Program-made: the position numbers and the translations under genes | Notes under the pieces: generated by a model | The model's database searches: none | Told to the model about the DNA's origin: nothing | What the model saw: the letters and a program-made list of their open reading frames with translations, nothing else | Shown: one piece after another, positions 1 through 64,000 of the stretch | Layout: every line of letters starts with the position of its first letter | Position numbering within the stretch: position 1 is the stretch's first letter | Virus record (IMG/VR): IMGVR_UViG_3300046516_001816 | Coordinates: 124,001-188,000 of that record | Direction: 5' to 3' (one strand) | Source: a virus | Length of the DNA: 64,000 nt

Positions 1-669
1 GGCTACTATTTGCAAGGCAATCAGTGGCATGTCTATCCGGCGTTGGACACCACGCGCTTTAACCAAAGCGAGACCACCCTTACGCTCATTAATCTCCCGC
101 AGAACAAGTTCTCAAATGTTGAGAGGACTTATCGCGTCTCAGGTGGAAACCTGGTGGTGATGGCGACTGGTAATGTGAAGTTCCGCGACCCGAGCAATCA
201 GCATCAGCTGAACGCCGGTAACGGGATTCGCTTTTCCGATGCCAGTAAGTTCATGGGCGGGTTTGTCGATGTGCTGAAAAATAAAGCACTCGCCTCACGG
301 GGTGGCAATAACAATGAGTTCGTGGGCTTTCAGCGACCCAATGGCAATAACAATGTGTCGCGCTCCACGAACCCTATTACGTCCAATTCCCTGGAAGAGT
401 ATTCCAAGGTTGCGCGGGCGATGGGCTCGGTGATTCAATTGGAGTGGCAGCATTCCAATCCCGATCTGATTACGCCCGGCTTGCCGACCGAGATTCTGTA
501 TATGGATCACGACACGATTCAGCAGCTCTCGGGTGTCGTGGTGGGCGTCCATCATTACACACATCTCATGGGGCAGGGCTTCTCGGCCATGCGGTATGGC
601 ACCGTCAGTACCATCGCTGTGTTTATCCAGCCTGCCGATCAATCCGGTTCTACCAATAGCACACCTTAA
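1..669 (+). CDS. Partial virion/tail structural-type protein (5' end outside window)
   Basis: The reading frame is open from base 1, so the true start lies upstream. At least 222 residues are visible. A TTG at base 10 is in frame but has no reason to be the start. The visible part is rich in Asn, Gly and Gln. It ends in a beta-rich segment with the phrases YMDHDTIQQLSG and GVVVGVHHYTHLMGQGF, reminiscent of baseplate or tail proteins. It ends 11 bases before the next gene, which begins a series of structural-looking paralogues. No catalytic motif was recognised. The virion role is inferred from context and composition only. Confidence 0.6.
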   Translation, partial: GYYLQGNQWHVYPALDTTRFNQSETTLTLINLPQNKFSNVERTYRVSGGNLVVMATGNVKFRDPSNQHQLNAGNGIRFSDASKFMGGFVDVLKNKALASRGGNNNEFVGFQRPNGNNNVSRSTNPITSNSLEEYSKVARAMGSVIQLEWQHSNPDLITPGLPTEILYMDHDTIQQLSGVVVGVHHYTHLMGQGFSAMRYGTVSTIAVFIQPADQSGSTNSTP

Positions 670-680
670 GTGGAGTCAAT

Positions 681-1244
681 ATGTCTCTCGATTTGACCAA
701 GAGCGCAGCAGAGATTTTGCTGCAACAGATCAACGCTGATCTCGGCACCAGCTTCACGGCCGACCAAGTCACGTTCGGCCCCGTGATGAAGAATATGGAC
801 GCGGACTCCGGCACGTTCGAAGCCGCCGTGCAAATCACGGGTGTGCCGGGCGTGGGTCCGAATGGTACCGTCGTCTACAAGTACAACCGTATCGATCTGT
901 CGTCGATCTTCAACGGCGCCAACAGTTCCTACAGCGTGGACGGCGGCATCACCTACGCGCAGCTGCTCGCGAATATCAACGCTGCGATCGGCACGAACAT
1001 GTCGCTCTCGACGTTGCCGGATAACGACACGAACCAGCTTTACGTGCAAGGCGACGTTACGCCCACGCGCAAGATGCCGTTCCCGGCTCCGGGCAAGACG
1101 AGCGTGCAGTTCATTCTGACCGCCGATCCGAACTCGCTGATCTATAAGGGTGAAGCGATGCTCACCGCAGTGACCGCCAAGCAAAGCCTCGCGTCGTATT
1201 TCACAGCACCGTCGACGGGTCTGGCCTACACGGCGCCGGCCTAA
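681..1244 (+). CDS. Paralogue 1 of a four-member phage protein family
   Basis: 187 residues, ATG preceded by GGAG. The N-terminus (MSLDLTKSAAEILLQQIN) is an amphipathic helix shared in pattern with the genes at 1255, 2167 and 3130. Next comes a beta-rich part with VVYKYNRIDLSS, which matches EYFKYNRIDIAT in the next gene, and a second helix (YAQLLANINAAIG). The C-terminal third is beta-rich with Thr and Pro. There are no enzyme motifs, signal peptide or membrane segment. It is probably a virion component made in high copy, but I do not recognise the family with certainty. Confidence 0.75.
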   Translation: MSLDLTKSAAEILLQQINADLGTSFTADQVTFGPVMKNMDADSGTFEAAVQITGVPGVGPNGTVVYKYNRIDLSSIFNGANSSYSVDGGITYAQLLANINAAIGTNMSLSTLPDNDTNQLYVQGDVTPTRKMPFPAPGKTSVQFILTADPNSLIYKGEAMLTAVTAKQSLASYFTAPSTGLAYTAPA

Positions 1245-1254
1245 GGAGTAAGCA

Positions 1255-1701
1255 ATGTCGCTCGCCCTAGACTTTACTCAGCCTGCGGCGAGCGTGCTGC
1301 TCGCCCAGATCAATTACGATAACGCCACGCAGATCACCCCGGACCAGTACCGGATTGATGAAGTCGCGGCGCTCTCGGATGGCTCGGGCTATAACACGAT
1401 TGTCTTTGTGTCCGGCACCCAGGGTGCGCAGTTCGAAGGCCAGGAGTACTTCAAGTACAACCGCATTGATATTGCGACGGTGCCGGGTGCGCGGACCAAG
1501 GTCTTCAATCGAGGTGCCGCGGTGCTGCTCTCGGACCTGTTGCCGCAGATTAATGCCGCGTGGTCCCTGAACCTCACCAAAGCGGACATCGTCAATGGCG
1601 TGTTGCCCGCCAGCCTCGATGGCAATCCCGTGGCGTTCTATATGCAGATGGCGCCCGGTGCAGTGTTGTGGAATAACCAAGTCGAAATCGGGATCCAGTA
1701 A
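1255..1701 (+). CDS. Paralogue 2 of the four-member phage protein family
   Basis: 148 residues, ATG with AAGGAG a few bases upstream, 10 bases after paralogue 1. The start (MSLALDFTQPAASVLLAQIN) and the central FKYNRIDIA segment align with paralogue 1. A helix LLPQINAAWSLNL corresponds to LLANINAAIGTNM there. It lacks the longer C-terminal part of paralogue 1. Its stop codon overlaps the ATG of the tiny Cys-rich gene at 1701, so the two are probably translationally coupled. A virion role is inferred from the family's co-location with the partial structural gene. Confidence 0.75.
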   Translation: MSLALDFTQPAASVLLAQINYDNATQITPDQYRIDEVAALSDGSGYNTIVFVSGTQGAQFEGQEYFKYNRIDIATVPGARTKVFNRGAAVLLSDLLPQINAAWSLNLTKADIVNGVLPASLDGNPVAFYMQMAPGAVLWNNQVEIGIQ

Positions 1702-1838
1702 TGGAAGCAGAAGACGTTGAGGAGACAGCCCCACTTAAAAAGCATTGGACGGACGGATTGATCCGCTGCTGGTGGTGCATGCATTGGAAAGAAAAAGACG
1801 CGGTGTGTTGCGACCCTAGAGAGAAAGCGAACTTATAA
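1701..1838 (+). CDS. Tiny Cys/Trp-rich protein, putative zinc-binding
   Basis: A 45-residue frame beginning in the TAATG that ends paralogue 2 and ending in the TAATG that starts the next gene. One-base overlaps on both sides are the main reason to call it real. It has an acidic N-terminus, then RCWWCMHW and later VCCD. Two Cys pairs about 15 residues apart suggest a zinc knuckle. Trp content is very high. No function can be assigned. It may belong with the next gene, which also has paired cysteines. Confidence 0.6.
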   Translation: MEAEDVEETAPLKKHWTDGLIRCWWCMHWKEKDAVCCDPREKANL

Positions 1839-2065
1839 TGAAAGCAAACGAAACCAGCATCAAGTTTAAATATGCCCTGTCCGCCGCCCTCGCCAATCCG
1901 GGTCATGACTATCCGGAAGACTTCGAACACGAGAACGGCATGTACATGAGCGTCTGTATTCGGACCGATTGTCGCCAGAAGTTTACCGGGGGCAAGTATC
2001 GCTTTATCTGTAATAAATGTAGTAGCAGCACCCCGAGTCAGCCGGTGAGTCAAGGGCTCCGGTAG
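1838..2065 (+). CDS. Small Cys-pair protein, putative zinc-binding
   Basis: 75 residues, ATG overlapping the previous stop. The N-terminal half is helical and acidic. The C-terminal half has CIRTDC and FICNKC, giving C-x4-C and C-x2-C spaced like a small treble clef or zinc ribbon. It ends in a short Ser/Pro/Gln tail. With the gene before it, it forms a pair of short Cys-rich proteins lodged between structural paralogues. The role is unknown. Zinc binding is inferred only from cysteine spacing. Confidence 0.65.
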   Translation: MKANETSIKFKYALSAALANPGHDYPEDFEHENGMYMSVCIRTDCRQKFTGGKYRFICNKCSSSTPSQPVSQGLR

Positions 2066-2082
2066 CAAAAAAATACCCGAGC

Positions 2083-2100
2083 AGTATCCTATGAGAAGGA
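2083..2100 (+). promoter_or_regulatory. Candidate TATG-type promoter upstream of paralogue 3
   Basis: The 101-base gap between 2065 and 2167 holds an A-run followed by GTATCCTATGAGAAGG. The CTATGAG core matches the 3' part of the repeated element at 3639. The rest of the gap is pyrimidine-rich leader. A 24-codon frame from 2091 was judged not to be a gene. Confidence 0.3.
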
Positions 2101-2166
2101 CTCAGCATTGGTCCCGCTGCCCTTTTCATTCCCCGAAAAAGACCCCCTCTTTCTTCAAGGCTTAAC

Positions 2167-3048
2167 ATGCAGATCAATGCTTCCCTGAGCGCCATCGGTA
2201 ATCTGTTGGCTCTCATTCAGGAATCGAACCCGAAGTTCGGCTCCGTCACGGAAGACCAGTTGTCTGTGGTCTCCGTTGCTGCACAAGCTGCCGACGCACA
2301 AGGCCGCAATGCAGTCGCAACGGTGTCGCTCGCCGGCTATCAAGACACGGCTGCTTTCCAGTACACGCGTCTGAGCCTCACGGACAACGTCGTGAACCCG
2401 TCGCTGTCGCTGTCGGTCGATCCGGCTACGATGAAGGCCGCTGACGTTCACGCTGCGGTGATCGGTGCACTCGCACTGCTCGACAGCGAAGTGAAAATCA
2501 GCTCCGACGCGTTCGCTGAAGACGGCTCGCTCGTCGCGCCGGCTGAAGGTCAATCGGCATCGGTCACGATCGCTGCCAACGCGAACTCGGTACTCTACGC
2601 CGACGGCGCAACCGTTGCCGTGTCGCTCGTGTTCCCGGCTCCGGCTGCACCGGTCGTTCCCTCGGTAGGCACGCTCGTGGACAACGCAGCACTGAACGGC
2701 TTCAACCCGGCGCAAGCTCCGGCTGAACAACCGGCTGCTCCGACGGACACCCCGGCAGCGCCCGCTGCTGACGGTCAAGCCCCGGCTGAGCAACCCGCCG
2801 ACCAACCGGCCGCTGACACGACCGTGACGTCGACGACCACCACGACGATTCCGGCTGACGGCACGCAACCGACGACCGAAACGGAAACGACGGTCGCCAC
2901 GGGTGACCAGCCGGCTCAGCCGGCAGCAGACGCTCCGGCAGCTGACACCCAACCGGCTTCGACGGAACCGGTTGCTGAAACGCCGGCTGCAACGGACGGC
3001 CAACCGGCTGCTCCGGCTGCTGACGAAACGCAAACGCCGGCTGCTTAA
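2167..3048 (+). CDS. Paralogue 3 with a long Pro/Ala/Thr-rich tail
   Basis: 293 residues. Residues 1 to about 165 form the family domain: N-terminal helix MQINASLSAIGNLLALIQ, a central FQYTRLSLTD matching the YNRID segment of paralogues 1 and 2, and a second helix. From about residue 180 to the end it is a low-complexity tail of APAEQPAA/PADTP-type units with a Thr-rich block. There are no hydrophobic segments. Such tails are usually extended and surface-exposed, so this member may carry a flexible decoration or linker. It is followed directly by a terminator and stands as its own unit after a 101-base leader. Confidence 0.75.
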   Translation: MQINASLSAIGNLLALIQESNPKFGSVTEDQLSVVSVAAQAADAQGRNAVATVSLAGYQDTAAFQYTRLSLTDNVVNPSLSLSVDPATMKAADVHAAVIGALALLDSEVKISSDAFAEDGSLVAPAEGQSASVTIAANANSVLYADGATVAVSLVFPAPAAPVVPSVGTLVDNAALNGFNPAQAPAEQPAAPTDTPAAPAADGQAPAEQPADQPAADTTVTSTTTTTIPADGTQPTTETETTVATGDQPAQPAADAPAADTQPASTEPVAETPAATDGQPAAPAADETQTPAA

Positions 3049-3069
3049 GCAGGCTAAGCTGTAAACGAA

Positions 3070-3109
3070 GAGAGATCAGGGTGCAAACTCTGGTCTCTCT
3101 TTTATGCCG
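3070..3109 (+). terminator. Intrinsic terminator running into TTTATGCCG
   Basis: The 10-base stem GAGAGATCAG / CTGGTCTCTC (one G-T pair) with a 10-base loop is followed by TTTTATGCCG. This is the first of ten sites where a hairpin runs directly into TTTATGCC. Confidence 0.8.
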
Positions 3110-3129
3110 TTCACTTTTCGAGAAAACTA

Positions 3130-3630
3130 ATGCATATCGATCCGACTTTGTCCGCTGCTGAAAATGTGATTGAACTGGTCACGAATCCGGCCCTAGGCTT
3201 GCCCGTTAACCCCGAGTATTTGGCAGTGGGCAAACCTATGCCGTATGATCCGGCCGCTACCGTTGCAATCAGTTCGGTCTATGGCAAAGGCTTGAATGTC
3301 GACGGCCTCAGCAGCAATACTGCCGTGGTGGTGTTTGAACGACCTTCGTTGGAAGACGTGACGGATGATGGCGTCAGCCAGTTAATCATTTATCGACGCG
3401 TGACACTGGCCCAAGCTATCTCACCCAAGGCCCCCAATGTCACCATGGCCCAGGATCTGAATGCTTCCGAGATTATGGCAGCCATTGCCAGTCAACTGGG
3501 TTTGATTTCCGAAGAGCTCTATTTCAATAGTCCCTCCCATGGGAATCCCGCCACTATCCAGATTGCCACCCTGGGCACGTCATTGGCGTACCTGATGAGC
3601 TTGCTCACGGTGAACGTTACGTACTCGTAA
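3130..3630 (+). CDS. Paralogue 4 of the four-member phage protein family
   Basis: 166 residues, ATG at 3130 shortly after a terminator. The start MHIDPTLSAAENVIELV has the same amphipathic helix pattern as the other three. A central YRRVTLAQAI sits where the others have YNRID, and the helix NASEIMAAIASQLG matches their second helix. It is the most divergent member. It is followed by a promoter-like element (3639-3678) rather than another gene of the operon. Function unknown, probably virion-related by analogy with its neighbours. Confidence 0.7.
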   Translation: MHIDPTLSAAENVIELVTNPALGLPVNPEYLAVGKPMPYDPAATVAISSVYGKGLNVDGLSSNTAVVVFERPSLEDVTDDGVSQLIIYRRVTLAQAISPKAPNVTMAQDLNASEIMAAIASQLGLISEELYFNSPSHGNPATIQIATLGTSLAYLMSLLTVNVTYS

Positions 3631-3638
3631 AAAACACG

Positions 3639-3678
3639 ATTCAAAGCGAAAATGGGCATATATCACGACTATGAGCAT
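3639..3678 (+). promoter_or_regulatory. Repeated promoter-like element, copy A
   Basis: ATTCAAAGCGA followed by an A-rich stretch, then CATATATCAC and CTATGAG. The same order and spacing recur at 5197-5236, with about 28 of 36 positions identical. Both copies lie in noncoding gaps upstream of new transcription units. Promoter function is inferred. Confidence 0.5.
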
Positions 3679-3725
3679 CCAGGTAAATTCACCTGTGCTT
3701 TTCTCATTAACGTAATGGAGTGATC

Positions 3726-3965
3726 ATGAGCGCTTTGAAAATTGCAGCAGGCGTCGCCGCTGGCGTCGTGGTAGGAGCAGGGGTGGTGGTCGCAGCCAAG
3801 AAGGGCCTCGAGTGGAACGAGCGTCGCAAGTTCGCCAAGCTCACGAGTGGCAATCCGCAAGCCGGCAACATCTTTTCGTTCATCGGCTCGAACGCGAAGA
3901 ACATGAACACCGCGCTCGGTCATGCACCGGTCGAGCAACCGCAGCAAAAGCAAGCCGCGCAGTAA
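3726..3965 (+). CDS. Small single-span membrane protein
   Basis: 79 residues. ATG 3726 was chosen over the in-frame GTG at 3720 because GGAG at 3717-3720 is correctly placed for it. Residues 4-26 form a Gly/Ala/Val-rich hydrophobic segment followed by KK, so it is probably a one-pass inner-membrane or virion-associated protein with a cytoplasmic basic stretch (ERRKFAK). The C-terminus is Gln/Ala-rich. It has its own promoter-like element upstream. Family not recognised. Confidence 0.7.
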   Translation: MSALKIAAGVAAGVVVGAGVVVAAKKGLEWNERRKFAKLTSGNPQAGNIFSFIGSNAKNMNTALGHAPVEQPQQKQAAQ

Positions 3966-4032
3966 CCTCGTCGTCCCTCGTAGTCTAAACAACGCGTACA
4001 ACAAACTTAAACCAAGATAAGGAACCAACATC

Positions 4033-4755
4033 ATGTCGATCGTCAACCGTCTGCTGGGCCGTGCCAAGAAGTTCGAACGTAACTCGCTCAACGAGATCGT
4101 CGTCCTGGTGCACAAGGACGTACGTCATCACGCCCCCCATGGCTTTATCAACGTCACGCACCACGCTCAACGTATCAAGAACGCCCCGGTCGCGTTCGTG
4201 TTCCCGGATCTGCCGGCCGCGCCCGCGCTTACGCTGCGCCTGATGACGGATCTGTACGAAGCGCTGCACGCGCAGGGCTACATCCCGCATGAGCTCGTGT
4301 CCTATGGCACGATGCAGCCGATGTTCATCGCCGAGCACGCCTCCGATGACGCGTTCGTCATGGCTACGCCCGGTTTCGATCCCGTCGAATTCGCGCGTGC
4401 TCAGACGAATGCCGATCCTGCCGCGATTCCGCGTTCGCTGCTCAAGCAACATCCGGATCGTCGCCACGGCATGCATGTGGTCCAACCGGGTGAAGCCAGC
4501 TATGGCGAGCTGCTTGACGCGGTGCTCGTCAGCTTCAAGGCCCGCTGCGCGCGCTTCGATGAAGAAACGCGTGAAGTCGCAGCGATCCGTTTCGACCAGA
4601 TCATCAGTAACGGTGTGAACCGTAACGATAGCGTCGACGAAATCAAGGACCGCCTGGAAACGGCGCTGCAACAAATGCATGAAGACAACGCCGCGCGGCG
4701 TGAGCGTCAACAGCTCGCCGCTGGTCGCGTCGCAGGCGCCGTCACCAACGTCTAA
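4033..4755 (+). CDS. Hypothetical soluble protein
   Basis: 240 residues, ATG with AAGGA 13 bases upstream. It is predicted soluble, with an N-terminal basic segment, a His-rich region (DVRHHAPHGF, THHAQR), a long alpha/beta middle and a charged helical C-terminus (about residues 195-230) rich in Glu/Arg/Gln that could form a coiled coil. It is followed by a strong terminator, so it closes the unit begun at 3726. I do not recognise the family. Confidence 0.75.
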   Translation: MSIVNRLLGRAKKFERNSLNEIVVLVHKDVRHHAPHGFINVTHHAQRIKNAPVAFVFPDLPAAPALTLRLMTDLYEALHAQGYIPHELVSYGTMQPMFIAEHASDDAFVMATPGFDPVEFARAQTNADPAAIPRSLLKQHPDRRHGMHVVQPGEASYGELLDAVLVSFKARCARFDEETREVAAIRFDQIISNGVNRNDSVDEIKDRLETALQQMHEDNAARRERQQLAAGRVAGAVTNV

Positions 4756-4770
4756 GCTGACGGCATAGGC

Positions 4771-4795
4771 GGGGAGCCTCAGTGCTCCCCTTTAT
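4771..4795 (+). terminator. Intrinsic terminator
   Basis: Stem GGGGAGC / GCTCCCC with a six-base loop, followed by TTTATTTA. It lacks the ATGCCG continuation seen at other sites. Confidence 0.8.
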
Positions 4796-4825
4796 TTATA
4801 ATTACATTAAACCAAGGAAACAATC

Positions 4826-5092
4826 ATGTTGCAAGAATTCGCAGATACGACCGTGCGTATTGGGGTCAACCCCATGATGGATCCCAAGCAATCACACGGC
4901 ATGGCCAACTATCGCCGCACCGATGGTAAGACGGGGACGGTGCATTTTCTCGTGGACCATCCCCGCCGTCTGAAGCATCCCACGGATGACGCCATCAACG
5001 ACGTCATCAAACAACTTCATCTGCTGGGCTACCCGGCAGTGTCGGTCACCGTCAAGACTGGGAAAATCAGCAAGGTGTTCCGTCCGCAGTAA
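4826..5092 (+). CDS. Small hypothetical protein
   Basis: 88 residues, ATG with AAGGAA upstream. It is basic and probably a compact alpha/beta fold (TGTVHFLVDHPRRL, then a helix DAINDVIKQLHLLGY, then strands VSVTVKTGKISKVF). It forms a single-gene unit flanked by terminators on both sides. Function unknown. Confidence 0.7.
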   Translation: MLQEFADTTVRIGVNPMMDPKQSHGMANYRRTDGKTGTVHFLVDHPRRLKHPTDDAINDVIKQLHLLGYPAVSVTVKTGKISKVFRPQ

Positions 5093-5103
5093 ACGCGTTC
5101 CTT

Positions 5104-5169
5104 AATCACTGACATGGGGTCGGTGATTTTTAAGAGGCCCACTTACCGATGGGTGAGCCTCTTTTTTTT
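5104..5169 (+). terminator. Tandem intrinsic terminators
   Basis: There are two hairpins in a row. The first has arms 5104-5113 / 5119-5128 followed by five T. The second has arms 5133-5142 / 5153-5162 with one mismatch, followed by eight T. This is the strongest transcription barrier in the left part of the window. Confidence 0.85.
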
Positions 5170-5196
5170 GTTGGAAAGCATCGATACAAGGAAAAT

Positions 5197-5236
5197 ATTC
5201 AAAGCGAGAATAATCACATATCACTACAATGTGAGT
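5197..5236 (+). promoter_or_regulatory. Repeated promoter-like element, copy B
   Basis: ATTCAAAGCGAGAAT followed by CACATATCAC and an AATGTG core, aligned base for base with copy A at 3639. It lies just after a double terminator and 92 bases before the next start codon, as expected for a promoter with a leader. Confidence 0.5.
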
Positions 5237-5327
5237 CTTGTGTTACTCAAATTTTAAGTCTCTTCTTTTGTTCTTTTTTACAGCGGCTTTTAATGCTGTG
5301 CATCCCCACTATCTTCAAGGAGCCACC

Positions 5328-5702
5328 ATGTCTGACGCAACGCACAACCCCGATGCTGCGCAGGCTGCTCAAGCTGCCATCCAACAACAACTCAAGCGTG
5401 ATGAACTGATGGCGAAGTTTGGCGTGCAAGCGCCGATCGCTTTCATGCGTCAGCTCGGCAACGCCCAGGTCCATACCGGTCAGCGTCCGTCGCCGCAAAC
5501 GCACATGCTGTCGTGGAAAGAAACCGGCAGCAACCACAAAGAAAAGAAGCTGTATGACGAACAGGTCGTGAGCGTGTTGCTCGACTATATCTTCATGCTC
5601 GAAGAACAACTCGCGATCGAGGCGGTGCAGTTCCGTCAGGATTCGATCTCGACGTTGATTGACAACCATCACCTGGACGGCTTTACGCCGGCACAACCGT
5701 GA
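5328..5702 (+). CDS. Hypothetical helical protein
   Basis: 124 residues. ATG 5328 was chosen because AAGGAG stands seven bases before it. The frame stays open upstream to 5238, but that stretch is T-rich leader. The protein is mainly helical with an Ala/Gln-rich N-terminus and a middle SWKETGSNHKEKK. The C-terminal helix VVSVLLDYIFMLEEQL looks like an oligomerisation surface. Its stop overlaps the start of the membrane protein at 5699, so the two are coupled. Function unknown. Confidence 0.75.
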   Translation: MSDATHNPDAAQAAQAAIQQQLKRDELMAKFGVQAPIAFMRQLGNAQVHTGQRPSPQTHMLSWKETGSNHKEKKLYDEQVVSVLLDYIFMLEEQLAIEAVQFRQDSISTLIDNHHLDGFTPAQP

Positions 5703-5881
5703 TTCATGCCCTGCACTTTGGTGGCTACTGGATCGGCATTGGCCTGATTAGTGCAGGCATGCTGGTGGTCAGCGGTGCCGAGATGTACCATTGGCGACGC
5801 CATCACAAGCGTCGTCGTCCCCTCTCCCTGGGTGAGCTCATCCAGACCAATGCGCTGAACGGTTTCGAGAAGCGTCAATAA
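5699..5881 (+). CDS. Small single-span membrane protein
   Basis: 60 residues from a GTG that overlaps the previous TGA (GTGA). Residues about 5-27 form a hydrophobic Gly-rich segment (GGYWIGIGLISAGMLVV), followed by the basic stretch HWRRHHKRRR, which predicts N-out/C-in topology. The start is supported by overlap only, as no strong ribosome site is seen. Role unknown. Phage proteins of this type often act at the host inner membrane. Confidence 0.6.
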   Translation: MIHALHFGGYWIGIGLISAGMLVVSGAEMYHWRRHHKRRRPLSLGELIQTNALNGFEKRQ

Positions 5882-5905
5882 AACCTCTTTATAGAGAAAA
5901 CGAAC

Positions 5906-6850
5906 GTGAATAAAGATCACCCGAATTACATCAAGTACCCTTCGTTCATTCTTGGCGTCAATGCCGAAGTGATCAAGAAGATCCTCACGCCCAATGTGCT
6001 CGACGGGCAAAACACCTGGTATCTGAACGACGCCGGCGCGGACCATCTGTGGGAGCTCTCGGACGACAAGCCCAACAGCCCCCGCATCAACGGGCATCTC
6101 GTGATCCGTCGCCGCCAGGAACTGGAGAAGGATTCCTCGGTGCTGCAACTGCTGCCGTACACCATGATCGGCTGGGTGGACGAGCAAACCGGGGCGGTGA
6201 GCGTTTCGACGTATTACCGCAAGAAGGGCACGGGTGAAAACCGCATGGCGCAAGCCACGCACGGCAAGGACGCGGACGTGATGTCCTTCGGCTGGGGCGG
6301 GCATGTCGAGATGATCGACATCGCGTGGAAAGAAGACGGTGACCTCGATCTCGACCAGACGATCTTCAACAACATCGTTCGCGAGAAGGCCGAGGAATGT
6401 ATCTTCACCGATACGCGCACCAACAGCGAAGTCTCGATTCACGCGCTGCTCGATGATCACCCCCTGCGCCCGCAAGGCTATATCTACGACACGCGCAACG
6501 AAGTCGGCCAGCATCACTTGGCCATCGTCAACCTGCTCGTGTTGCCGGCGTATATCACCGTCACCAAGCGTGAAGCTGAACTCATGCAAGGCCCGGTGAT
6601 GACGCTCGAGGAACTGAACGCCAACATCGCGTCGTTCGAGCCGTGGTCGGAAATCATCGTGCGCTCGCATTACGTGAATGCCGCCGCGTTCCAGGAATCG
6701 GTGACAGCGCTCGCCGAGCAGCACAAGGAAGTCGACTACCACAAGCTCGCCCGTGCGGCGGGTCAAGCGGAGTCGCCGGCCGATACGCCGTCGAACGTCG
6801 TGCGCGAAGCGGTGCTGGATGCCGCCATCGTCAAAGAAACGGCCCAGTGA
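5906..6850 (+). CDS. Nudix-like hydrolase
   Basis: 314 residues, GTG start (5906) after GAGAAAACG. The middle resembles large phage and bacterial Nudix-type proteins. LPYTMIGWV is the first strand, then YYRKKGTGENR, FGWGGHVE and a degenerate Nudix box ending NIVREKAEECIF (REKAEE in place of REUxEE). Downstream, VGQHHLAIVNLLVLP and a C-terminal EPWSEIIV also fit the family. The substrate cannot be predicted. Nucleotide or RNA-cap pyrophosphates are usual. The Gly-x5-Glu spacing of the canonical box is not exact, so activity is uncertain. The last 40 residues are a charged tail. Confidence 0.6.
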   Translation: MNKDHPNYIKYPSFILGVNAEVIKKILTPNVLDGQNTWYLNDAGADHLWELSDDKPNSPRINGHLVIRRRQELEKDSSVLQLLPYTMIGWVDEQTGAVSVSTYYRKKGTGENRMAQATHGKDADVMSFGWGGHVEMIDIAWKEDGDLDLDQTIFNNIVREKAEECIFTDTRTNSEVSIHALLDDHPLRPQGYIYDTRNEVGQHHLAIVNLLVLPAYITVTKREAELMQGPVMTLEELNANIASFEPWSEIIVRSHYVNAAAFQESVTALAEQHKEVDYHKLARAAGQAESPADTPSNVVREAVLDAAIVKETAQ

Positions 6851-6868
6851 TCGGGTTCTGAAAACCAC

Positions 6869-6915
6869 CTCCCTCGGTGGGACGGCAATGCTATGTTTCA
6901 CCGAGGGCCTCCCCT
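6869..6915 (+). promoter_or_regulatory. Intergenic hairpin with embedded GCTATGT
   Basis: CCCTCGGTG and CACCGAGGG form a nine-base perfect stem around a 19-base loop that contains GCTATGT, similar to the TGCTATGT core at 38944. There is no T-run, so it may be a regulatory or promoter-associated structure. If transcription begins here, the ATG at 6888 would not be used by the next gene. Confidence 0.35.
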
Positions 6916-6953
6916 TAGACCAGGGAGCGTATTGTTTAACCGGGGTTTGTATC

Positions 6954-7301
6954 GTGAGCGCGATACCGTTTTCAGAGCAAGACTGTTGCCGTAATTTCCA
7001 GCGTGCTTTATGGATGCTGAGAGAAAAAGAAAAGTTTCAACTGGTGTGTCGCTTCAAGCGTAGTCGAAGTGGTCACCTCATGCTCTACGTCTGGAAGTTT
7101 CCGGCGAGCATGAAACTCACTGCATCCATTGTTGAGGGTGTGGCGAAGCTGTTGAAGCCCGCTCGGATCTTTTCCGAGCTCGACGTGTTCGGTGTGGAAG
7201 AGGCCATCCACGAACCGGAAGACACGTTTGTGGAATGCGAAGTCCAGGACCTGATCCCCAATCATGTGTTCGATGCAGACGCATTTTACGAACGTATCTA
7301 G
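6954..7301 (+). CDS. Hypothetical protein (start uncertain)
   Basis: 115 residues from GTG 6954, which has GGGG 9-12 bases upstream. The frame is also open to ATG 6888, but that codon lies inside the hairpin loop. The protein is compact alpha/beta with a basic N-terminal half (CRFKRSRSGHLMLYVW) and an acidic C-terminus (EPEDTFVECEVQDL). No family recognised. It is followed closely by another unknown gene. Confidence 0.6.
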   Translation: MSAIPFSEQDCCRNFQRALWMLREKEKFQLVCRFKRSRSGHLMLYVWKFPASMKLTASIVEGVAKLLKPARIFSELDVFGVEEAIHEPEDTFVECEVQDLIPNHVFDADAFYERI

Positions 7302-7321
7302 TCTACTACTAATAAACCGCC

Positions 7322-7768
7322 ATGTTCGTGCCAGGTCTAAAGAGTGTTGTTCAGTCCGCGATTGAGCAACGCAAATTTCTTACCAATGGACAAGCGCTGC
7401 CTGAGATTGATTTCAGCCAGCCGGTTCATCTCGAAATCACCGCCATTGATTCGGCCCACTTGGTCTCCATGATCCGGTGCACTGATGATACCGTCGTCGA
7501 CTTCGGAAAAGAGTACATGCGTGTCCTGTATTTGCAGATGACGCACGACTGCATCTTCCAGGACGCGGTGGTCGCGCTGTTGAGTGAAACCCCTGCATTG
7601 GCTGAGCTCCTGACGGGCATGAAGAAAGTCAGAGTCTCGATCACGGGCTACACGACGCGTGCCAAGCAAACCTTTCGCAAGCCAGTCCTTCGCAATCCCA
7701 ATGAGGGCAAACACATCCAGCATTGGAAAGTGAAGCTGGAAGACAGCGCCATTTTGGTAGCTGCCTAA
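7322..7768 (+). CDS. Hypothetical protein
   Basis: 148 residues, ATG 7322 with a weak ribosome site. It is predicted alpha/beta with strands VHLEITAID and VRVSITGYTTRA and a helix LLSETPALAELLTGMKK. The C-terminus KHIQHWKVKLEDSAILVA is beta-like. It is the last gene before a strong terminator. Function unknown. Confidence 0.7.
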   Translation: MFVPGLKSVVQSAIEQRKFLTNGQALPEIDFSQPVHLEITAIDSAHLVSMIRCTDDTVVDFGKEYMRVLYLQMTHDCIFQDAVVALLSETPALAELLTGMKKVRVSITGYTTRAKQTFRKPVLRNPNEGKHIQHWKVKLEDSAILVAA

Positions 7769-7787
7769 GAAGAACCATGGCCATACG

Positions 7788-7816
7788 AGCCCGGTCTCGA
7801 CCGGGCTTTTATGCCG
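7788..7816 (+). terminator. Intrinsic terminator running into TTTATGCCG
   Basis: Perfect eight-base stem AGCCCGGT / ACCGGGCT with CTCG loop, then TTTTATGCCG. A TTTTATT follows about 20 bases later. Confidence 0.85.
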
Positions 7817-7880
7817 TTTGTGTAGATTTTATTCCGCTGGTAAATCGGGTGAGTATCGTCTAATAAGGAGAAATGACCAA

Positions 7881-8546
7881 ATGAAGCAAGAGCACTACCC
7901 GGGCGCTTTTATCACCCTCGAAGGTCCGGATGGATCGGGGAAAACCAGTAATGTGGGTTACCTCGCAGAACAGTTTCGCGCGCTCGGTTATGACGTTGTG
8001 CTCACCCGTGAACCGGGCGGCTCCAAACTGGGCGAGGAACTTCGCGCATTGCTGTTGAGCAACTACATGCCGAAGATGGCCGAGTTGCTGTTGATGTATG
8101 CAGCGCGCGCGGATCATGTCGAACAACTGATTAAGCCCGCCCTGCGCGCCGGTAAGATTGTGATCAGTGATCGCTTTGCGGACTCGTCGTTTGCCTATCA
8201 GGGCATGGGGCGCGGGATGAAGGACGAAGTGCTGGCGATCGAAAAGCTGGTGCTGGGGGATTTTGAACCGAACTGGACGCTGTACTTTGACGTGACGCTG
8301 GACGAAAGCCTGAAGCGCCTGCAAGGCCGCACAGGTAAGTCTGATCGCTTCGATCAGGAAGAGTTCGCCTTCCGTGAAAAAGTCTGGCACGGCTATCGGG
8401 TGCGTTTTCTGAATCACATCGAGCGGATGGTGCAGATCGATGCGATGCAAGATCCGGAAGGCGTACGCAGTCAAGTGCGGGCCTGGGCCAACGGTTCATT
8501 CATGTACTGGCATACGGTCACCCGTCATGAGGCAGCGAATGTTTAA
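7881..8546 (+). CDS. tmk: Thymidylate (dTMP) kinase
   Basis: 221 residues. ATG 7881 was chosen for AAGGAG 10 bases upstream. The open frame to 7818 is leader. It phosphorylates dTMP to dTDP with ATP in the cytoplasm. The P-loop GPDGSGKT is at residues 15-22. TREPGGSKLGEELR is the dTMP-binding motif, with Arg-Glu-Pro-Gly-Gly intact. DRFADSSFAYQG carries the DR(Y/F) substrate motif. GRTGKSDRFDQ lies in the lid region. Length matches bacterial Tmk (about 205-215). It shares the window with a thymidylate synthase 3 kb downstream, giving two steps of dTTP supply. It overlaps the next gene by eight bases. Confidence 0.95.
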   Translation: MKQEHYPGAFITLEGPDGSGKTSNVGYLAEQFRALGYDVVLTREPGGSKLGEELRALLLSNYMPKMAELLLMYAARADHVEQLIKPALRAGKIVISDRFADSSFAYQGMGRGMKDEVLAIEKLVLGDFEPNWTLYFDVTLDESLKRLQGRTGKSDRFDQEEFAFREKVWHGYRVRFLNHIERMVQIDAMQDPEGVRSQVRAWANGSFMYWHTVTRHEAANV

Positions 8547-9141
8547 CGGCACCTATGCAGTGAAGGTTAAACGGGGCCGTCGTCGGTACCAGCAGATTCA
8601 AGAGCACGTGCGGTACGTGGCGGGCAGTCGGCGTAAAGAAGCGCAGGAACGCCACGATAGACTGGTCGCCAACATCACGTGGCTCGCGCGCATTCGTAAA
8701 GAGCTCGGCAGTGCGGTGCCCGCAGACGAAACACCGTACGTCGACTATTCGATTTTCGAGCGCTATGCGAGTGAGCTCACGCCGGAGCAGCTGACGCGCG
8801 CACTCAAGTACTTGAAGGCGGATTTCGTCCCCGAGAAACTGTACAAGGTCACGTGGAATGGCTATCGCATGGTTCTGGAGTTCAGCGTTCTGGAATGGTT
8901 GCTCATTCGTTTGGCTATTATTGAGTCGGCTGAAAACAAAAAGAAGGAAGGCAGCATTCCGACGGCCTACTACGGTTTTCTTAGCAACGATGATTTCTTC
9001 TTTGACGAGACCCGGATTCGCAACCCTAACGGTGTGAATCACACGTCATGGGAGCTGGTGAAGCAAGCCAAAGAAGAAGTAAAGATTCCCGTACACCCAC
9101 AAGCCCCCGATTCGTGGTGGCGCAAGTATTTCACGCGATAA
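8539..9141 (+). CDS. Hypothetical basic protein
   Basis: 200 residues. ATG 8539 was chosen over in-frame ATG 8527 because GAGGCAG precedes it. It overlaps the end of tmk by eight bases. The N-terminus is strongly basic (VKVKRGRRRYQQIQ), suggesting nucleic-acid contact. The rest is helical with a WLLIRLAIIE segment in the middle and a Trp-containing C-terminus (DSWWRKYF). Coupling to tmk suggests a role in nucleotide or DNA metabolism, but the family is not recognised. Confidence 0.7.
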   Translation: MFNGTYAVKVKRGRRRYQQIQEHVRYVAGSRRKEAQERHDRLVANITWLARIRKELGSAVPADETPYVDYSIFERYASELTPEQLTRALKYLKADFVPEKLYKVTWNGYRMVLEFSVLEWLLIRLAIIESAENKKKEGSIPTAYYGFLSNDDFFFDETRIRNPNGVNHTSWELVKQAKEEVKIPVHPQAPDSWWRKYFTR

Positions 9142-9149
9142 GGAGAAGT

Positions 9150-9629
9150 ATGGAACAGCAAGCGTACACGGGCAAGCTCACCCTGGGCAAAGACACGCAG
9201 ATCGCTCAGACTGTGACGTTCAATATGGCACGCCCCGAAACCCAGATGATGGTCATGTTTGGCATTGACCTCGCCAAGCCCCTCATCACCGTCTACCATG
9301 GTGATAACCAACCCATCGTCGAACTCTGGCGCGATGGCACGTGCAGTATCAAGAACATGGACTATCTGGACGAAGCCGCCCGGACGTTCTACAAGGCCGT
9401 GGCCTCGATTGTGAAGCAATACATGGACTATCCGGGCTGGGTCGTGCGCAAGGAAGGGGTGAGCGAATACCTTCAGATCGATGACGTCGGCATTAACGAA
9501 GTGCAGAAGGTTCATGAAGCGACGCATTTCGCACGCGAACGCGATGCAATGGCCGCGTGTCGGTCGGGCTATGAAGTCGTCCCCGCGGCCGAAGGCATGT
9601 TGTTCAGTCGCCTCGTGAGCCTGAGCTAG
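9150..9629 (+). CDS. Hypothetical protein
   Basis: 159 residues, ATG 9150 immediately after AAGGAGAAGT, a strong ribosome site. The N-terminal half is beta-rich (FNMARPETQMMVMFGIDL, ITVYHGDNQP, VELWRDGTCSI). The C-terminal half is helical. No motif recognised. It is followed by an 81-base gap containing a perfect hairpin without a T-run. Confidence 0.7.
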   Translation: MEQQAYTGKLTLGKDTQIAQTVTFNMARPETQMMVMFGIDLAKPLITVYHGDNQPIVELWRDGTCSIKNMDYLDEAARTFYKAVASIVKQYMDYPGWVVRKEGVSEYLQIDDVGINEVQKVHEATHFARERDAMAACRSGYEVVPAAEGMLFSRLVSLS

Positions 9630-9650
9630 TGCGTCAGGGGTGGAGACCTA

Positions 9651-9676
9651 CTACCCGTGTCTCTCGCCACGGGTAG
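9651..9676 (+). other. Perfect 9-bp hairpin without U-tract
   Basis: CTACCCGTG and CACGGGTAG are separated by an eight-base loop. The sequence after it is CTCACCATACG with no T-run, so it is not a classical terminator. It could be an mRNA-processing or stability element upstream of the gene at 9711. Confidence 0.5.
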
Positions 9677-9710
9677 CTCACCATACGAAAGTTTGACCCA
9701 GAGGTGTGTG

Positions 9711-9962
9711 ATGAACACAGTTTCAAAAGTCATACCTAAAAGCCAGTTAAAACATGGTGCCTATTACGCGGGTACCTCGAACTCGGTAACGATTGCGCGC
9801 TGGAATGCGCATCAAGGCCTCTTCTTTGGTAAGCGCCAAAAAGGGGCCATCGTTGACTTTTTCACGCATCCTGAAGACAGTGTCGCAATGAGCGCATCCG
9901 ATACCTTTACCCCGGTTCAGGAAATCACCGCGCCCGCTATTCGTATCCCCATTTCTTACTAA
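9711..9962 (+). CDS. Small hypothetical protein
   Basis: 83 residues. ATG 9711 with GAGGTG upstream was chosen over the longer open frame from 9657, which runs through the hairpin. It is a basic, beta-leaning small protein (GAYYAGTSNSVTIARW, then FFGKRQKGAIVDFF). Such compact proteins are common phage host-takeover products, but no family can be named. Confidence 0.65.
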   Translation: MNTVSKVIPKSQLKHGAYYAGTSNSVTIARWNAHQGLFFGKRQKGAIVDFFTHPEDSVAMSASDTFTPVQEITAPAIRIPISY

Positions 9963-9980
9963 TAAACCAAGGGAGTAGTT

Positions 9981-10442
9981 GTGGTACTGGATAAGAAAAA
10001 TGACGTCTATGTGGTCAAGCTGGGCACCATGGGCGAACAAGCCAATGCACAGATTATCTATAAGCCAACCTGGTTCTACGCGCACTTTCCAAGCCTGGAG
10101 CGCCGGATCCTGCATAACGACGTGATCAGCGAGCTCAACCCGATTCATCAGGGCCGCAATCTTGCCCTGCTTGAGCGCATTCGGGAAGACAACCAGTGCG
10201 CGATCATTCGCGCGGTGGGAACGCAGCTCGATACAGCGTCGGACCAGATTCATATCGTCGGTCACGTGGTGGCAACTGGCCCCCACTTTTCGACCGTCGA
10301 GCAGATGTTTGACATAGACCCCCAAGGGGAAAGTTGGGCGTTCCGTTTGCGGTGTTTGGTGCAGCCCCCCGACGAAGGCGCATCAAAGAAATTGGTTCCT
10401 GTGATTGAACGCCTGATCACCTGGGATTTACATACTCACTAA
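9981..10442 (+). CDS. Hypothetical protein
   Basis: 153 residues, GTG start 9981 with GGGAG five bases upstream. It is alpha/beta with several aromatic residues near the N-terminus (KPTWFYAHFPSLERR). A middle segment ends in HIVGHVVATG, and the C-terminus is helical (LVPVIERLITWDLH). No catalytic signature. It lies in a run of small co-directional genes between tmk and the thymidylate synthase. Confidence 0.65.
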   Translation: MVLDKKNDVYVVKLGTMGEQANAQIIYKPTWFYAHFPSLERRILHNDVISELNPIHQGRNLALLERIREDNQCAIIRAVGTQLDTASDQIHIVGHVVATGPHFSTVEQMFDIDPQGESWAFRLRCLVQPPDEGASKKLVPVIERLITWDLHTH

Positions 10443-10469
10443 CAAGAAACCAAACCAAGGAGTAGTACC

Positions 10470-10835
10470 ATGTATGATCGTAAAAAGCTGGAAGACATTT
10501 GTGAGCGACTGGCCGACCCGAAAGAGTACATGGGTGGTCGCGTGCCCCGAATTGCAGAAGACGCGATGAATCTGATTTTGCATATGGAGCGCAACGTCGA
10601 AGATCTCGTGCTCGTTGCCCCGACGTTCCCCGAGTTGATCGCCCGCACCAAGAAGCAGATCAACGACACCAAGCAGCCGGGTGAAGATCCGGTGGAAAGC
10701 TTTGAAGTGTCCGTGCCCAGCGGCATGGATGAAAAGCAGTTGGTGCCGCACGAGAAAGTTCCGGTGGGCTCCAAGCCCTATATGGAAGTGCTGCGCCTAC
10801 TCGCTGCGCGTCTGCGCCGAGAGAACCCATTCTAA
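10470..10835 (+). CDS. Hypothetical acidic helical protein
   Basis: 121 residues, ATG with AAGGAG nine bases upstream. It is mostly helical and rich in Glu/Lys (DRKKLEDICERLADPKEY, ELIARTKKQINDTKQ). The C-terminal helix MEVLRLLAARLRRE is amphipathic. No homologous family recognised. Confidence 0.65.
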   Translation: MYDRKKLEDICERLADPKEYMGGRVPRIAEDAMNLILHMERNVEDLVLVAPTFPELIARTKKQINDTKQPGEDPVESFEVSVPSGMDEKQLVPHEKVPVGSKPYMEVLRLLAARLRRENPF

Positions 10836-10849
10836 TAAGGAAAACCCAA

Positions 10850-11215
10850 GTGAGCCACTTAAAACTGGTTAAGGCGGGGGAGCCCGCCCCGCAGTATCAC
10901 TGGCAGTTTCTCGGAGAAGGCTACATCATCCAGCCCACCACGGGCGAGCGTGCCAGTGGCGATCCAGTGGTGTTAGCTTTTAACTTGCCGTATGTTCAGG
11001 GTGAGCTGACGCGTTTCGCGCATAGCCGGGTCCGGGCGATTGCTATGACGCGCCTGAACTTAATCCTGCGCTATCGACTCGATGAGCTGAACAATCCGCC
11101 GCACTCGCCATTGTGGATTCCGGCCCTCGACCCGGACTGCACCATCGCATTGATGGAGTCGAGCGACGGCGAGATTTGGTACAGCACGACACCCCAGCCC
11201 CAGGTGGAATCGTGA
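10850..11215 (+). CDS. Hypothetical protein
   Basis: 121 residues from GTG 10850 (AAGG 11 bases upstream). It appears beta-rich, with YHWQFLGEGYIIQP at the start and WIPALDPDCTIALME near the end. Its TGA overlaps the ATG of the two-span membrane protein at 11215, suggesting coupled translation. Unknown function. Confidence 0.6.
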   Translation: MSHLKLVKAGEPAPQYHWQFLGEGYIIQPTTGERASGDPVVLAFNLPYVQGELTRFAHSRVRAIAMTRLNLILRYRLDELNNPPHSPLWIPALDPDCTIALMESSDGEIWYSTTPQPQVES

Positions 11216-11457
11216 TGCGCTCGGATGATATTGCCGCCATGGTGATCGGCTCCTGGGTGTTGTTCGCCGTGGTGTGCAGCCTCTTCTTTCTGGGTCTCCG
11301 CTACCGGCTCGGGCAAAAAAACCGTCTCGTAGGGTATCCGTATGCATACTACCAGCGGCGTAAGGCACGCTTGCGTCGTCGGTATGTCATCATCATGTTG
11401 ACCAGCATCTTGTTTGCCGTGACAGCGGACGCCGTGCTGGTCTTTACAAACAGTTAA
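11215..11457 (+). CDS. Small two-span membrane protein
   Basis: 80 residues, ATG in TGATG overlap with the preceding stop. Hydrophobic segments are at about residues 5-26 (AAMVIGSWVLFAVVCSLFFL) and 56-77 (VIIMLTSILFAVTADAVLV). Between them is a strongly basic loop (YYQRRKARLRRR), predicting a cytoplasmic loop with both ends outside. It lies directly upstream of the thymidylate synthase. A role at the host inner membrane is inferred. Confidence 0.7.
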   Translation: MRSDDIAAMVIGSWVLFAVVCSLFFLGLRYRLGQKNRLVGYPYAYYQRRKARLRRRYVIIMLTSILFAVTADAVLVFTNS

Positions 11458-11475
11458 AACCAGGGTTAAAAACAA

Positions 11476-12549
11476 ATGTATCAGTTGCACAGTGTCGAAG
11501 AGCAATACATGGCCGCACTGAAGTCGATCCTCGTGACGGGCACCTGGCAGGAAAATCGCACGGGTATCGACTCCATCAAATCCCCGTTTCCGATTGTGAT
11601 CACGCATCGCATGGAAGAAGGCTATCCGGCCCTCACGGGTCGCAAGGCCCCGGTGAAGTCGGCGATCGCGGAGATGATCGGGTTCATGCGTGGTGTTACC
11701 TCGGCGGCAGACTTCCGAGCGCTCGGCTGCAAGTACTGGGATCAGAACGCCAACGAAAACACGCAGTGGCTCGCGAACCCGTTTCGTGAAGGCCCGGACG
11801 ATCTGGGCGATGTCTACGGTGCGCAGTGGCGCCGTTGGCCGGCGTATCAGTATTTCAAGAAGGGCGAGCTCAGCGACGCTGCGCGCGGCAAGCTTGATCG
11901 CGAAGGCTGGCAGGTAGTCGCCGATTCGTTCGACGTGACGGGCCAAGACGGCTGGGTGTATTTCAAAGAGATCGATCAGCTGGGTGACTGTGTGCGTACG
12001 ATCATCAACAACCCGAACGATCGTCGTATTCTGATGCATGCGTGGAACCCGGCCAAGCTCGGTCAGATCGCGCTGCCTGCGTGTCATCTGTTGTATCAGT
12101 TCGTGCCGACGGCGAAGACCAAAGAGCTCGCGCTCTCTGTGACGGTCCGCTCGAACGACATGCCGCTCGGCTGGCCCAGCAACATGATGGAGGCGGCGTT
12201 CTTGCTGCAAGTCGTCGCTCACCTCACCGGTTACACGCCGTCGTACGTGACGTTGATTTCCAACGACGCGCACATCTACGCGAACCAGCTCGACATGGTG
12301 GACGAGTATCTGTCGCGTGAAACACATCCGTTGCCCCGGCTGGTGATCAACGACCGGGTGCCAACGTTCGCGGACCACGTACTGACGGCCGAGCGAGCGA
12401 AGGAAGGTTTCCTCATGAACGAACTCACCGACGCGAAGCAACAAGCGGCGGAAGCGGTCGTGAAATGGCTGAACTGGATCGAGCCGAGCGATTTCACTCT
12501 GGACAACTATGTCCACGGCGAACCCATCAGCGCACCGATGGCGGTCTAA
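11476..12549 (+). CDS. thyA: Thymidylate synthase-family enzyme
   Basis: 357 residues. The family methylates dUMP with methylene-tetrahydrofolate. Seen: ENRTGI (phosphate-binding Arg), DLGDVYGAQWRRWP, NDRRILMHAWNP, nucleophile Cys203 in LPACH, RSNDMPLG with a retained Asn in GWPSN, NDAHIY, and the C-terminal APMAV closing motif. It is about 90 residues longer than the usual 264. Much of the excess is an insertion after RRWPAYQYF (about residues 130-165). Unusual points are Ala before the catalytic Cys where Pro is normal, and PSN in place of PFN. The retained Asn argues for a uracil substrate rather than dCMP. A hydroxymethylating variant cannot be excluded. It pairs functionally with tmk at 7881. 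Confidence 0.88.
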   Translation: MYQLHSVEEQYMAALKSILVTGTWQENRTGIDSIKSPFPIVITHRMEEGYPALTGRKAPVKSAIAEMIGFMRGVTSAADFRALGCKYWDQNANENTQWLANPFREGPDDLGDVYGAQWRRWPAYQYFKKGELSDAARGKLDREGWQVVADSFDVTGQDGWVYFKEIDQLGDCVRTIINNPNDRRILMHAWNPAKLGQIALPACHLLYQFVPTAKTKELALSVTVRSNDMPLGWPSNMMEAAFLLQVVAHLTGYTPSYVTLISNDAHIYANQLDMVDEYLSRETHPLPRLVINDRVPTFADHVLTAERAKEGFLMNELTDAKQQAAEAVVKWLNWIEPSDFTLDNYVHGEPISAPMAV

Positions 12550-12550
12550 G

Positions 12551-12934
12551 ATGGCACGTGACGGTACGGTAGGCGCACAGATTCTTGCCCTCTTTGAAGC
12601 GAAAGACGGCGAGCCGGCCAAACGGTTTACGCTCAATGAACTCTTTCGAGCACTGCCCGGGTCGCCGGAAAGCAGCATCAAGTCAGCCGTAAAGAGATTA
12701 CGGGGCGGGGACGGCTCGGAAAAGAAGTTGCGCGCAGTGGGCTATATGAGCCAGGCTACGGGCGCGGGGTTGCCCGAACCGATCCTTGAGCTGGGGAGCG
12801 AACCGGATGTGCCGCGTGAGGAGAAGTACGTGGTGCCGAACGATGAGCTCATTCGAAGACGAAAGGAGTTGCGACGCAAACAAGAAGAGCTAAGTCTCAA
12901 ACGCTCGTTGGAAGCGATCGACAACTACCTGTAA
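12551..12934 (+). CDS. Winged-helix-like DNA-binding protein, paralogue A
   Basis: 127 residues from ATG 12551, one base after the thyA stop. The N-terminal part (LNELFRALPGSPESSIKSAVKRLRG) reads as a winged-helix core. Then come the wing-like GYMSQATGAGLPEPILELG and SEPDVP, and a basic coiled tail RRRKELRRKQEE. The order (wHTH, then xLGxEPDxP, then a basic tail) recurs at 13349 and 13824. DNA binding is inferred. Regulation of phage transcription is possible. It ends at a strong terminator. Confidence 0.6.
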   Translation: MARDGTVGAQILALFEAKDGEPAKRFTLNELFRALPGSPESSIKSAVKRLRGGDGSEKKLRAVGYMSQATGAGLPEPILELGSEPDVPREEKYVVPNDELIRRRKELRRKQEELSLKRSLEAIDNYL

Positions 12935-12940
12935 GTGGAG

Positions 12941-12981
12941 GGCTGTCCGGGCTTCGGCTCGGGCAGTCTTCTTTTATGCCG
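12941..12981 (+). terminator. Intrinsic terminator running into TTTATGCCG
   Basis: The 12-base stem GGCTGTCCGGGC / GCTCGGGCAGTC contains G-T pairs and closes with a UUCG loop. It is followed by TTCTTTTATGCCG. Confidence 0.85.
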
Positions 12982-13013
12982 CTAAAACAACGACTTGGAT
13001 AAAGTTATTCACC

Positions 13014-13343
13014 ATGGTATCGTTTGACGGAGTAGGACAGAGTCGCATCGCGGACACATTGTCAGCGATTGCGAAGCTGTATGAGCAGGTTGAGCAGCAA
13101 ATTAATCAGGGCGTCTTATTGAGCCGTGACGAGATTGCTTTACTCAAAAACCTGGCTGGTACCCCTAAACACTTGCAGACACTCGAAATTGCCCGGCACC
13201 CTGAGATCAGTAACAATGATTTCGGCAAGCGCTGGGGCGTGAGTTATGCCCGCATCTCGCAGATCCGGCACGGCGACGTGGGTCGACGCAAGTACCAACT
13301 GACGGATCAATCGCCGCCGGCTTATCCGCTGAGGTTGTTTTAA
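13014..13343 (+). CDS. HTH-domain protein
   Basis: 109 residues, ATG 13014 without a strong ribosome site. The N-terminal half is helical (IADTLSAIAKLYEQVEQQI). The C-terminal half carries an HTH-like segment, ISNNDFGKRWGVSYARISQI, followed by RHGDVGRRKY, which resembles resolvase/lambda-type recognition helices. It heads a unit with two winged-helix-like genes. Probably a DNA-binding regulator, by inference from fold pattern and neighbours. Confidence 0.6.
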   Translation: MVSFDGVGQSRIADTLSAIAKLYEQVEQQINQGVLLSRDEIALLKNLAGTPKHLQTLEIARHPEISNNDFGKRWGVSYARISQIRHGDVGRRKYQLTDQSPPAYPLRLF

Positions 13344-13348
13344 TCCCA

Positions 13349-13921
13349 ATGAACTACAATCCAGGAGTCCTAAAGGGTCGCATCTATCAGGTGATCTTTG
13401 AACACGGCCCCATGACCTACGAGGCGTTACTGCGCTATATCCCGGACGCTTTAATTAAGAAGATCAAAGACTGTATTGTCAATGATCGATTCATGAATAA
13501 GTCCAATGGGAGAAAAGTGTTTCGGGTGGTAGCCTACGAAGCGCATCGGGGAACCGGTGGCTCCTTTCACCCGGTCATTGGGCTCGGTAACGAACCGGAC
13601 GAACCCCCACCTGTTGTGGAGAACGCGCACCTCGATGCTTCTCGTCGCTACGAAGCCACCAAAGGCAAAGTACAACGTGAGCGTCGCAAACGCGAACACC
13701 AGCAGGCCGAACAACGTGCAGCACTGGCCTTTGCGGGTTTGTTGGGCGCAGCGCCTCCGAAGCTGACCAATACCCTGCCAAGCCGTGTCCATCTAATACC
13801 AATAACAGCACCTAAACCTAAAAATGGCAATGGAAAGAAAGCTGCACAAAAGAATCTACAACCTGCTCAAGCGTCACGGCGCCCTGAGCAAGACCGCGTT
13901 GAAAGAGAAACTCTGTCCTGA
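13349..13921 (+). CDS. Winged-helix-like protein, paralogue B
   Basis: 190 residues. The N-terminal wHTH pattern is GRIYQVIFEHGPMTYEALLR followed by IKKIKDCIVNDRF. A wing (VVAYEAHRGTGGSFHPVIGLG) and the hallmark NEPDEPPP follow. Then come a basic Arg/Gln-rich helix and a low-complexity Lys/Asn/Pro tail. The last 98 bases overlap the start of paralogue C in another frame, an unusually long overlap. The tail encoded there is disordered in character, as expected if it is constrained by the second frame. DNA binding inferred. Confidence 0.6.
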   Translation: MNYNPGVLKGRIYQVIFEHGPMTYEALLRYIPDALIKKIKDCIVNDRFMNKSNGRKVFRVVAYEAHRGTGGSFHPVIGLGNEPDEPPPVVENAHLDASRRYEATKGKVQRERRKREHQQAEQRAALAFAGLLGAAPPKLTNTLPSRVHLIPITAPKPKNGNGKKAAQKNLQPAQASRRPEQDRVERETLS

Positions 13922-14384
13922 ATTCACGTACAAGTTTCTCACCGACACGTTGTTGCAAATGCGCGGTTTGGTGGATGGCATTCCTCGGGTCATCTATATC
14001 GAGGACTACGTGCGGCAAGTCGGCAAAGGCGGCAAAGCCTCGCCCGTCTATCGGATCGGTACGAAAGCCGATGAGCCGGAACCCACGCGCGATCGTGCGG
14101 AAGCGTTGCGTGAATACAACCGACGCTACCAAGCGAAACCAGAGGTCTACACCGAGCGGCTGGCGTATAATGCCGCCCGGCGTCGCAAGGTTACCCAGAA
14201 TAAACGTATCGAAAAGAACGCAGCGAAGAATGCATTTAGCCACTTGGTCTCACCGCCGACTCCCATCGTGCTCGAGGCCGTGTCGGTGCGGAAGGTCAAG
14301 ATTGACCACGACGAAGAATGGATTACCAACACTGAGAAGGCCATTCGACGTCGTAAGCATTCGTCGGCATGCGGTGCAGTGTAG
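13824..14384 (+). CDS. Winged-helix-like protein, paralogue C
   Basis: 186 residues. The start at 13824 is needed to complete the first helix (ERKLHKRIYNLLKRHG), which matches RIYQVIFEHG of paralogue B. LSKTALKEKL is the second helix. A wing segment VRQVGKGGKASPVYRIG is followed by TKADEPEP as in paralogues A and B. The C-terminal half is very basic (NAARRRKVTQNKRIEKNAAK). The first 98 bases overlap paralogue B. It is likely a nucleic-acid-binding protein. The cluster may be a product of local gene duplication. Confidence 0.6.
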   Translation: MAMERKLHKRIYNLLKRHGALSKTALKEKLCPEFTYKFLTDTLLQMRGLVDGIPRVIYIEDYVRQVGKGGKASPVYRIGTKADEPEPTRDRAEALREYNRRYQAKPEVYTERLAYNAARRRKVTQNKRIEKNAAKNAFSHLVSPPTPIVLEAVSVRKVKIDHDEEWITNTEKAIRRRKHSSACGAV

Positions 14385-14388
14385 TACC

Positions 14389-14491
14389 CTTTGTCCGTTC
14401 TACCTCTCAGGTCTCCTCGCGGACAAAGGAGGTTCCTCCCACCCCTGGCTACCACCTCCTCCAAGGGCGGGGGTGGGAGCTTTTTATGCCG
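14389..14491 (+). terminator. Double hairpin terminator running into TTTATGCCG
   Basis: The first hairpin is CTTTGTCCG / CGGACAAAG (14389-14397 / 14420-14428). The second is CTCCCACCCC / GGGGTGGGAG (14436-14445 / 14470-14479), followed by CTTTTTATGCCG. The remaining 80 bases to the next gene are an A-rich leader with no further feature seen. Confidence 0.8.
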
Positions 14492-14574
14492 TGAGTTTTC
14501 CATACTACGCAAAACAGTAAAGAAATACTGCCCATCGAATTAAGTGATGGTTAAATCAGACAAAAGGATGCGCA

Positions 14575-15816
14575 ATGAATAAACCGAATATGCAGGTACG
14601 GGGCAAGAAGAATCGCAACCAGGGACCACGCCCGGATGAAGAGCTGCAATCGCTTCTTCAGGGCAGCAATGCAGCAGTCGCTGAACGCGCCGGCGTGTCG
14701 GAAGCCGTCGCCGCAGAAGGTCGTGAAGAAGGCGCCGGTCACACGCAGGAAGAGATCGACCAGCTCTTCGATGCTGCGATTGACCACGCGGCTGACGTAC
14801 TGGGGGTGGAACCCGACCAGGTCGTCTTGACCCCGATCGGCGTCGATATGGGCAAGGAAGGCGCGGAACAATCGGTGGATTTGAACCAGCAGATCACCTT
14901 CTCGGCGAGCTTCGGTCAGGAGAGCCTCGCTGCGGCCTCTGAAGCCACCGCCAAGGCGTCCGTGAAGGATGCGGCTATGTCGGTAGAGGATGCGCTGGCA
15001 AGCCCGGAGAGCGCCGCTAATTTCCTCGGTGTGAATCTCTCCGATGTGGCGTTTTTCATGCCGGCATCGGAAGTTGAACGCATGCAAAAAGCACACGAGG
15101 CCGGCGTCATGGTCGCGATGTCCTGGGATGAGCTTCAGAAGTTCCGGATCGAAGTTGCGAATACGCAAGCATTCGATGTGTCGCCGGAAGCATTCGCTGC
15201 GCTCGGTGGCTATCCGATCGGTGGTAACAATCCGGGTGGCCTGGATCTGAATACACCGGAAGTCGACGAATACGCGGACAAGTACCTGGAGACGAATCTC
15301 AAGATCGTCATCACGCGCTTCCCGAAGGGCATGCCGGAAGCCGAGCAAGAAGAAATGCGCAAGCTCTTCACGGAAGATTTCCAGTCCGTGGTGGGTTTTC
15401 GCAGCGGCTTCGAGCTCCACGCGCCGGCGTCTGCTCCGAAGAACCTGATCAAGCTTACGCTCGAGCGCCCGAGCTCAGAGCCGGAATTCACCTGGCAGGA
15501 GCGCAAGAAGAAAGCCATCACGCGTTATTTCGATGCATGGGGTGTGCGCCTGGGGGGACAGGGCGTGACGGATGCCACCAGCTTCGACTTCTGGGCGCTG
15601 GAGATGGACGAAGGCGGCACCGAGTTGGTCGATGCCTGGAAGTGCACGAACATGTATCCGAAACGGCTGGGCGGTATCGATTCGCGAGCCATCGCCGATT
15701 GGCTTCCGAGCGACAGGAATACGTGGTTTATCTCGGCAACCTTGAGCGGGGAAGTCTCACGCTCGCAGTCGCTGTCGGCGGGTGCGCTCGAACACATCCA
15801 AGCGCAGGCGGTGTAA
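14575..15816 (+). CDS. Possible tail-tube-type structural protein
   Basis: 413 residues, ATG with AAAAGGA eight bases upstream. The N-terminal 200 residues are acidic, Ala/Glu-rich and helical. The C-terminal 130 resemble the end of contractile-tail tube proteins: FDAWGVRLGGQG, TSFDFWALEMDEGG, DAWKCTNMYPKRLG, then a beta strand. The similarity is by pattern only. It is the first gene of a unit after a double terminator and is followed without a gap by a DUF3307 protein, which is odd for a core tail gene. An alternative is an unrelated phage-specific protein. Confidence 0.45.
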   Translation: MNKPNMQVRGKKNRNQGPRPDEELQSLLQGSNAAVAERAGVSEAVAAEGREEGAGHTQEEIDQLFDAAIDHAADVLGVEPDQVVLTPIGVDMGKEGAEQSVDLNQQITFSASFGQESLAAASEATAKASVKDAAMSVEDALASPESAANFLGVNLSDVAFFMPASEVERMQKAHEAGVMVAMSWDELQKFRIEVANTQAFDVSPEAFAALGGYPIGGNNPGGLDLNTPEVDEYADKYLETNLKIVITRFPKGMPEAEQEEMRKLFTEDFQSVVGFRSGFELHAPASAPKNLIKLTLERPSSEPEFTWQERKKKAITRYFDAWGVRLGGQGVTDATSFDFWALEMDEGGTELVDAWKCTNMYPKRLGGIDSRAIADWLPSDRNTWFISATLSGEVSRSQSLSAGALEHIQAQAV

Positions 15817-16170
15817 ATGCTGATCGACTTCCATTTGAGCTTCGGTGCAATGCTCTTTTGGTTGTTGGTCGGCCATGTCTACTTTGACTATGCAGGCCAG
15901 GGAGACTTCCTGGCCCTGATCAAAAACCATAACACAGAGCCAGGCAAGAACCTGTGGCACTGGGGCTTGCCGTCGCACGCACTTCTTCATGCCGGAAGTG
16001 TGGCGTTGTTTACAGGGTCCATCGGACTGGGCTTGACCGAAGCGGTCATCCACGCGCTGGTGGATAGATTGAAGTGTAACAACAAGATCTCGTACAACCT
16101 GGATCAAGTAGTGCATCTGCTGTGTAAGGTCGTATGGGCAGCAATCGCAGTCTTTCTGTGGAGGCAATAA
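15817..16170 (+). CDS. DUF3307-family membrane protein
   Basis: 117 residues, ATG directly after the previous stop. Seen: VYFDYAGQGDFLALIKNHN, LPSHALLHAGSVALF, EAVIHALVDRLKCNN and LDQVVHLLCKVVWA. The spaced His/Asp pattern (DY...QGDF, SHALLH, HALVD, D..H) is the hallmark of DUF3307. There are three to four hydrophobic segments, so it is an integral inner-membrane protein. The biochemical role of the family is unknown. Conserved His/Asp residues in the membrane suggest metal binding or catalysis. Confidence 0.75.
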   Translation: MLIDFHLSFGAMLFWLLVGHVYFDYAGQGDFLALIKNHNTEPGKNLWHWGLPSHALLHAGSVALFTGSIGLGLTEAVIHALVDRLKCNNKISYNLDQVVHLLCKVVWAAIAVFLWRQ

Positions 16171-16173
16171 GCT

Positions 16174-16503
16174 ATGGAAGTCATAGAAGGCGGCTCATCC
16201 TCAGACGAAGGGGTGATCAGTCGCATGCTGTTGTTGGGCGGGGATGAAGAGAGCGAGGATTTTCTGGCGGGCATGGATGCCGGGGTCATTCTCTTTCTTC
16301 TGAACGAGTGTAGAGTCAAGGGTGAGGATCCGGCCTCGCTCGACCCGTTACCGGCGTTTAAGTGTGCCAAGCCGGCCATTGAGAAGATTGCGAAGTATTG
16401 CGGTGTCTCGGTGACCTACATGGACATACTGGAGCCGGGCAATGAAGAGCGGGTGTTCTGTAAGTTCCAGAGCCTCCGGGGTCAGCTCTCACTCGTTTCA
16501 TAA
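16174..16503 (+). CDS. Hypothetical acidic protein
   Basis: 109 residues, ATG four bases after the DUF3307 gene, with GGAGGC upstream. The N-terminus is acidic (EGGSSSDEG, GGDEESEDF). The middle is helical with a few Cys (NECRVKG, FKCAKPAIEKIAKYCG). No motif recognised. It appears to be translated with the two genes upstream. Confidence 0.65.
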   Translation: MEVIEGGSSSDEGVISRMLLLGGDEESEDFLAGMDAGVILFLLNECRVKGEDPASLDPLPAFKCAKPAIEKIAKYCGVSVTYMDILEPGNEERVFCKFQSLRGQLSLVS

Positions 16504-16531
16504 CCGCAAGCTAGGACCGGAAACTTTAACA

Positions 16532-16996
16532 ATGACTAATAATCTCTTGGGCTGGCGTCAATATCGGGGCCGAATCATTCCACGCAGTACAGTCGAACAA
16601 GTCACCAAGAACTTTCGACCGTATGACACGCGCCTGAAACTGGGCGAGCACGTCAAGCTGCGTATCGATGATGCGGGTACGACCCAGTTCCTAGGTGCAG
16701 TTGTGGTAGACGTGGCACAGTCACACCGGAATGGTGCTACGTACGCACTCGCTTTCCCTGCTACCGTCGAGGGAGACTTCTACATTGTCGTCGATGGCTT
16801 CTCGGGCGCCGGGATGCAGTTGACTCACGACGAAAGTGCAGAAGCTTCAGGTATCTATACGGAAGCCGAGTACGCGCAGTACGAGTTGGAGAACGTGAAG
16901 TCGTCGCCGGCACCGCATCGTACCCTCAAGCTGGTGACGTCCGCGTTGGACGACACGAAGGTAGCGGCCGAGCAACTGGTTTCGAATCTACAATAA
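16532..16996 (+). CDS. Hypothetical protein with a beta-barrel-like core
   Basis: 154 residues. ATG 16532 was chosen rather than the longer open frame from 16442, which overlaps the previous gene. The middle alternates strands and turns (LGEHVKLRIDDAG, FLGAVVVDVAQ, ATYALAFPATVEGDFYIVV), as in small SH3-like or OB-like barrels. The C-terminus is helical (DDTKVAAEQLVSNL). Function unknown. Confidence 0.65.
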   Translation: MTNNLLGWRQYRGRIIPRSTVEQVTKNFRPYDTRLKLGEHVKLRIDDAGTTQFLGAVVVDVAQSHRNGATYALAFPATVEGDFYIVVDGFSGAGMQLTHDESAEASGIYTEAEYAQYELENVKSSPAPHRTLKLVTSALDDTKVAAEQLVSNLQ

Positions 16997-17013
16997 ACAA
17001 TAAAACCACGGCC

Positions 17014-17604
17014 ATGAGGCAGAAGAAAAAACACCCTGACTACGCCAGATGGCAGGCGATGCAGCAAAGGTGTTACCGTAAGAACTCACGCGACTATCCG
17101 CGATACGGTGGGCGCGGGATTGAAGTCTGTGAGGATTGGCGCCAGAGTAACAAAGAAGGCTTCTTTAACTTTGCGACCTGGCTTGAGCAGCAGCCCAACT
17201 ACGAGAAACTGCAAGGCGGTCACGTCTTCGCCCGCAAGGATGTGGATCAACACTACACACCCGGCAACTGTGAAATCGTGCCGTCGCGCATTGCAACACA
17301 ACGTAAGGGTACAACGCGCCTGAGCTTGGAGATCGTCGTTACAACTCGCAAGCTGCTCAAAGAGAAACCCGAGACTTCCCTCGATGACCTCATCACGGAG
17401 TATGGCTTCGGATCCAGAACGATTTGGTCCAACGCCTTACGAGGGAAGACTTGGCAAAACGCTGACTTGCTCGAAGCGCCGATTGGGGATCGATTGGCGT
17501 TTCGTGAAACACGTACGTTTAAGCATCGTCTTGAATCATTACCGCTACCTGAAGGAGTGCACGGTGAGTCTTACCCCGCCGAAGTCGAATGCAACGCCCT
17601 TTGA
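17014..17604 (+). CDS. HNH-like / homing-endonuclease-type protein
   Basis: 196 residues. The N-terminal half carries the phage family signature: YARWQAMQQRCY, YPRYGGRGIEVCEDW, FATWLEQQPNY and DQHYTPGNCEIVP. This is the pattern RYGGRGIxVCxxW...YxPxNC found in free-standing HNH-like selfish genes. The C-terminal half (LDDLITEYGFGSRTIWSNALRGK) looks like a DNA-binding HTH. A single clear HNH His is not obvious, so it could be a DNA-binding relic. Its last 41 bases overlap the next gene, whose ribosome site lies inside this frame, as expected after insertion of an intruder. Confidence 0.65.
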   Translation: MRQKKKHPDYARWQAMQQRCYRKNSRDYPRYGGRGIEVCEDWRQSNKEGFFNFATWLEQQPNYEKLQGGHVFARKDVDQHYTPGNCEIVPSRIATQRKGTTRLSLEIVVTTRKLLKEKPETSLDDLITEYGFGSRTIWSNALRGKTWQNADLLEAPIGDRLAFRETRTFKHRLESLPLPEGVHGESYPAEVECNAL

Positions 17605-18061
17605 CCTACCGGCGATTGTGATGAAGAAGGTCACGCGGGCCGAGTTCTTGCAGGAGCTCCGAGCGCGCATCAACAAGTGGTACATGCCCAGTGCAACGGG
17701 CGAAGTGCAGTACAACTCGAAGCCATCGTATCTGCGCCACCAGCATCCGTTTATCGAGGATGGTTGTTGGCCCAATGCATCGGCCTCGCATGATCAAAGC
17801 GGTTTTCTGGCTTTCGAGCGCTTCGGCACGACCCCCGAGGCACTGATCGTGGATGGTCAGTATGTGATCCCGCCCAAGGACATCTATTTGTGGCTGGATC
17901 TGTACCCGGTCTACATTCTGGTGAATCTCCAGAACGTGGATATCCGAGTCGCCGTATCGGAAGAGGGCTATCGTCTGAATTACCTGAAGTGGGACGACGA
18001 TGCGCAGGAGATCGCGCTCGATCGTTTCAAGCTGCAAAACGCGTTCGAATGTTACGTGTAA
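17564..18061 (+). CDS. Hypothetical protein
   Basis: 165 residues from GTG 17564 with GAAGGAG about eight bases upstream, located inside the HNH-like gene. The frame remains open upstream to 17384, but the ribosome site fits 17564. ATG 17621 is an alternative. It looks beta-rich in the second half (DIYLWLDLYPVYILVNL, VDIRVAVSEEGYRLNYL). Family not recognised. The overlap suggests that the neighbour was inserted upstream or that the two share translation. Confidence 0.65.
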   Translation: MSLTPPKSNATPFDLPAIVMKKVTRAEFLQELRARINKWYMPSATGEVQYNSKPSYLRHQHPFIEDGCWPNASASHDQSGFLAFERFGTTPEALIVDGQYVIPPKDIYLWLDLYPVYILVNLQNVDIRVAVSEEGYRLNYLKWDDDAQEIALDRFKLQNAFECYV

Positions 18062-18064
18062 GGG

Positions 18065-18084
18065 ACGGGGGCTCCGGCTCCCGT
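18065..18084 (+). terminator. Weak terminator-like hairpin
   Basis: Eight-base stem ACGGGGGC / GCTCCCGT with a TCCG loop. Only TTTG follows, so termination would be weak. Confidence 0.5.
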
Positions 18085-18111
18085 TTGTGCGACGAGACCA
18101 ACCCATAAATC

Positions 18112-18681
18112 ATGAACCACCTTGTAGTCGGCATCGGCTCAATTATCACGGCGGGCGTTACGGCGACCGCTGGCTGGACCTGGTATTACCTCAATCACTG
18201 CGTACGTCACCCGGACCTGGAGGGCGACGACAGCAGTGACGAAGAGATCGACGGTATTCCGATTAACGTGCCCGTCAGACGACGCGATCGTCTGCGTGCA
18301 TGGCTGCATCTGAGTCTGAAGGAAGACCGGGTGCCGGACATGAAGCTGTTGATTTATAGCGGTAACCAGCGCAACTGGAAACGGGTGCTGCATCCGCTGA
18401 AAGATTTGAAGGGACTACAAGAGAAGATCCTCGGGCCGGCGATTCGCCATCCCGATGGTCTGATCTATGGTGTTGGCTATGGGGGCCGACATCATCACTG
18501 TATCCGGTATATGCACAGCCTCGGCAAGGCTGGTATGGCGAACACCCACGATCAAGGTTTTGTGACGACCAGCGGCCGCTACGTGGACCGCATCGAAGGC
18601 CTGGCGATTGCGCAAGCAGGCCGGCAGATCGTGAAAAAGACGAACCCCGCCACGAAGTTGTTTTCAGAAGACCTGTGGTGA
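18112..18681 (+). CDS. Membrane-anchored phage protein with conserved GFVTTSGRYVDR motif
   Basis: 189 residues. Residues about 3-27 form a hydrophobic segment (VVGIGSIITAGVTATAGW), then an acidic linker (GDDSSDEEIDG). The C-terminal domain contains YGGRHHHCIRYMHS and GFVTTSGRYVDRIEG followed by LAIAQAGRQIV. The pattern QGF(V/I)T(T/S)xGR(F/Y)VDR with upstream His residues recurs in small uncharacterised phage proteins. The N-terminal anchor on this version is a notable addition. Biochemical role unknown. The His cluster suggests metal binding. Confidence 0.65.
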   Translation: MNHLVVGIGSIITAGVTATAGWTWYYLNHCVRHPDLEGDDSSDEEIDGIPINVPVRRRDRLRAWLHLSLKEDRVPDMKLLIYSGNQRNWKRVLHPLKDLKGLQEKILGPAIRHPDGLIYGVGYGGRHHHCIRYMHSLGKAGMANTHDQGFVTTSGRYVDRIEGLAIAQAGRQIVKKTNPATKLFSEDLW

Positions 18682-18739
18682 TATAAATCTACCGTGCTCC
18701 GCCATCATCTGGAAGAGTAAAACAATCGAGGTAAACGAA

Positions 18740-19825
18740 ATGAGTGAGCTTTACGAAGCCCTGAAAAACCGTCCGAGCGACACCAATCAGCAAGACATCG
18801 ACGCGATCGCCGCGGGGCTGCGCACCATGACGCAACACCTCGATAAGCTGCATCCGGAATTGAAAGGTATCTTCGGCAAGATCGTGCAATCCGTGGGGGT
18901 GCATCTGGATCGCCTACGTGACGCGCGCTTCAATGCGTACGAATCGTTTCTCGGCAAGGGTCCGATTGCCCGCAAGCTGCGCGAGCATATCGCGCTGCAA
19001 TCGTTCTTTGCGCCGCAAACCACCGCGCGCGGTCGGGATCTGGAGCGCTGGGTGGATGACGTCTTTAACAAGTATCCGACCAAGGACGAAGCGGAATTGA
19101 AGGAGCTGAAGGCATTCGTCGAGATGGCCGCGCCCCTCATGACGGGTCAGCAGCTGCCCGGACAGGAATTCACCGAGTTGCTAGCGGATGCAAAGATCAC
19201 GGATCAGAAGTCGGGCTTCTACGTCATCAAGGGAGCGGTGCTCGATCGCCACGTGATGGTGCTGACGGTGTCGACGCTCAGTGCGATGGATGGCATTAAG
19301 GCCTGCTACGTGTTGGAGCGCGGCCATGACGAGTATCTCCTGTTCTACCATCAGGAAGAGCAGGAGTGGTTCAAAGCCGATTACTCGTTTAGCTTCCAGC
19401 ATCTCACGAAGATGCTGCGTCGTGAGCTCGACGAAATCCTCAAGCCGTTGAATCTGTCGGCCCAGCCGGTGGACTTGCCGTTGGAACTGGCGAAGATTAC
19501 CGCGAAAGTGGATAGCATCTTCGATCAGCTCGGCGATCAGCGTGCACCGACGCCGCGCAGTATTGACAAGCTCATGCACGAGAAGGACCAAAGCGGGATC
19601 ACGTTGATCGTGAGTCCGAACTATCTGTGGAGCTTTACCGATACGCGCGGGGCTTACCCGAGCCGTGTCTACAAGTTCTATCAGAGCGTGGGCGGTGGGG
19701 TCCAGTCTGCGGAACCGACGGTGTTCAACGAGTTCAGCCGTCAGGTGATGGTGCGTTTTCTTAACACGGAACTCGATCGGATCGCGGACGCTCTGAAGGC
19801 GCCGGAACCCGTCACACAGGAGTAG
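18740..19825 (+). CDS. Hypothetical large helical protein
   Basis: 361 residues, ATG with GAGG about 10 bases upstream. It is predominantly helical with charged amphipathic stretches (LRTMTQHLDKLHPELKG, ELAKITAKVDSIFDQL). A middle alpha/beta part has YVIKGAVLDRHVMVLTV and CYVLERGHDEYLLFYHQ. No catalytic motif or membrane segment. Five bases separate it from the NADAR gene, so the two are probably co-transcribed. Confidence 0.7.
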   Translation: MSELYEALKNRPSDTNQQDIDAIAAGLRTMTQHLDKLHPELKGIFGKIVQSVGVHLDRLRDARFNAYESFLGKGPIARKLREHIALQSFFAPQTTARGRDLERWVDDVFNKYPTKDEAELKELKAFVEMAAPLMTGQQLPGQEFTELLADAKITDQKSGFYVIKGAVLDRHVMVLTVSTLSAMDGIKACYVLERGHDEYLLFYHQEEQEWFKADYSFSFQHLTKMLRRELDEILKPLNLSAQPVDLPLELAKITAKVDSIFDQLGDQRAPTPRSIDKLMHEKDQSGITLIVSPNYLWSFTDTRGAYPSRVYKFYQSVGGGVQSAEPTVFNEFSRQVMVRFLNTELDRIADALKAPEPVTQE

Positions 19826-19830
19826 TTGCC

Positions 19831-20322
19831 ATGCAGCAGCACGGTAACGTTTTAGCGTACTATCGCGAAACCGATTTCATGAGCCACATGTATCGGTGCG
19901 AGTTTTACTATCGTGACATTCTGTTTAACCATGTCGAAAAATTTATCATGTACGGCAAAGCCATGGCCTTTCATGATTCCGACACGGCGCAGAAGATCAT
20001 TGACAACGACAGCCCCTACGAGTGTAAGACGCTCGGCAAGGCAGTCAAAGGTTTTGATCAAGGCATTTGGCAGTCGCAGTGGGCACCGCGGGTCGCCTAC
20101 GTGGGCAACCGCGAGAAGTATCGGCAGAACCCGAACCTCGCGGACTTGCTCAAGCAAACCGAGGCGCTGATTCTGGCCGAAGGCAGTTGGAACAAAGTGT
20201 GGGGCGCAGGCTTTGCGAAAGATGATCCCCGCATCGGTGAAGTCCATTTATGGCCAGGTGCAAACTTGGCCGGTAACACCTTGATGCGAGTCCGTAAAGA
20301 ACTCTTGACGGGTCTCTACTAA
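19831..20322 (+). CDS. NADAR-family ADP-ribosylglycohydrolase (YbiA-like)
   Basis: 163 residues, the usual NADAR length. Family features in order: FMSHMY (degenerate FLSNFY), HVEKFIMYGKAMAFHD, AQKIIDNDSPYECKTLGKAVKGFD, WAPRVAYVGNREKY, then ALILAEGSWNKVWGAGF, LWPGANLAGNTLMRVRKEL. NADAR enzymes cleave N-glycosidic bonds, and some remove ADP-ribose from guanine in DNA. In a phage the likely task is to undo DarT-type DNA ADP-ribosylation by host defence, or to detoxify nucleotide damage. The Glu in HVEKF and the WGxG loop are kept. The Asn of the first motif is His. A terminator follows. Confidence 0.85.
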   Translation: MQQHGNVLAYYRETDFMSHMYRCEFYYRDILFNHVEKFIMYGKAMAFHDSDTAQKIIDNDSPYECKTLGKAVKGFDQGIWQSQWAPRVAYVGNREKYRQNPNLADLLKQTEALILAEGSWNKVWGAGFAKDDPRIGEVHLWPGANLAGNTLMRVRKELLTGLY

Positions 20323-20331
20323 ACCCCGAAA

Positions 20332-20361
20332 GGGGACGCCTAGGAAGCGTCCTCTTTTTTT
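20332..20361 (+). terminator. Intrinsic terminator
   Basis: Stem GGGGACGC / GCGTCCTC with a seven-base loop and seven T. There is no ATGCCG continuation. Confidence 0.85.
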
Positions 20362-20382
20362 GCTTACAGCAGGCAGAACAAA

Positions 20383-21384
20383 ATGACAACTGATAACAAA
20401 AGCGCACTGGACATCGTTCACGGCCTGAGCGATGCTCACGAGGGTTCGATCATGCAGAACCGCCGGGCAGCTGAAAAGCGCATTCATGCGCACTACTACA
20501 CGGTCCACGATCGCTTCCATACGCTGCATGCGGAGAAGGCTAAGCGCGAACAAGAACAGACGAACGCCGCGAACGCCGGTTTCGTGCAACAAGTGGCCGT
20601 GTGGAAGGGTACGCTTGTCACGCCGTTCCAGCAGCCGGTTGCGAAGGTCGAGATGGGGTTCACCGCCCAGCGAATCGAGGAGGTCCTTCCGTGCCAGATC
20701 CAGGAAGAGACGGCGCCCCTCACGGGCTTCAAGAAGCGTTGGGCTGTGCTCATGCAGCTCGCGGGTCTGTTGAACGAATACACGGACCTGCTCAATGAAG
20801 AAGACGCCGAAGATCCGTCGGACCATGTGCAGGAAGGTCGCCGCGTCGCTCAGATGTTCGCCATCGCTGCGCTGGAAACCGCGCATGCCGCCGGCCTGGA
20901 TCTCGACATCGAACGTCGTCCGGTTGGTCACGCAATGGGGAGCTTCGTCTCAGCGATCATCATCGGTGAAACCAACAAGGTCTACCGCGCGCGGTTTGCC
21001 GCAGAAGCCGAAGCGAAGCACGCGCAGGCTGAACAAGAAGATCGAACGGCCATGGGTGAGCCGGACTGCACGTGTGCGAGCAATCCGCACGCCGAGAATT
21101 GCCCGGTGACTTACTTTGTGCGTGAACTCTTCGCGAACTCGGGCGAGTGTGCGCAAGCGCTCGTCGAGGAAGGCTCCAGCATTCCGTTCGGTGTGCTCGA
21201 TGAACTGCCGGCGGCGATCAACCCGTGTACGGAAACGCCGGCGATGTTGGCCAAGCGGATCGTGCTGGGCAAAGACGCTGAGCAGATCATCGTGCCGCAG
21301 GAGCCGTTTACGGAACCGGTGGCCATGGGTCATCCGTACCTGCCGTATCCGAGCAAAGAAGAAACGATGTACATCCCGGTGTAA
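20383..21384 (+). CDS. Hypothetical acidic protein with a Cys cluster
   Basis: 333 residues, ATG 20383 shortly after a terminator. The N-terminal 65 residues are charged helix (RAAEKRIHAHYYTVHDRFHT). The middle is helical and acidic (LLNEEDAEDPSDHVQEG). Residues about 225-245 contain EPDCTCASNPHAENCP, a C-x-C...C cluster that could hold a metal, and another Cys follows in NPCTETP. The Pro-rich C-terminus ends MYIPV. No known family or enzyme motif recognised. Confidence 0.7.
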   Translation: MTTDNKSALDIVHGLSDAHEGSIMQNRRAAEKRIHAHYYTVHDRFHTLHAEKAKREQEQTNAANAGFVQQVAVWKGTLVTPFQQPVAKVEMGFTAQRIEEVLPCQIQEETAPLTGFKKRWAVLMQLAGLLNEYTDLLNEEDAEDPSDHVQEGRRVAQMFAIAALETAHAAGLDLDIERRPVGHAMGSFVSAIIIGETNKVYRARFAAEAEAKHAQAEQEDRTAMGEPDCTCASNPHAENCPVTYFVRELFANSGECAQALVEEGSSIPFGVLDELPAAINPCTETPAMLAKRIVLGKDAEQIIVPQEPFTEPVAMGHPYLPYPSKEETMYIPV

Positions 21385-21418
21385 GTGACCGGATCATACA
21401 GACCAAAAGGAAAGTAAA

Positions 21419-22540
21419 GTGAAGCGTCTTATTGCAGTGCTGGCTGTGCTGACCAGCTTCTCGGCCCACGCGAATCTCGTGGTGAAGATCGGGCACTCGG
21501 TGCCGCTGACTGGGGAGTCGGCGAATATGGGTAAGGACGACCAGAACGGGGGCGTGCTGGCCATCGAGGAGTTGAACAAGCAGGGCATTACCGTCAAGGG
21601 GCAAGCCGTGACGTTCGTGCTCGACTCGGAAGACAACGCCGCGGATCCGCGTACCGGCACGATGGTCGCACAAAAGCTCGTGGACTCCGGTGTGGTGGCG
21701 GTGATCGACGGTCAGCTCTCGTCGGTGGCGATTCCGGCCGCGTCGATTTACAAAGCCGCTGGCATTCCGCAGATTGCCAATGCTGCGTCCAACCCCGAGC
21801 TTACCAAGCTGGGGATTCAGTCGGTGTTCCGCATTGTGGGGACCGACGATCAGCAAGGACCCGCGTTGGCGCAGTACGCGATCAAGACGCTTCACTACAA
21901 GACCTTCGCCGTGCAGGACGATCAGACGGCGTATGGTCACGGACTAGCGGAGGCATTTGCCAGTGAGGTTACGAAACAAGGTGGCCGGGTGGTGTATCGC
22001 GGGGGCAATAGCAACAAGCAAGTCGACTTCAAGGCTATGCTTACCACGATCAAAGGCAAGAACCCCGACGCAATTTTCTACGCCGGGGAAGAAGCCACCA
22101 CGGCCCCCCTCTTTAAGCAAGCGATCGCGCTTGGACTCCAGTCCCAGTTTCTTACCGGTGACTCGGGTTGTGTGGACGAACTTGCCAAGCTCACAGGCAC
22201 TGCGGCTACGGATCGCCTTACCTGCGCAGAACCTGACACTGCTTTTTCTCTCATACCCCGGGGCACGGAGTTTGAGAAAGCGTACCGTACCCGTTTCCGT
22301 CAGTCCATTGTGGACTATGCGCCCTACACGTACGACGCGATCATGCTGATTGCGGATGCCATCAAGCGCGCGGACTCGACGACGCCCAGCGATATCACGC
22401 AGGCCTTGAAAGCGGCGAACTACGAAGGCATCACCGCCACAATGCAGTTCGATCCGTTCGGGGATCTGAAGCATCCGGTCGTCAGTATTTCGAAGTTTGT
22501 GAACGGGGTGAAGACACCGTTTCAGATTGTGAAGCCGTAA
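21419..22540 (+). CDS. Secreted LivJ/LivK-type amino-acid-binding protein
   Basis: 373 residues, GTG start with AAAAGGAAAG upstream. A cleavable signal peptide is evident: basic MKR, hydrophobic LIAVLAVLTSF, and AHA before Asn19. The mature part has the full type-I periplasmic binding fold of Leu/Ile/Val receptors: VKIGHSVPLTGESANMGKD, VIDGQLSSVAIPAA, IANAASNPELT, DDQTAYGHGLAEAF, DAIFYAGEEATTAPLF and APYTYDAIMLIADAI. Length equals the bacterial family (about 370) and no truncation is seen. The ligand-contact Ser in QLSS and Ala/Ser in AASNPELT are kept, while the LivJ Glu in the GPEG loop is replaced (TGDSG). No transporter genes are nearby. The host periplasm is its expected site. Confidence 0.9.
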   Translation: MKRLIAVLAVLTSFSAHANLVVKIGHSVPLTGESANMGKDDQNGGVLAIEELNKQGITVKGQAVTFVLDSEDNAADPRTGTMVAQKLVDSGVVAVIDGQLSSVAIPAASIYKAAGIPQIANAASNPELTKLGIQSVFRIVGTDDQQGPALAQYAIKTLHYKTFAVQDDQTAYGHGLAEAFASEVTKQGGRVVYRGGNSNKQVDFKAMLTTIKGKNPDAIFYAGEEATTAPLFKQAIALGLQSQFLTGDSGCVDELAKLTGTAATDRLTCAEPDTAFSLIPRGTEFEKAYRTRFRQSIVDYAPYTYDAIMLIADAIKRADSTTPSDITQALKAANYEGITATMQFDPFGDLKHPVVSISKFVNGVKTPFQIVKP

Positions 22541-22547
22541 AGGAATC

Positions 22548-23129
22548 ATGAACAAGAAAAAGACTATCCTGTTTTTCACGGGGATCGGTCTCATGACCTG
22601 TGTCGGGCTGACGCTGATCATCAGCTCGTGCAGTCACGACGAGGCCGATATTCAACCGGTGCAGCAACAACCGGTGCAAGCGCAGTCAGCCTCGCAGACA
22701 CCAGCGCCTCAGATCATCGAGCGTGAGCGGATCGTGGAGCGCCACCACAGCGGGATCAATAGTTTCTTGCTGTGGCACTATCTATTTAGTCAGTCGAGCC
22801 CGACCCACACGGTGGAGTATCGTCCTGCGCCGCTGTATCATCCGCAGGCTCCGTCGACGGTCGTGCAGCAGAACGTCACTAACGTGACGGTGAACAAAAC
22901 GGTGAATGTCAATGCCAATGCTCCCTCTGCTTCTGCTGATTCTTCTAGTGGCAGTCCTGCGCGCCCGGTGGTATCGGCCCCGGCAAAGTCGTGGTGGGCC
23001 ACCCCCACGCAAGTCATGAAGGCGTCGACGGCTTACCCGAAGGCGCAAAATACCAATACGGGGAGCTACGCGGCGAAAACCGCCAGCTACTCCGGCTATA
23101 AACAAACTGTGAAGATAGGGAGAAGGTAA
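22548..23129 (+). CDS. Putative outer-membrane lipoprotein
   Basis: 193 residues, ATG seven bases after the binding-protein gene with AAAGGA upstream. A basic start (MNKKK), hydrophobic core and the lipobox ISSC (Cys28) predict lipidation. Ser follows the Cys, so outer-membrane sorting is expected. The mature protein is low complexity: Gln/Pro/Ala-rich, then IIERERIVERHH, a Val/Asn/Thr-rich block (NVTNVTVNKTVNVNANA) and a basic C-terminus (KQTVKIGRR). Adjacent export of two proteins suggests they act together in the envelope. A spanin is an alternative, but no partner with the usual architecture was found. Confidence 0.65.
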   Translation: MNKKKTILFFTGIGLMTCVGLTLIISSCSHDEADIQPVQQQPVQAQSASQTPAPQIIERERIVERHHSGINSFLLWHYLFSQSSPTHTVEYRPAPLYHPQAPSTVVQQNVTNVTVNKTVNVNANAPSASADSSSGSPARPVVSAPAKSWWATPTQVMKASTAYPKAQNTNTGSYAAKTASYSGYKQTVKIGRR

Positions 23130-24061
23130 TGGACAAGGTCCTGTGTGTCTATCACAAAGACTGCATTGACGGTTACGCGGCGGCCTGGGTGGTCGGGCAC
23201 GCGTGTGGCTTTGAGAACGTGGAGTTCGTCGCGGCGAACTACGGCGATGCGCTGCCAGTGTTGGAAGGCCGGGAAGTCTATATCGTCGATTTCAGCTACG
23301 ATCCGGCTGAGCTCTCCACCGATGACTTGAAGCAGATGGCGAAAGCCAAGCGCCTGGTCATGCTCGATCACCACGAGACGGCCTACGCGAACTGGAAAGA
23401 TGTCCCGTTGCTGGATCACTGGACTTTCCGTTACGAACCTGCGATGTCTGGGGTTGGGGTGGCATGGCGCTGGTTCTTTGGCGGCAACAAAGCGATGCCC
23501 ATGCCCTTGCAGTTGATTCAGGATCGCGACCTGTGGCAGTTCCAGCTGGAAGGCAGTCGCGAGTTTCATGCGGTGGCAGTGTCCTATGGACTCCTGCGAG
23601 AAGCGCCGACCGAGCACGGCTGGCTGGGTCAGCTGATCGAGGACACACCGTTCTGGTTGAATGGGCCGCCTTCGGATATTATCATGATCCAGGGCAAGGC
23701 GATCATTCGGGATCAGAAGAATCTGATTCAGACACTCTTGCAGCGCGCGCATCTGGTGAGCTGCCGGGGCTATGAAGTGCCGCTGTGTCAGGTGCCTTAC
23801 GACATGCGCTCGGACGCGGGCTTCTGGTTAAGCCTCAAGTATCCGTTCTCGATTACCTACGACGATGTCTGGTCCGATGGCGTGCGCAAGTATTCGTTTC
23901 GCTCGAACAAGAAGACCGGTATCGACGTGATGAAAGTCACGCAACCCTGGGGCGGCGGTGGTCACAAGCACGCCTCGGGCTTTACGGTACCGATTGATCT
24001 GCCGTTCCCTTTTCTTGCAGTGCAGGGACGTCAGTTGAAGCTGGATTTTGAAGACAAGTAA
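23129..24061 (+). CDS. DHH/DHHA1-family phosphoesterase
   Basis: 310 residues, ATG overlapping the previous stop (TAATG). Motif I is YHKDCIDGYAAAW (His9, Asp11, Asp14). Motif II is VDFSYDP. Motif III is the hallmark DHHETA (Asp80-His81-His82). The C-terminal DHHA1 domain has WGGGGHKHASGF. These are the metal-binding residues of DHH phosphodiesterases, which degrade nanoRNA, pAp or cyclic-nucleotide products. Length matches the two-domain form. The substrate is unknown. Degradation of short oligonucleotides for recycling, or of a cyclic-nucleotide defence signal, would fit a phage. It overlaps the DUF1289 gene. Confidence 0.88.
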   Translation: MDKVLCVYHKDCIDGYAAAWVVGHACGFENVEFVAANYGDALPVLEGREVYIVDFSYDPAELSTDDLKQMAKAKRLVMLDHHETAYANWKDVPLLDHWTFRYEPAMSGVGVAWRWFFGGNKAMPMPLQLIQDRDLWQFQLEGSREFHAVAVSYGLLREAPTEHGWLGQLIEDTPFWLNGPPSDIIMIQGKAIIRDQKNLIQTLLQRAHLVSCRGYEVPLCQVPYDMRSDAGFWLSLKYPFSITYDDVWSDGVRKYSFRSNKKTGIDVMKVTQPWGGGGHKHASGFTVPIDLPFPFLAVQGRQLKLDFEDK

Positions 24062-24261
24062 TGATCAACGATCAAGAGGATGTAGCATCCGGTTGCATTG
24101 GAGTGTGCTCCACGCTGTTTGATCCCGTCTGCAAGGGCTGCGGACGGACCCAAGCCGACGTGGACAACTGGGTCTGGATGAGTCGCGACGAGAAACTCGC
24201 CGCGGTTCAGAAGGCCGAGCAAGCAGGCACCGCAATGCGCTTTCAGAAACCGCCTTTTTAG
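24061..24261 (+). CDS. DUF1289-family Cys protein
   Basis: 66 residues, ATG in the TAATG overlap with the DHH gene. It matches the family pattern well: SGCIGVCSTLFDPVCKGCGRT, then a helix beginning ADVDNWVWMSRDEKLAAV. Four cysteines (C-x3-C...C-x2-C) predict a metal or Fe-S site. DUF1289 proteins are common in proteobacteria, usually next to unrelated genes, with no established function. A phage copy suggests acquisition from a host. Confidence 0.8.
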   Translation: MINDQEDVASGCIGVCSTLFDPVCKGCGRTQADVDNWVWMSRDEKLAAVQKAEQAGTAMRFQKPPF

Positions 24262-24272
24262 GATTAGGTATC

Positions 24273-24554
24273 ATGTTCGTGTTGTGTAGCTATCGCCGCA
24301 GCCTCGGGAACAAGCCGGAGTACTATCAACCGTTAGCCGCCGACGGTTTGATCCCAGGAATAACCAAGAAACGCGTGGAAGCTAAGCAGTTCGAAAGTCG
24401 CGCTGAAGCAGCGCTAGCCATTCCGGGCTTTCAGTTGCTCAAGTGTGAACAAGCTAAACGCATTCGCGCGCGGTACCAAGCGTGCTTTGGTGAGAATCCC
24501 TTTCACCAGCCGGACCCGATCCTGGTCGAGCCGGTTCATCTTGCGTTAATGTAA
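24273..24554 (+). CDS. Small hypothetical protein
   Basis: 93 residues, ATG 12 bases after the DUF1289 gene. It is a small basic alpha/beta protein with FVLCSYRRSLG at the start and a helix FESRAEAALAIPGFQLL. The Pro-rich C-terminus is FHQPDPILVEPVHLA. It is the last gene before the long tail-fibre region and is followed by a terminator. Function unknown. Confidence 0.65.
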   Translation: MFVLCSYRRSLGNKPEYYQPLAADGLIPGITKKRVEAKQFESRAEAALAIPGFQLLKCEQAKRIRARYQACFGENPFHQPDPILVEPVHLALM

Positions 24555-24559
24555 CTTAG

Positions 24560-24592
24560 AGCCCCGGGCCGCGCGCTCGGGGCTTTATGCCG
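24560..24592 (+). terminator. Intrinsic terminator running into TTTATGCCG
   Basis: Stem AGCCCCG / CGGGGCT with an 11-base loop and TTTATGCCG overlapping its end. It separates the metabolic genes from the fibre region. Confidence 0.8.
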
Positions 24593-24603
24593 GAATTTTA
24601 TGG
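24584..24603 (+). promoter_or_regulatory. Candidate late promoter (TTTATGCCG-n-TTTTATGG)
   Basis: TTTATGCCG is followed at once by GAATTTTATGG. The second TATG lies 27 bases before the fibre gene at 24627. The same arrangement and spacing occurs at 32804. Confidence 0.4.
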
Positions 24604-24626
24604 ACCTTCTCTTTTAAGGATAGATC

Positions 24627-25886
24627 ATGTCGGACGGACTCGCCGCCCTCACCCAGAACTTACAAGCCGACATGCTGTCGGTGGCCGACTCAGCCTCTAA
24701 AGCGGAGACGAGTGCCAAGGACGCTGTGGCCAGCCAGGAGGCCGCGTACGCCGCTGCGCAAAGCGCCAGTACCAGTGCCGCCGGTGTCACCCAAGCGGCT
24801 GCTAGCAGCCTTACCAACGCGAACCAGGCCCAGTATTGGGCGGGCGTCGCTCAAGCCGTCAATGCGATCAAGGCCAGCTTCGATCCGGTGAGCCGCAGTG
24901 TGCTGATTGCCCTCTCTAATGCGAATCTCACAGCCCGATTTCCAGTGGGGCAAGCTGGCATTCTGGGCAATGTCGGACACGGTGCGGGACAGCATTATTT
25001 CGAAGTCACCTTTGTGTCGGGCAGCGCGAGCAGTAACTGTTCGATTGGGGTGGCGCCGAAAAAGCAAGACCTCAACAGTCAGATTGGCTACAACGACAAT
25101 AGCTCGGGCTCGATTGCAGCCTTCCAGAATTCCGGCAACATTTATAGCAGCGCCTCTAAGCTAGCGACCACGGATAGTTTCGGCACGGCCGGTGCGGTGG
25201 TGGGTGTCGCGGTGGATTCGGATAAGAACCTGGTCTGGATTCGCGTGAATAACGGACACTGGAATGGCAATCCGAGTGCGGATCCGGTCGAAGGGGTGGT
25301 GGGTTTGCCGATTCGCTTTACGGGCGCTGTGTACCCGGCGATGGCCACCGACGTGGTCTCGACGTATACCGCGAACTTCAACGGTCCGTTTGCCAACACC
25401 ATTCCTACGGGCTACAACGCCTGGGGGGCGGACGCGTTTCAGTATGTCGTACCGCTCGCGACCAAAGACACGCCGGGGGTGGCGTCCTTTGGTGAAGGCC
25501 TGGCGGTCGATGCGCAAGGTAATGTGACGGCCAGTGTCTATTACGATCTGGCCACCACGCAAGGCTGGGACACGATGACACTCGATCTCAGCACCCCGCA
25601 GCCGCTCTATCACCTGGTGCTGAATGCGACACAAGCGTCGTTGGCCTTTGCGAATCTGAATCTGCCCGCGGGTAAGGCGCTGCGCTTTACGCTCTACGTC
25701 GAACAGGGCACGGGGGCGAATACGATCACCCAGTGGGACAGCCGGATTCAGTGGTGCACGGGCTCGGGTCAGGCTCCGGTGCTGGCGTTTGCCAAGGGCG
25801 CACGCAATGTGTTTGAATTTGAAACCATCGACGGCGTAAGCTTCGCGGGCTACTACGTCGGTCAACTGAACGCGAGCGGTGCGTAA
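24627..25886 (+). CDS. Tail fibre with SPRY-like receptor domain
   Basis: 419 residues, ATG with AAGG upstream. Residues 1-85 form an Ala/Ser-rich coiled shaft (SASKAETSAKDAVASQ). Residues about 95-250 match the SPRY/B30.2 pattern: QHYFEVTFVSG, SIGVAPKK, GYNDNSSGSIAAF, GAVVGVAVDSDKNLVWIRVN, NNGHWNGNP and AVYPAMA. The C-terminal 150 residues are another beta-rich domain (VASFGEGLAVDAQGNV, LRFTLYVEQGTGANTI, FEFETIDGVSFAGYYV), a familiar fibre-tip element. It is probably a receptor-binding fibre at the tail. A short gap separates it from the glycosidase-like gene, so they share a transcript. Confidence 0.75.
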   Translation: MSDGLAALTQNLQADMLSVADSASKAETSAKDAVASQEAAYAAAQSASTSAAGVTQAAASSLTNANQAQYWAGVAQAVNAIKASFDPVSRSVLIALSNANLTARFPVGQAGILGNVGHGAGQHYFEVTFVSGSASSNCSIGVAPKKQDLNSQIGYNDNSSGSIAAFQNSGNIYSSASKLATTDSFGTAGAVVGVAVDSDKNLVWIRVNNGHWNGNPSADPVEGVVGLPIRFTGAVYPAMATDVVSTYTANFNGPFANTIPTGYNAWGADAFQYVVPLATKDTPGVASFGEGLAVDAQGNVTASVYYDLATTQGWDTMTLDLSTPQPLYHLVLNATQASLAFANLNLPAGKALRFTLYVEQGTGANTITQWDSRIQWCTGSGQAPVLAFAKGARNVFEFETIDGVSFAGYYVGQLNASGA

Positions 25887-25895
25887 GGAGTCAGT

Positions 25896-28640
25896 ATGTT
25901 ATCGAGTCTTCGCGTAGGACATAGTAGCGAACAACAAAACGCGCTCTCGATCATCCACGGGTTTAATAACTTTCTCGAACGCAAGACCGGGGACGTGGAT
26001 GACAATGGCGACAACGTGGTAGGGGCATTTGTCATCAATAACGAAGGCATGCTCTGCAACAACTTGCACTTCGAAGGCGGTCCGCAAGACTATACGCCCA
26101 CGCAGTGCTCGACCACCGAAGGGCAGTCGCTGTTGATCCTGGGTTACTACTATCTGTGGAAGGGCACGGGCAATCCGGTGTGGCTGCAAAAAGCCGAGCA
26201 GTACTTTGACTGTTATGTGAGGTACTTCTATGGCACCGCGCCCGTTCCCAACCCGCCCGCGATCTATCGCGCCAACTGGATTATGAACGGCAAGAATCCG
26301 TTTATGGTCTATGGTCCGCCCAATCCGCTCAGCGCGCAAAGCCCCGGCTTCTATGGCGAGCCGATTCAGTTCACCAATGGCGTGGGGGTGATTCCGGCCG
26401 GTGGGACGACCTTTGGCGACAAGCTGGTGAAGGTGTATCAGATCTTTACTGGGAAGTTTGCCTACGACTCCGTGCGTGCCGGTCCGGCCCATGGGGGCAC
26501 GTCCTATACGTTCCAGTCGTTTATGGCGACCAACGGAGCGTGGGATAAGAAGTACAACAGCACGACGATGTCAGCGAACACGGCGGTTGGGACCATCATC
26601 CTGGATGACACGTCCTTCACCGGTACGCTGTCGGTGAGTTACGTCATCGAGTCCGCCAATATCATCGGGCGCAACCAGCCGTTTGACGTCTGGCCGACCT
26701 GGCGTACCCTCCAACCCGACGAGTTGGGTAACGCCATTGATGCCGAGCAGTGGTTCACCGAAGCCGCGTTGTTGCTGTATAAGGCAACGGGCAATCCGCT
26801 GTATAACCAGATCTATCAGTGCGGGCTGCTGACCTGTCTGGATGCGACGGTGGTGGATGACGTGACGTATTACTTCCAGAAAGAAGCGACGTCGGTGGAT
26901 CCGTGTGACTACGGTATCTCCTACTGGTGGAACTATACGCCGACCAATAGCATCGCAACCATCAGTCGGAATGCGGACGGCTATATCGTTGCCACCAAGA
27001 CAGCGGAGACGGGGGATCACCTCGGGACCTTTGCGCTGGAACAGATTGCGGTGTTCAACCAGATTGGCCCGAACACGTCCATCAACAATACGTTCTCGAT
27101 TGATAGCCCGACAGCCCGGATTGACTTCTACACGTATATCCAGTCGGCCGTCGATGCGCCCACTGGGGTGAAGTATCGCTACTCGTTGCCGCAAGGGAAC
27201 TGGAGCCAGATGCAGACGGTGAACGTACCCTTTAACAAGATGATTGCCACGACTAAAGCGGATGGGTCGGAGCTCATTATGTTGGATGGGGCGAACTTTG
27301 CGACCTGGGGCACGGCGACCGCTGTGAGTACCTACGAGACGTTTACGCTTAATGGTCAGGTCTACTCGGACTATGTCTGTACGGCCACGTGTCCGGATAA
27401 TAACTCGGGACTCGCCGCTGGGTTCTGGTTGTTGCAGACCACGACCCAGTCGATTGCCCCGCTCACCTACAAGTCCATCTCCGGCACGATGTATGTGGTG
27501 TTGAAAGACGCGCTGGGCGTGAACTACTGGTATGCGTTGCCGCACGCCGATGACTGGACTACGATCAATCTGACCTGGGATATGTTTACGCTGGTGCCCT
27601 ATCAGAGCGGTACGCCTTCGCCGACGCCGACCCCGCAAGCGGCGATGACGCAGATTGAGTTCGAGACCAATAACAGTGCGGCGACCATCCAGACGTATTG
27701 TTGGGGCGCTGTTCCCACGGTCTATCATCCGAATGGCGAGTGGTCCACGCAGTGGTTCTTGCATGCAAGCGACAGTTCAGCGTTCACTTGGTTGGTCGGG
27801 GATGTGGTGATTCAGAATCAGGCGAATCAACCGTTTAAGTATACGCCGGGCGTGGTGCCGTTTTCCAATCAGTATTCGCCGTCCTTGCGTCGTAATGAGT
27901 TCTGGCGCGGCACGCCCTATTCGGGGTATCAGTATCCGGTGAACTGGCTGTATGCGACGCTGCCCGACTATTACGAGAACGTGATTCAGTTCTACTGGGA
28001 CTGTCAGCAGGCGTATCGCAACGAGATCGGGGTGTTGGGTCCGTTCATGCCGGCTTACGTCTGGCCACGGTATGACAACCTAGGGGAAGGACCGATTGAA
28101 AGCTTTGCGTTTGGCTCCGATCAACCCCAACCCTGGGCGGGCTATGAGCCACGCGGTTTCTTCTCCGCGTGTCATTTGTGGGCCGAGCTGGTGCGCCAGC
28201 ATAAGCCCGTCAATCCGAAGCTCGTCCAAGTCTGTCAGAACTACGCCGGGTATCTGTTGCAATTCCAGAAGACACACAACGGGTTGACGCCGTCGGTGTT
28301 TCCCCGGACTGCACCGCCGTATAACGACGGTTGGGATGCCGACCCCGAGCAAAGCAATCCGGACCACGTCGGACATATGACAGGGCTCTGGTTGGCAGGC
28401 TGTGTGGAGATGTTGAATGCGGGGGACAAGAGCGGCATTCCGCAGAAGGTCATCAAGTACTTGCTGCAAGAGCTCGAGAATACCTACGTGATTCGCAGTG
28501 ACGCCGAGTCGGACATGAATGGCTCGTTTTCACCTTGGGCAGGCGGCCGGATGTTCTACGGCTTCTGGGCAGGGGAGATCTTCCGGGGGTTGGGACTGTA
28601 CCTCGAATGGCTGAACAAAGGCAACAGTATTAACGCTTAA
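25896..28640 (+). CDS. Large glycosidase-like tail protein (six-hairpin type)
   Basis: 914 residues, ATG with AAGGAG upstream. The N-terminal 130 and C-terminal 250 residues consist of amphipathic helix pairs rich in Trp/Tyr (SLLILGYYYLWKGTG, EQYFDCYVRYFYG; later GFFSACHLWAELVRQHKP and MTGLWLAGCVEML). This is the pattern of (alpha/alpha)6 glycosidases. The middle (about residues 350-620) is a beta-rich insertion resembling carbohydrate-binding sandwiches (TARIDFYTYIQ, MTQIEFETNN). Acidic candidates are present, but no catalytic pair can be fixed by eye. It likely degrades or binds capsule, LPS or exopolysaccharide during adsorption. Confidence 0.6.
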   Translation: MLSSLRVGHSSEQQNALSIIHGFNNFLERKTGDVDDNGDNVVGAFVINNEGMLCNNLHFEGGPQDYTPTQCSTTEGQSLLILGYYYLWKGTGNPVWLQKAEQYFDCYVRYFYGTAPVPNPPAIYRANWIMNGKNPFMVYGPPNPLSAQSPGFYGEPIQFTNGVGVIPAGGTTFGDKLVKVYQIFTGKFAYDSVRAGPAHGGTSYTFQSFMATNGAWDKKYNSTTMSANTAVGTIILDDTSFTGTLSVSYVIESANIIGRNQPFDVWPTWRTLQPDELGNAIDAEQWFTEAALLLYKATGNPLYNQIYQCGLLTCLDATVVDDVTYYFQKEATSVDPCDYGISYWWNYTPTNSIATISRNADGYIVATKTAETGDHLGTFALEQIAVFNQIGPNTSINNTFSIDSPTARIDFYTYIQSAVDAPTGVKYRYSLPQGNWSQMQTVNVPFNKMIATTKADGSELIMLDGANFATWGTATAVSTYETFTLNGQVYSDYVCTATCPDNNSGLAAGFWLLQTTTQSIAPLTYKSISGTMYVVLKDALGVNYWYALPHADDWTTINLTWDMFTLVPYQSGTPSPTPTPQAAMTQIEFETNNSAATIQTYCWGAVPTVYHPNGEWSTQWFLHASDSSAFTWLVGDVVIQNQANQPFKYTPGVVPFSNQYSPSLRRNEFWRGTPYSGYQYPVNWLYATLPDYYENVIQFYWDCQQAYRNEIGVLGPFMPAYVWPRYDNLGEGPIESFAFGSDQPQPWAGYEPRGFFSACHLWAELVRQHKPVNPKLVQVCQNYAGYLLQFQKTHNGLTPSVFPRTAPPYNDGWDADPEQSNPDHVGHMTGLWLAGCVEMLNAGDKSGIPQKVIKYLLQELENTYVIRSDAESDMNGSFSPWAGGRMFYGFWAGEIFRGLGLYLEWLNKGNSINA

Positions 28641-28647
28641 ACATACG

Positions 28648-28676
28648 GGGCGGGCTTCGGCTCGCCCTATATGCCG
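28648..28676 (+). terminator. Intrinsic terminator running into TATATGCCG
   Basis: Eight-base stem GGGCGGGC / GCTCGCCC (one G-T pair) with a UUCG loop, followed by TATATGCCG, a one-base variant of the common trailer. Confidence 0.8.
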
Positions 28677-28692
28677 TCTAATATTTTTTGGC

Positions 28693-28704
28693 CATTTTAT
28701 GCAT
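28693..28704 (+). promoter_or_regulatory. Candidate late promoter (CATTTTATGCAT)
   Basis: A TTTTATG heptamer lies 31 bases before the fibre start at 28732 and 22 bases after the ATGCCG trailer, in an A/T-rich gap. Confidence 0.35.
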
Positions 28705-28731
28705 GTCTCAACCACCATAAAAGGGCTCACT

Positions 28732-30348
28732 ATGTCAGACGGTACTACTCCTGGCTCGGATGGGATCAGCGCAGCCGCCACCGCGTTGGCTCAAGAAATG
28801 TCGAATTCCTTGTCGGAGTTCATCGATGGCGTGGTAGCCAACGTCAATCAAGACACGATCGCCAATGCGCAAGCCAGTGCGGCCGCGGCCGCTGCGTCCG
28901 CGACGGCTGCTGCCTCATCCGCCTCTCAGGCTTCTCAAGCGTCGACGACGTCGGCGGCTAACTCCGGTTCCTCGGGTCAAAGCGCGACCTGGGCATCCCA
29001 ATCCGCGACGGCTGCGGCGGCTGCCGCGGCTGAATCCCTGGCTGCCCAACAAGCGGCCAATCAAAGCTACGCCAACACGCAAGCGGCACTCGCTGCCTTT
29101 CAAGCGACGGCCACCGCGTTGACGGGTTTCATGACCACGTACAAGACGTACTTCCTGGGGGCGGGCGCGGCTGACCCCACGCAAGACGGCAATGGCAACT
29201 CGCTGCGCGAAGGGGCCATGTACGAGAACACAACGAGCCACAAAATCCGGGTCTACTCGGGCACCCAGTGGAACGATATCGACTACACGATCCAGGCTCA
29301 ACTCGCTGCCGCTACGGCGTCCGCTACGGCGGCTGCGAGCTCCGCCACTGCCGCCGCGGGTTCCGCGACGGCCGCCGGTGCTTCGGCGACGTTGTCCCAG
29401 AACTGGGCCTCGCAAGCCTCGGGCGTAGTGAACGGTACGAGCTCGCTCTCGGCTAAGCAATACGCCGGTAATGCGGCGACCTCGGCGACCAACGCGGCAT
29501 CGTCCGCGACCGCAGCGGCTGCTTCCGCGACGGCCGCGGCAGGCTCGGCCACGCAAGCGCAAACGTCGGCTGCCACCGCGACCTCCCAAGCCACCTCGGC
29601 GTCGGGTTCGGCTACCGCTGCTTCGGGTTCCGCTACAGCGGCATCCACGTCGGCGGGTAACGCATCCACGTCGGCCACGGCGGCTAGTACTTCGGCAACC
29701 AACGCAGCCAATAGTGCCACGGCCGCCGCGGGTTCGGCGACGGCGGCTGCGACGTCGGCTACAAATGCGTCGAACAGTGCAGCGAGCATCGGCGCGTTCG
29801 GTGTGCTCTCAGGCATCGTGTCAGTGACCAACAACAAGAACCTGACGAGTGCGGACTACGGGAAGATGTACGAGATCCCGTCGGGCTCGGCAGGCGGCTA
29901 CTCGATTGCCGCGCCTGCGGTGGTCGCAGGCGACACCGGTAAATGCTTCGGGATCTGCAACCGCTCCACGGGTGCGGTCACAGTCACGACGGGGGCGAAG
30001 TTCTTCAGCTCCTACGGCTCGAACGTAGCAACGGTGACGATCCCGCCGAATTCGACGGTGATCTTCCAGCAAGACGGTACGAACTTCAACGGCATTGCAG
30101 GCTCGGGGGCCATCGGTAGCACCCTGGTGCCGACCAACGCAGCCCAACCGGGTCAATGGGAGGCGCTCGCGCCGACGGGTCCGGCAGGGGGTGCGACGTT
30201 TGTGTTGCCGGGGGACGCTACGCAACAATGGGCCTACTTCGTGGCCAATGGTTCGCAGCAAGCCGCAGGCGTGGGTGCGGGTGGTTCGGGCGTGTTGGGT
30301 CCGTTCACGTCCAGCAATCCGGTGGGGTTCTGCTGGCGCATCGGTTAA
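28732..30348 (+). CDS. Alanine-heptad tail fibre
   Basis: 538 residues. ATG 28732 with AGGG upstream was chosen over ATG 28699, which lies in the promoter-like stretch. The shaft to about residue 355 is Ala/Ser/Thr heptads (SATAAAG-like). It is interrupted by one globular module with FLGAGAADPTQD, GAMYENTTSHKIRVY and a Trp, and by one module QNWASQASGVVNG...YAGNA. The C-terminal 180 residues are beta-rich, with ADYGKMYEIPSG and VTVTTGAKFFSSYGS, a small receptor-type tip. Probably a trimeric fibre with a thin coiled shaft. No S74 chaperone is attached. Confidence 0.8.
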   Translation: MSDGTTPGSDGISAAATALAQEMSNSLSEFIDGVVANVNQDTIANAQASAAAAAASATAAASSASQASQASTTSAANSGSSGQSATWASQSATAAAAAAAESLAAQQAANQSYANTQAALAAFQATATALTGFMTTYKTYFLGAGAADPTQDGNGNSLREGAMYENTTSHKIRVYSGTQWNDIDYTIQAQLAAATASATAAASSATAAAGSATAAGASATLSQNWASQASGVVNGTSSLSAKQYAGNAATSATNAASSATAAAASATAAAGSATQAQTSAATATSQATSASGSATAASGSATAASTSAGNASTSATAASTSATNAANSATAAAGSATAAATSATNASNSAASIGAFGVLSGIVSVTNNKNLTSADYGKMYEIPSGSAGGYSIAAPAVVAGDTGKCFGICNRSTGAVTVTTGAKFFSSYGSNVATVTIPPNSTVIFQQDGTNFNGIAGSGAIGSTLVPTNAAQPGQWEALAPTGPAGGATFVLPGDATQQWAYFVANGSQQAAGVGAGGSGVLGPFTSSNPVGFCWRIG

Positions 30349-30366
30349 AAACGCATGCTTTTCGTG

Positions 30367-30388
30367 GGGAGCCTTCGGGCTCCCTTTT
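30367..30388 (+). terminator. Intrinsic terminator
   Basis: Perfect seven-base stem GGGAGCC / GGCTCCC with UUCG loop and TTTT, then ATTTTG. It lacks the ATGCCG trailer. Confidence 0.85.
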
Positions 30389-30411
30389 ATTTTGTCTTCA
30401 GGGGTTAAGAC

Positions 30412-31431
30412 ATGGCGGACGGAACGAATCCCGATACCGTACTTACGACCGCGGATTTCTTAGCGGATGTGGCGGCGGTGGCACGACAGTCAGGCTGGGC
30501 AGACCAGTGTGCGACGTCAGCCGCAGCGTCGGCGGCGCAAGCTGAGCTGATTCTCGAACAGATTCTGGGATTGGTGGGCAGTGGTGAGAACTCGGGTCTT
30601 TTGGCCCAGATTCAAGAGGTGGCAAATTCGGCCAGTCAGGCGGCCGCGTCAGCGAGCGCTGCGGCAGCCAGTGCTGCGGCGGCGGCCGCCAGTGTAACCA
30701 GTGCAGCTGCTAAGGTGGGCGATGCCAGCACTCAGGCGAGTAATGCGTCGACGTCTGCAAATGCTGCCGCGGCTTCAGCAACAGCAGCAGCCAACAGTGC
30801 GACTCAAGCAGCAGCGTCCGCCACCGCGGCCAGTGCAGCTTCAGGGTCGGCTACCAGTGCGTCGAACTTTGCGACTGCTGCACAAGCGTCGGCTACAGCA
30901 GCGAACAATTCTGCGACCGCAGCGGCGTCGAGTGCTGCGCAAGCGCAAACCAGCGCCACAGCAGCCCAGACACAAGCTTCGGCTTCTCAGACCAGCGCCA
31001 CGGCCTCCGCAGGCTCCGCGTCGGCGGCCGCGGCTTCGGCGAGTCAGGCCTCGACGGCTGCGGCATCTATTGCGGGTGTCGGACTGAAGTATTTGATCAC
31101 GGCGACCTTGACGGGTACGCTGTCCGCCTCGGAAATCATTCCGTGTCCCGTGACAGTGGCGATTACCTTACCGACGAATCTGTCGGGCTCGCAATTCACG
31201 GCGATCAATAGTGCCACCGCAGCGGTGATTCTGACGCTCTTCCATAACTCGGGGGGCACGTCAACCCCGATTGGGACGGTGACGTTTGCTGCTGGGGCGA
31301 CCAACGGTACCGTGACCTTCACGAATCCCGTGGTCTTTGCCGCCGGCGACTTGCTGGTGATCACGACCCCGAGCACGGCCGATTCGACTTTGGCAAATAT
31401 TGCCATTGGGATTGTCGGCTCGGTGAACTAA
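30412..31431 (+). CDS. Alanine-rich tail fibre with short beta tip
   Basis: 339 residues. Residues 1-65 are an anchor-like helical start. Residues about 70-215 are Ala/Ser heptads without the WAS or WLG modules. The last 120 residues are a beta domain (YLITATLTGTLSASEIIP, TVAITLPTNLSGSQF, VTFAAGATNGTVTF). The start lies 23 bases after a terminator. It overlaps no gene and is followed at 11 bases by the LamG-like protein, suggesting joint expression and perhaps assembly. Confidence 0.8.
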   Translation: MADGTNPDTVLTTADFLADVAAVARQSGWADQCATSAAASAAQAELILEQILGLVGSGENSGLLAQIQEVANSASQAAASASAAAASAAAAAASVTSAAAKVGDASTQASNASTSANAAAASATAAANSATQAAASATAASAASGSATSASNFATAAQASATAANNSATAAASSAAQAQTSATAAQTQASASQTSATASAGSASAAAASASQASTAAASIAGVGLKYLITATLTGTLSASEIIPCPVTVAITLPTNLSGSQFTAINSATAAVILTLFHNSGGTSTPIGTVTFAAGATNGTVTFTNPVVFAAGDLLVITTPSTADSTLANIAIGIVGSVN

Positions 31432-31441
31432 GGAGATCAAG

Positions 31442-32542
31442 ATGGCTTTGTTGTTTTGTGACGGGTTTGATATTTACACCAAAGTCTCGGAGCTCACGGG
31501 TAAGGGCTGGCAGGGCGCGGCGGGCAGCCAGACACTCAATGCGAGTATTGCCCTGTCTGCTTCAGGCAGTCCCTACGGTGGACAATGCATTATCATCGGT
31601 CCCACCGCGAACGGGGTATCGATGTATAAACCCGGGGTGTTTACCTATGCCAATGGCTATACCTTGAACTGTGCGTATATGTACAAGCACACGGGTGGAT
31701 TCCCGAGTCAAAATGAGGGCTCGACGAACGTGGGGGGTTTGCTGCTGCTCGGCTACGATCAGCCCATCGCTGGGCAGTCCGATAGTCGCACGCTGCTCAG
31801 TGTGAATACCACAGGCAAGTTGACCTTTATGCCTTTCGGCGGCAATACGCTGAATGCGACCACGGGCAATATCAATCTTTGCGATGGCGTGTATCACTGG
31901 ATTGAAATGCAGGTGGTACTCACTACTGCGGCGACAGGTTCGGTTAAAGTGTATGTAGATGGGGTATTGGATTTAAACCTCACGAATCTTATCACCGTCA
32001 GCTCCGGCACACCGCAGGGTGAAGTAGGCTTTGGTAGCACGTCCAATAACGGAGCGTTTAGCGTCACGGATTATTACGATGATGTGGTGATGTGGGACAA
32101 TACCGGCACAACGTTCAATACCTTTCCCATTGGTCCGCAACGCATCTATACAGCCACACCCAATGCCGCTGGTGCGCTGTCGCAGTTTACCCCGAGCGCA
32201 GGGGCGAACTACGCGGTGGCTGCGCAGGCGTATTCGGGCGCGGCGTATTTGACAGCCACGGCTGCTGGGCAATCCGATCTGTATGCGACGACCGGACTCG
32301 GGGGCGCGACACCCTCGCAGATTAACGCGGTGGCGGTGAACACCTATGCCAATAATCCGGCAGCGGGATTTCGTAAGCTTCAGAATCTACTGCAATCGAA
32401 GGGCGTCACGGTCTCCGGTCCTTCTTATCAGCTCACTGCCAGCAGTGTGGGCTATCAGACGATTTTTCACACCGATAGCAGCGGCGCGGCGTGGACCACC
32501 ACCACGGTGGCGGGCATGCAGGTGGGCGTGGGAGCAGTGTAA
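31442..32542 (+). CDS. LamG/concanavalin-A-like tail protein
   Basis: 366 residues, ATG with AAGGAG upstream. The start MALLFCDGFDIY is typical of phage jelly-roll proteins. The first 230 residues form a LamG-like sandwich: FMPFGGNTLN, DGVYHWIEMQVVLT, GSVKVYVDGVLDLNL and a final YYDDVVMWDN. The C-terminal 130 residues are a Tyr/Ala-rich beta domain (NYAVAAQAYSGAAYL, NAVAVNTYANNPA). The N-terminal phrase resembles the starts of the three large proteins at 55510, 57810 and 60081. Glycan binding at the tail is the likely role. Confidence 0.75.
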   Translation: MALLFCDGFDIYTKVSELTGKGWQGAAGSQTLNASIALSASGSPYGGQCIIIGPTANGVSMYKPGVFTYANGYTLNCAYMYKHTGGFPSQNEGSTNVGGLLLLGYDQPIAGQSDSRTLLSVNTTGKLTFMPFGGNTLNATTGNINLCDGVYHWIEMQVVLTTAATGSVKVYVDGVLDLNLTNLITVSSGTPQGEVGFGSTSNNGAFSVTDYYDDVVMWDNTGTTFNTFPIGPQRIYTATPNAAGALSQFTPSAGANYAVAAQAYSGAAYLTATAAGQSDLYATTGLGGATPSQINAVAVNTYANNPAAGFRKLQNLLQSKGVTVSGPSYQLTASSVGYQTIFHTDSSGAAWTTTTVAGMQVGVGAV

Positions 32543-32778
32543 TGGCGACGGATTCCGTAGTCGTGGTGAAGAACTATGCGGAGCTTATTACCGGGGCCTC
32601 GTATAGCTACAGTGCCCATATTCTGAAGTCCTACGCGGATGTGGTTACCCAGCGTGCGCAGTTCCCTTATCAGGCTGCGGTGAGCAAACTCTATGTGGAA
32701 ATTGTCGCGAGTGTTGCACTCACCGTCGGTCCGCCTAAACGACGGATCGTCAAGACGCAGTTGATTCGTGCGCGGTAA
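32542..32778 (+). CDS. Small hypothetical protein of the fibre region
   Basis: 78 residues, ATG 32542 in a TAATG overlap with the LamG-like gene. It is built of two or three similar short units: VVVVKNYAELITGASYSY, HILKSYADVVTQRAQFPY and AVSKLYVEIVASVALTV. These give a repeating beta-strand pattern (VxKxYxExV). It may be a small structural partner of the preceding protein. Family not recognised. Confidence 0.65.
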   Translation: MATDSVVVVKNYAELITGASYSYSAHILKSYADVVTQRAQFPYQAAVSKLYVEIVASVALTVGPPKRRIVKTQLIRAR

Positions 32779-32782
32779 AGGA

Positions 32783-32812
32783 GCCAGGGGGCAACCCCTG
32801 GCTTTTATGCCG
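32783..32812 (+). terminator. Intrinsic terminator running into TTTATGCCG
   Basis: Perfect eight-base stem GCCAGGGG / CCCCTGGC with GCAA loop and TTTTATGCCG. Confidence 0.85.
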
Positions 32813-32823
32813 GCATTTTATGA
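32804..32823 (+). promoter_or_regulatory. Candidate late promoter (TTTATGCCG-n-TTTTATGA)
   Basis: TTTATGCCGGCATTTTATGA. It is identical to the copy at 24584 in 17 of 20 positions, with the same distance between the two TATG cores. Confidence 0.4.
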
Positions 32824-32826
32824 TCT

Positions 32827-32985
32827 ATGGTTCTTCTACTGGATGCCCACATGCGCCCTATAAAGTCTCTGGCAACTCTGATGAAACTCATTCGAGAACA
32901 ACAACAAAGACTCTATGGACAGCAGCCTCGCGTGCCGGAGCTGCTCAAGCCGCAAGCACCACCCGACAAGGATAAAGGGAAATGA
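32827..32985 (+). CDS. Small Pro/Gln-rich protein coupled to a fibre gene
   Basis: A 52-codon frame ending in an ATGA overlap with the fibre start at 32982, the main support for it. ATG 32827 lies very close to the promoter-like TATG. ATG 32851 or 32881 may be the real start. It has a basic helix (KSLATLMKLIREQQQRLYG), then a Pro-rich tail ending DKDKGK. Translational coupling suggests it helps express the fibre or works with it. Confidence 0.45.
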   Translation: MVLLLDAHMRPIKSLATLMKLIREQQQRLYGQQPRVPELLKPQAPPDKDKGK

Positions 32986-33716
32986 GTGATACACCGGATG
33001 GCGCAAGCGCAGCGCAGCTGGCTGCGGGCAACGCCCAGTCTTACATGAACAATGCGCAGTCCTATGCCACGCAAGCAAGCAGTGCAGCAGCGACCGCCAG
33101 CAGTGCCGCTTTGGCCGCCACGCATACGGCCGATGCCCTCTCCCAGCAACTTGCGATTGTGATGGCCTTGCTCGCCGGTACCAGTCCTGAGCTCGGTGCG
33201 CTCGAAGACACCGACGCCGTGGGTATTGGGCGAGAAGGTCAGTTGTATAATGCCCCGTACAGTGTGCTACGAGATTTGATTCGGGCAGGACGGCTGGACG
33301 CGACCAATAACTTAAGTGACGTCGAAGATAGTGCAGCAGCGCTAGCGAACCTGGGTGGCGTGGCGAGTAGCTCGATCAAGTCCTCCATGGTCACTAATCA
33401 GACCACCAGCGAAACCGTCTCGTGTTCCTTTAGCTTTACACCGGGCACCGATGGGTTTCTGTCGATCATCGCGCAAGGTGGCTCAGCAGGGACGACCTCA
33501 CCGGCGGTGGAACTTGTCATCAGTGTCGCGAAGTCCGTGGGTGCGACGCTCTTGAACAGTGACTGCAATGGCAACGGCACGTATAACCTCGCAGTTTTCA
33601 CGGCGCAGTTCATGGTGAAAAAGGGTGTCCCGGTGACCTTGACCTTGACCCAGACCGCTCCGCCCGGCACGAACACGAACAATCTGTCGGCCTTCTTCAT
33701 CTACTTGCCGAACTAA
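32982..33716 (+). CDS. Short tail fibre
   Basis: 244 residues, ATG in the ATGA overlap. It has a short Ala/Ser/Thr shaft (residues 8-45), then EDTDAVGIGREGQLYNAPYS, and a LSDVEDSAAALANLGGVA segment. The last is the widespread phage fibre motif (NLSDLxDxxxARxNLG). The C-terminal 110 residues are a beta domain (VSCSFSFTPGTDGFLSII, VPVTLTLTQTAPPGTN). It is the shortest complete fibre of the cluster and precedes a chaperone-type gene. Confidence 0.78.
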   Translation: MSDTPDGASAAQLAAGNAQSYMNNAQSYATQASSAAATASSAALAATHTADALSQQLAIVMALLAGTSPELGALEDTDAVGIGREGQLYNAPYSVLRDLIRAGRLDATNNLSDVEDSAAALANLGGVASSSIKSSMVTNQTTSETVSCSFSFTPGTDGFLSIIAQGGSAGTTSPAVELVISVAKSVGATLLNSDCNGNGTYNLAVFTAQFMVKKGVPVTLTLTQTAPPGTNTNNLSAFFIYLPN

Positions 33717-33718
33717 AT

Positions 33719-34471
33719 ATGACCGTCGATATTCAAGCACTCGCGCTCGCGCAGCGCACCACGTATTACTTCATGGCTGAGGGTGGCGTCGGGATCACCC
33801 CGGACGGCACCGTGCCCGAAGGCGCCGTGCCCTGTACCCAGGCGCAGTATCAGAATCCCAATCAGTACTTCATCGACTACTCCACTACGCCACCGTCGAT
33901 TAAGAGTGTTGACGTCGCGACCTCGTTGCAGCTCGCCCAATCCAAGCAGATCATGGCGCTCGCTGCGTCCTGTTCGAATGCAATCTATTCGGGCTATCGG
34001 TCCCTGGCGCTCGGCAGTGCCCATCTGTATCCGGCCAAGGCTACTGACCAGATGAACATGCTCTCGTCACTGGTGGCAGGGCTGGGCAGTGTGGTGTTCG
34101 ATGCCGATGACTGGGAACCCAATACGAACTATGTCGAAGGACAAGTCGTCTGGAAGAAAAAGCAACTTTACCAGGTGATGCGTAATGGGCGAAGCGGGGC
34201 ACAAGAGCCCCTGTGGCCACAGAGTCTCACTGCCCCCGCGGTCGATGGCACGGTGCTGTGGGCGTTGTGGTACACGCCCTTCTGGTGTGAAGATCTGTCA
34301 ACGAATCCGGGGAGTTGGGCATTTCGCCCGCACACGTTGCGCCAGATCTGGCAAGTCGGCAAGGATGCCAAAGAGGCTGTGCTGGAGGAGATGGGCATGA
34401 ACACCTTGCTTGTCGCTCAAGTCATGGCGGCGAAAACCGTTGAAGCTGTGGAGGCTGTGAAATGGCCCTGA
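33719..34471 (+). CDS. DUF4376-type tail-fibre assembly protein
   Basis: 250 residues. The middle carries the DUF4376 signature: CSNAIYSGYRSLALGSAHLY followed by PAKATDQMNMLSSL. These proteins are typically found next to phage fibres as assembly or tip proteins. The segment NTNYVEGQVVWKKKQLYQVM with later Trp residues looks like a small carbohydrate-binding module of the CBM5/12 type. Its end overlaps the start of the papain-like gene by ten bases. It probably assists folding of, or caps, the fibre encoded just upstream. Confidence 0.7.
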   Translation: MTVDIQALALAQRTTYYFMAEGGVGITPDGTVPEGAVPCTQAQYQNPNQYFIDYSTTPPSIKSVDVATSLQLAQSKQIMALAASCSNAIYSGYRSLALGSAHLYPAKATDQMNMLSSLVAGLGSVVFDADDWEPNTNYVEGQVVWKKKQLYQVMRNGRSGAQEPLWPQSLTAPAVDGTVLWALWYTPFWCEDLSTNPGSWAFRPHTLRQIWQVGKDAKEAVLEEMGMNTLLVAQVMAAKTVEAVEAVKWP

Positions 34472-34905
34472 AGTTTGCTTTTAAGAAGAACCCGACCGCC
34501 CTTAAGGACAGGTTGATCTGCCTGTGGCGTCACGGGCATTACTACCATTCGGAAGTCATCCTCGCGGAGAATCCGGATGGGACGTACACGATTGCCTCGT
34601 CGGTCCCCGGCGTGGGGGTGCGCACCGCGTACAACCAAACGCTCTCGGCTGATGAGTGGGATATCCTGGACGGTCCGGGGGATCCGGTGCGTGCGGCGGC
34701 CTGGTTCACCGCGCACGACGGCGAAGCCTACGACTGGTTCGGACTGCTCGGTTTCTTTATGAGCCCGATCAAGGACGTGGCGAAGAAGAAGTGGTGGTGC
34801 ACCAATGCAGATATGGAAGCGGCGGGCATGACGCAAGAAAGCTGGCGTTATGATCCGAACCTGCTGGCTGCCACCCTGCGTAATCTCGCGCTCGTTCCGG
34901 CGTAA
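34462..34905 (+). CDS. Permuted papain-like (YiiX/NlpC-P60-type) hydrolase
   Basis: 147 residues. It shows the circularly permuted order of YaeF/YiiX-type papain folds, with catalytic His first and Cys last: WRHGHYYHSEVI (His29), then SSVPGVGVRT, DEWDIL, WFTAHDGEAYDWFGLLGFF, KKWWC (Cys113). Most relatives have C-S-E after the strand, while this one has CTNAD. Related phage proteins sit next to tail genes. The role could be peptidoglycan or lipid hydrolysis at entry, or processing of tail proteins. No signal peptide. The start lies inside the previous gene. Confidence 0.7.
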   Translation: MALKFAFKKNPTALKDRLICLWRHGHYYHSEVILAENPDGTYTIASSVPGVGVRTAYNQTLSADEWDILDGPGDPVRAAAWFTAHDGEAYDWFGLLGFFMSPIKDVAKKKWWCTNADMEAAGMTQESWRYDPNLLAATLRNLALVPA

Positions 34906-34910
34906 TTAAG

Positions 34911-34939
34911 GGGTCGCCTTCGGGCGGCCCTTTATGCCG
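34911..34939 (+). terminator. Intrinsic terminator running into TTTATGCCG
   Basis: Eight-base stem GGGTCGCC / GGCGGCCC (one T-G pair) with UUCG loop, then TTTATGCCG. Confidence 0.8.
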
Positions 34940-34953
34940 CGAATTCTATGACC
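34940..34953 (+). promoter_or_regulatory. Candidate late promoter (GAATTCTATGACC)
   Basis: TATG eight bases after the ATGCCG trailer, 26 bases before the fibre start at 34973. ACC follows the core, as in the copy at 24596 (TATGGACC). Confidence 0.4.
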
Positions 34954-34972
34954 TTCCTCTCAGGAGAACAGA

Positions 34973-35512
34973 ATGAGCACGAAAACACAAGCGCAGGCAT
35001 TGAACGATGACGTTTCTGCGCTCGCCAATCAAATCTCCGGTATGGCCACGGGCTTGGGTGGCGTAGCGGCTGCTGACCTTGATGCCAAAGCGCAAGCCTC
35101 CGCAGCCGCTGCCAGTGCAAGCGCCGCTGCGGCGAGCGCGACCACAGCCAGTACCCAAGCCACCAATGCTTCCAACTCGGCCACCGCTGCCGCTGGCTCA
35201 GCTACCAGTGCCAGCTCCTCCGCTTCCAGTGCGACGCTGAGCGCCTCCGCGGCTTCCACGTCTGCCACCAACGCGGGTAATTCTGCCACCGCTGCTGCCG
35301 GTTCAGCGACCTCGGCTTCCGGCAGTGCCAGTACCGCTTCCACGCAAGCTGGCAATGCGGCGACGAGCGCTACAGCGGCGAGTAACTCCGCGAGTGCTGC
35401 CGCGGCTTCCGCCGCTGCTGCCTCGACTACGGCGAACTCCATTCCCCATATGACCATTTCGTCAGCGGCACCGTCCGGTGGCAACAGTGGTGATCTCTGG
35501 TATCAAATCTAA
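34973..35512 (+). CDS. Short alanine-heptad fibre with shared anchor
   Basis: 179 residues, AGGAGA upstream. The N-terminus DDVSALANQISGMATGLGG matches the starts of 36207 and 37725 (LANEIxSxxxG). Nearly all the rest is Ala/Ser/Thr heptads. The last 25 residues are HMTISSAAPSGGNSGDLWY, a small cap typical of fibre ends. No receptor domain is attached. The next gene, two bases away, has one and may be its separate tip. Confidence 0.78.
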   Translation: MSTKTQAQALNDDVSALANQISGMATGLGGVAAADLDAKAQASAAAASASAAAASATTASTQATNASNSATAAAGSATSASSSASSATLSASAASTSATNAGNSATAAAGSATSASGSASTASTQAGNAATSATAASNSASAAAASAAAASTTANSIPHMTISSAAPSGGNSGDLWYQI

Positions 35513-35514
35513 TC

Positions 35515-36195
35515 ATGGCCGCGTTCAGCAACCAAGGCGGGACCTGGAAAGAAGTCAAAGCGATCAGCGCGAACAACGGGGGAGTCTGGACGCCGGTGAA
35601 GAAAGCGTTTGTCAATAACGGCGGGACCTGGCAACAGTTTTATGGCAACCACACGTTCACGCTCTACTCACTGGGCTTGAATCAGAATCTGTTACCTGCC
35701 GGCAATCGCGGACTGTGGGTGGATGGCGCGCACACGTTCACCTCGTCGCGCTCGTACAGCCTGATCCAGTTTGATAAGTACGGCAATGTCTTGTCGAATG
35801 TCGTCTACGACGTTTTTTCCGATAGCGGTAACGCGAATACGGTCAATGGCGACGCGATGGCGGCGGCACTCAATGCAATGCCCTCGGGTCGACTCTTTGC
35901 GATTTGCACGTATGACGAACCTCAGACGAGTCGTCTGGAAAGTAATCTCTTGACCGCCATGCAGAATGTCGGGGCGACCAGTGCGCTGTATGGGTCAGGC
36001 AATAGTAACTTCGGGTATCGCTCAGCGTATCTCCTGCTCGGGCAAGTCGGGCGCGCGGCCTATGTGGAAAAGCAGCGCGGTGTTACGATCACCCAAGCAG
36101 ATAGCTCCCAAGGCGATTACAACGCAGCGTTAGAATTCACCTTCGGGATCACGGACAATGCCTTTGTGAACATTACAGAGGTGGTTGGTAATTAA
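35515..36195 (+). CDS. Tail protein with FAM3/ILEI-like domain
   Basis: 226 residues, starting two bases after the short fibre. Residues 1-42 are three copies of a phage Trp motif: GGTWKEVKA, GGVWTPVKK and GGTWQQFYG. From about residue 60 the order resembles interleukin-like EMT inducer (FAM3/PANDER) domains: FDKYGNVLSNVVYDVFSDSG, AAALNAMPSGRLFAICTYDE, LLTAMQNVGAT, RSAYLLLGQVG. In those domains the fold is a beta-sandwich near carbohydrate-active proteins. It is probably the receptor-binding tip for the fibre encoded upstream. Recognition is by pattern. Confidence 0.65.
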   Translation: MAAFSNQGGTWKEVKAISANNGGVWTPVKKAFVNNGGTWQQFYGNHTFTLYSLGLNQNLLPAGNRGLWVDGAHTFTSSRSYSLIQFDKYGNVLSNVVYDVFSDSGNANTVNGDAMAAALNAMPSGRLFAICTYDEPQTSRLESNLLTAMQNVGATSALYGSGNSNFGYRSAYLLLGQVGRAAYVEKQRGVTITQADSSQGDYNAALEFTFGITDNAFVNITEVVGN

Positions 36196-36206
36196 TAGGA
36201 CTCATC

Positions 36207-36971
36207 ATGTCAGCGGGATCTCCCCAACAACAACTGGCCACTAGCGTCACGACTCTGGCAAATGAGATCGCCAGCTTGGCGGGCGGCTTTTCGGCGATCG
36301 CGCTGGATGATCAGGATGCCACTGCCCAAGCCACGGCGGCGGCCGCGTCCGCAACCAGTGCGAGTACCAGTGCGACGACAGCGACGACTCAAGCAGGCAA
36401 TGCAGCCACCAGTGCGAGCAGCGCGAGTACTTATGCCTCGAATGCTGCCGGTTCGGCCACCGCTGCGGGCAACAGCGCAACCGCAGCCGCGAATTCAGCG
36501 ACTACGGCGTCTAACAGTGCGAGTGCTGCATCCACGTCAGCGTCAACCGCGTCGACTGCGGCCAGCAATGCGTCGACTGCCGCGACCAATGCGCAAGCTG
36601 CGTTAAACCGCATGAATGCCGCCGCGGTCGCCCCCGTGGTCGCCGCAGGTGCACACGGGTATTCGGTACCCTCGGGTGGCAACTACACGGTCAGTGCGTC
36701 CTTTACCGCACCGGCCAACGGCTGGGTAGTGGGCTACGGGCACGTCAACCTGTCCAGCCAGTCGACGTCGAGTCTGACGTTCAACCTGTATATCAACGGC
36801 AACAATATGTCGGGGGACGCAACCCTCCTGACCCAGCAGCATATGGGCGTGTTGTATGTGTCAGCTGGCACCGTCGTGACGATTCAGCTGACCTGCAATA
36901 ACACGGGTGGTGCAGCGGGTCCGGCGATGACACCGTATGTCGGTGGCTTCTTTGTACCGGCTTCGTTGTAA
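36207..36971 (+). CDS. Alanine-heptad fibre with lectin-like tip, copy 1
   Basis: 254 residues. The anchor VTTLANEIASLAGGF is shared with 34973 and 37725. The shaft runs to about residue 135. The tip (about 150-254) is a beta-sandwich: YTVSASFTAPANGWVVGYG, LYINGNNMSGDATLL, QQHMGVLYVSAGTVVTIQL and VGGFFVPASL. The next gene carries the same tip with about 40% identity by eye. It is probably a trimeric short fibre. The tip resembles collagen/C1q-like or TNF-like sandwiches only loosely. Confidence 0.78.
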   Translation: MSAGSPQQQLATSVTTLANEIASLAGGFSAIALDDQDATAQATAAAASATSASTSATTATTQAGNAATSASSASTYASNAAGSATAAGNSATAAANSATTASNSASAASTSASTASTAASNASTAATNAQAALNRMNAAAVAPVVAAGAHGYSVPSGGNYTVSASFTAPANGWVVGYGHVNLSSQSTSSLTFNLYINGNNMSGDATLLTQQHMGVLYVSAGTVVTIQLTCNNTGGAAGPAMTPYVGGFFVPASL

Positions 36972-36980
36972 GGAGGCCGT

Positions 36981-37715
36981 ATGAATGAACTCGATCGGAT
37001 GAATCAGGCATTGACCAATCTGGTCACCGCCTTTAACAGTAAGACCTCGGGCAGTCAAACACCGAACGCCGCCTTGGCAGCGGCCCGAGCGTCTGCGCAA
37101 GCCGCTTCAGCCAGTGCAGCGACCGCTTCCACCCAGGCGGGGAATGCGACCAACAGTGCGCAAGCCGCGTCGACCTCGAAGACCAACGCGAGTAATTCTG
37201 CTACGGCCGCCGCCACCTCCGCGACGAATGCCGCGAATAGTGCAACGGCCGCCGCTGGCAGTGTCACCGCCGCGGGCAACAGTGCGAGTGCCGCCGCGAC
37301 CAGTGCCACCAATGCAGGCAATTCGAACACGGCTGCTCAAGGCTATAACAACCGCGTGCAGACATTGCAGCAAGTGTCGCCAGTCGCCACGGGTGGACCG
37401 ACCACCACCGGTGCAGCGAGTACGACGTGGAACTGTAATGCCTCGTTCACCGCACCCTGCAATGGCTGGGTCTTTGCCATTGGTTCGTTTAACCTGTATC
37501 AGCCGCCTGCTTCCGGTTATCAATGTAACCTGTTTATCAACGGCAACAACGTGGGCAGTGACACGACGGCTCAGAGTCAGAAGCATATGGGTTCGATCTA
37601 TGTGGCAGCGGGTACGGCGGTATCGATTACGATGCAGGCCGTGTCTCAATCGACTGCACCTGGACAAGGCGGAACGTTGCATGTGCTTGCGTTCTTTATT
37701 CCGGCCACCGCTTAA
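36981..37715 (+). CDS. Alanine-heptad fibre with lectin-like tip, copy 2
   Basis: 244 residues, AAGGAGG upstream. The start NELDRMNQALTNLVTAFNSK is another form of the helical anchor. The Ala/Ser shaft runs to about residue 125. The tip repeats the domain of the preceding gene: CNGWVFAIGSFNLY, LFINGNNVGSDTTA, QKHMGSIYVAAGTAVSITM and LHVLAFFIPATA. Two adjacent genes with the same tip suggest duplication followed by divergence of binding specificity. Confidence 0.78.
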   Translation: MNELDRMNQALTNLVTAFNSKTSGSQTPNAALAAARASAQAASASAATASTQAGNATNSAQAASTSKTNASNSATAAATSATNAANSATAAAGSVTAAGNSASAAATSATNAGNSNTAAQGYNNRVQTLQQVSPVATGGPTTTGAASTTWNCNASFTAPCNGWVFAIGSFNLYQPPASGYQCNLFINGNNVGSDTTAQSQKHMGSIYVAAGTAVSITMQAVSQSTAPGQGGTLHVLAFFIPATA

Positions 37716-37724
37716 GAGACTATT

Positions 37725-38891
37725 ATGGATGCAGCAAGTCAACTGAACAAAAATATCTCCGACCTGGCCAACGAGATCTCGAGCATGGCGCCGGGCCTGA
37801 GAAGCACCGCCTCGTCCGATCTCGCAGCCAGTGCTTCAGCCACCGCAGCGGCGACCAGTGAAACCAATGCTGCGGCGTCGGCCTCAGCTGCTGCGGCGTC
37901 CGCCACTAATGCGGGTAACAGCGCAACGAGTGCCAGTAACTATGCGGGCACCGCCACGACAGCAGCCACGCAAGCCCAGTCGTATGCGAGCGGCGCGTAT
38001 ACCTCCGAAACCAATGCCGGTAATTCGGCGACTGCGGCTGCCGGCTCGGCAACGGCCGCTGCCACCAGCGCAGGCAATGCCGCGACGAGTGCCAGCCAAG
38101 CCTTGACCAATGCCAGCAGTGCCGCAACGGCTGCGAGTACCGCCAGTCTGGCTGCCACCAATGCAGCGACCGCTGCCCAGACCGCAATCGCTGCGATGTC
38201 GACCTTGCGTCGGGGCTTTCGTTGGTTTCCGAATGGCAACGCGGGGAGTGGTCAGTCAGACGGTGTGCTGTATGCGACCGGTACATGTACGTATCACGGC
38301 ATTGCCACCGGCGGGACGGACTTCCAATCGAATAGTGAATACCATTCGTTTGTCTCCAACACCGGGACCTACAACACCGGAGGGATGCAATCCAATGAAC
38401 CGGCGGTGCGGATGGCTTCGGGGAATTTCGGCGGCTTTATCTACGAGTCGATCTTCAACTTCGCGTTTGTACCAGGCACGTGCGGACGCTTTGGCGTGAC
38501 CACTAATGGGACAGACGGCTACAGTAACTTCGGTGGCACCCGCACCGGCGTAGTCGTGGGTTGGAATGACGATGCGCTGGGGAGTTCACCCTTCCAACTG
38601 ATGTCAGCCGATGGCACCAATGACACGATTACTGCGGCGACCGTCGGTACGTTAGCTGATGCCGGTACCTATGCCTTGCGCATTGAATCGCGTTCGACCG
38701 GCTGTCTGGTGACGTTGAAGAATCTGGATACGGGCGTGGTGATCTTCAATAAGCAACCCGTGACGACCACGTTGCCTCCTAATACTGAAGCACTCTATGG
38801 TGCAGCCTTGGTCGGTACGTTGGCCACCACGGGCAACGTCTCGATGAATCTCTTTGCAATGTCGACCGTCCCTTTGCCGATTCTCTATTGA
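37725..38891 (+). CDS. Alanine-heptad fibre with larger beta tip
   Basis: 388 residues. The anchor NISDLANEISSMAPGLRS is shared with the two short fibres upstream. The shaft runs to about residue 160 in Ala/Ser/Thr heptads. The tip (about 165-388) is a larger beta domain: GFRWFPNGNAGSGQSD, FGGFIYESIFNFAFVPG, TGVVVGWNDDALGSS and a final VSMNLFAMSTVPLP. The SIFNF...RFGVTTNG pattern recalls lectin-like sandwiches in phage fibres. It ends a unit of five fibre genes at a strong terminator. Confidence 0.78.
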   Translation: MDAASQLNKNISDLANEISSMAPGLRSTASSDLAASASATAAATSETNAAASASAAAASATNAGNSATSASNYAGTATTAATQAQSYASGAYTSETNAGNSATAAAGSATAAATSAGNAATSASQALTNASSAATAASTASLAATNAATAAQTAIAAMSTLRRGFRWFPNGNAGSGQSDGVLYATGTCTYHGIATGGTDFQSNSEYHSFVSNTGTYNTGGMQSNEPAVRMASGNFGGFIYESIFNFAFVPGTCGRFGVTTNGTDGYSNFGGTRTGVVVGWNDDALGSSPFQLMSADGTNDTITAATVGTLADAGTYALRIESRSTGCLVTLKNLDTGVVIFNKQPVTTTLPPNTEALYGAALVGTLATTGNVSMNLFAMSTVPLPILY

Positions 38892-38899
38892 GTATAGAG

Positions 38900-38927
38900 G
38901 GAGAGCTTCGGCTCTCCTTTTATGCCG
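38900..38927 (+). terminator. Intrinsic terminator running into TTTATGCCG
   Basis: Perfect seven-base stem GGAGAGC / GCTCTCC with UUCG loop, then TTTTATGCCG. Confidence 0.85.
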
Positions 38928-38941
38928 TCGGTTTTTCTTGA

Positions 38942-38955
38942 AATGCTATGTATTC
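38942..38955 (+). promoter_or_regulatory. Candidate late promoter (AATGCTATGTATTC)
   Basis: TGCTATGT lies 20 bases after the ATGCCG trailer and about 36 bases before the giant fibre start. The same GCTATGT is found at 6890. Confidence 0.35.
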
Positions 38956-38985
38956 AGTCTCTAAGCAGTCTCTAAGGGTGTCGAT

Positions 38986-41900
38986 ATGAGCGACTTGTCA
39001 AAGAAGTTAGAGGACGAACTGAGCTTGCTGCTGGACTCGATTTCGGGTCTGACAGGCGCAATTGAAACGGTCAGTACCGGCACGACCGGCGAGACGCTTC
39101 AGCAACTCGTGGACACTGCGACCACGCAAGCCAATGACTCCGCCACCAGTGCTGCGCAAGCGGCGACGATTCAACTTGAAATCCAGAACAGTATTCTGGC
39201 CGCGCAAACGGCTGACCTGAATGCCGCGACGGGTGCAGCGAATGCAGCGATCGCCGCTAGTAACTCGTTGACCTATTCGCAAAACGCGGGTAACAGTGCG
39301 ACAGCCGCTGCTGGTAGTGCCACAGCGGCTGCCACGAGTGCCACCTCGGCGGCGTCGGCAGCGACGTCGGCCAACAACGCCGCGAACAATGCCATTGCGT
39401 TGGCTTCGTCGTGGGCGAGTGTCTGGTTGGGTCAACACACGGCCGATCCGACGCTGGATAACAGCGGTGGGGCCTTGATCAGTGGTGCGATGTACATGAA
39501 CACCACGACCACGCCTCCGCACCTGCGGATCTATTTGAATGGTGCGTGGCAAGATCAGGATGCTGATGCGATTGCTGCAACGCAGGCAGCCCAAGCTTCC
39601 GCAACGCAAGCCTCGATGAGTGCATCGACTGCTAGCACGCAAGCCACGAACGCAGCTGCCTCAGCCACGGCTGCGGCCAATAGCGCAACTGCTGCGGCTA
39701 CCAGCGAGACCAATGCGGCGGCTTCCGCAACGTCCGCTGCCAGCAGTGCGAGTAACATTGCAGGTCAGATTGCAGCAGCCACCACCCAAGCTGGTAACGC
39801 CAGCGGAAGTGCCACGAACGCAGCCACAAGCGCCAGTGCGGCTGCTGCCAGTGCGACGGCAGCGGCCGGTTCGGCCAGCGATGCAGCCACAAGCGCTACC
39901 GGTGCAGGCACGCAGGCCAGTGCAGCAGCGTCCTCAGCAACGGCTTCGAGTAATTCAGCGAATGCTGCGAATACATCGGCTTCGAGCGCAGCCGGGTCGG
40001 CTACTGATGCTGCAACATCTGCCACGAACGCCAGCAATAGCGCAACCGCCGCGGCTTCGTCGGCAAGTGATGCTTCGTCCAGTGCGGGAATTGCCACTAC
40101 GAAGGCAGGGGTAGCGACGACGCAAGCGGGCAACGCTTCGACTTCTGCTAGCAATGCTGCGACGTCTGCTTCTGCGGCAGCGGGTTCAGCCACGGCCGCA
40201 GGGACATCCGCTACCAACGCAGCTAATTCCGCGAGCGCAGCGGCCGCGAGTGCTTCGGATGCGGATACTCAAGCTGCGACGGCAGCGACCCAAGCAACCA
40301 ATGCCGGTACGTCCGCCACCGCGGCCGCAGGCAGCGCAACCGCTGCGGCTACGTCAGCGACGAATGCAGGTAACTCGGCGACAGCAGCGGCTGCTTCTCA
40401 GAGCGCTGCCCACACGAGTGAACTGAATGCAGCGACGTCGGCCACCACGGCAGGAACGCAAGCGACCAATGCTTCGGGAAGTGCTACCGCAGCAGCAGCG
40501 TCTGCTACGGCTGCTGCTACCAGCGAAACGAATGCGGGTAATAGCGCGAGCGCAGCAGCAGGTTCGGCGACAGCGGCCGCAGGGTCCGCCAGTGCAGCAA
40601 GTACGTCAGCTGGCAATGCGGCGGCGTCTGCCACCACAGCAACGAACGCAGCGAATGCAGCCACGGCGTTGTATCACTCATGGGGTCAGATGTGGTTGGG
40701 TGAATTCACGACCAACCCGACGCAGGACAATCAAGGCGGTGCACTGGTTAGTGGTGCGCAGTATTTGAATACGTCCACCACGCCTCCTCAGGTGATGATC
40801 TACCTGAATGGCGCATGGGGTCCGTTGGATGCGGATGCGCAAGCGGCTACGCAAGCGGCACAGACCTCGGCTTCACAAGCTGCTGCGAGTGCGACGACTG
40901 CAAGTAATCAGGCGAGCACCGCGACGACGCAAGCGGGTAATGCGAGCACATCTGCGACGAATGCAGCCAACTCCGCCACCGCCGCAGCGGGCAGTGCGTC
41001 AGCTGCGTCGACGTCGGCGGGCAATGCAAGTAGTAGTGCTACAGCCGCCGCGGGTAGTGCGACTGCGGCCAGCGGTTCGGCCACGACGGCTTCAACCCAA
41101 GCTACAAACGCCGGTAACTCGGCTACTGCTGCTGCGGGTTCTGCAACCGCCGCGAGTACGTCCGCCACCAATGCTAGCACCAGTGCGACTACCGCACAGA
41201 ACTGGGCCTCCCAGGGTAGTGGGACGGTGGATGGAACGAGTTATTCAGCGAAGTACTACGCTAACCAGGCGGGTATCAGCGCAACGAATGCAGCGAGCTC
41301 GGCCTCGGCCGCAGCCACCTCTGAAACTAATGCAGCGGCTTCGGCCACAACTGCCTCCAATCAAGCAACCACGGCAACCACTCAAGCCGGCAATGCCAGT
41401 AGTTCGGCCTCTGCTGCGAGTACGAGTGCGACCAATGCGGCAAGTTCCGCTACGGCCGCGTCCGGGTCTGCAACAACTGCGAGTACCCAAGCCACGAATG
41501 CGTCTAACAGCGCAACGCTGGCTCAGAATTGGGCTTCTCAACCGTCCGGTGTGGTCGGCGGCACGAGTAGTTATTCTGCGGTGTACTATGCCAATCAAGC
41601 CAGCGCTTCAGCCACGGCTGCATCGACCAGTGCGTCGAATGCTTCGGGCTCTGCTAGTGCGGCAGCGTCCTCAGCGACCGCGGCCAGCAATAGCGCAAGC
41701 GCGGCAGCAACCAACCAAACCAACTCAGCCAATAGCGCCACGAGTGCGTCAGGGAGTGCCGGCTCGGCTGCGACCAGTGCAACGAACGCGAGTAACTCCG
41801 CCACCGCTGCCTCGACGTCTGCGACGAACGCCAGTACCTCCGCGACCAATGCGGCGAACTCCGCCACGGCCGCCGCGACCTCGGCGACCAATGCTTCAAA

Positions 41901-44900
41901 CAGTGCCACGGCAGCCCAGACTGCGGCCACCACGGCGCAGAATGTCCAGATCGGTTTGAATACGATCACGACACTCAGCAAGACCGGTGGTACGTATTCA
42001 CTCACGACAGCCGAATACAACAACGGCATCATCATTGTCAATGGGACGCTCACCAGTCCCCTGATTCTGGTGGTCCCGGCGACCTCGCATCCGTTCATTC
42101 TGGACAATGCCACGACGGGTGCCTACTCGCTGACGGTGAAGATGACGGGTGGTTCGGCGCAAGTCACGGTCGCTCAGGGCAACTCGAACCAGTTGTTCTG
42201 TGATGGTAGCACGGGCGTGTATTCTGTCTCGTCCGTGTCCGGTCTGCAATTCAACGCAGTCAAGGCCATCAGCAGCGCAACCAATGCGCTGACGAACCTG
42301 TACCAGGGTGCGTACACGCCGATGAGCAACGGCGGTGGCACGACCTATGCTGTCACCTTGCCGCAAGGCTCGACGATGGGTGTAGGCGGGGCGGTGTTCC
42401 TCGATGCGATCTCGGGCAAATGGAGTGTGGCTCCGTACAGTGGCGACACGGCGGACTTCGGTGCTTCGTTTGCGATGGGTCCGGTCGACAAAGCCATGTT
42501 TACGTGGAATGGCTCGAGCTGGCGTACGACGTTGTATTCCAACCAGGCCTCCCCGGTATTCAGTCAGTCGCTGACGGTACCGGTTGCGTATATCACCGGT
42601 CGTGCGGTGATAGGTGGGGTGACGGACGACGGCACGACAGCAGTGCAAGCTACGTCGGGACGCTTTACGTCGAGCCTGACGGTCCCGACGATGACGGCTG
42701 GGGACAACAGCCTGAACGCTGCGAACACGGCCTATGTGGTCACGGCGATCAACAACCTGATTGGCGGAGCACCGTCGGCCCTGAACACGCTGAAGGAACT
42801 GGCGGACGCAATCAATGATGACGCGAGCTATGCCGCGAGTATCACAACGCAGCTGGGCACGAAAGCCTCCCTGTCGGGCGCAAACTTCACGGGTGCGGTG
42901 ACGGCTACGGCACTGACCTCGACCACAGGGGTGGTGAATGCTTACGGCTACAGCGGCAGCAATAGCAAGGGCGTGATCTATTTCACCCAGGACGGCACGC
43001 GTTACCTGTACTACGATGGTTCGCAATACAATCTGCCGGGGGCTTCGCTCCTGATCAACGGCAGTGCGGCATGGACGGCGGCGACGTTTAATCCGGCGAA
43101 CTATGCAGCGCTGGCAGGTGCAGCGGCCTTTGGCGGAGCAGTCACCGGCACAGCGGCGACCTATGCGCTCAGAGCCACCAACGGAGCAGGCACAGGCCAG
43201 ACCACCATCGGCCTGAATGCCGTGGGTGCCGCAACCGATGCGAAGAACTGGGAAGTGATCATGGGCTCGGACCAGTCCTTCGGGATTCGGACGATCAATG
43301 ATGCTTACTCGGCGTCTAACTACGCGTTGCAGGTGTATCGCTCAGGCTATGCGATTACCACCATGCGCATCATGGGCAGTGGCGGTCGGACGTTGATCGG
43401 CACGGGTACACAGGTGTCGGATGACGGCGCCACCAACGTACAGGTGGGTGCAGGTCTGCGGGTGCAGCGTACGAGCTCCAGCGGGCAGGCGATCAGTTTG
43501 ATGCCGGCCCCGTTGAATACGGTCTCGGGCAGCAATCTGTCGGATAACTATATCACGTCGTACTCGGCCACGGGTAATGCCAAGTCGCTGGTGTTGAATG
43601 CGACCACGGATACGGCGGACACTGCATCGACAGCGGGTAACGTGTCGCTGATGCTTCAGGTCATGAGCACCACGGCGCTGGCGGTAACAAGCACGCGCAA
43701 CGTGATCATTGGATCGAGCACGGACGACGGCAGTGGCAATATCTTGCAGGTGCGGGGTGGACTGGGCATCATTGGGAACGGTAAGGGCATCACGTTCCCG
43801 GACGGTACGGTGCAGAACACGGCTTATTGCGTGACGGCCCCGACGGTGATGTCGTATACGCCAGCTAACGGGGTAAGTACGTTTAGCTGTCAGCCGTACG
43901 GTGTTGGTTTGGTGCAGGTGTTCGAAAACGGTGCGCTCATTACCGAGTACACCGCTACCACGGGCAACAGCATTACTCTTAACACCGCCGCCAATGGTCG
44001 CACGCAGTACACGGTGGTGAGTGGGGTGTTGTTCCAGGCCTCCAACGTGTTGCAGCCAGCTGTGTCAGTCGTCAATCCGACGGTGGGTACGACCACGCTG
44101 ACCTTGCCGGTGAGCACCCCAGTGGGCTATCTCTGGATCTTCCAGGGTGGGGCATGGCTGGTGCCGGGTCAGGACTTTACGTTCAATGGTGGTACGTCGG
44201 TGACCTTGACCGCTGCCACGACTCAGTCGTCGGATTCGTTCACGCTGGTAATGTTGCAGCCGGTGTCGTTTGCCAATACGGCGACGCAGTCCAACGTGCA
44301 AGCCGCACAGCTCACCTTTGCGGCGGACACAGGGGTCGCGAACGCTTATGCGGTCGCCTACATTCCGGCGGTGAGTACGCCGACCAACGGCATGCAGTTG
44401 TCGTTCTTTGCGAATGTGGCTAACACGGGCGCCTCGACACTGACCTGTAATGGCGGGACGGCTTATCCGATCTACGGCAATGGTCATGCAGCCTTGACAG
44501 GTGGCGAAATTGTTGCCAACGGTTTCGTGGAAGTGACCTTCAGTTCGGTGCTGGGTGGCTGGATCTTGATGGAGTGTACAGGGGGCTCGCAGCAGATCGC
44601 GAAGAACCTCAACTTCGCCGGCACGGGTAATCGCATTACGGGGGATTTGAGTAATGCAACGGTCGCGAACCGCCTGCTGGTCCAGTCCTCGACGGTAAAC
44701 GGCAACAGTGTGTTGGGGATTGTGCCTAATGGGACCTCGACGACTTCCGCCATAAACGTCTACGGCGGCTCGGATCTGGTGAACTACTCGCTGGGTCAGA
44801 TGGCAAATTACGGTACCGACCTTCGTTTTCAAGCCGTACAGGCTGGTACAGGTAGCTACCTACCGCTGACGTTTTACACGAGCGGCGCGGAACGCATGCG

Positions 44901-45579
44901 CGTCACACCGGCGGGTCTCGTAGGCATCAATGCTACGGGTCCCAGTATCGCCGGCACCCGACTGATGGTGAAAGCCACTGCTGCCGAATGGCCAGCGGAA
45001 ATTGCCAACACCAACACCAACGGCGTAGCAGGCGGGCTGTTGCTGATGCAGGTGTTTCAGACGAACTCGCAGTATGTGCAGTTCTTCTACGGCGCGGGTA
45101 CCATCGTGGGTTCTATTACCACCAATGGTTCGTCGACGGCGTATGGTACAACGTCGGACTATCGCCTGAAGGAAAACGTCAAGCCGTTGCAAGGTGCGCT
45201 CCAACGCGTCATGCAAGCCAAGCCCATTCGGTATAACTTTAAGACTGATGAGACCAAGACGCAAGTCGATGGTTTCCTCGCTCACGAGTTGGCGGAAGTC
45301 ATTCCGGAAGCCGTAGTGGGTGAGAAGGACAAGGTGACGTACCGGCCGGTACTGCGTGAAGGCCATGATCCGAAGGACATTCATCCCCACGACGTGTTGG
45401 ATCTGGAAGAGCACGTCGAGGCTCAGATCGTAGATCATTCGAAGATGGTGCCGTTGTTGACCGCCGCCTTGCAAGAGGCGAATGTTGAGATCGAGCAGCT
45501 CAAGAAGGATCGGGACATTCTGCGCAAGCAGATGGATGAGATGATGCAGCAGATGAAACTGCTGATGCAAAAGCACTAA
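38986..45579 (+). CDS. Giant tail fibre with C-terminal S74 chaperone (2,197 aa)
   Basis: Residues 1-40 are a helical anchor (LSKKLEDELSLLLDSISGLTG). From there to about 985 it is Ala/Ser/Thr heptads. The shaft holds two WLG modules (nt 39425, 40693; WLGxxTxxPTxDN...GAxYxNT...PP) and two WAS modules (nt 41200, 41527). Residues about 985-2050 are beta-rich. They include the common fibre motif GGAPSALNTLKELADAINDD and several lectin-like or knitting segments. The S74 intramolecular chaperone begins SDYRLK, with nucleophile Ser2057 and Lys2062. Self-cleavage before Ser2057 would release about 141 residues. The chaperone ends in a coiled coil. It is expected to trimerise into a very long fibre. 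Confidence 0.88.
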   Translation: MSDLSKKLEDELSLLLDSISGLTGAIETVSTGTTGETLQQLVDTATTQANDSATSAAQAATIQLEIQNSILAAQTADLNAATGAANAAIAASNSLTYSQNAGNSATAAAGSATAAATSATSAASAATSANNAANNAIALASSWASVWLGQHTADPTLDNSGGALISGAMYMNTTTTPPHLRIYLNGAWQDQDADAIAATQAAQASATQASMSASTASTQATNAAASATAAANSATAAATSETNAAASATSAASSASNIAGQIAAATTQAGNASGSATNAATSASAAAASATAAAGSASDAATSATGAGTQASAAASSATASSNSANAANTSASSAAGSATDAATSATNASNSATAAASSASDASSSAGIATTKAGVATTQAGNASTSASNAATSASAAAGSATAAGTSATNAANSASAAAASASDADTQAATAATQATNAGTSATAAAGSATAAATSATNAGNSATAAAASQSAAHTSELNAATSATTAGTQATNASGSATAAAASATAAATSETNAGNSASAAAGSATAAAGSASAASTSAGNAAASATTATNAANAATALYHSWGQMWLGEFTTNPTQDNQGGALVSGAQYLNTSTTPPQVMIYLNGAWGPLDADAQAATQAAQTSASQAAASATTASNQASTATTQAGNASTSATNAANSATAAAGSASAASTSAGNASSSATAAAGSATAASGSATTASTQATNAGNSATAAAGSATAASTSATNASTSATTAQNWASQGSGTVDGTSYSAKYYANQAGISATNAASSASAAATSETNAAASATTASNQATTATTQAGNASSSASAASTSATNAASSATAASGSATTASTQATNASNSATLAQNWASQPSGVVGGTSSYSAVYYANQASASATAASTSASNASGSASAAASSATAASNSASAAATNQTNSANSATSASGSAGSAATSATNASNSATAASTSATNASTSATNAANSATAAATSATNASNSATAAQTAATTAQNVQIGLNTITTLSKTGGTYSLTTAEYNNGIIIVNGTLTSPLILVVPATSHPFILDNATTGAYSLTVKMTGGSAQVTVAQGNSNQLFCDGSTGVYSVSSVSGLQFNAVKAISSATNALTNLYQGAYTPMSNGGGTTYAVTLPQGSTMGVGGAVFLDAISGKWSVAPYSGDTADFGASFAMGPVDKAMFTWNGSSWRTTLYSNQASPVFSQSLTVPVAYITGRAVIGGVTDDGTTAVQATSGRFTSSLTVPTMTAGDNSLNAANTAYVVTAINNLIGGAPSALNTLKELADAINDDASYAASITTQLGTKASLSGANFTGAVTATALTSTTGVVNAYGYSGSNSKGVIYFTQDGTRYLYYDGSQYNLPGASLLINGSAAWTAATFNPANYAALAGAAAFGGAVTGTAATYALRATNGAGTGQTTIGLNAVGAATDAKNWEVIMGSDQSFGIRTINDAYSASNYALQVYRSGYAITTMRIMGSGGRTLIGTGTQVSDDGATNVQVGAGLRVQRTSSSGQAISLMPAPLNTVSGSNLSDNYITSYSATGNAKSLVLNATTDTADTASTAGNVSLMLQVMSTTALAVTSTRNVIIGSSTDDGSGNILQVRGGLGIIGNGKGITFPDGTVQNTAYCVTAPTVMSYTPANGVSTFSCQPYGVGLVQVFENGALITEYTATTGNSITLNTAANGRTQYTVVSGVLFQASNVLQPAVSVVNPTVGTTTLTLPVSTPVGYLWIFQGGAWLVPGQDFTFNGGTSVTLTAATTQSSDSFTLVMLQPVSFANTATQSNVQAAQLTFAADTGVANAYAVAYIPAVSTPTNGMQLSFFANVANTGASTLTCNGGTAYPIYGNGHAALTGGEIVANGFVEVTFSSVLGGWILMECTGGSQQIAKNLNFAGTGNRITGDLSNATVANRLLVQSSTVNGNSVLGIVPNGTSTTSAINVYGGSDLVNYSLGQMANYGTDLRFQAVQAGTGSYLPLTFYTSGAERMRVTPAGLVGINATGPSIAGTRLMVKATAAEWPAEIANTNTNGVAGGLLLMQVFQTNSQYVQFFYGAGTIVGSITTNGSSTAYGTTSDYRLKENVKPLQGALQRVMQAKPIRYNFKTDETKTQVDGFLAHELAEVIPEAVVGEKDKVTYRPVLREGHDPKDIHPHDVLDLEEHVEAQIVDHSKMVPLLTAALQEANVEIEQLKKDRDILRKQMDEMMQQMKLLMQKH
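39260..41940 (+). repeat. Alanine-heptad shaft of the giant fibre
   Basis: At protein level, about 900 residues of a seven-residue repeat of the form S-A-T-x-A-x-(G/S/N), interrupted by the modules named in the gene entry. Codons vary from unit to unit, so the repeat is conserved mainly at protein level. Ala every 3-4 residues fits an alanine coiled coil. Confidence 0.85.
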
Positions 45580-45585
45580 GCTTAC

Positions 45586-45614
45586 GGCCTCCCTGCGGGG
45601 AGGCCTTCTTTTTC
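45586..45614 (+). terminator. Intrinsic terminator
   Basis: Perfect eight-base stem GGCCTCCC / GGGAGGCC with TGCG loop, then TTCTTTTTC. It lacks the ATGCCG trailer. Confidence 0.85.
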
Positions 45615-45631
45615 TGTATTAGGAGTCAATC

Positions 45632-47053
45632 ATGGTCATGAGTGTACGGGAAGCTCTGGCTCGCGTTGTGGATATTTTTGGTCCGCAGGCGTCTTGGGAC
45701 CCGACGAAGATGTACGGTAATGTGATGGTGTCCCCCAGCGGAAACCTCGTGATTCACAATACCGTGGATGACGGCAGTGGTGCTACCGTGCAGGTGACCG
45801 GTCAAGTCAAGACACAATCTTTGGCGATTGATTACGGGACCAACTACAGCACGTTGTATTTCAATAACACCAATAAAAATCGCTGGACCATCTACAAAGA
45901 AAATACCACGGAGTCAGGTAGCAATGCAGGGTCCAACTTTGGGTTAAACGCGGTGGCCGACGACGGCACGATCCAGACGCAGGTGATCGGGATTAACCGT
46001 GCTTCGTTTTTGACGACCTTTTACAAAAGTCTGTCGATTCTTGGCAACGTCTCAACAGCAGGCTATATCACACAGCAAGTCACGGCGGCCACTGACTGCA
46101 TTAACTTCATGAGCGCGCCGAACGCTCACTATAAAGGGATTTATTTTCAGACTTCAGGATCGGCGCGGTGGCTGATTATGTCGGACAATACGTCCGAGAG
46201 CGGGAGCAACGCAGGATCCAACTTTTATTTGGGTCGTTATAGCGACAGCGGGACCTGGATTGATAACGTCATTCAGATTACACGCTCCAATGCACTGACG
46301 ACCTTTACAGGGGCCTTGCAATCGACGAACATTGGCTCCGGCACCGGAGTCTATCGTGCCACCGGGGATAACGGTACCAGCTGGGGTAACTGGAACGGCT
46401 CCAGTACGACTTCCTTGCAAGTGGATTGCGCCAACCCGCAGTCAGCGTATATGGGTCTGCGCTGGACGCAGTGGGGTAGTCGTCACCTTGCGGCTATTTC
46501 TGGGTACGCGGGTGGCTCCACCAGCAGCACCTGTATGATCAACTTCGCTTTTGGTAGTAATGCGAACAGCCACATGTTCTACGATGGCGGCACGGCCACC
46601 TTTGCCGGTGCGCTCACGCAGAACTCGGACTATCGCATTAAGACCAATGTCGCTGCGATGGAACCGGCTGAAGTATTGGCGCGCGTGCTGAAGCTGCAAC
46701 CGAAGGAGTATGACCGCCACGATCATGAACATCACCTGCATGGTCGTCAAGCCGGCTTTATCGCGCATGAGGTTCAGGAACACTTTCCGCTGCTGGTGAA
46801 GGGCGAGAAAGACGCGATGAAAAAGGTGAAGCGCCAGATCGGCGACACGACCGTCTATGAACCCGGGAAGGAACCGGAAGACTATGAGCCCCCGGTCGAA
46901 GTCGAAGAGATGGTACCTGATCTTCAGTCGGTGAACTACATTGCGCTGGGTCCCTATCTCGTATCGGCGATCCAGGCGTTGAATGACAAGATCGATGCGC
47001 AGGCGAATGAGATCGTTGCATTGAAAGCCGCTCTTAAGGCGAAGGAGGCATAA
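45632..47053 (+). CDS. S74 self-cleaving tailspike-type fibre
   Basis: 473 residues, ATG 45632 with AGGAG upstream (a second ATG follows two codons later). The N-terminus REALARVVDIFGPQASWDPT, KMYGNVMVSPSGN is shared with the next gene and is probably the attachment module. The middle is repetitive beta (WTIYKENTTESGSNAGSNF recurs as WLIMSDNTSESGSNAGSNF), suggesting a lectin-like or beta-helical stalk. The S74 chaperone starts SDYRIK (Ser332, Lys337) and includes AGFIAHEVQEHFP. A C-terminal coiled coil (DAQANEIVALKAALKA) closes it. Cleavage should leave a 331-residue mature fibre. Confidence 0.85.
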   Translation: MVMSVREALARVVDIFGPQASWDPTKMYGNVMVSPSGNLVIHNTVDDGSGATVQVTGQVKTQSLAIDYGTNYSTLYFNNTNKNRWTIYKENTTESGSNAGSNFGLNAVADDGTIQTQVIGINRASFLTTFYKSLSILGNVSTAGYITQQVTAATDCINFMSAPNAHYKGIYFQTSGSARWLIMSDNTSESGSNAGSNFYLGRYSDSGTWIDNVIQITRSNALTTFTGALQSTNIGSGTGVYRATGDNGTSWGNWNGSSTTSLQVDCANPQSAYMGLRWTQWGSRHLAAISGYAGGSTSSTCMINFAFGSNANSHMFYDGGTATFAGALTQNSDYRIKTNVAAMEPAEVLARVLKLQPKEYDRHDHEHHLHGRQAGFIAHEVQEHFPLLVKGEKDAMKKVKRQIGDTTVYEPGKEPEDYEPPVEVEEMVPDLQSVNYIALGPYLVSAIQALNDKIDAQANEIVALKAALKAKEA

Positions 47054-48207
47054 TGGCCACAGTTGCACAGATGTTAGCTCGTGTCATTGACCTCTTTGGT
47101 CCTGCGGGTACAGCAGACCCCACGAAGCTCTATGGCCGTTTGATGGTCAGCCCCAACGGGAATGTCTTGGTTGGTAAGACGACCGATGACGCTACCCATG
47201 ACTTCCAGGTTCAGGGCAATAGTCAATTTACCGGTACCCTGGGGGTCAGTGGCAATGTCACCCTGAGTGCTACTGCTCAGCGAATCACGGGCGACTACAG
47301 TAATGGCACCCTGGCTAGTCGCGTGCTGTTTCAAACATCCGCGGCCAATAGCAATACGTCCGTGGGTGCAGTGCCCAGCGGCTCAGGCACCGGGGGGAAC
47401 TTCACCATTTTCTCTACGCCTGATCCGACTAATTCGTCGTATTGTCAGATCGGGGTGACCGCAGGGGGATGGGCTTCACTGGTGGCCGGTGCGGCGGGCA
47501 CCGGTACACTTTTGCCGCTTTCGTTTAATACCGGCGGCGCATTACGCTGGCAGATCACCACGTCGGGTCAGTTTATGTACACCACCACCGCGGCGGGTTT
47601 GGGTGGGTATGTCAACGCCCTCTGGCAGATCAATACTACCAATAACACGGTGCGTGGCTGCGTGCAAGGTCACGCCAACGGTCAGGGCTACGGCATTGTG
47701 TTTGTGAATGGTAATGAGCAAGCCACGACCACCCAGGCCTGTGTGTTTGTTAATACCAGTGGCTCGGCGGTGGGTTCTATCACTGCCAGTACCTCCGCCA
47801 CGGCGTTTAACACGACTTCAGACTACCGCCTCAAAGACAATGTGGTGAAGTTGGATCGCGCGCTGGATACGGTGATGAAGCTGCGACCCGTGCGCTACAC
47901 GTTTAACCATGTGCCGAAGGAAGATCGTCATCTCGTGCATGAGGGTTTTATCGCGCACGAGTTGCAGGAATATGTCCCTCACGCCGTGCACGGCAAGAAG
48001 GACGAAGTCTGGCATAACCTCAAGCTGCGGAAAGGCCACGATCCGAAGAACATCAAGCATGAGGATGTGCTCGACGTCGAAGAGGAAATGGTCATCCAGC
48101 AAGTGGACTATTCCAAGGTGGTGCCACTACTGACCGCAGCGTTGCAAGAAGCGATCACGGAAATTCAATCACTGAAGGAACGTGTCGCTGAGTTGGAAGC
48201 GAAGTAA
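47053..48207 (+). CDS. S74 self-cleaving tailspike-type fibre, shorter
   Basis: 384 residues, ATG overlapping the previous stop (TAATG). The start VAQMLARVIDLFGPAGTADP, KLYGRLMVSPNGNVLVGKTT is clearly related to the preceding gene. The middle is a beta-rich stalk and tip (QRITGDYSNGTLASRVLFQT, then a Gly/Ser/Thr-rich domain). The chaperone starts SDYRLK (Ser256, Lys261), then RPVRYTFNHV and EGFIAHELQEYVPHAV. It resembles the chaperone of the giant fibre more than that of 45632. The predicted mature fibre is 255 residues. It ends with a coiled coil. Confidence 0.85.
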   Translation: MATVAQMLARVIDLFGPAGTADPTKLYGRLMVSPNGNVLVGKTTDDATHDFQVQGNSQFTGTLGVSGNVTLSATAQRITGDYSNGTLASRVLFQTSAANSNTSVGAVPSGSGTGGNFTIFSTPDPTNSSYCQIGVTAGGWASLVAGAAGTGTLLPLSFNTGGALRWQITTSGQFMYTTTAAGLGGYVNALWQINTTNNTVRGCVQGHANGQGYGIVFVNGNEQATTTQACVFVNTSGSAVGSITASTSATAFNTTSDYRLKDNVVKLDRALDTVMKLRPVRYTFNHVPKEDRHLVHEGFIAHELQEYVPHAVHGKKDEVWHNLKLRKGHDPKNIKHEDVLDVEEEMVIQQVDYSKVVPLLTAALQEAITEIQSLKERVAELEAK

Positions 48208-48212
48208 CTAAG

Positions 48213-48241
48213 GCCCGGGCTTCGGCTCGGGCTTTATGCCC
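48213..48241 (+). terminator. Intrinsic terminator running into TTTATGCCC
   Basis: Eight-base stem GCCCGGGC / GCTCGGGC (one G-T pair) with UUCG loop, then TTTATGCCC, a variant of the trailer. Confidence 0.85.
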
Positions 48242-48261
48242 TTTAGGCAATTTTGGCTGGC

Positions 48262-48276
48262 GAATCGTATGTGACT
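48262..48276 (+). promoter_or_regulatory. Candidate late promoter (AATCGTATGTGAC)
   Basis: A TATG core 27 bases after the trailer and 28 bases before the second giant fibre, in an otherwise featureless gap. Confidence 0.35.
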
Positions 48277-48295
48277 TTCTAATCTGGGATAAATC

Positions 48296-51200
48296 ATGAC
48301 CGGCAATGTAGATCATCTTACTCACCTCAAGGGTGAAGTGGAACAGCTGGTAGATACGGTGGATGGTCTGGGGGTTGCGTTTAACTTGGCCACGGGTGGA
48401 GACATTGCTGTCTATGCCCAGCAAGCACTCGCAAATGCCGGTCAGGCTCAGACGGCATCAGCAGCCGCGTCCCAGTCCGCTACTACAGCTACTGCCGCTG
48501 CCACACAAACGGCACAAGACGTGATCAACGCCAATGCGGCGGCGACACAGGCCGCGGCTTCCGCAGGCAATGCCGCACAGTCGGCATCGACCGCGGTATC
48601 AGCACAACTCTCGGCGAGCTCCAGCGCAAGCGCAGCATCCAACTCGGCCATTGCCGCGGCGAACTCGGCTTCGACCATGGCCGCATCAGTAACCGCCGCA
48701 GGCAACAGCGCAGCGGCTGCTCACACCAGCGAAACCAATGCCGCGACTTCGGCTAGCGCTGCGCAGTCATCCGCAGCTCAGGTTACGGCGCTGTATAACG
48801 CCTGGGGTCAAGTCTTCCTGGGTGAATTCCCGTCAGATCCCACGCTGGATAATCAAGGCAATGCGCTCATCGATGGCGCGATGTATTTGAACACCACCGA
48901 AGTCCCGCCTGCGATCCGAATCTATACGGCGGGTAAGTGGCAGGACATGGATGAACAGGGCGTGCTGGCATCACAAGCCGCGCAGACTTCGGCTCAGCAA
49001 GCCGCCACGTCGTCCAGTGCAGCCCAGACCTTTGCCGGTACCGCAGCCACCAACGCGGCGGCTGCTAGCACGTCAGCTAATGCAGCAGCGACTTCGGCTA
49101 CGACAGCGTCTGATCTTGCCGGACAAGCAGCGACGTCCGCGACCAATGCGTCTGATTCGGAAATCGCGGCCGCGTCCAGCGCTACGGAAGCAGATGCAGC
49201 GGCAGCGTTGGCGCAAGACTGGGCTTCTAAGTCAGACGGTACGGTGGGTGGGACGGAATTCTTTTCGGCTGCTCACTATGCGCAGGAGGCGGATGCAGCG
49301 AACACCGCGGTGCAAAGCTCGATCTCCAATGCAGCTGCTTTGGGTGGAGCAGCTGCTACGTCGGCCACGCAAGCTGCATCCAGTGCAACTGCGGCTGCTA
49401 CGTCGGCTTCGCAGGCTTCGGGTTCGGCGACAGCCGCCGGTGTCAGTGCAGGTAATGCTGCTAACAGCGCTGCGGCGGCGCAGGCTTCTCAATCGGCAGC
49501 CGCGACCAGTGAAACCAATGCAGCGACGAGTGCGACGCATGCGGCTACCTCCGAAACGAATGCTGCGGCCAGTGCAACGTCGGCCAGTGCAGCGGACACG
49601 GATGCCAAAGCGCAAGCGACCAGTGCCACGACGGCTGCGCAATTGGCAGAAGACTGGGCGACGAAGACGAGTGCCACAGTAGACGGGGTGGAGTATTCGG
49701 CCAAGTACTACGCGAACCAAGCTGTAGCAGCAGACACGGATGCTCAGGCAAAGGCTGCTACGGCTGCAACGTCAGCGACCACCGCTACGACACAAGCCAC
49801 CAATGCTACCAGCAGCGCCACCTTGGCTCAGCAATGGGCAACGAGTGCAACGCTGGTGGCATCGACTGATTATTCGGCGAAGTATTACGCCAATGCAGCA
49901 GGTTCGTCGGCGACTGCCGCTGCAAACAGTGCGTCCTCGATTGCCGCGACGGCCACGGCTGTTGCAGCGAATGCCGCGCTGGCCGCCGCGTGGGCGTCGC
50001 AAGAATCGGGTACGGTGAATGGGACCACGTATTACTCGGCACTGTACTACGCGCTTCAAGCAGCGAATGCCGATACGGATGCTCAAACGCAGGCCACCAA
50101 TGCAGCGACGAGTGCTACGGCAGCTGCCTCCAGCGCTACAAATGCCGCAACATCGGCAAGCAGTCTTCAAAGTGCACTGGCTTCGTTTAGTGCATTGTTC
50201 CTGGGCCCTCATTCCACTCCGCCGACCGTAGACAACCAAGGCAACCCGTTGATCACCGGTGCGCAGTACATGGATTCGTCACAGAGTCCGCCGGTACTGA
50301 ATGAATGGACGGGCTCGGCTTGGGTGGCTGTCTCCAACGATGCTTCGGGCAACGCTCAACTTGCGGCGACTCAAGCGCAGGCGGCAGCGACTTCGGCATC
50401 AGGGAGTGCATCGGCGGCTTCGACGAGCGAATCGAATGCAAGTACTTCCGCCACTAATGCAGCAAATTCTGCAACTGCTGCTGCATCTTCCGCTTCTGCC
50501 AGTGCTGGTAGTGCTACTGCTGCTCAAACGGCTGCTAGCGCCGCACAAGCCGCTGACACGGATGCGACAACGCAAGCAACTAATGCGGGAGCATCTGCAA
50601 CAAGCGCAGCAGGCAGTGCAAGTGCAGCAGGAACTTCAGCAGGTCAGGCAACTGATGCAGCAGCACTTGCTCAAGCTTGGGCAAGCCAGGCAAGCGGAAA
50701 TGTAAACGGTACCGCGTTTGCGTCGGCATTGCAGTATGCGCAACAGGCTTCTAGCTCGGCCACCAGTGCGAGCACGGCAGTAACGCAGTCGCAAGCCAAT
50801 GCAACCCTGGCTCAATCGTGGGCCTCGCAGACCTCGGGTAAGGTCAATAGCAGCAACTATTACTCGGCGTATTACTACGCGACGCAGGCCGCGACGAGTG
50901 CTACTGCCGCTGGCACGAGTGCGACCACAGCTAGCACCGCAGCCACCTCCGCTACAGCGAGTCAAACCGCTGCGGCGACGTCCGCCACCAACGCCGCAGG
51001 CAGCGCGACGACGGCACAAACCGCCGCCACGACGGCGACGAATCAAGCAGCAGCAGCGAGTGCTTCGGCAAGTGCAGCAGCTGCTAGTGATACGGATGCG
51101 ACCACTCAGGCGAGTAATGCAGCAGCCTCGGCAACCACGGCCAGTAATGCCGCGACAACCGCCAGCGCTGCGGCGACCACCGCTACCACACAGGCGACTG

Positions 51201-54200
51201 CTGCGGCACAATCGGCAACGCAAGCAGCAGCATCGGCTACGGCCGCAGCGAGCTCAGCTACCAGTGCAGCATCGAGTGCCACCGCGGCAGCTGCGTCGGC
51301 GACAACGGCTAGCACTCAGGCAGGGAATGCCTCGACCTCGGCAACGAACGCAGCGAATTCTGCTGCTTCTATTCTGGGGCAGACGGGCACGAACCTCGCA
51401 CAAGTGCAAGCCATTCAGGCGCAGTTGAATGCAGCACTGGCGAGTTTTGGTTCCGTGTGGCTGGGTCAGCAAACCAGCGATCCGACGGTGGACTTGAACC
51501 ATCAGCCGATTGCCAATGGAGCGATGTACCAAAATACGTCGACCACGCCACCGGTGATTCGGATCTATGAAGGGGGAGTGTGGCAGGATTGGGATTTGCA
51601 AGGCGAGCAGGCGATGGCCAATGCAACCCTGGCGGCTTCCCAAGCTGCGCAGTCGGCGACCGCTTCGGCCACCAGTGCCCAGACATCGGCCACGGCTGCC
51701 AACACGGCCCTGACGGCGATGAATGCGGCACAGGCAGCCCAGACGGCTGCGCAAAGTGCAGACAGCGACGCAACGACTCAGGCCACCGCAGCAGCCGGGT
51801 CTGCCACCGCAGCAGATGGTTCGGCGCAGCAGGCAGAGTACTTCATGAACCAGGCGATTGCTTGGGCGACCTCGGATAGTGCCAACATTAACTTTTCGAA
51901 TCGGGGTTCGGCGTATTACTACGCGAGCGTAGCGTATAACTACTACGTCGCGATTCAGAACCTGAATTCGAGTGCAGGGACGAGTGCGACCAACGCGGCG
52001 AATAGTGCTAGCGCCGCAGCCGCTTCGTTGTCGTCGATTAACACGCAGTTGTCGCAGTCGGCAGCGAGTGCAACGGCCGCCGCCGCGTCGGCAGCGGATG
52101 CTGCGTCGAGTGCAGGTAACGCCAGCGCATCGGCTTCTGCTTCGGCCAATAGTGCAGCTACGTCGGCTACGCAGTCGTCTAATGCGTCCACGGCAGCGGC
52201 GAATGCCAACAACTCTGCGAATCAAGCGGCCACGAGTGCAACAGCGTCTGCACAATCAGCCACCGATGCGTCGACCTCTGCGTCTCAGGCAGCGGCTTAC
52301 CTGAACGACGTGACGAACCACACGGGTGATGCGTCTCAGTATTCGGCGCTGGCTCAGTCGTGGGCGTCGCAAGGCAGCGGCACGGTAGACGGGACCAGTT
52401 ACTCGGCCTACTACTATGCCAATCAAGCGGGCGTGTCGGCGACGAACGCAGGCAATAGTGCAGCAGGGGCCAGTAGCAGTGCGACTGCGGCAGCGGGCTC
52501 GGAAACGAACTCGGCAGCGTCAGCTGCGTTGGCACAGGCTTGGGCTAGCCAAGGTTCGGGCGTGGTCAATGGGACGAGTAGTTATTCGGCCTTCTACTAC
52601 GCTCAAGCGGCGGCGACGTCAGCGACCAGTGCAGCGAACGCTGTCACCACGGGTAGTCAGTATGTGACGTTGGCAGCTTCATGGGCTTCGCAAGCGACGG
52701 GTAATGTGGATGGTTCGCAATACAAGTCCGCCTTCCAGTACGCTACGCTGGCAGCCGCTTCGCAGCAGACGGCGAGCACCGCAGCGACGAATGCAGCCGG
52801 TAGCGCCACAGCTGCCGCTAGCAGTGCCACCGCAGCGGCCGGTTCGGCGAGTTCAGCAGCGACGTCGCTGGCCAGTCTCCAGGCAGCGTATGCGTCCTTT
52901 ACCAGCACTTGGTTGGGACCGTACAGCACGCCGCCTACCCAGACACCGACGGGTGGGGTGTTGACGATTGGTGCGCAGTACGAAGACACCAGTCAGACTC
53001 CGCCGGTAGTGATGACGTGGGATGGGTCGGTATGGAATCCGCCGAGTGCTGCGGATGCGAGTGCCTCGGCGAACGTCACGTTGGCCGCGGCTCAAGCGCA
53101 GTCTGCCGCAGGTACAGCCGCGACGTCCGCTTCGAATGCGTCGAGCTCAGAAACCAATGCCGCAGCTTCGGCGTCGGCCGCAGCTGCGTCGGCTTCGGCA
53201 GCTGATGCATCCAACACGGCGACCACTGCCAATGCCGCGTTGGCCCAAGCGTGGGCGAGCCAAACGTCTGGGAAAGTGAATGGTACGCAGTCGTATTCCG
53301 CGTACTACTACATGCTTCAGGCGCAGTCAGCTCTGAATAGTGTCCAGGCCTCGCAGACGGACGTGGATGCCAAACAAACGCAGGCAGACGCGAGTGCGTC
53401 CCTTGCCATGGCGTGGGCGTCGCAAAGCACGGGCGTGGTGAACAATACGCAGTACTATTCGGCGTATTACTACGCACAGCAGGCGCTGTCGGCTAACACC
53501 TCGGCTCAGTCAGCGCTGACGACGATTCAAGCAGCAGTGGCGCAGGCTCAAACTGCGGCCACCCAAGCGACCAATCTCGTGTCAGGCCCGAGCGGGTCGG
53601 CTAACTACTACTCGACGCAAGCGGCGAACTCCGCCACGACCGCGAGTACGGCAGCTACCAATGCACAAACCAGTGCATCGGCTGCGGCGACGTCTGCCGC
53701 GAATGCAGCTGCCGCAGCACAACAGGTGTTGACTAATTCGAATGCAGCCAGTACCAGTGCAACGAATGCGTCGAACAGTGCAACTGCTGCGGCAGGTAGT
53801 GCCACAGCTGCGCAGGGGAGCGCCACGGCAGCGAATACGTCAAAGACTAATGCAGCTACGTCAGCGACCGCTGCCGCAGGCAGTGCCAGTGCTGCTGCGG
53901 GGTCCGCCACGCAAGCGGCCAATAGTGCCACGTCCGCTACCAGTAGTGCGACCGCTGCCAGTAGTTCGGCCACGGCAGCGGCCGCCAGTGCCGCTAAGGC
54001 GCTGGTCAACGCGCGGATCTCGTGCTCCGTCACGGGTAATCCGAACGTGTTTCAAGAAGTGAAGTATCCGTTTGCGGGCGACACCTGTACGTTTGATACG
54101 AACTTTGGGCCTTCCGCAGCCATCTGTACGTTTATGGAAGGCACGAGTGCGACGGTGAATGTGTTGGCGTATAACGCGGCTCACCCGACTGGGGTGGTCG

Positions 54201-54367
54201 TGGGCACGCTCACGTTCACGCAAACGACAGGCAATAGCGGCACGGGTGTGTTTAGTTCAGTCTCGAGTACGACGACGGTGTTTAATCCGGGTGACACGAT
54301 TTCGTTGTTGCCGGTGAGCACCAATCTCGCCTCGATGGCTGTGACGTTTAAGGGTAGCTACAGTTAA
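48296..54367 (+). CDS. Second giant alanine-heptad tail fibre (2,023 aa)
   Basis: ATG 48296. Residues 1-45 are a helical anchor (LTHLKGEVEQLVDTVDGLG). Residues about 45-1900 form the longest shaft of the window: Ala/Ser/Thr heptads interrupted by four WLG-type modules (nt 48814, 50199, 51460, 52910) and about 12 WAS modules with YSAxYYAxxA (nt 49211, 49648, 49829, 49984, 50673, 50816, 51863, 52359, 52539, 52680, 53249, 53412). Only the last 120 residues form a compact beta tip (ISCSVTGNPNVFQEVKYPF, VVVGTLTFTQTTG). There is no S74 chaperone. Its size and modular shaft suggest a long side or whisker-type fibre. Confidence 0.85.
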   Translation: MTGNVDHLTHLKGEVEQLVDTVDGLGVAFNLATGGDIAVYAQQALANAGQAQTASAAASQSATTATAAATQTAQDVINANAAATQAAASAGNAAQSASTAVSAQLSASSSASAASNSAIAAANSASTMAASVTAAGNSAAAAHTSETNAATSASAAQSSAAQVTALYNAWGQVFLGEFPSDPTLDNQGNALIDGAMYLNTTEVPPAIRIYTAGKWQDMDEQGVLASQAAQTSAQQAATSSSAAQTFAGTAATNAAAASTSANAAATSATTASDLAGQAATSATNASDSEIAAASSATEADAAAALAQDWASKSDGTVGGTEFFSAAHYAQEADAANTAVQSSISNAAALGGAAATSATQAASSATAAATSASQASGSATAAGVSAGNAANSAAAAQASQSAAATSETNAATSATHAATSETNAAASATSASAADTDAKAQATSATTAAQLAEDWATKTSATVDGVEYSAKYYANQAVAADTDAQAKAATAATSATTATTQATNATSSATLAQQWATSATLVASTDYSAKYYANAAGSSATAAANSASSIAATATAVAANAALAAAWASQESGTVNGTTYYSALYYALQAANADTDAQTQATNAATSATAAASSATNAATSASSLQSALASFSALFLGPHSTPPTVDNQGNPLITGAQYMDSSQSPPVLNEWTGSAWVAVSNDASGNAQLAATQAQAAATSASGSASAASTSESNASTSATNAANSATAAASSASASAGSATAAQTAASAAQAADTDATTQATNAGASATSAAGSASAAGTSAGQATDAAALAQAWASQASGNVNGTAFASALQYAQQASSSATSASTAVTQSQANATLAQSWASQTSGKVNSSNYYSAYYYATQAATSATAAGTSATTASTAATSATASQTAAATSATNAAGSATTAQTAATTATNQAAAASASASAAAASDTDATTQASNAAASATTASNAATTASAAATTATTQATAAAQSATQAAASATAAASSATSAASSATAAAASATTASTQAGNASTSATNAANSAASILGQTGTNLAQVQAIQAQLNAALASFGSVWLGQQTSDPTVDLNHQPIANGAMYQNTSTTPPVIRIYEGGVWQDWDLQGEQAMANATLAASQAAQSATASATSAQTSATAANTALTAMNAAQAAQTAAQSADSDATTQATAAAGSATAADGSAQQAEYFMNQAIAWATSDSANINFSNRGSAYYYASVAYNYYVAIQNLNSSAGTSATNAANSASAAAASLSSINTQLSQSAASATAAAASAADAASSAGNASASASASANSAATSATQSSNASTAAANANNSANQAATSATASAQSATDASTSASQAAAYLNDVTNHTGDASQYSALAQSWASQGSGTVDGTSYSAYYYANQAGVSATNAGNSAAGASSSATAAAGSETNSAASAALAQAWASQGSGVVNGTSSYSAFYYAQAAATSATSAANAVTTGSQYVTLAASWASQATGNVDGSQYKSAFQYATLAAASQQTASTAATNAAGSATAAASSATAAAGSASSAATSLASLQAAYASFTSTWLGPYSTPPTQTPTGGVLTIGAQYEDTSQTPPVVMTWDGSVWNPPSAADASASANVTLAAAQAQSAAGTAATSASNASSSETNAAASASAAAASASAADASNTATTANAALAQAWASQTSGKVNGTQSYSAYYYMLQAQSALNSVQASQTDVDAKQTQADASASLAMAWASQSTGVVNNTQYYSAYYYAQQALSANTSAQSALTTIQAAVAQAQTAATQATNLVSGPSGSANYYSTQAANSATTASTAATNAQTSASAAATSAANAAAAAQQVLTNSNAASTSATNASNSATAAAGSATAAQGSATAANTSKTNAATSATAAAGSASAAAGSATQAANSATSATSSATAASSSATAAAASAAKALVNARISCSVTGNPNVFQEVKYPFAGDTCTFDTNFGPSAAICTFMEGTSATVNVLAYNAAHPTGVVVGTLTFTQTTGNSGTGVFSSVSSTTTVFNPGDTISLLPVSTNLASMAVTFKGSYS
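48420..54000 (+). repeat. Alanine-heptad shaft with WAS and WLG modules
   Basis: About 1,860 residues of low-complexity heptads carrying 16 interspersed small modules. Spacing between modules ranges from roughly 50 to more than 300 residues, so the pattern is punctuated rather than strictly periodic. Confidence 0.85.
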
Positions 54368-54379
54368 AGGAAATGAGCG

Positions 54380-55501
54380 ATGAGCGCCACTCCGCAGTTT
54401 ATCGTCGGTGCTGAAGGTCTGGATCTCTATGCAGCCGGCGTCCTGGGGAATAAGTTCCCTTGGTTCCAGACCAATGCGACCTACCAAGGTCAAGTAGTAG
54501 CAGGCGCGGGCGTGTTCGGCGGCAATGGCCTCTCGTTCGCTGTAGCGGCAGCCAATCAGTCGGGCATGGAGTACCAGTTCCCCTCCACCATGCAGGTGAT
54601 GAAAAATCAGGTGGCAGCAGGGGGCAAAGGTGCATTTGGAGTGTGTGGGTGGGTTAAAATCGGCACCCCGGTGGCAACAGGGACCGATATTCTGTTAGCA
54701 CTGGGGTCGTCGGCTAATCCGGCGGCAGCCTTGCCTTTGCTGGGGCTGAACAACGCCACCGCGAGTGGGTTGAGTTTGGTGCTGCCGTCGACCACGGCCA
54801 ATCTGGTGTCGGCACCGCACTTGCTTGCCATTAACCCGAATAGCGCGTTGTGGGTCGGGGTGTATTTTTCGTACACGCCGAACGCGAATGGGACACTGAC
54901 CGGCACACTGTGTCTGTCGGGCTCAGGCATCTACCAGGATGTGCCGATTACCTTTAGTACCGATATCTTTACCGCGGGGCAGTTGTGTAACCGTCTGCGC
55001 TTTTACTCCGGGGTGGTGGCACCCTGGACGCTGGATGACATGATCATTCATGCGGTCTCGAATGCAGACACGCTCTGGCCCGCGCCGACGACGCTGAACC
55101 CGGAAGTGATTCCGCAGTATCTGCCGCGTCAAATCTCGCTGGCCACTGCCACGGGTCCGGGCAGTAAGGCGGACATGACGCCCTCGGGCAGCGAACCAAA
55201 CTGGCAATCGGCGACCGATCAAACGGGCGCGAATTCCGTGATTGCCACCGCCATTAACCAGACGGACACGTATAAGTGGAGTACGACGGCCACGGATATC
55301 AAAGCCGTGGTCTACCGAGGTCAGAGTGAGAAGTACAGTCAGTTGAGCGCTGTGCAGTTGGTGGGCGCGACCCAGAGCACGATGGGCTTGACCGAAGCGG
55401 GGCCGAATGATTTCATTGGCATTTCCGAAAACGACGGCGCGGCGCAGTGGACGGCGACCTCAGTGGCAGCGGCTGAGTTCGGTCAGACCTCGCATAACTA
55501 A
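54380..55501 (+). CDS. Tail protein with LamG-like sandwich
   Basis: 373 residues, AAAGGAAATGAG upstream. The start PQFIVGAEGLDLYAAGVL resembles the opening of the LamG-like and Asp-box proteins nearby. Residues about 40-225 look like a jelly-roll (GLSFAVAAANQSGMEYQF, GAFGVCGWVKIG, LWVGVYFSYTPN, ITFSTDIFTAGQLCNRL). The rest is a second beta domain with DTYKWSTTATDIKAVVYRG and a C-terminal ATSVAAAEFGQTSH. Its place directly before the three paralogues suggests it belongs to the same sub-assembly. Confidence 0.65.
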   Translation: MSATPQFIVGAEGLDLYAAGVLGNKFPWFQTNATYQGQVVAGAGVFGGNGLSFAVAAANQSGMEYQFPSTMQVMKNQVAAGGKGAFGVCGWVKIGTPVATGTDILLALGSSANPAAALPLLGLNNATASGLSLVLPSTTANLVSAPHLLAINPNSALWVGVYFSYTPNANGTLTGTLCLSGSGIYQDVPITFSTDIFTAGQLCNRLRFYSGVVAPWTLDDMIIHAVSNADTLWPAPTTLNPEVIPQYLPRQISLATATGPGSKADMTPSGSEPNWQSATDQTGANSVIATAINQTDTYKWSTTATDIKAVVYRGQSEKYSQLSAVQLVGATQSTMGLTEAGPNDFIGISENDGAAQWTATSVAAAEFGQTSHN

Positions 55502-55509
55502 GGATTATC

Positions 55510-57795
55510 ATGACCGCTTTATTGATGGAAGGGTTTGAGAGCGTCATTGACACGCCGGACCTGACGAACCGCGGATGGAAGATGTCCAGCATGGCGTCGT
55601 CGAATGGCGCCAATACCATGACCTTGCCTTCGCGCACGGGCATGCCGGGTAGAGGATTGTTTTTGCGGGGCCCGTACAACTCTAATACGACCAACCTGCC
55701 GTTTGCCAATGCGGTGGATTTCGGGATGCTCGATACCGGTGCGTCCATTTATAGTCTCTGGCAGTCAGGCGGATTTTGTTTGGGCGTGAATGCCGTGTTT
55801 AACAAGGCGAACATGGTCCAGATCGCGAACTACATGACGCGTCAGATCGTGTACGATGGAGCGCAGTACTACTGGGCCCTGGGTCAGGACAATAGCAATG
55901 TGTGGCGGGTGTACTACTCCACGGACTTGCAGAACTGGACACAGACAACCATCACGCCCGGCAGCGCTGCCTTGGGTTCATCGATTACGGTGATCGGCAG
56001 CGGACCGAGCGCCACCGTGATTGTCGGAGGGTTTCTCATCAGCACCACGGCTGCGTTTTACTACTCGACCAATATGGGACTGGCCTGGACGGCGAGTAAC
56101 GCCACCGGGATCTCGGGCTCCAAGACAGTGATCGCCACGGGCAACGTCAACACTCCCATTATGTTCGGGGCCCAGCCCAGTAGTGGCGCGAACGGCGTTT
56201 TCTATCTGAGCAGTGTGTCAGGCGCGCCGGTGCAGGTGGCAGGCTTGGCGCTCACGGCCTCGAGCACGTATAACTCGGGTAACTCCAAGTTGGTGAATGG
56301 GATAGCGTGCTTTATCGCCTCCTCGGGTACAACGTCCCCGGCCGCCTTGACGACTAATGCGTCTATCGTGGCATGCTGTCCGGTGTCCAAAGACATGACG
56401 ATAGCGGCCAACTATACGTTGACGCCTTCGCTGGCGCATCAGTTGGCCGATATCACGTTCCTCAATAACACGTGGATCGCTGTAGGGCATGGCGGGATTT
56501 ATACGTCCCCCAATAGTGGTACGGTGGGTGCGCCGGCGGGCCCGACTGCTGCGTGGTCGACGGCACTGGCGGTGACACAAAACGGCGGCGTGTATTCGAT
56601 CGATACGAACGGTACGGTGGCCGTGGCCGTGGGTAATGATAACGTGAGCTCGGTAATTCCGGCCATCTATACGTCGACCGATGGCGTGAGTTGGGCGAAA
56701 CAGAATCGTCTTACCTTCACCACCGCCAACAACGTCGCGAACACGCAGCCGTTTACCAACGTCTTCTGGGACGGTCATCAGTTTGTGCTGACGGGTGGTG
56801 TGAGTAATAGCGTGGTGGCGACTTCACCGGATGGTTTTCAGTGGACGCCGCAGTACGTGCCCGACTACACGGAGTCGTCGGGGGGGTCCGTGGCCTCGAT
56901 GCTGGGTGTGTATTCCGGTGTGATGAACGCCGGCGCGTGGGTCGGTGCAAGTCAGGCCGCGGGCGGTTTTGCTCCGTGGACGACGGGGGCGGCCGCCCAA
57001 TGTGGGGTGGGACTGTTAGCCGGTCCAGTCAGTAATGGCGCCCGCAACGTGAGTGCCTGGTTGGTACCTGGCGGGACGACGACGAGCGCGATCGTAGCCA
57101 TTTCCTCGATGAGTGCCGCGGTACCGACCAACCCGTTGTCGCACTACTACGAGCTGATTGCCACGGCCACCGCGAGTGTGAACACCTTTACGTTCCAGCT
57201 CGCCATTGATGGCGTCGTGCAACCGGCACTCAGTCCGCCCGTTCAGTTTGCGGCCACGGGCGACACCACCGGTGCGTCGCATCTGATTTTCAACCTTCCG
57301 CGCTCAGGCAACTGGGTGATGGTGGATGACCTTTATTTGACGAACTTCTCAGGCTCAAATAACGTGGGTCAACTGGGTGTCACCAGTGTGTTGCCGTGGG
57401 TGCCCTCCAGTGATGTACAGGCGCAGTATAACCGAACGGCGGGATCGTCTAACGCCTCGCAAGTCGTGGGTCCGCTCTCCAATGCTCAGACGAGCGTTAA
57501 TGCTCAAGCGGTGGGGGCGAAGGATATCTACGGCATGACCACTAGCGTGCCAGTCGGCTATCGCGTGCGCGCCATGCAGGCAGAAGCCTACTTTTCGAAG
57601 TTTGGTGCCACGGGGGCAGCCGCAACGGTCGGCATTGTCAGTAACGGCGCGGAAAGCGATTCGGCGCAAGCGAACGCGGCGACTAGCACGCCCGTGTATG
57701 CCTCGGTCCTGTGCGACACCGATCCGAAGACGGGTGCTGCCTGGACGGTAGCGGCTGCACAGGCGGCGGAGATTGCGATCGTCAAAGCAACTTAA
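55510..57795 (+). CDS. Asp-box beta-propeller tail protein, copy 1
   Basis: 761 residues. The N-terminal 100 residues (ALLMEGFESVIDTPDLTNRG, GRGLFLRGPYNS, IYSLWQSGGFCLG) form a jelly-roll-like domain. Residues about 115-450 hold sialidase-type Asp-box blades: YYSTDLQNWTQ (about 136), YYSTNMGLAWT (185), YTSTDGVSWA (387), TSPDGFQWT (438). The C-terminal 220 residues are beta-rich (HYYELIATATASVNTFTFQL, NWVMVDDLYLTNF). The catalytic Arg/Tyr/Glu set of true sialidases is not evident, so binding rather than cleavage is likely. Paralogues follow at 57810 and 60081. Confidence 0.7.
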   Translation: MTALLMEGFESVIDTPDLTNRGWKMSSMASSNGANTMTLPSRTGMPGRGLFLRGPYNSNTTNLPFANAVDFGMLDTGASIYSLWQSGGFCLGVNAVFNKANMVQIANYMTRQIVYDGAQYYWALGQDNSNVWRVYYSTDLQNWTQTTITPGSAALGSSITVIGSGPSATVIVGGFLISTTAAFYYSTNMGLAWTASNATGISGSKTVIATGNVNTPIMFGAQPSSGANGVFYLSSVSGAPVQVAGLALTASSTYNSGNSKLVNGIACFIASSGTTSPAALTTNASIVACCPVSKDMTIAANYTLTPSLAHQLADITFLNNTWIAVGHGGIYTSPNSGTVGAPAGPTAAWSTALAVTQNGGVYSIDTNGTVAVAVGNDNVSSVIPAIYTSTDGVSWAKQNRLTFTTANNVANTQPFTNVFWDGHQFVLTGGVSNSVVATSPDGFQWTPQYVPDYTESSGGSVASMLGVYSGVMNAGAWVGASQAAGGFAPWTTGAAAQCGVGLLAGPVSNGARNVSAWLVPGGTTTSAIVAISSMSAAVPTNPLSHYYELIATATASVNTFTFQLAIDGVVQPALSPPVQFAATGDTTGASHLIFNLPRSGNWVMVDDLYLTNFSGSNNVGQLGVTSVLPWVPSSDVQAQYNRTAGSSNASQVVGPLSNAQTSVNAQAVGAKDIYGMTTSVPVGYRVRAMQAEAYFSKFGATGAAATVGIVSNGAESDSAQANAATSTPVYASVLCDTDPKTGAAWTVAAAQAAEIAIVKAT

Positions 57796-57809
57796 GTGAG
57801 TAAAAGATC

Positions 57810-60071
57810 ATGACCTGTGTGTTAACAGAAGGATTTGAGTCCGTCCTCGATGATACGGATGTGGTGCGTCGCGGCTGGGTGCGCCCGAGCGCTGTCACCT
57901 TGAGTGGAGCTGGGACACTGGGGATGCCTGCACGGACGGGACAACCAGGTCGTGGTCTACTCTTGCGCGGACCGTATTATAGTGCCGGTGGCTTACCTAA
58001 TGCCACTAGCGCGATAGCGGACTTCGGGATGCTCAATACGGGCAAGAGTATCTACAGCCTCTGGCAGGCCGGTGGGTTTGTAGCGGGTTTTAGTGCAGCA
58101 TTCAATAGCTATCCGCACACGACTCAGCTGCAAGTAGCCGCACCCGATACCCAGCAGATCGTCTATGACGGCGCCCAGTATTACTGGGCCATTGGGCAGA
58201 TCTATTCGAGTTCGACCAACGTCGTGATGTATTCGACCGATCTGGTGAACTGGACCCCGTGTGGGGCCCAGCCGACCCTGCTTCAGAACGCAGTGATCCA
58301 AGTGATCGGTAGCGGACCCAACGCCACGATCATTCTCGGTAATAAGAGCGGCGTGTCGCCGATGGTGCCTTCCTACAGCACCAATATGGGATCGAGTTGG
58401 AGCACGATGGCTATCGGTGCCTCGGATAATATCAAGAAGATTCTGCCGGCTGCCGGCCCGTCTTCCGCGCCGTATATTGCCGTTGGCTACTATCCGGGTA
58501 ACGGATTTCGATTGTGGAGTTATGCGTCGCTTTCGGCTACCCCGACTTTGATCACAGGAGCGAACGTGACGGGGACCGTGACGTATGGTACCGCATGGGC
58601 ACGGGTGAGTAATGGCTTCTATGTGGTCTGCGGGATGTCGATGGCAGCGTCCGGCACTGCGCCAGCGGCGGGGTCCTCGTTCGTGTGGTATTGCCCGACC
58701 AGTGTGGACCCAACGGTCGGCAGTAACTGGGTAGCGCTGACAAGCGCCAGCACGAACTATTTCAATGACGGTATCTACTTCAACAATCGTTTTGTGATGG
58801 TGGGGTATAACGGCATCTATTGGAATGGGGCGGCGAGCAATAACACCTGGATCAATGCGCTCACAACAGGTACTGCTTCGGTGTACTCGATTGCCTCCAA
58901 TGGTTCCATGCTGGTCGCAGTCGGCCAGGATCCGGTGAACACCACGTTGCCGGCGATTTGGACCTCCCCAGACGGGATGACCTGGACCAAGCAGAACAAG
59001 CTGATTCTGTCCAACGCCGGAGGCAATGGCAACAATACGATGTTTTCGAATATCTATTGGGATGGGGCGCGCTGGGTGTTGACCGGCGGCGTGAATTGCA
59101 ATGTGATCGCCACCTCGACGGACGCCGTTACCTGGACGCCGCTCTATTACCCGGATTATCCGGAAACGGGCGTTACGGCGGGCTCCATGCTGGGTGTGTT
59201 TTCAGGAACCCTCAACGCCGCTAACAATATATTTACGCCGTGGTCAGCGACCACAGGAGTGGTGGGGCTCGGGGTAAACGCGACCCCGGTCTCCAGTCTG
59301 AATCGGGCGCTCAATGGTGCGACCGTGACCGGGGCAAACACGATTAGCAATATTGCGCCGGCGACGACGGTCTTTACGACCAATGTGGTCGGCCCGCAAC
59401 CCGTGGGTCAGCTCACGCACTACTACGAGCTCATTGCGACGGCGACGGCTTCTCAGAATACTTTCACCGTTCAGTGGGCGCTTGATGGGGTGATCCAACC
59501 GGGCGTGATTGGGACGATTCTCTTTGCCGGCGCAGCCGACACCGGCTCAGCGCAGCTCTGTCTGAATCTGCCGCGCAGCGGGGCGTTTGTCATGATTGAT
59601 GACATTTATGTCAACACCATGAATGGCTCGAGCAATGTCGGGCAGCTCGGACCGGTCAGTGTGTTCCCTTGGACGCCAACGTCGGACACGCAGGCGCAGA
59701 TGACCGCGTCGCTTGCGGGCTCCCACGCTGCACAAATTGCAGGTCCGCTGTCCACCAACACGGGTTCGCTCTCGACGTATGTGCAAGGCACGAAAGACAT
59801 CTATGCCACGAGAGAGTCCATCCCAGCGGGCTTTACGATTAAGGCTGTTTCAGCAGAGGCGATCTTCACCAAGAACGGCACGATTGGGGGCGCGGGTAAC
59901 GTCGGGATCACCAGCAACGGGCACGAAGTCGATTCGACCGCGGTGTCCGCGCCGGTGGCCAATACGTATTACTTCGCCTCGGTGCTCTTGGAGACGGATC
60001 CCAACACGGGCCTGGCGTGGACCAAGACAGCGCTGGATCTCGCGGGTATTACCGTGAGCAAAACGAATTAA
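57810..60071 (+). CDS. Asp-box beta-propeller tail protein, copy 2
   Basis: 753 residues. Same architecture as 55510: EGFESVLDDTDVVRRGW start, GRGLLLRGPYYS, SIYSLWQAGGFVAGF, then YDGAQYYWAIGQ. Blade motifs are YSTDLVNWTP, STNMGSSWST, TSPDGMTWTK and TSTDAVTWTP. The end is HYYELIATATASQNTFTV and FVMIDDIYVNTMNG. It is close to copy 1 along the whole length but differs most in the blades, which are probably the contact surface. The GSDxxAxSxA linker segments are also conserved. Virion tail location is inferred. Confidence 0.7.
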   Translation: MTCVLTEGFESVLDDTDVVRRGWVRPSAVTLSGAGTLGMPARTGQPGRGLLLRGPYYSAGGLPNATSAIADFGMLNTGKSIYSLWQAGGFVAGFSAAFNSYPHTTQLQVAAPDTQQIVYDGAQYYWAIGQIYSSSTNVVMYSTDLVNWTPCGAQPTLLQNAVIQVIGSGPNATIILGNKSGVSPMVPSYSTNMGSSWSTMAIGASDNIKKILPAAGPSSAPYIAVGYYPGNGFRLWSYASLSATPTLITGANVTGTVTYGTAWARVSNGFYVVCGMSMAASGTAPAAGSSFVWYCPTSVDPTVGSNWVALTSASTNYFNDGIYFNNRFVMVGYNGIYWNGAASNNTWINALTTGTASVYSIASNGSMLVAVGQDPVNTTLPAIWTSPDGMTWTKQNKLILSNAGGNGNNTMFSNIYWDGARWVLTGGVNCNVIATSTDAVTWTPLYYPDYPETGVTAGSMLGVFSGTLNAANNIFTPWSATTGVVGLGVNATPVSSLNRALNGATVTGANTISNIAPATTVFTTNVVGPQPVGQLTHYYELIATATASQNTFTVQWALDGVIQPGVIGTILFAGAADTGSAQLCLNLPRSGAFVMIDDIYVNTMNGSSNVGQLGPVSVFPWTPTSDTQAQMTASLAGSHAAQIAGPLSTNTGSLSTYVQGTKDIYATRESIPAGFTIKAVSAEAIFTKNGTIGGAGNVGITSNGHEVDSTAVSAPVANTYYFASVLLETDPNTGLAWTKTALDLAGITVSKTN

Positions 60072-60080
60072 GGAAGCGTC

Positions 60081-62366
60081 ATGACTTTACAGTACATGGA
60101 AGGGTTTGAGACGGTCGTCGATTATTCCGACTGGACCAAGCGAGGCTGGTTCAATAGTGTTAACCCCAGCATTGCGGGTAACTCCGTGGCGGGGCTGCCT
60201 TCGCGTACCGGCACCGTAGGGCGGGGTCTGATGCTCAAGGGTCCGTATGCGGGCAACGCCAGCTTGCCGCTCGCGGTGGCGAGTACGTCTGACTTTGGCA
60301 TGTATCCGCTGGGTAAGAGTATCAATAGCCTCTGGCAAGCCGGGGGTTTTGTGCTCGGGGTCAATGCGACCTTTAACAAAGTCAACAAACAGGAAATCGC
60401 GGCGTGGTGTCCGAATCAGATCTGTTACGACGGCGCCCAGTATTATTGGGCGGTTTGTGTCAATAACGCGGGCGCGGTTCAGGTCTGTTACTCGACGGAC
60501 CTGATGACCTGGACGCCTACCGTTACACAGCCAGCGGGACTGGGGCTCCTTTCGACGATTGCCGTCTCGGGCAGCGGCGCCACCGCCACCGTGGTGGTGG
60601 GTCACTACCAGTCGCAGCAGAATTCTTTTCCGGTCTTTACCACCAATATGGGATTGAACTGGAGCAACGGTACCACGCTGGCCGGCGCCACGATTCTGCG
60701 CATTTTCCCGTCAGGCAATCCGACCACTCCGTGGGCTTACGTCGCTCAGGTTGGCACCGCGGTAGAATGCGGGGTGTTCTCGGGCGGGTTAACAGGTACC
60801 GCTAACACGTTGTCGACGACAACCTTTAGCAATTACGGCCAGGCAGGCTATCCGTATGCGATTGGTAACGGTAAGCTCGTCAATGGCGTGGTGTGTATGC
60901 TGGGGACCCTGACGGGCAATGCCGTGCCTAGCACGCTGGGTTCAACGGGTCAATATTTCTGGACGTGTAACAACACGCTCGATATGACCGTGGCGGCTAA
61001 CTGGAAACAGAGCGCCAATACGATATTAGGATACTTTCAGGACATTACGTTCTTTAACAACAGGTGGTATGCCGTGGCCGGCGGGGGTATTCTGAGCGCG
61101 CCTCAAACTGGCACGGCGCAAGTACCTCAAGGGCCGACGGCTGCCTGGGCGGCGGTTGTCAACTTTGGCAATAACGGGTATTGGCTTAACTCCATCGACA
61201 CGAACGGTTCGATCATGGTGGCGGTGGGGTCCGATAACGTTAATGTCAACTACGGCGCGATCTGGACTTCCACAGACGGCGTGAGCTGGACCAAGGCAAA
61301 TCGTTTCCCGGGTGGGGTGGGCGGTATTCAGGCTGGCGGCGTGGGCGGGTTCACGAATGTTTTCTGGGATGGTCGACAGTTTGTATTAACCGGGGGTCCG
61401 AATCAGAATCTGATCGCCGTGTCGCCGGACGGTCTGAACTGGAATCCGCTTTACTATCCGGATTACGCCGAAAGTGTCGTCCCTACTTGTGCGTCCATCT
61501 TTGGACTGTATTCCGGTACGGTCAATGGTTCGGGCTTGTATGTACCCTGGTCCGTCGCCAGTGGTACGTTTTGCGCCGTCGGCATAAACGCATCGGCGCA
61601 ATCCAACGGCACGCGCACGGTCACCAACTACCTGGTGACGGCCTATAGTACACCAACTGCCACGGCGACAGCGTCGGCCGCGGTCTCTACAGCGCAGCTC
61701 TCGCACTACTACGAGCTGATTGCCACCGCAGGCGCCACGGCGAATTCGTTTACGTTCCAGCTGGCGATTGACGGCGTGATTGTCCCCAACACGAGTGCAG
61801 CGTGGTCATTCGCTCCGTCGGCCGACACCGGTACGCAGATGGCGTATTTGAACTTGCCACGCAATGGTAACTTCGTGATGCTGGACGACATTTACCTCAC
61901 GGACTTTGTGGCGGATCCGTTGGGTAACACTGGTCAACTGGGGATTGTCAATATCATCGGCGGGCAACCGAGCTCGGATGCAGCCGTGCAGTTCACTCAG
62001 CAGGGCACGGCGGCGTCTCATGCTGCCCAGCTGGCGGGGGCGTTGTCCAATTCGGAAGGCGGGGCGTACACCTACACGGTGGGCGCGAAAGATACCTACA
62101 ACGCCACGATACCGATCCCGGCGAACTACAAGATCCAAGCAGTCCAGGTCGAGGCGTATTTCACGCGCTACGGCAACTCGGGTGCCAATGCATCGGTGGG
62201 GATTCTGAGCGGTACGCACGAAGTGGATTCGCCGGCTGTATCGGCGATGAGTGCGACGGTCCCGTCGTATGCGAGCTTGATGCAAAACGTGGATCCGAAT
62301 ACCGGCGCCCAGTGGACGATTGCGGGCCTTCAGGCAGCGAAGCTGACGATCAATAAGCTGACCTAA
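60081..62366 (+). CDS. Asp-box beta-propeller tail protein, copy 3
   Basis: 761 residues, AAGGAAG upstream. Start EGFETVVDYSDWTKRGW, then GRGLMLKGPYAG and SINSLWQAGGFVLGV, as in copies 1 and 2. Blade motifs are YSTDLMTWTP, TTNMGLNWSN, TSTDGVSWTK and SPDGLNWNP. The end matches too: SHYYELIATAGATANSFTF and NFVMLDDIYLTDF. It differs in a Gly/Asn-rich loop near residues 405-425 (VGGIQAGGVGGFTN). It is the third of three tandem copies covering 6.9 kb. Confidence 0.7.
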   Translation: MTLQYMEGFETVVDYSDWTKRGWFNSVNPSIAGNSVAGLPSRTGTVGRGLMLKGPYAGNASLPLAVASTSDFGMYPLGKSINSLWQAGGFVLGVNATFNKVNKQEIAAWCPNQICYDGAQYYWAVCVNNAGAVQVCYSTDLMTWTPTVTQPAGLGLLSTIAVSGSGATATVVVGHYQSQQNSFPVFTTNMGLNWSNGTTLAGATILRIFPSGNPTTPWAYVAQVGTAVECGVFSGGLTGTANTLSTTTFSNYGQAGYPYAIGNGKLVNGVVCMLGTLTGNAVPSTLGSTGQYFWTCNNTLDMTVAANWKQSANTILGYFQDITFFNNRWYAVAGGGILSAPQTGTAQVPQGPTAAWAAVVNFGNNGYWLNSIDTNGSIMVAVGSDNVNVNYGAIWTSTDGVSWTKANRFPGGVGGIQAGGVGGFTNVFWDGRQFVLTGGPNQNLIAVSPDGLNWNPLYYPDYAESVVPTCASIFGLYSGTVNGSGLYVPWSVASGTFCAVGINASAQSNGTRTVTNYLVTAYSTPTATATASAAVSTAQLSHYYELIATAGATANSFTFQLAIDGVIVPNTSAAWSFAPSADTGTQMAYLNLPRNGNFVMLDDIYLTDFVADPLGNTGQLGIVNIIGGQPSSDAAVQFTQQGTAASHAAQLAGALSNSEGGAYTYTVGAKDTYNATIPIPANYKIQAVQVEAYFTRYGNSGANASVGILSGTHEVDSPAVSAMSATVPSYASLMQNVDPNTGAQWTIAGLQAAKLTINKLT

Positions 62367-62376
62367 GGAGGCGGGT

Positions 62377-62991
62377 ATGACCACAGGTGTATACGCCCAA
62401 GGGGTCAATGGCCAGTATCTTGCCCAGCAGATCACCTCCGTGCGCATTGGCGGGGTGAATGGACAAGTGCTGGCGCAGTTTTCCCCGAAGTCGGTAAAGA
62501 CGCGTGCGACTAACGGTCAGATGTTGGTGTCAGCCCCCAGTGCCATTAATGTCCAGGCAGTCAATGGTCAGGTACTGGCGTATCGGTCAGGCGTGAAAGC
62601 ATCAGGCGCCGGCATACAGGTGATGACCAAAGCCAAAGGTGCGGTGATTTCACAAGGCGTCGGCGTCCAGGTACTGCTGAAGCAGCCGGGGGGTGTGGAA
62701 GTCATTCGTGCTAACATGCAGGTGTTGGTGCGTTCACGCTCTGCAATGCAAGCCCAGGCTGTGGGCGGGCAGATGCTGGTGAGTAAGCTGCTGGATGTGC
62801 GTACGACCCAAGTCATGATGGAAGTGATTGGGGAAGTGCCGCCATACTTACCGGTCACTGGGGTGAACCTGGAAGTCATCGGGGCAGGGTTCCCGGCGGC
62901 TCCCCTGAAGCAAGTGACGCTCGAAGTGATTGGCGCCACGACCCTTCCGTACCAGAGCCCTGGACAGACGGTCACGTGGTGGAGCAGCTAA
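62377..62991 (+). CDS. 17-residue-repeat protein of the fibre region
   Basis: 204 residues, AAGGAGG upstream. Residues about 4-140 are eight units of roughly 17 residues with the core VNGQVLA/NGQMLV, for example GVNGQYLAQ, GVNGQVLAQ, ATNGQMLVS, AVNGQVLAY and AVGGQMLVS. The later part has three looser units ending LEVIGA. Strand-turn alternation suggests a solenoid or elongated beta structure. It follows the propeller triplet without a gap and may connect or cap them. No family recognised. Confidence 0.7.
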   Translation: MTTGVYAQGVNGQYLAQQITSVRIGGVNGQVLAQFSPKSVKTRATNGQMLVSAPSAINVQAVNGQVLAYRSGVKASGAGIQVMTKAKGAVISQGVGVQVLLKQPGGVEVIRANMQVLVRSRSAMQAQAVGGQMLVSKLLDVRTTQVMMEVIGEVPPYLPVTGVNLEVIGAGFPAAPLKQVTLEVIGATTLPYQSPGQTVTWWSS

Positions 62992-63099
62992 GCAAAATTT
63001 ACTGTCCACCGGTATCCTCTGGAGAAGGGATCGGGGAAGTTTGAGCCCTCGAGCATCGCTGGTTGCTTCTCTGTTTCTTTCATGAGAAACGTCATTAGA

Positions 63100-63131
63100 C
63101 CCACGCCCTTTGCCGGGTGTGGGCCTTTTTT
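63100..63131 (+). terminator. Intrinsic terminator ending the fibre region
   Basis: Nine-base stem CCCACGCCC / GGGTGTGGG with a TTTGCC loop, then CCTTTTTTT. The 108 bases between 62992 and 63099 hold no gene that I can support. Confidence 0.85.
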
Positions 63132-63160
63132 CCCTCAATTGCCTTTTCAGGACTATTTTG

Positions 63161-63550
63161 ATGAGTTATCATCCCGGCGCGATTTTGATGGACCTGCATC
63201 CCGCGATTCGTAAACTGCAAGACCGGGTGCTCATTGAAATGGAAGTTGCGTGTTCAGACGACGGTGCGGCGTATTTTACCGACCAGTTAATCGAAGACGT
63301 AGTGTCCTGTATCGATCAAGAAAATATGGCGATGAGTTGTTTGTATGACTACGCCGATCGCCAGAAGCAATCCCTGCTCGATTGTGGTCGAGACGCAGAA
63401 GCCCAGCGCATGGCCAGCGAGATTGTGGACTTTGGTCGTGACCTGATTAATAACTTCAAGGAGCATCGCGTCTACGAGAACGGACAGCTGAACTACGTCT
63501 TCTCGGGACGCTGTGCGAGTAAGACCTTGATCTTATCGCGGTACTGTTAA
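63161..63550 (+). CDS. Hypothetical helical protein
   Basis: 129 residues. ATG 63161 with CAGGA nine bases upstream was chosen over the open frame from 63110, which overlaps the terminator. It is helical and acidic, with several Cys (EVACSDDGAAYF, VVSCIDQENMAMSCLYD, LLDCGRDAEAQRM) and a His-containing end (KEHRVYENGQLNYVF). No family recognised. It precedes the PP-loop gene by 14 bases, so the two are likely in one operon. Confidence 0.7.
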   Translation: MSYHPGAILMDLHPAIRKLQDRVLIEMEVACSDDGAAYFTDQLIEDVVSCIDQENMAMSCLYDYADRQKQSLLDCGRDAEAQRMASEIVDFGRDLINNFKEHRVYENGQLNYVFSGRCASKTLILSRYC

Positions 63551-63564
63551 ATTAAGAAAAACCA

Positions 63565-64000
63565 ATGCGAAAAAACTACATAGAACGAATGATCGCTGCC
63601 TCGGGACCGAACGGGCAGCATCCGCTGGTATTGTTCTCAGGCGGCATGGATTCCACCATGCTCTTGCAAGAGCTCCTGCAATCGATGCACGTGTACACCT
63701 TTTACGTAGAAGCCAATCAGCACCCGCACAAGGTGACGCGCGAACGGGAAGCGCGAGACAATCTGCGTCGCATGTTTTACGATCGTTACGATTACGGCAT
63801 TCAGGACGACTTTGAATTCGAGCTGAACGAGGTGTTTGTCCAGACCAACAACTATGCGATGGTGCAACCGATCAGCTGGTTGACCGCAGCCCTGATTAAG
63901 TTTGATCCGTCGCGGCACTCGGGCGTGGCGATTGGCTATTTGCTGGGCGATCAAGCCCCAGCGTTTCGTCGGGAGATGGAAGACTTCTGGCGTTCAGGCT
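63565..64000 (+). CDS. PP-loop ATP pyrophosphatase, QueC-like (3' end outside window)
   Basis: At least 145 residues from ATG 63565, open to the window end. LVLFSGGMDSTMLLQELL (SGGMDS at residues 25-30) is the ATP-pyrophosphatase P-loop (SGGxDS) of the adenine-nucleotide alpha-hydrolase superfamily. A following YVEANQHPHKVTREREARD matches the His/Glu region of QueC-type 7-cyano-7-deazaguanine synthases. Later VAIGYLLGDQAPAF fits the second nucleotide-binding loop (iGxxxxD). QueC makes preQ0, which several phages insert into DNA to evade restriction. Other PP-loop enzymes are possible until the C-terminal Cys cluster is seen. No other queuosine gene lies in the window. Confidence 0.7.
   Translation, partial: MRKNYIERMIAASGPNGQHPLVLFSGGMDSTMLLQELLQSMHVYTFYVEANQHPHKVTREREARDNLRRMFYDRYDYGIQDDFEFELNEVFVQTNNYAMVQPISWLTAALIKFDPSRHSGVAIGYLLGDQAPAFRREMEDFWRSG

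Follow-up and report, generated by a model that had tools for sequence, protein, structure and literature searches.

Phage-borne nutrient receptors are known for phosphate from some marine cyanophages, whose PstS is not known to be accompanied by permease genes. Passages in two papers present cyanophage PstS as a protein thought to aid phosphate uptake via the host transporter (PMC10976474; PMC3429862). Viral contigs have also been linked to the branched-chain amino-acid system: for soil of the Aral Sea, livH, livK and livM are named among the AMGs that such contigs carry (PMC9948696). The presence of livK in viral contigs has thus been reported previously, and this was the one relevant passage found in excerpts of the literature on phage- or AMG-encoded branched-chain or substrate-binding receptors. 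In the part of PMC13103812 available to us, hydrogen bonds to the ligand of LivJ are attributed to Ser79, Thr102, Ala100, Tyr202 and Glu226, and the lining of the site to Tyr18, Leu77, Cys78, Tyr150 and Phe276. Position 78 is printed as Leu-78 in that paper and as Cys78 in PMC6983066.

Here, we analyzed a Leu/Ile/Val-type binding protein encoded in a 64,000-nucleotide stretch of DNA (the window), which spans positions 124001-188000 of a virus record of 284,983 bp. As with cyanophage PstS, the phage genome carries a lone host-derived receptor gene of the periplasmic ABC-importer kind and no permease gene. The two differ in binding-protein family, as the ligand of PstS is phosphate, and in host, which is presumably a proteobacterium here and a cyanobacterium for PstS phages. 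In addition, cyanophage PstS is known in several cultured phages, whereas the amino-acid receptor described here is a single case. The phage protein shares with LivJ and LivK of E. coli and Salmonella the fold family, as judged by sequence, the Ser79, Thr102-type and Tyr150 residues, and an acid at position 226. However, it is 26-27% identical to them and the Leu/Ile/Val pocket is absent. LivK sits with livHMGF, whereas the linkage to livHMGF that characterizes LivJ/LivK proper is missing from the phage record.

A complete receptor gene in a phiKZ-like jumbo phage

The record represents a phiKZ-like jumbo phage of lytic type, to which, among named phages, Burkholderia phage FLC9 is closest. 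This placement is based on conserved virion proteins. One of these, a 989-aa protein encoded left of the window, matched phrog_3248 at 1025 bits and was 46.2% identical to FLC9 and 33.6% identical to PhiPA3. The Terminase_6N profile had no match in the phage record, and no near DNA match to window positions 10000-34000 was found in the phage collection.

The receptor gene is a genuine and complete Leu/Ile/Val-type (Peripla_BP_6) binding protein gene. Its product matched Pfam Peripla_BP_6 (PF13458) at 168.4 bits (4.4e-49, cut-off 31.7), covering positions 2-325 of the 343 in the profile. With phmmer, it matched solved structures over almost its full length, led by 3ipc (1e-41) and the E. coli leucine-binding protein 1usg (9e-40). 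A Sec signal peptide ending in the cleavage motif A-H-A is predicted for the first 18 residues, a call based on reading the sequence and on a crude script. The full-length profile match, this predicted N-terminal export signal and the head-group residues described below are those of binding proteins of the hydrophobic amino-acid type (HAAT). The initial annotation had described a complete LivJ/LivK-like protein with an intact signal peptide among phage genes, and both parts of that description were borne out. The protein did not reach the cut-off of NCBIfam NF011933, which represents LivJ/LivK proper (192.8 bits vs 477), and the two bacterial pocket variants described below also fell under it (246.1 and 229.6 bits). 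No PHROG family was matched. Contamination by a bacterial contig was rejected because the gene sits within a 285-kb record with phage genes on both sides. The codon usage of the receptor gene was typical of the window (0.162 vs a mean of 0.140, sd 0.098, for 34 other genes).

The receptor gene belongs to a same-strand cluster of four genes at 20383-24061, which also contains a 333-aa ORF, a lipoprotein-like ORF and a DHH phosphoesterase gene (Table 1). The terminator-like hairpin at its upstream edge, with 12 pairs, is the longest of six such sites, where 5.2 were expected by chance. The 333-aa ORF was detected in none of 39 related phage records in a search run without a positive control. A repeat-flanked insertion was considered as the origin of the receptor gene and rejected, as the flanking repeats were only short and chance-like.

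Table 1 Positions of the receptor gene, its functional segments and other genes discussed in the text. Positions refer to the window unless a locus is named.
Feature	Position	Strand	Remarks
NADAR-domain gene	19831-20322		before the terminator-like hairpin
Intrinsic-terminator-like stem-loop and T run	20328..20358	+	upstream edge of the four-gene cluster
333-aa ORF, function unassigned	20383..21384	+	upstream of receptor, 34-nt gap
Probable ribosome-binding site AAGGA	21407..21411	+	7 nt upstream of receptor start; read from sequence
LivJ/LivK-type periplasmic binding protein (receptor)	21419..22540	+	373 aa, GTG start, no internal stops
Predicted Sec signal peptide MKRLIAVLAVLTSFSAHA	21419..21472	+	cleavage before Asn19; sequence and hydropathy script
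Pocket segment Gly98-Ser102 (GQLSS)	21710..21724	+	homologues mostly HLNSG or HHNSG
Glu224-Glu225	22088..22093	+	Glu224 at LivJ Tyr202 position
Asp248-Ser249	22160..22165	+	Asp248 at LivJ Glu226 position (ligand ammonium)
193-aa lipoprotein-like ORF	22548..23129	+	lipobox I-S-S-C; 7 nt after receptor
DHH-family phosphoesterase	23129..24061	+	one-base overlap with stop codon of the lipoprotein-like ORF
Tail-fibre-like protein with SPRY domain	24627-25886		
Three tandem related proteins	55510-62366		761, 753 and 761 aa; phrog_30887
989-aa virion protein	L055:5013-7979		left of the window
764-aa ORF with YadA_anchor	L056:352-2646		record bases 188352-190646, just right of the window; likely start residue 34
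Variant receptor gene and diaminopropionate ammonia-lyase	L132:6164-9176		bacterial genome G661

The receptor is solitary in the phage and often in bacteria

The receptor was the sole match to PF13458 in the entire record, and BPD_transp_2, the LivH/LivM permease family, had no match. For ABC_tran, no match exceeded the cut-off, and the single sub-threshold one (20.6 vs 25 bits) falls in a protein with a CPKC motif, which we read as an SbcC/gp46-like ATPase. On these grounds an importer encoded by the phage itself was rejected, in agreement with the earlier observation that neither a permease nor an importer ATPase accompanies the receptor.

This lone state is ordinary among the bacterial relatives of the receptor. 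At 18 of 58 homologous loci (57 distinct, as L054 repeats L039), the flanks, mostly 1.5 kb long, contained LivH, LivM or LivG, and the two nearest relatives were not among these 18. For a second set, the 30 best homologous loci, LivHMG was found within about 1.5 kb in none; both sets consist of best-scoring loci rather than a random sample. None of LivH, LivM and LivG was found in 17 kb around L121 or in 10 kb around L039, up to the contig end. Being solitary, these bacterial relatives must either depend on permease genes at other loci or have another function.

Receptors of this type are very rare in phages

In phages of lytic type, a Leu/Ile/Val-type binding protein on its own is very rare. 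Peripla_BP_6 was detected in 0 of 39 related phage records, namely 36 IMG/VR contigs obtained with a virion-protein alignment (A4) plus FLC9, LucasX and FLC8; many of these are fragments, including the closest pair (66%), which measure 70 kb and 49 kb. Scans of IMG/VR with single virion proteins found almost no related records. Scans of IMG/VR for the receptor retrieved 1 stretch with exact peptides, 56 with alignment A1 and 61 with alignment A3, with no relative among them, and these are weak negatives, each scan having used a few short patterns and no positive control, with the record of the window itself possibly masked.

A protein search of INPHARED with the receptor matched 14 of 50,697 records, all below 60% identity. 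Six of these were opened (H3, H4, H5, H9, H10 and H14) and the other eight were assessed by title and length. The four judged at the contig level were bacterial. H3 is a contig from Salmonella on which LivK and LivH are annotated. H9, H10 and H14 (MT835716.1, MT835649.1 and MT836242.1) are unverified 'Bacteriophage sp.' scaffolds that we consider bacterial because visual inspection showed permease and/or ATPase genes of the Liv type on them. H4 and H5, opened as short stretches, were left out of this verdict. By title and length, H2 is a Salmonella contig, H1, H7 and H12 are 1.5-2 kb pieces, and H6, H8, H11 and H13 are 'Bacteriophage sp.' fecal scaffolds. The initial annotation had called a lone copy in a lytic-type phage very unusual, and this is supported; the lack of a permease is shared with the nearest bacterial relatives.

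The binding pocket departs from that of LivJ

We aligned the receptor with LivJ to compare the ligand-contacting residues. The hydrogen-bonding residues Ser79, Thr102, Ala100, Tyr202 and Glu226 of LivJ correspond to Ser101, Ser124, Ala122, Glu224 and Asp248 of the phage protein, and the lining residues Tyr18, Leu77, Cys78, Tyr150 and Phe276 to Met37, Gln99, Leu100, Tyr172 and Tyr300. By this alignment, the residues for the alpha-amino and carboxylate groups are kept (Ser101, Ser124, Asp248 and Tyr172), two of the four through conservative substitution. The pocket for the Leu/Ile/Val side chain (Tyr or Trp at 18, Leu77 and Tyr202) is lost, with Met37, Gln99 and Glu224 in its place. The pocket geometry is drawn from the alignment, as an AlphaFold2 model built from a two-sequence alignment had a pLDDT of 45.8. 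A shift of ligand specificity away from Leu/Ile/Val, as suspected earlier, is probable on these changes. Given the retained head-group residues and the lost side-chain pocket, polar or cationic amino acids and compounds related to them are the most likely ligands.

The shift had been attributed to a TGDSG loop replacing the Glu-bearing loop of LivJ. The Glu is replaced, but the acid is kept as Asp248, and Asp is found at this position in every aligned homologue of the 58-locus set and in 30 of 30 of the second set. The loop is therefore not the seat of the change: the main differences are Glu224 and Gln99, and only Ser249, at a position with Gly in every listed homologue, is unique to the phage. 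PDB 3ipc, the best solved-structure match, likewise has a Gly-Asp-Gly loop in place of Glu. We take this structure to be Agrobacterium Atu2422 with GABA as its ligand. It differs from the phage receptor in being bacterial and about 30% identical, and the ligand need not be shared.

Most Burkholderiales homologues have Met at the LivJ Tyr202 position, and Glu was found there in L121, L039 and L122. L122 combines Glu224 with the canonical motif. In L121 and L039, the canonical motif (G-H-L-N-S-G; HLNSG or HHNSG in most homologues) is lost and replaced by S-D-[M/L]-S-S, whose Ser-Ser pair the phage receptor also has. Within the GQLSS segment, Leu100 and Ser102 are common to the phage receptor and L039, and Ser102 is common to the phage receptor and L121. 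As Glu224 and the loss of the motif are common to two bacterial genes, the pocket change was probably inherited and not born in the phage. The bacterial variants differ from the phage receptor in having Asp at the LivJ Leu77 position, where the phage has Gln, and Gly in place of Ser249.

The receptor derives from a rare bacterial variant lineage

Matches to the receptor at an E-value of 1e-60 or better were found in 220 of 300 genomes of the order searched, with a top identity of 48%. The genus of G286 was covered by 65 genomes, each with a match at 1e-95 or better and identity up to 49%. Across 398 Burkholderiaceae genomes, the best identity was 51%. This divergence excludes recent passive capture of a host gene, for which the initial annotation had expected near-identity.

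A tree of 31 sequences united the phage receptor in one clade (support 100/100) with L121 from genome G661 and L039 from genome G346, both 49-51% identical to it, and placed it as sister to L121 (97/76). The phage branch is long (1.49 changes per site vs 0.09 and 0.18 for the bacterial variants), which calls for caution about the placement even with the nearest homologue included; an earlier tree without L121 left the receptor unplaced. The placement agrees with the shared pocket residues. We conclude that the receptor stems from solitary binding proteins of Burkholderiaceae, from a rare lineage with a variant pocket, and that its acquisition was not recent. Among the 30 best homologues of L121 in the 398 genomes, to which the motif check was limited, only L121 itself and L039 were variants and 28 were canonical. 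It is this ancestry that is surprising, the lone state and the loop change being more ordinary than had been thought.

Both variant genes are chromosomal, solitary and compositionally foreign. Their GC3 values are 0.741 (L121) and 0.643 (L039), and the phage receptor has 0.727. Other genes measured around the two variants ranged from 0.82 to 0.88, except for an ammonia-lyase gene at 0.756, and the 28 canonical homologues had a median of 0.85 and a minimum of 0.725. The low GC3 of both variants suggests a horizontally moving gene.

On the chromosome of G661, a member of the Burkholderiaceae, the variant receptor gene L121 and a diaminopropionate ammonia-lyase gene are neighbours within a stretch of low GC3. 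The two genes are 640 bp apart, and the lyase scored 503.9 bits vs a cut-off of 276. Together with the acidic pocket residues, this neighbour, seen at one locus, is a hint of a cationic amino-acid ligand. The neighbours of L039 were read as genes for alpha-keto-acid dehydrogenase subunits.

Sequence constraint and possible roles

We compared the receptor with 50 bacterial homologues at the 83 alignment columns in which these show a conservation of at least 95%. The phage protein keeps 66 and changes 17, while the bacterial proteins change 1.76 on average and at most 17 (L026), with 9 in L039. The changed columns include pocket residues and five charged residues (E42Q, D73N, E179A, K182S and D199N, written from homologue to phage). 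Cys251 and Cys269, which are near-universal in the homologues, are both kept, as expected for an exported protein.

We tentatively favor, at a little under even chances, a role like that of PstS, in which an exported receptor would supply a Liv-type importer of the host with a ligand that is not Leu, Ile or Val. According to this proposal, the gene would have been acquired long ago from the solitary pocket-variant lineage of Burkholderiaceae. The host Sec system would export the soluble protein to the periplasm during infection, where it would bind its polar or cationic ligand, an amino acid or a compound related to one, and dock onto a Liv-type permease and ATPase encoded in the host chromosome. 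The import of the infected cell could thereby be widened by this ligand, as is thought for cyanophage PstS and phosphate. The intact frame and the conservation of most constrained columns despite about 1.5 changes per site argue for such a role, and the solitary state usual in the best homologues is consistent with shared permeases. Docking may fail if any of the lost charged residues touch the permease. As the receptor was found in none of the 39 related records searched, it is not a general need of such phages.

If the proposal is true, a diverged amino-acid receptor in a phiKZ-like phage would extend phage nutrient receptors to nitrogen or amino-acid supply and to the Burkholderiaceae, and a single soluble, purifiable protein would offer a handle on what a phage gains from altered host import. 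A more specific version holds that a horizontally moving receptor for a polar or cationic ligand, 2,3-diaminopropionate or similar, reprograms the range of host Liv import or strips the periplasm of its ligand. We regard this version as rather unlikely. Against a cationic ligand, the diaminopropionate link is found at one locus and L039 lies near keto-acid dehydrogenase-like genes. Should the novel-ligand reading be true, jumbo phages would share in moving a rare receptor lineage between Burkholderiaceae, and we know of no earlier amino-acid receptor with a specificity of its own that is encoded by a phage.

The altered pocket, the lack of a phage permease and the lost charges at columns with at least 95% conservation in the homologues, a loss which could uncouple the receptor from transport, would also fit a sponge or blocker. 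Such a protein would bind the ligand, or occupy the permease without delivery. The host would then be starved, silenced or desensitized, for instance through withdrawal of a signal or through competition with its own LivK-type proteins. We consider this unlikely, as no ligand or signal is known, most conserved columns are retained, and the bacterial variants, whose pockets are changed too, presumably still function in transport.

The receptor and the lipoprotein-like ORF were the clearest candidates in a crude export-signal scan of the window, five other ORFs being less convincing. With its lipobox and short distance to the receptor gene, this neighbor would fit a role in which the two proteins, perhaps together with the YadA-anchor protein encoded in the record just outside the window, alter the host envelope or block secondary infection. 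However, an envelope role would not require the conserved ligand head-group residues, which the receptor keeps, and no relative of the lipoprotein-like ORF was found in INPHARED. We judge this role unlikely as well.

The long branch, some ten times those of the bacterial variants, could also reflect relaxed selection on a neutral passenger under decay, and the 17 changed columns and the absence from all related records searched are in line with this. Such decay is improbable, as the 373-codon frame and the predicted signal peptide are intact, the two cysteines, most glycines and the head-group residues are kept, and the gene has a good ribosome-binding site and phage-like codon usage. Recruitment as a virion or tail-associated protein, to which the tail and fibre genes a few kb downstream might point, has very little probability given the intact predicted signal peptide, the separate cluster behind a terminator-like hairpin with a phosphoesterase gene, and the lack of any fusion to structural domains.

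Other genes in and beside the window

Several other genes were observed. The NADAR-domain gene scored 107 bits with Pfam and was assigned to PDC-M42C by PADLOC; some members of the NADAR family are named in anti-phage defence. For the first of the three tandem phrog_30887 proteins, a match to glycosyl hydrolase 43 was weak and below the cut-off, and a partial similarity to a BcepSauron/BcepSaruman protein was found. The 764-aa ORF has a predicted signal peptide at its likely start, a long repeat-rich stalk and a C-terminal YadA_anchor (45.6 bits vs 22.7), and was read as a phage-encoded autotransporter-like surface protein. The tail-fibre-like protein matched the SPRY domain, which is unusual in phages, at 34.6 bits vs a cut-off of 26.3.

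What the first reader, a model, noticed from the sequence alone, without database searches (positions are those of the whole stretch)
24627..62991. A 38 kb adsorption region with about 20 fibre-type genes built from interchangeable parts
At least nine alanine-shaft fibres carry different tips (SPRY, FAM3-like, two related sandwiches, fibre-knob domains, S74 spikes). Alongside are jelly-roll proteins, three propellers, a chaperone, a papain-like protein and a 914-residue glycosidase-like protein. This is a far larger share of sequence than ordinary receptor-binding loci. It suggests a branched, multi-receptor tail or a set of whisker fibres giving very broad or switchable host range.
Basis: partly seen in the sequence, partly recalled or inferred. 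Interest (0 to 1): 0.85.

Follow-up and report, generated by a model that had tools for sequence, protein, structure and literature searches.

The report
Jumbo-phage fibres with clipped-on lectins
This stretch of a giant phage genome encodes about ten host-binding fibres, and its sugar-binding and propeller proteins turn out to be heads of two of them, probably held on by small 'strand-repeat' adaptor proteins that recur in many unrelated phages and have not, as far as I could find, been described.

Summary
Window 24627-62991 carries 23 intact same-strand genes (98% coding, 13.5% of a 285-kb phiKZ-like record whose nearest known relative is Burkholderia phage FLC9). Ten encode alanine-rich fibres (eight have clear heptad shafts) with different tips; SPRY, ILEI/FAM3 and S74 domains were confirmed.

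The reading needs changing. The jelly-roll and 'propeller' proteins are not independent fibres. All five belong to one lectin family (the propellers by an insertion of about 320 residues) and sit in two cassettes: fibre ending in a 'T' domain - lectin(s) - small protein of tandem 12-residue strand repeats (30412/31442/32542 and 48296/54380/55510/57810/60081/62377). Repeat proteins of this kind sit beside the same lectins in unrelated phages (Sarumanvirus, Mesorhizobium, Caulobacter; by eye Chi-like and other siphophages), and in some they are fused to tail-tip proteins. ORFs with three or more repeats: 10 of 89 next to lectins, 0 of 6,326 elsewhere. Single-lectin loci have 2-4 repeats (mean 3.2).

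A lectin-adaptor co-fold docks one repeat confidently. I infer a strand-donating adaptor that clips lectins, perhaps as trimers, to fibre tips. Broad receptor range is plausible. Switching is unsupported: I found no reverse transcriptase, recombinase or long inverted repeat.

The parts
24627..25886 (+). Short Ala-stretch fibre with SPRY domain and a tail-fibre C-terminal domain (419 aa)
   Evidence: Pfam SPRY 2.3e-8; phrog_9017 tail fibre 7e-14
25896..28640 (+). 914-aa phage tail protein of family phrog_2871, function unknown
   Evidence: phrog_2871 4e-219; tblastn in 532 phage records; no Pfam family or PDB chain
28699..30348 (+). Ala-shaft fibre (549 aa, about 282 aa shaft)
   Evidence: lag-7 autocorrelation 0.35
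30412..31431 (+). Cassette A fibre: short Ala shaft (about 196 aa) ending in the T domain
   Evidence: T-domain HMM 4e-30; leave-window-out 69 bits; phrog_7049 tail fibre
31442..32542 (+). Cassette A lectin (LamG/concanavalin-like sandwich plus C-terminal domain)
   Evidence: lectin HMM 1e-89 (it was a seed); 35% identical to BcepSaruman_270
32542..32778 (+). Cassette A strand-repeat adaptor, 78 aa, 3 repeats; its ATG overlaps the lectin stop codon
   Evidence: homologous to an unannotated ORF directly after BcepSaruman_270; 3 motif hits versus at most 1 in shuffles; with the window's own repeats left out of the matrix only 1 of 3 scores
32982..33716 (+). Short Ala-stretch fibre with sandwich-like tip (244 aa)
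   Evidence: sequence inspection; no family hit
33719..34471 (+). Tail-fibre accessory/assembly-like protein (250 aa)
   Evidence: phrog_1348 tail fibre 1e-19; similar to FLC9 gp218
34462..34905 (+). Small putative permuted-papain-like protein (147 aa)
   Evidence: phrog_1128 and phrog_22304; no Pfam hit; papain-like assignment is by eye only
34973..35512 (+). Ala-shaft subunit (179 aa), partner of 35515
   Evidence: last 21 aa 71% identical to FLC9 gp228, also next to its ILEI gene
35515..36195 (+). Separate ILEI/FAM3-type tip (226 aa)
   Evidence: Pfam ILEI 2e-8; FLC9 gp227 38%, FLC6/FLC8 42%
36207..36971 (+). Ala-shaft fibre with sandwich tip (254 aa)
   Evidence: tip 47% identical to FLC9 gp220
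36981..37715 (+). Ala-shaft fibre with the same type of tip (244 aa)
   Evidence: tip 41% identical to FLC9 gp220
37725..38891 (+). Ala-shaft fibre with 223-aa C-terminal domain (388 aa)
   Evidence: lag-7 autocorrelation 0.51; phrog_38058 tail fibre
38986..45579 (+). 2197-aa fibre: about 922 aa Ala shaft plus C-terminal S74 chaperone domain
   Evidence: Pfam S74 6e-11
45632..47053 (+). S74 spike/fibre protein (473 aa)
   Evidence: Pfam S74 8e-10
47053..48207 (+). S74 spike/fibre protein (384 aa)
   Evidence: Pfam S74 1e-11
48296..54367 (+). Cassette B fibre: 2023 aa, about 1512 aa Ala shaft (about 220 nm if one straight coiled coil, inferred), C-terminal T domain
   Evidence: leave-window-out T HMM 33 bits, C-terminus searched alone
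54380..55501 (+). Cassette B lectin (373 aa)
   Evidence: 43% identical to BcepSaruman_279 over its length; lectin HMM
55510..57795 (+). Propeller-lectin 1: lectin sandwich with a propeller-like insertion
   Evidence: lectin HMM on residues 488-759; phrog_30887; BcepSaruman_278 33%
57810..60071 (+). Propeller-lectin 2
   Evidence: lectin HMM on residues 1-102 and 425-748, so the lectin is split by about 320 residues
60081..62366 (+). Propeller-lectin 3
   Evidence: lectin HMM split 1-174 / 502-758
62377..62991 (+). Cassette B strand-repeat adaptor, 204 aa, 11 repeats (8 NGQVLA-type, 3 LEVIG-type)
   Evidence: 11 motif hits versus mean 1.2, max 4 in shuffles; 8 with window repeats left out of the matrix; homologous to BcepSaruman_277 with 6 repeats

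Best explanation
This is the host-recognition locus of a phiKZ-like jumbo phage. It encodes about ten fibres, most with alanine coiled-coil shafts, each with its own tip (shown). Two fibres carry non-covalent lectin heads (inferred). In each cassette the shaft protein ends in a conserved T domain; next come one or more lectins of one family (three with a propeller-like insertion); last comes a small protein of tandem 12-residue strand repeats. Order and homology are shown. I infer that the repeat protein is a polyvalent adaptor: each repeat adds a beta-strand to one lectin chain, about three repeats serve one lectin gene (perhaps one trimer), and the adaptor holds the lectins at the fibre tip or tail tip. 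The 2023-aa fibre would then present four kinds of lectin head on one long arm. The rest of the locus (33719 to 36971) resembles a smaller FLC9 locus; the cassettes share homologues with Sarumanvirus and were probably acquired by exchange.
For: Cassettes A and B have the same gene order as in BcepSaruman, whose terminase and baseplate wedge queries found no match in this record. The lectin family reaches at least 173 phage records. The T domain lies directly before the first lectin in Mesorhizobium phage Cp1R7A-A1, Chi-like phages, Brevundimonas phage Fanboy and several IMG/VR lineages, and in Caulobacter Ccr10 in the order T-adaptor-lectin. ORFs of 45-250 aa with three or more repeats: 10 of 89 adjacent to lectins, 0 of 2,997 non-adjacent, 0 of 3,329 in stretches without lectins. 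Repeat number rises with lectin number: Spearman 0.85, or 0.82 without the window and Saruman; 14 single-lectin loci have 2-4 repeats, mean 3.2. Repeat subtypes track the genes: Saruman's 3 ARQVL + 3 EVLA accompany one propeller-lectin + one lectin; the window's 8 NGQVL + 3 EVIG accompany three propeller-lectins + one lectin. In some phages the repeats are part of a larger protein that by its sequence looks like a tail hub or distal-tail protein (Tetraselmis S20, Polewnik, L052, L061, L062). AlphaFold2 of a lectin joined to its 3-repeat adaptor (L036): pLDDT 81, pTM 0.81; repeat 3 (388-399) is a strand at about 83 while repeats 1 and 2 lie near or below 50. Sphingomonas phage Kharn carries a repeat-like strand in cis right after its lectin domain.
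Against: No virion proteomics or solved structure. The co-fold is one chain joined artificially through a stop codon, from a relative, with no contact map and no shuffled control; the same test on window proteins was too poor to read (pLDDT 49). The ratio is not exact: 2-4 repeats per lectin in small adaptors, 5 for 2 and 11 for 4, about 14 for 2 in Polewnik and roughly 30 for 4-5 in Chi-like phages. Several counts were made by eye; the matrix missed L061 and L063 and found only part of L052, L053, L062, Kikimora and Polewnik. With the window's repeats left out of the matrix only one of three repeats of 32542 scores. Some lectins have no repeat ORF beside them (HRDY3, QdP_Psa3, L035, L037). 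No lectin trimer was modelled. The tail-hub identities of the fusion partners are recalled; Pfam gave no supporting hit for L052 or L062.
Confidence: 0.6

Rival explanations
1. One reading: about 20 independent fibre or whisker genes with freely interchangeable tips giving very broad or switchable host range.
For: Many tips, Ala shafts of very different length, the T domain on both a 339-aa and a 2023-aa shaft.
Against: Conserved T-lectin-adaptor order in unrelated phages makes the lectins parts of shared assemblies. No reverse transcriptase, resolvase or integrase family in the record and no long inverted repeats in the region.
Confidence: 0.2
2. The repeat proteins are self-contained beta-solenoid or triple-strand spikes, themselves receptor-binding tips, and not adaptors.
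For: Repeats of about 17-20 residues with alternating hydrophobics could stack; Chi-like versions reach about 700 aa.
Against: Two to four repeats are too few for a solenoid; repeat number and subtype follow the lectins; fusions place repeats beside other tail proteins; in the co-fold a single repeat gains confidence beside the lectin.
Confidence: 0.15
3. The repeat proteins are assembly chaperones for the lectins and are absent from the virion.
For: Small size and position directly after the lectins, as for fibre chaperones; the cassette A start codon overlaps the lectin stop codon.
Against: Fusion to proteins that look like structural tail components in several phages; a cis strand in Kharn.
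Confidence: 0.15

Closest known systems
Hyperbranched fibre systems of jumbo phages phiKp24 and RaK2 (PMC9700779, PMC10253068)
   Same: Many receptor-binding proteins from one locus on one virion; non-covalent branching
   Different: There branching is proposed through T4 gp10-like N-terminal docking domains and the tips are capsule depolymerases; here no depolymerase family was found, shafts are Ala coiled coils, and strand-repeat adaptors are proposed
BcepSaruman/BcepSauron (Sarumanvirus) fibre locus
   Same: Homologous T-fibre, lectin, propeller-lectin and repeat protein in the same order, twice
   Different: One propeller-lectin and 6 repeats instead of three and 11; no long Ala-shaft fibres seen; the small cassette A adaptor is not annotated there; core genes did not match this phage
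Chi-like siphophages (SPN19, Enc34)
   Same: DUF2793 fibre with T domain, then four or more lectins, then a repeat protein
   Different: One giant 660-709 aa protein with roughly 30 longer repeats; no solved chain resembles the SPN19 lectin or repeat protein
RcGTA DUF2793 tail fibre (PMC10883770)
   Same: DUF2793 fibres that carry the T domain in Chi-like and Mesorhizobium phages belong to the same Pfam family; the RcGTA fibre is reported to be part of the particle
   Different: The window fibres have Ala shafts instead of DUF2793
Burkholderia glumae phage FLC9 (phiKZ-like)
   Same: 46% identical core structural protein; shares the split shaft/ILEI pair, the 36207-type tip, the 33719 homologue and the YadA-like protein
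   Different: No lectin cassette or long Ala-shaft fibre found; smaller locus

Membership tests
phiKZ-like jumbo phage | Core virion proteins homologous to the phiKZ group | tested here: met
   phrog_3184, 3430, 3248, 3196, 3181, 3004, 3222 matches; 270 phage records share the 877-aa protein, FLC9 best at 46%
phiKZ-like jumbo phage | Nuclear shell protein and multisubunit virion RNA polymerase | not tested
   not searched
Phage lectin family (this report) | Full-length match to the lectin profile including the C-terminal domain | tested here: met
   31442 and 54380 full length; 55510, 57810, 60081 with insertion; window sequences were among the seeds
T-fibre / lectin / strand-repeat cassette (this report) | T domain directly before lectins and repeat ORF directly after | tested here: met
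   both window cassettes
T-fibre / lectin / strand-repeat cassette (this report) | Repeat protein physically binds the lectin in the virion | not testable with these tools
   only a co-fold of a relative
RcGTA/Chi DUF2793 tail fibre | DUF2793 domain (PF10983) | tested here: not met
   present in the SPN19 and Mesorhizobium proteins, absent from 30412; only the C-terminal T domain is shared
phiKp24/RaK2 branched fibres | T4 gp10-like docking domains and depolymerase beta-helices | tested here: inconclusive
   no such Pfam hit among the shorter proteins; the two giant shafts were not scanned whole
Diversity-generating retroelement or invertible fibre system | Reverse transcriptase or site-specific recombinase; inverted repeats | tested here: not met
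   PF00078, PF00239, PF00589 absent from the record while controls rang; no long inverted repeats in the region

The most novel reading that the evidence does not exclude
Many tailed phages share an undescribed receptor-display principle: short strand-repeat adaptor proteins, stand-alone or fused to tail-tip proteins, donate one beta-strand per lectin chain, so that about three repeats hold one lectin (perhaps a trimer) and the repeat count and subtypes encode how many kinds of lectin the tip carries.
Probability: 0.45. Interest if true: 0.78.

Novelty: new variant of a known kind. Interest (0 to 1): 0.6.

Why it matters
It would explain how one phage can display several non-covalent receptor-binding heads on one arm, and would give function to lectins and repeat proteins that are mostly annotated as hypothetical in well-studied phages (Chi-like, Caulobacter Ccr, Enc34). 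The repeat count makes a direct stoichiometric prediction that can be tested. It also shows host-recognition cassettes shared between phages with unrelated core genes.

Tried and rejected
Near-identity DNA search of 22001-46000 in phages: no match. The BcepSaruman terminase and baseplate wedge are not detectable in the record, so this is not a Sarumanvirus. Reverse transcriptase, resolvase and integrase searches negative. PF03906 and PF21789 searches were uninformative. An exact 3:1 repeat rule was considered and rejected: small adaptors range from 2 to 4 per lectin. The second AlphaFold2 job (window propeller-lectin 3 plus adaptor, frames joined by reading TAAG as one residue) gave pLDDT 49 and was set aside. 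Foldseek against PDB gave only low-TM matches, mainly lectin-like and carbohydrate-binding domains of glycosidases, sialidases and clostridial toxins; I read this as shared sandwich fold only. Papers: no description of the lectin/strand-repeat system found in this library, which lacks most subscription journals, including the Chi cryo-EM paper, which I know only as cited in PMC12724387 and from memory.

Full report
Context. The window is bases 124001-188000 of a 284,983-bp IMG/VR record. Genes elsewhere in the record match phiKZ-group virion families, and the 877-aa structural protein is 46% identical to that of Burkholderia glumae phage FLC9. It is therefore a phiKZ-like jumbo phage, probably of a betaproteobacterial host (inferred). 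In the parts of the window outside the region no structural module was recognised; the region is an island between non-structural genes.

Observation. 24627-62991 holds 23 intact + strand genes at 98% coding, 13.5% of the record. Ten proteins have Ala-rich stretches; eight have long shafts in which alanine recurs every 7 residues, as expected for an alanine coiled coil. The two giants have about 922 and 1512 shaft residues; at 0.148 nm per residue the second would be about 220 nm if straight (inference). SPRY, ILEI/FAM3 and three S74 domains are above Pfam cut-offs.

What the jelly-rolls and propellers are. A profile from phage lectins matches all five: 31442 and 54380 in full, and 57810 and 60081 in two parts separated by about 320 residues, i.e. 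a lectin with an inserted domain (window sequences were among the seeds). Whether the insert is a propeller was not settled by folding.

Two cassettes. BcepSaruman, a jumbo phage whose terminase and baseplate wedge have no match here, has the same sets in the same order: Sar_271 (T) - Sar_270 (lectin) - an unannotated 72-aa ORF, and Sar_280 (T) - Sar_279 (lectin) - Sar_278 (propeller-lectin) - Sar_277 (repeats). In the window these are 30412-31442-32542 and 48296-54380-55510/57810/60081-62377. The T domain is the last 110 or so residues of the fibre; a profile built without window sequences finds it in 30412 (69 bits) and, searched alone, in the C-terminus of 48296 (33 bits).

The repeat proteins. 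Both are tandem copies of a 12-residue hydrophobic-alternating motif (consensus about V-R-x-S-Q-x-x-V-E-V-L-x). Counts: window A 3, Saruman A 3, Saruman B 6 (3+3), window B 11 (8+3). The three EVI-type repeats go with the lectin shared by both phages; the other type goes from 3 to 8 as propeller-lectins go from 1 to 3.

Survey. Lectin relatives occur in at least 173 phage records. Repeats were found beside the lectin in Mesorhizobium phage Cp1R7A-A1 (2 lectins:5 repeats), Caulobacter Ccr10 (1:3), Brevundimonas Domovoi (1:3) and, weaker, Kikimora (1:3), Fanboy (2:9), Polewnik (2:14), Tetraselmis S20 (1:4), and IMG/VR loci L036 (1:3), L038 (1:4), L039 (1:2), L040 (1:4), L052 (2:5), L053 (1:4), L061 (1:2), L062 (1:3), L063 (1:4). 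Several of these counts were made by eye, and the motif matrix confirms only part of them. Chi-like phages have 4-5 lectins and one protein of about 700 aa with roughly 30 longer repeats. Five lectin loci showed no repeat ORF (HRDY3, QdP_Psa3, L035, L037, and VPv81, where the record ends). At a fixed threshold, ORFs of 45-250 aa with three or more hits were 10 of 89 next to lectins and 0 of 6,326 elsewhere; Spearman between lectin and repeat number 0.85 overall and 0.82 without the window and Saruman. These loci are not phylogenetically corrected, many repeats were matrix seeds, and L036, L038 and L040 are the clean unseeded cases.

Anchoring. In S20, Polewnik, L052, L061 and L062 the repeats are part of a larger protein whose remainder looks like a tail hub or distal-tail protein. 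These identities rest on recalled sequence resemblance; Pfam gave no supporting hit for L052 or L062. If right, they say the repeats belong to the tail tip.

Co-fold. In L036 the lectin and adaptor are in frame, so reading the intervening TAG as glycine gives one chain (a modelling device, not a claim of read-through). AlphaFold2 gave pLDDT 81.4 and pTM 0.81. Repeat 3 (388-399) is one continuous strand with block pLDDT 83; repeats 1 and 2 are strands near or below 50. Since repeat 3 is the farthest from the lectin along the chain, this favours specific docking of one repeat per lectin chain, but no contact map was available and there was no control. Foldseek confirms a phage lectin family fold. 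Kharn, without a repeat ORF, has a repeat-like strand (VRVTGLTGAALV, score 13.7) at residue 337 directly after the lectin domain.

Mechanism. Shown: gene order, homology, association, co-variation of counts. Inferred: strand donation, about three repeats per lectin trimer, attachment at fibre tips. In this phage the long 48296 fibre would carry four lectin kinds, 30412 one.

Rest of the locus. FLC9 has homologues of 33719 (gp218), 36207/36981 (gp220) and 34973/35515 (gp228/gp227) within 12 kb, a likely older core. The 914-aa protein is a common tail family of unknown function.

Switching and host range. No reverse transcriptase, serine resolvase or tyrosine integrase family in the record, no long inverted repeats. 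Multi-receptor binding is likely by analogy with phiKp24 and RaK2 (PMC9700779, PMC10253068), but untested.

Novelty. Large multi-fibre loci are known. I found no description of the lectin/strand-repeat adaptor system in the open library searched. I file it as a new variant of a known kind (branched receptor-binding apparatus) with a plausible new assembly principle.

Noticed in passing
L002:352-2643 (record 188352-190646, just downstream of the window): 764-aa protein with a signal-peptide-like N-terminus and a C-terminal YadA membrane anchor (PF03895, 7.5e-12): a phage-encoded trimeric-autotransporter-like protein. Among 50,697 phage records only FLC9 gp240 and one bacterial contig matched.
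   Followed up: partly
window 21419-22540: Branched-chain amino-acid type periplasmic binding protein (Peripla_BP_6, 4e-49) with an export signal-like N-terminus, in a phage genome; a lipoprotein-like gene follows at 22548-23129.
   Followed up: partly
L025 5240-7366, L026 5440-7443: Chi-like phages carry a 668-709 aa protein made almost wholly of roughly 30 longer repeats after four lectins; no solved structure relative of the SPN19 protein.
   Followed up: partly
L003 26298-26516 (BcepSaruman 171297-171515, minus): Unannotated 72-aa gene in BcepSaruman, homologous to the cassette A adaptor.
   Followed up: yes
L014:17159-19663 (record 265159-267663, minus): Another fibre-like virion protein (phrog_2163, phrog_8147) far from the main locus.
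   Followed up: no
window 681-3630: Tandem genes 681, 1255, 2167, 3130 look like diverged paralogues (shared N-terminal pattern by eye); function unknown.
   Followed up: no
window 33719-34471, residues about 129-165: Segment WEPNTNYVEGQVVWKKKQLYQVMRNG looks like a small chitin-binding-type module by eye; Pfam gives no hit.
   Followed up: no
L018:35693-36424 (FLC9 gp226): Alpha/beta-hydrolase-like protein (GHSLG motif by eye) next to the FLC9 ILEI tip gene; no counterpart seen in the window.
   Followed up: no
window 34973-36195: Ala shaft and ILEI tip are separate genes here and in FLC9, with the shaft C-terminus conserved (IPHMTISSAAPSGGNSGDLWYQI): a possible heteromeric shaft/tip junction.
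   Followed up: partly
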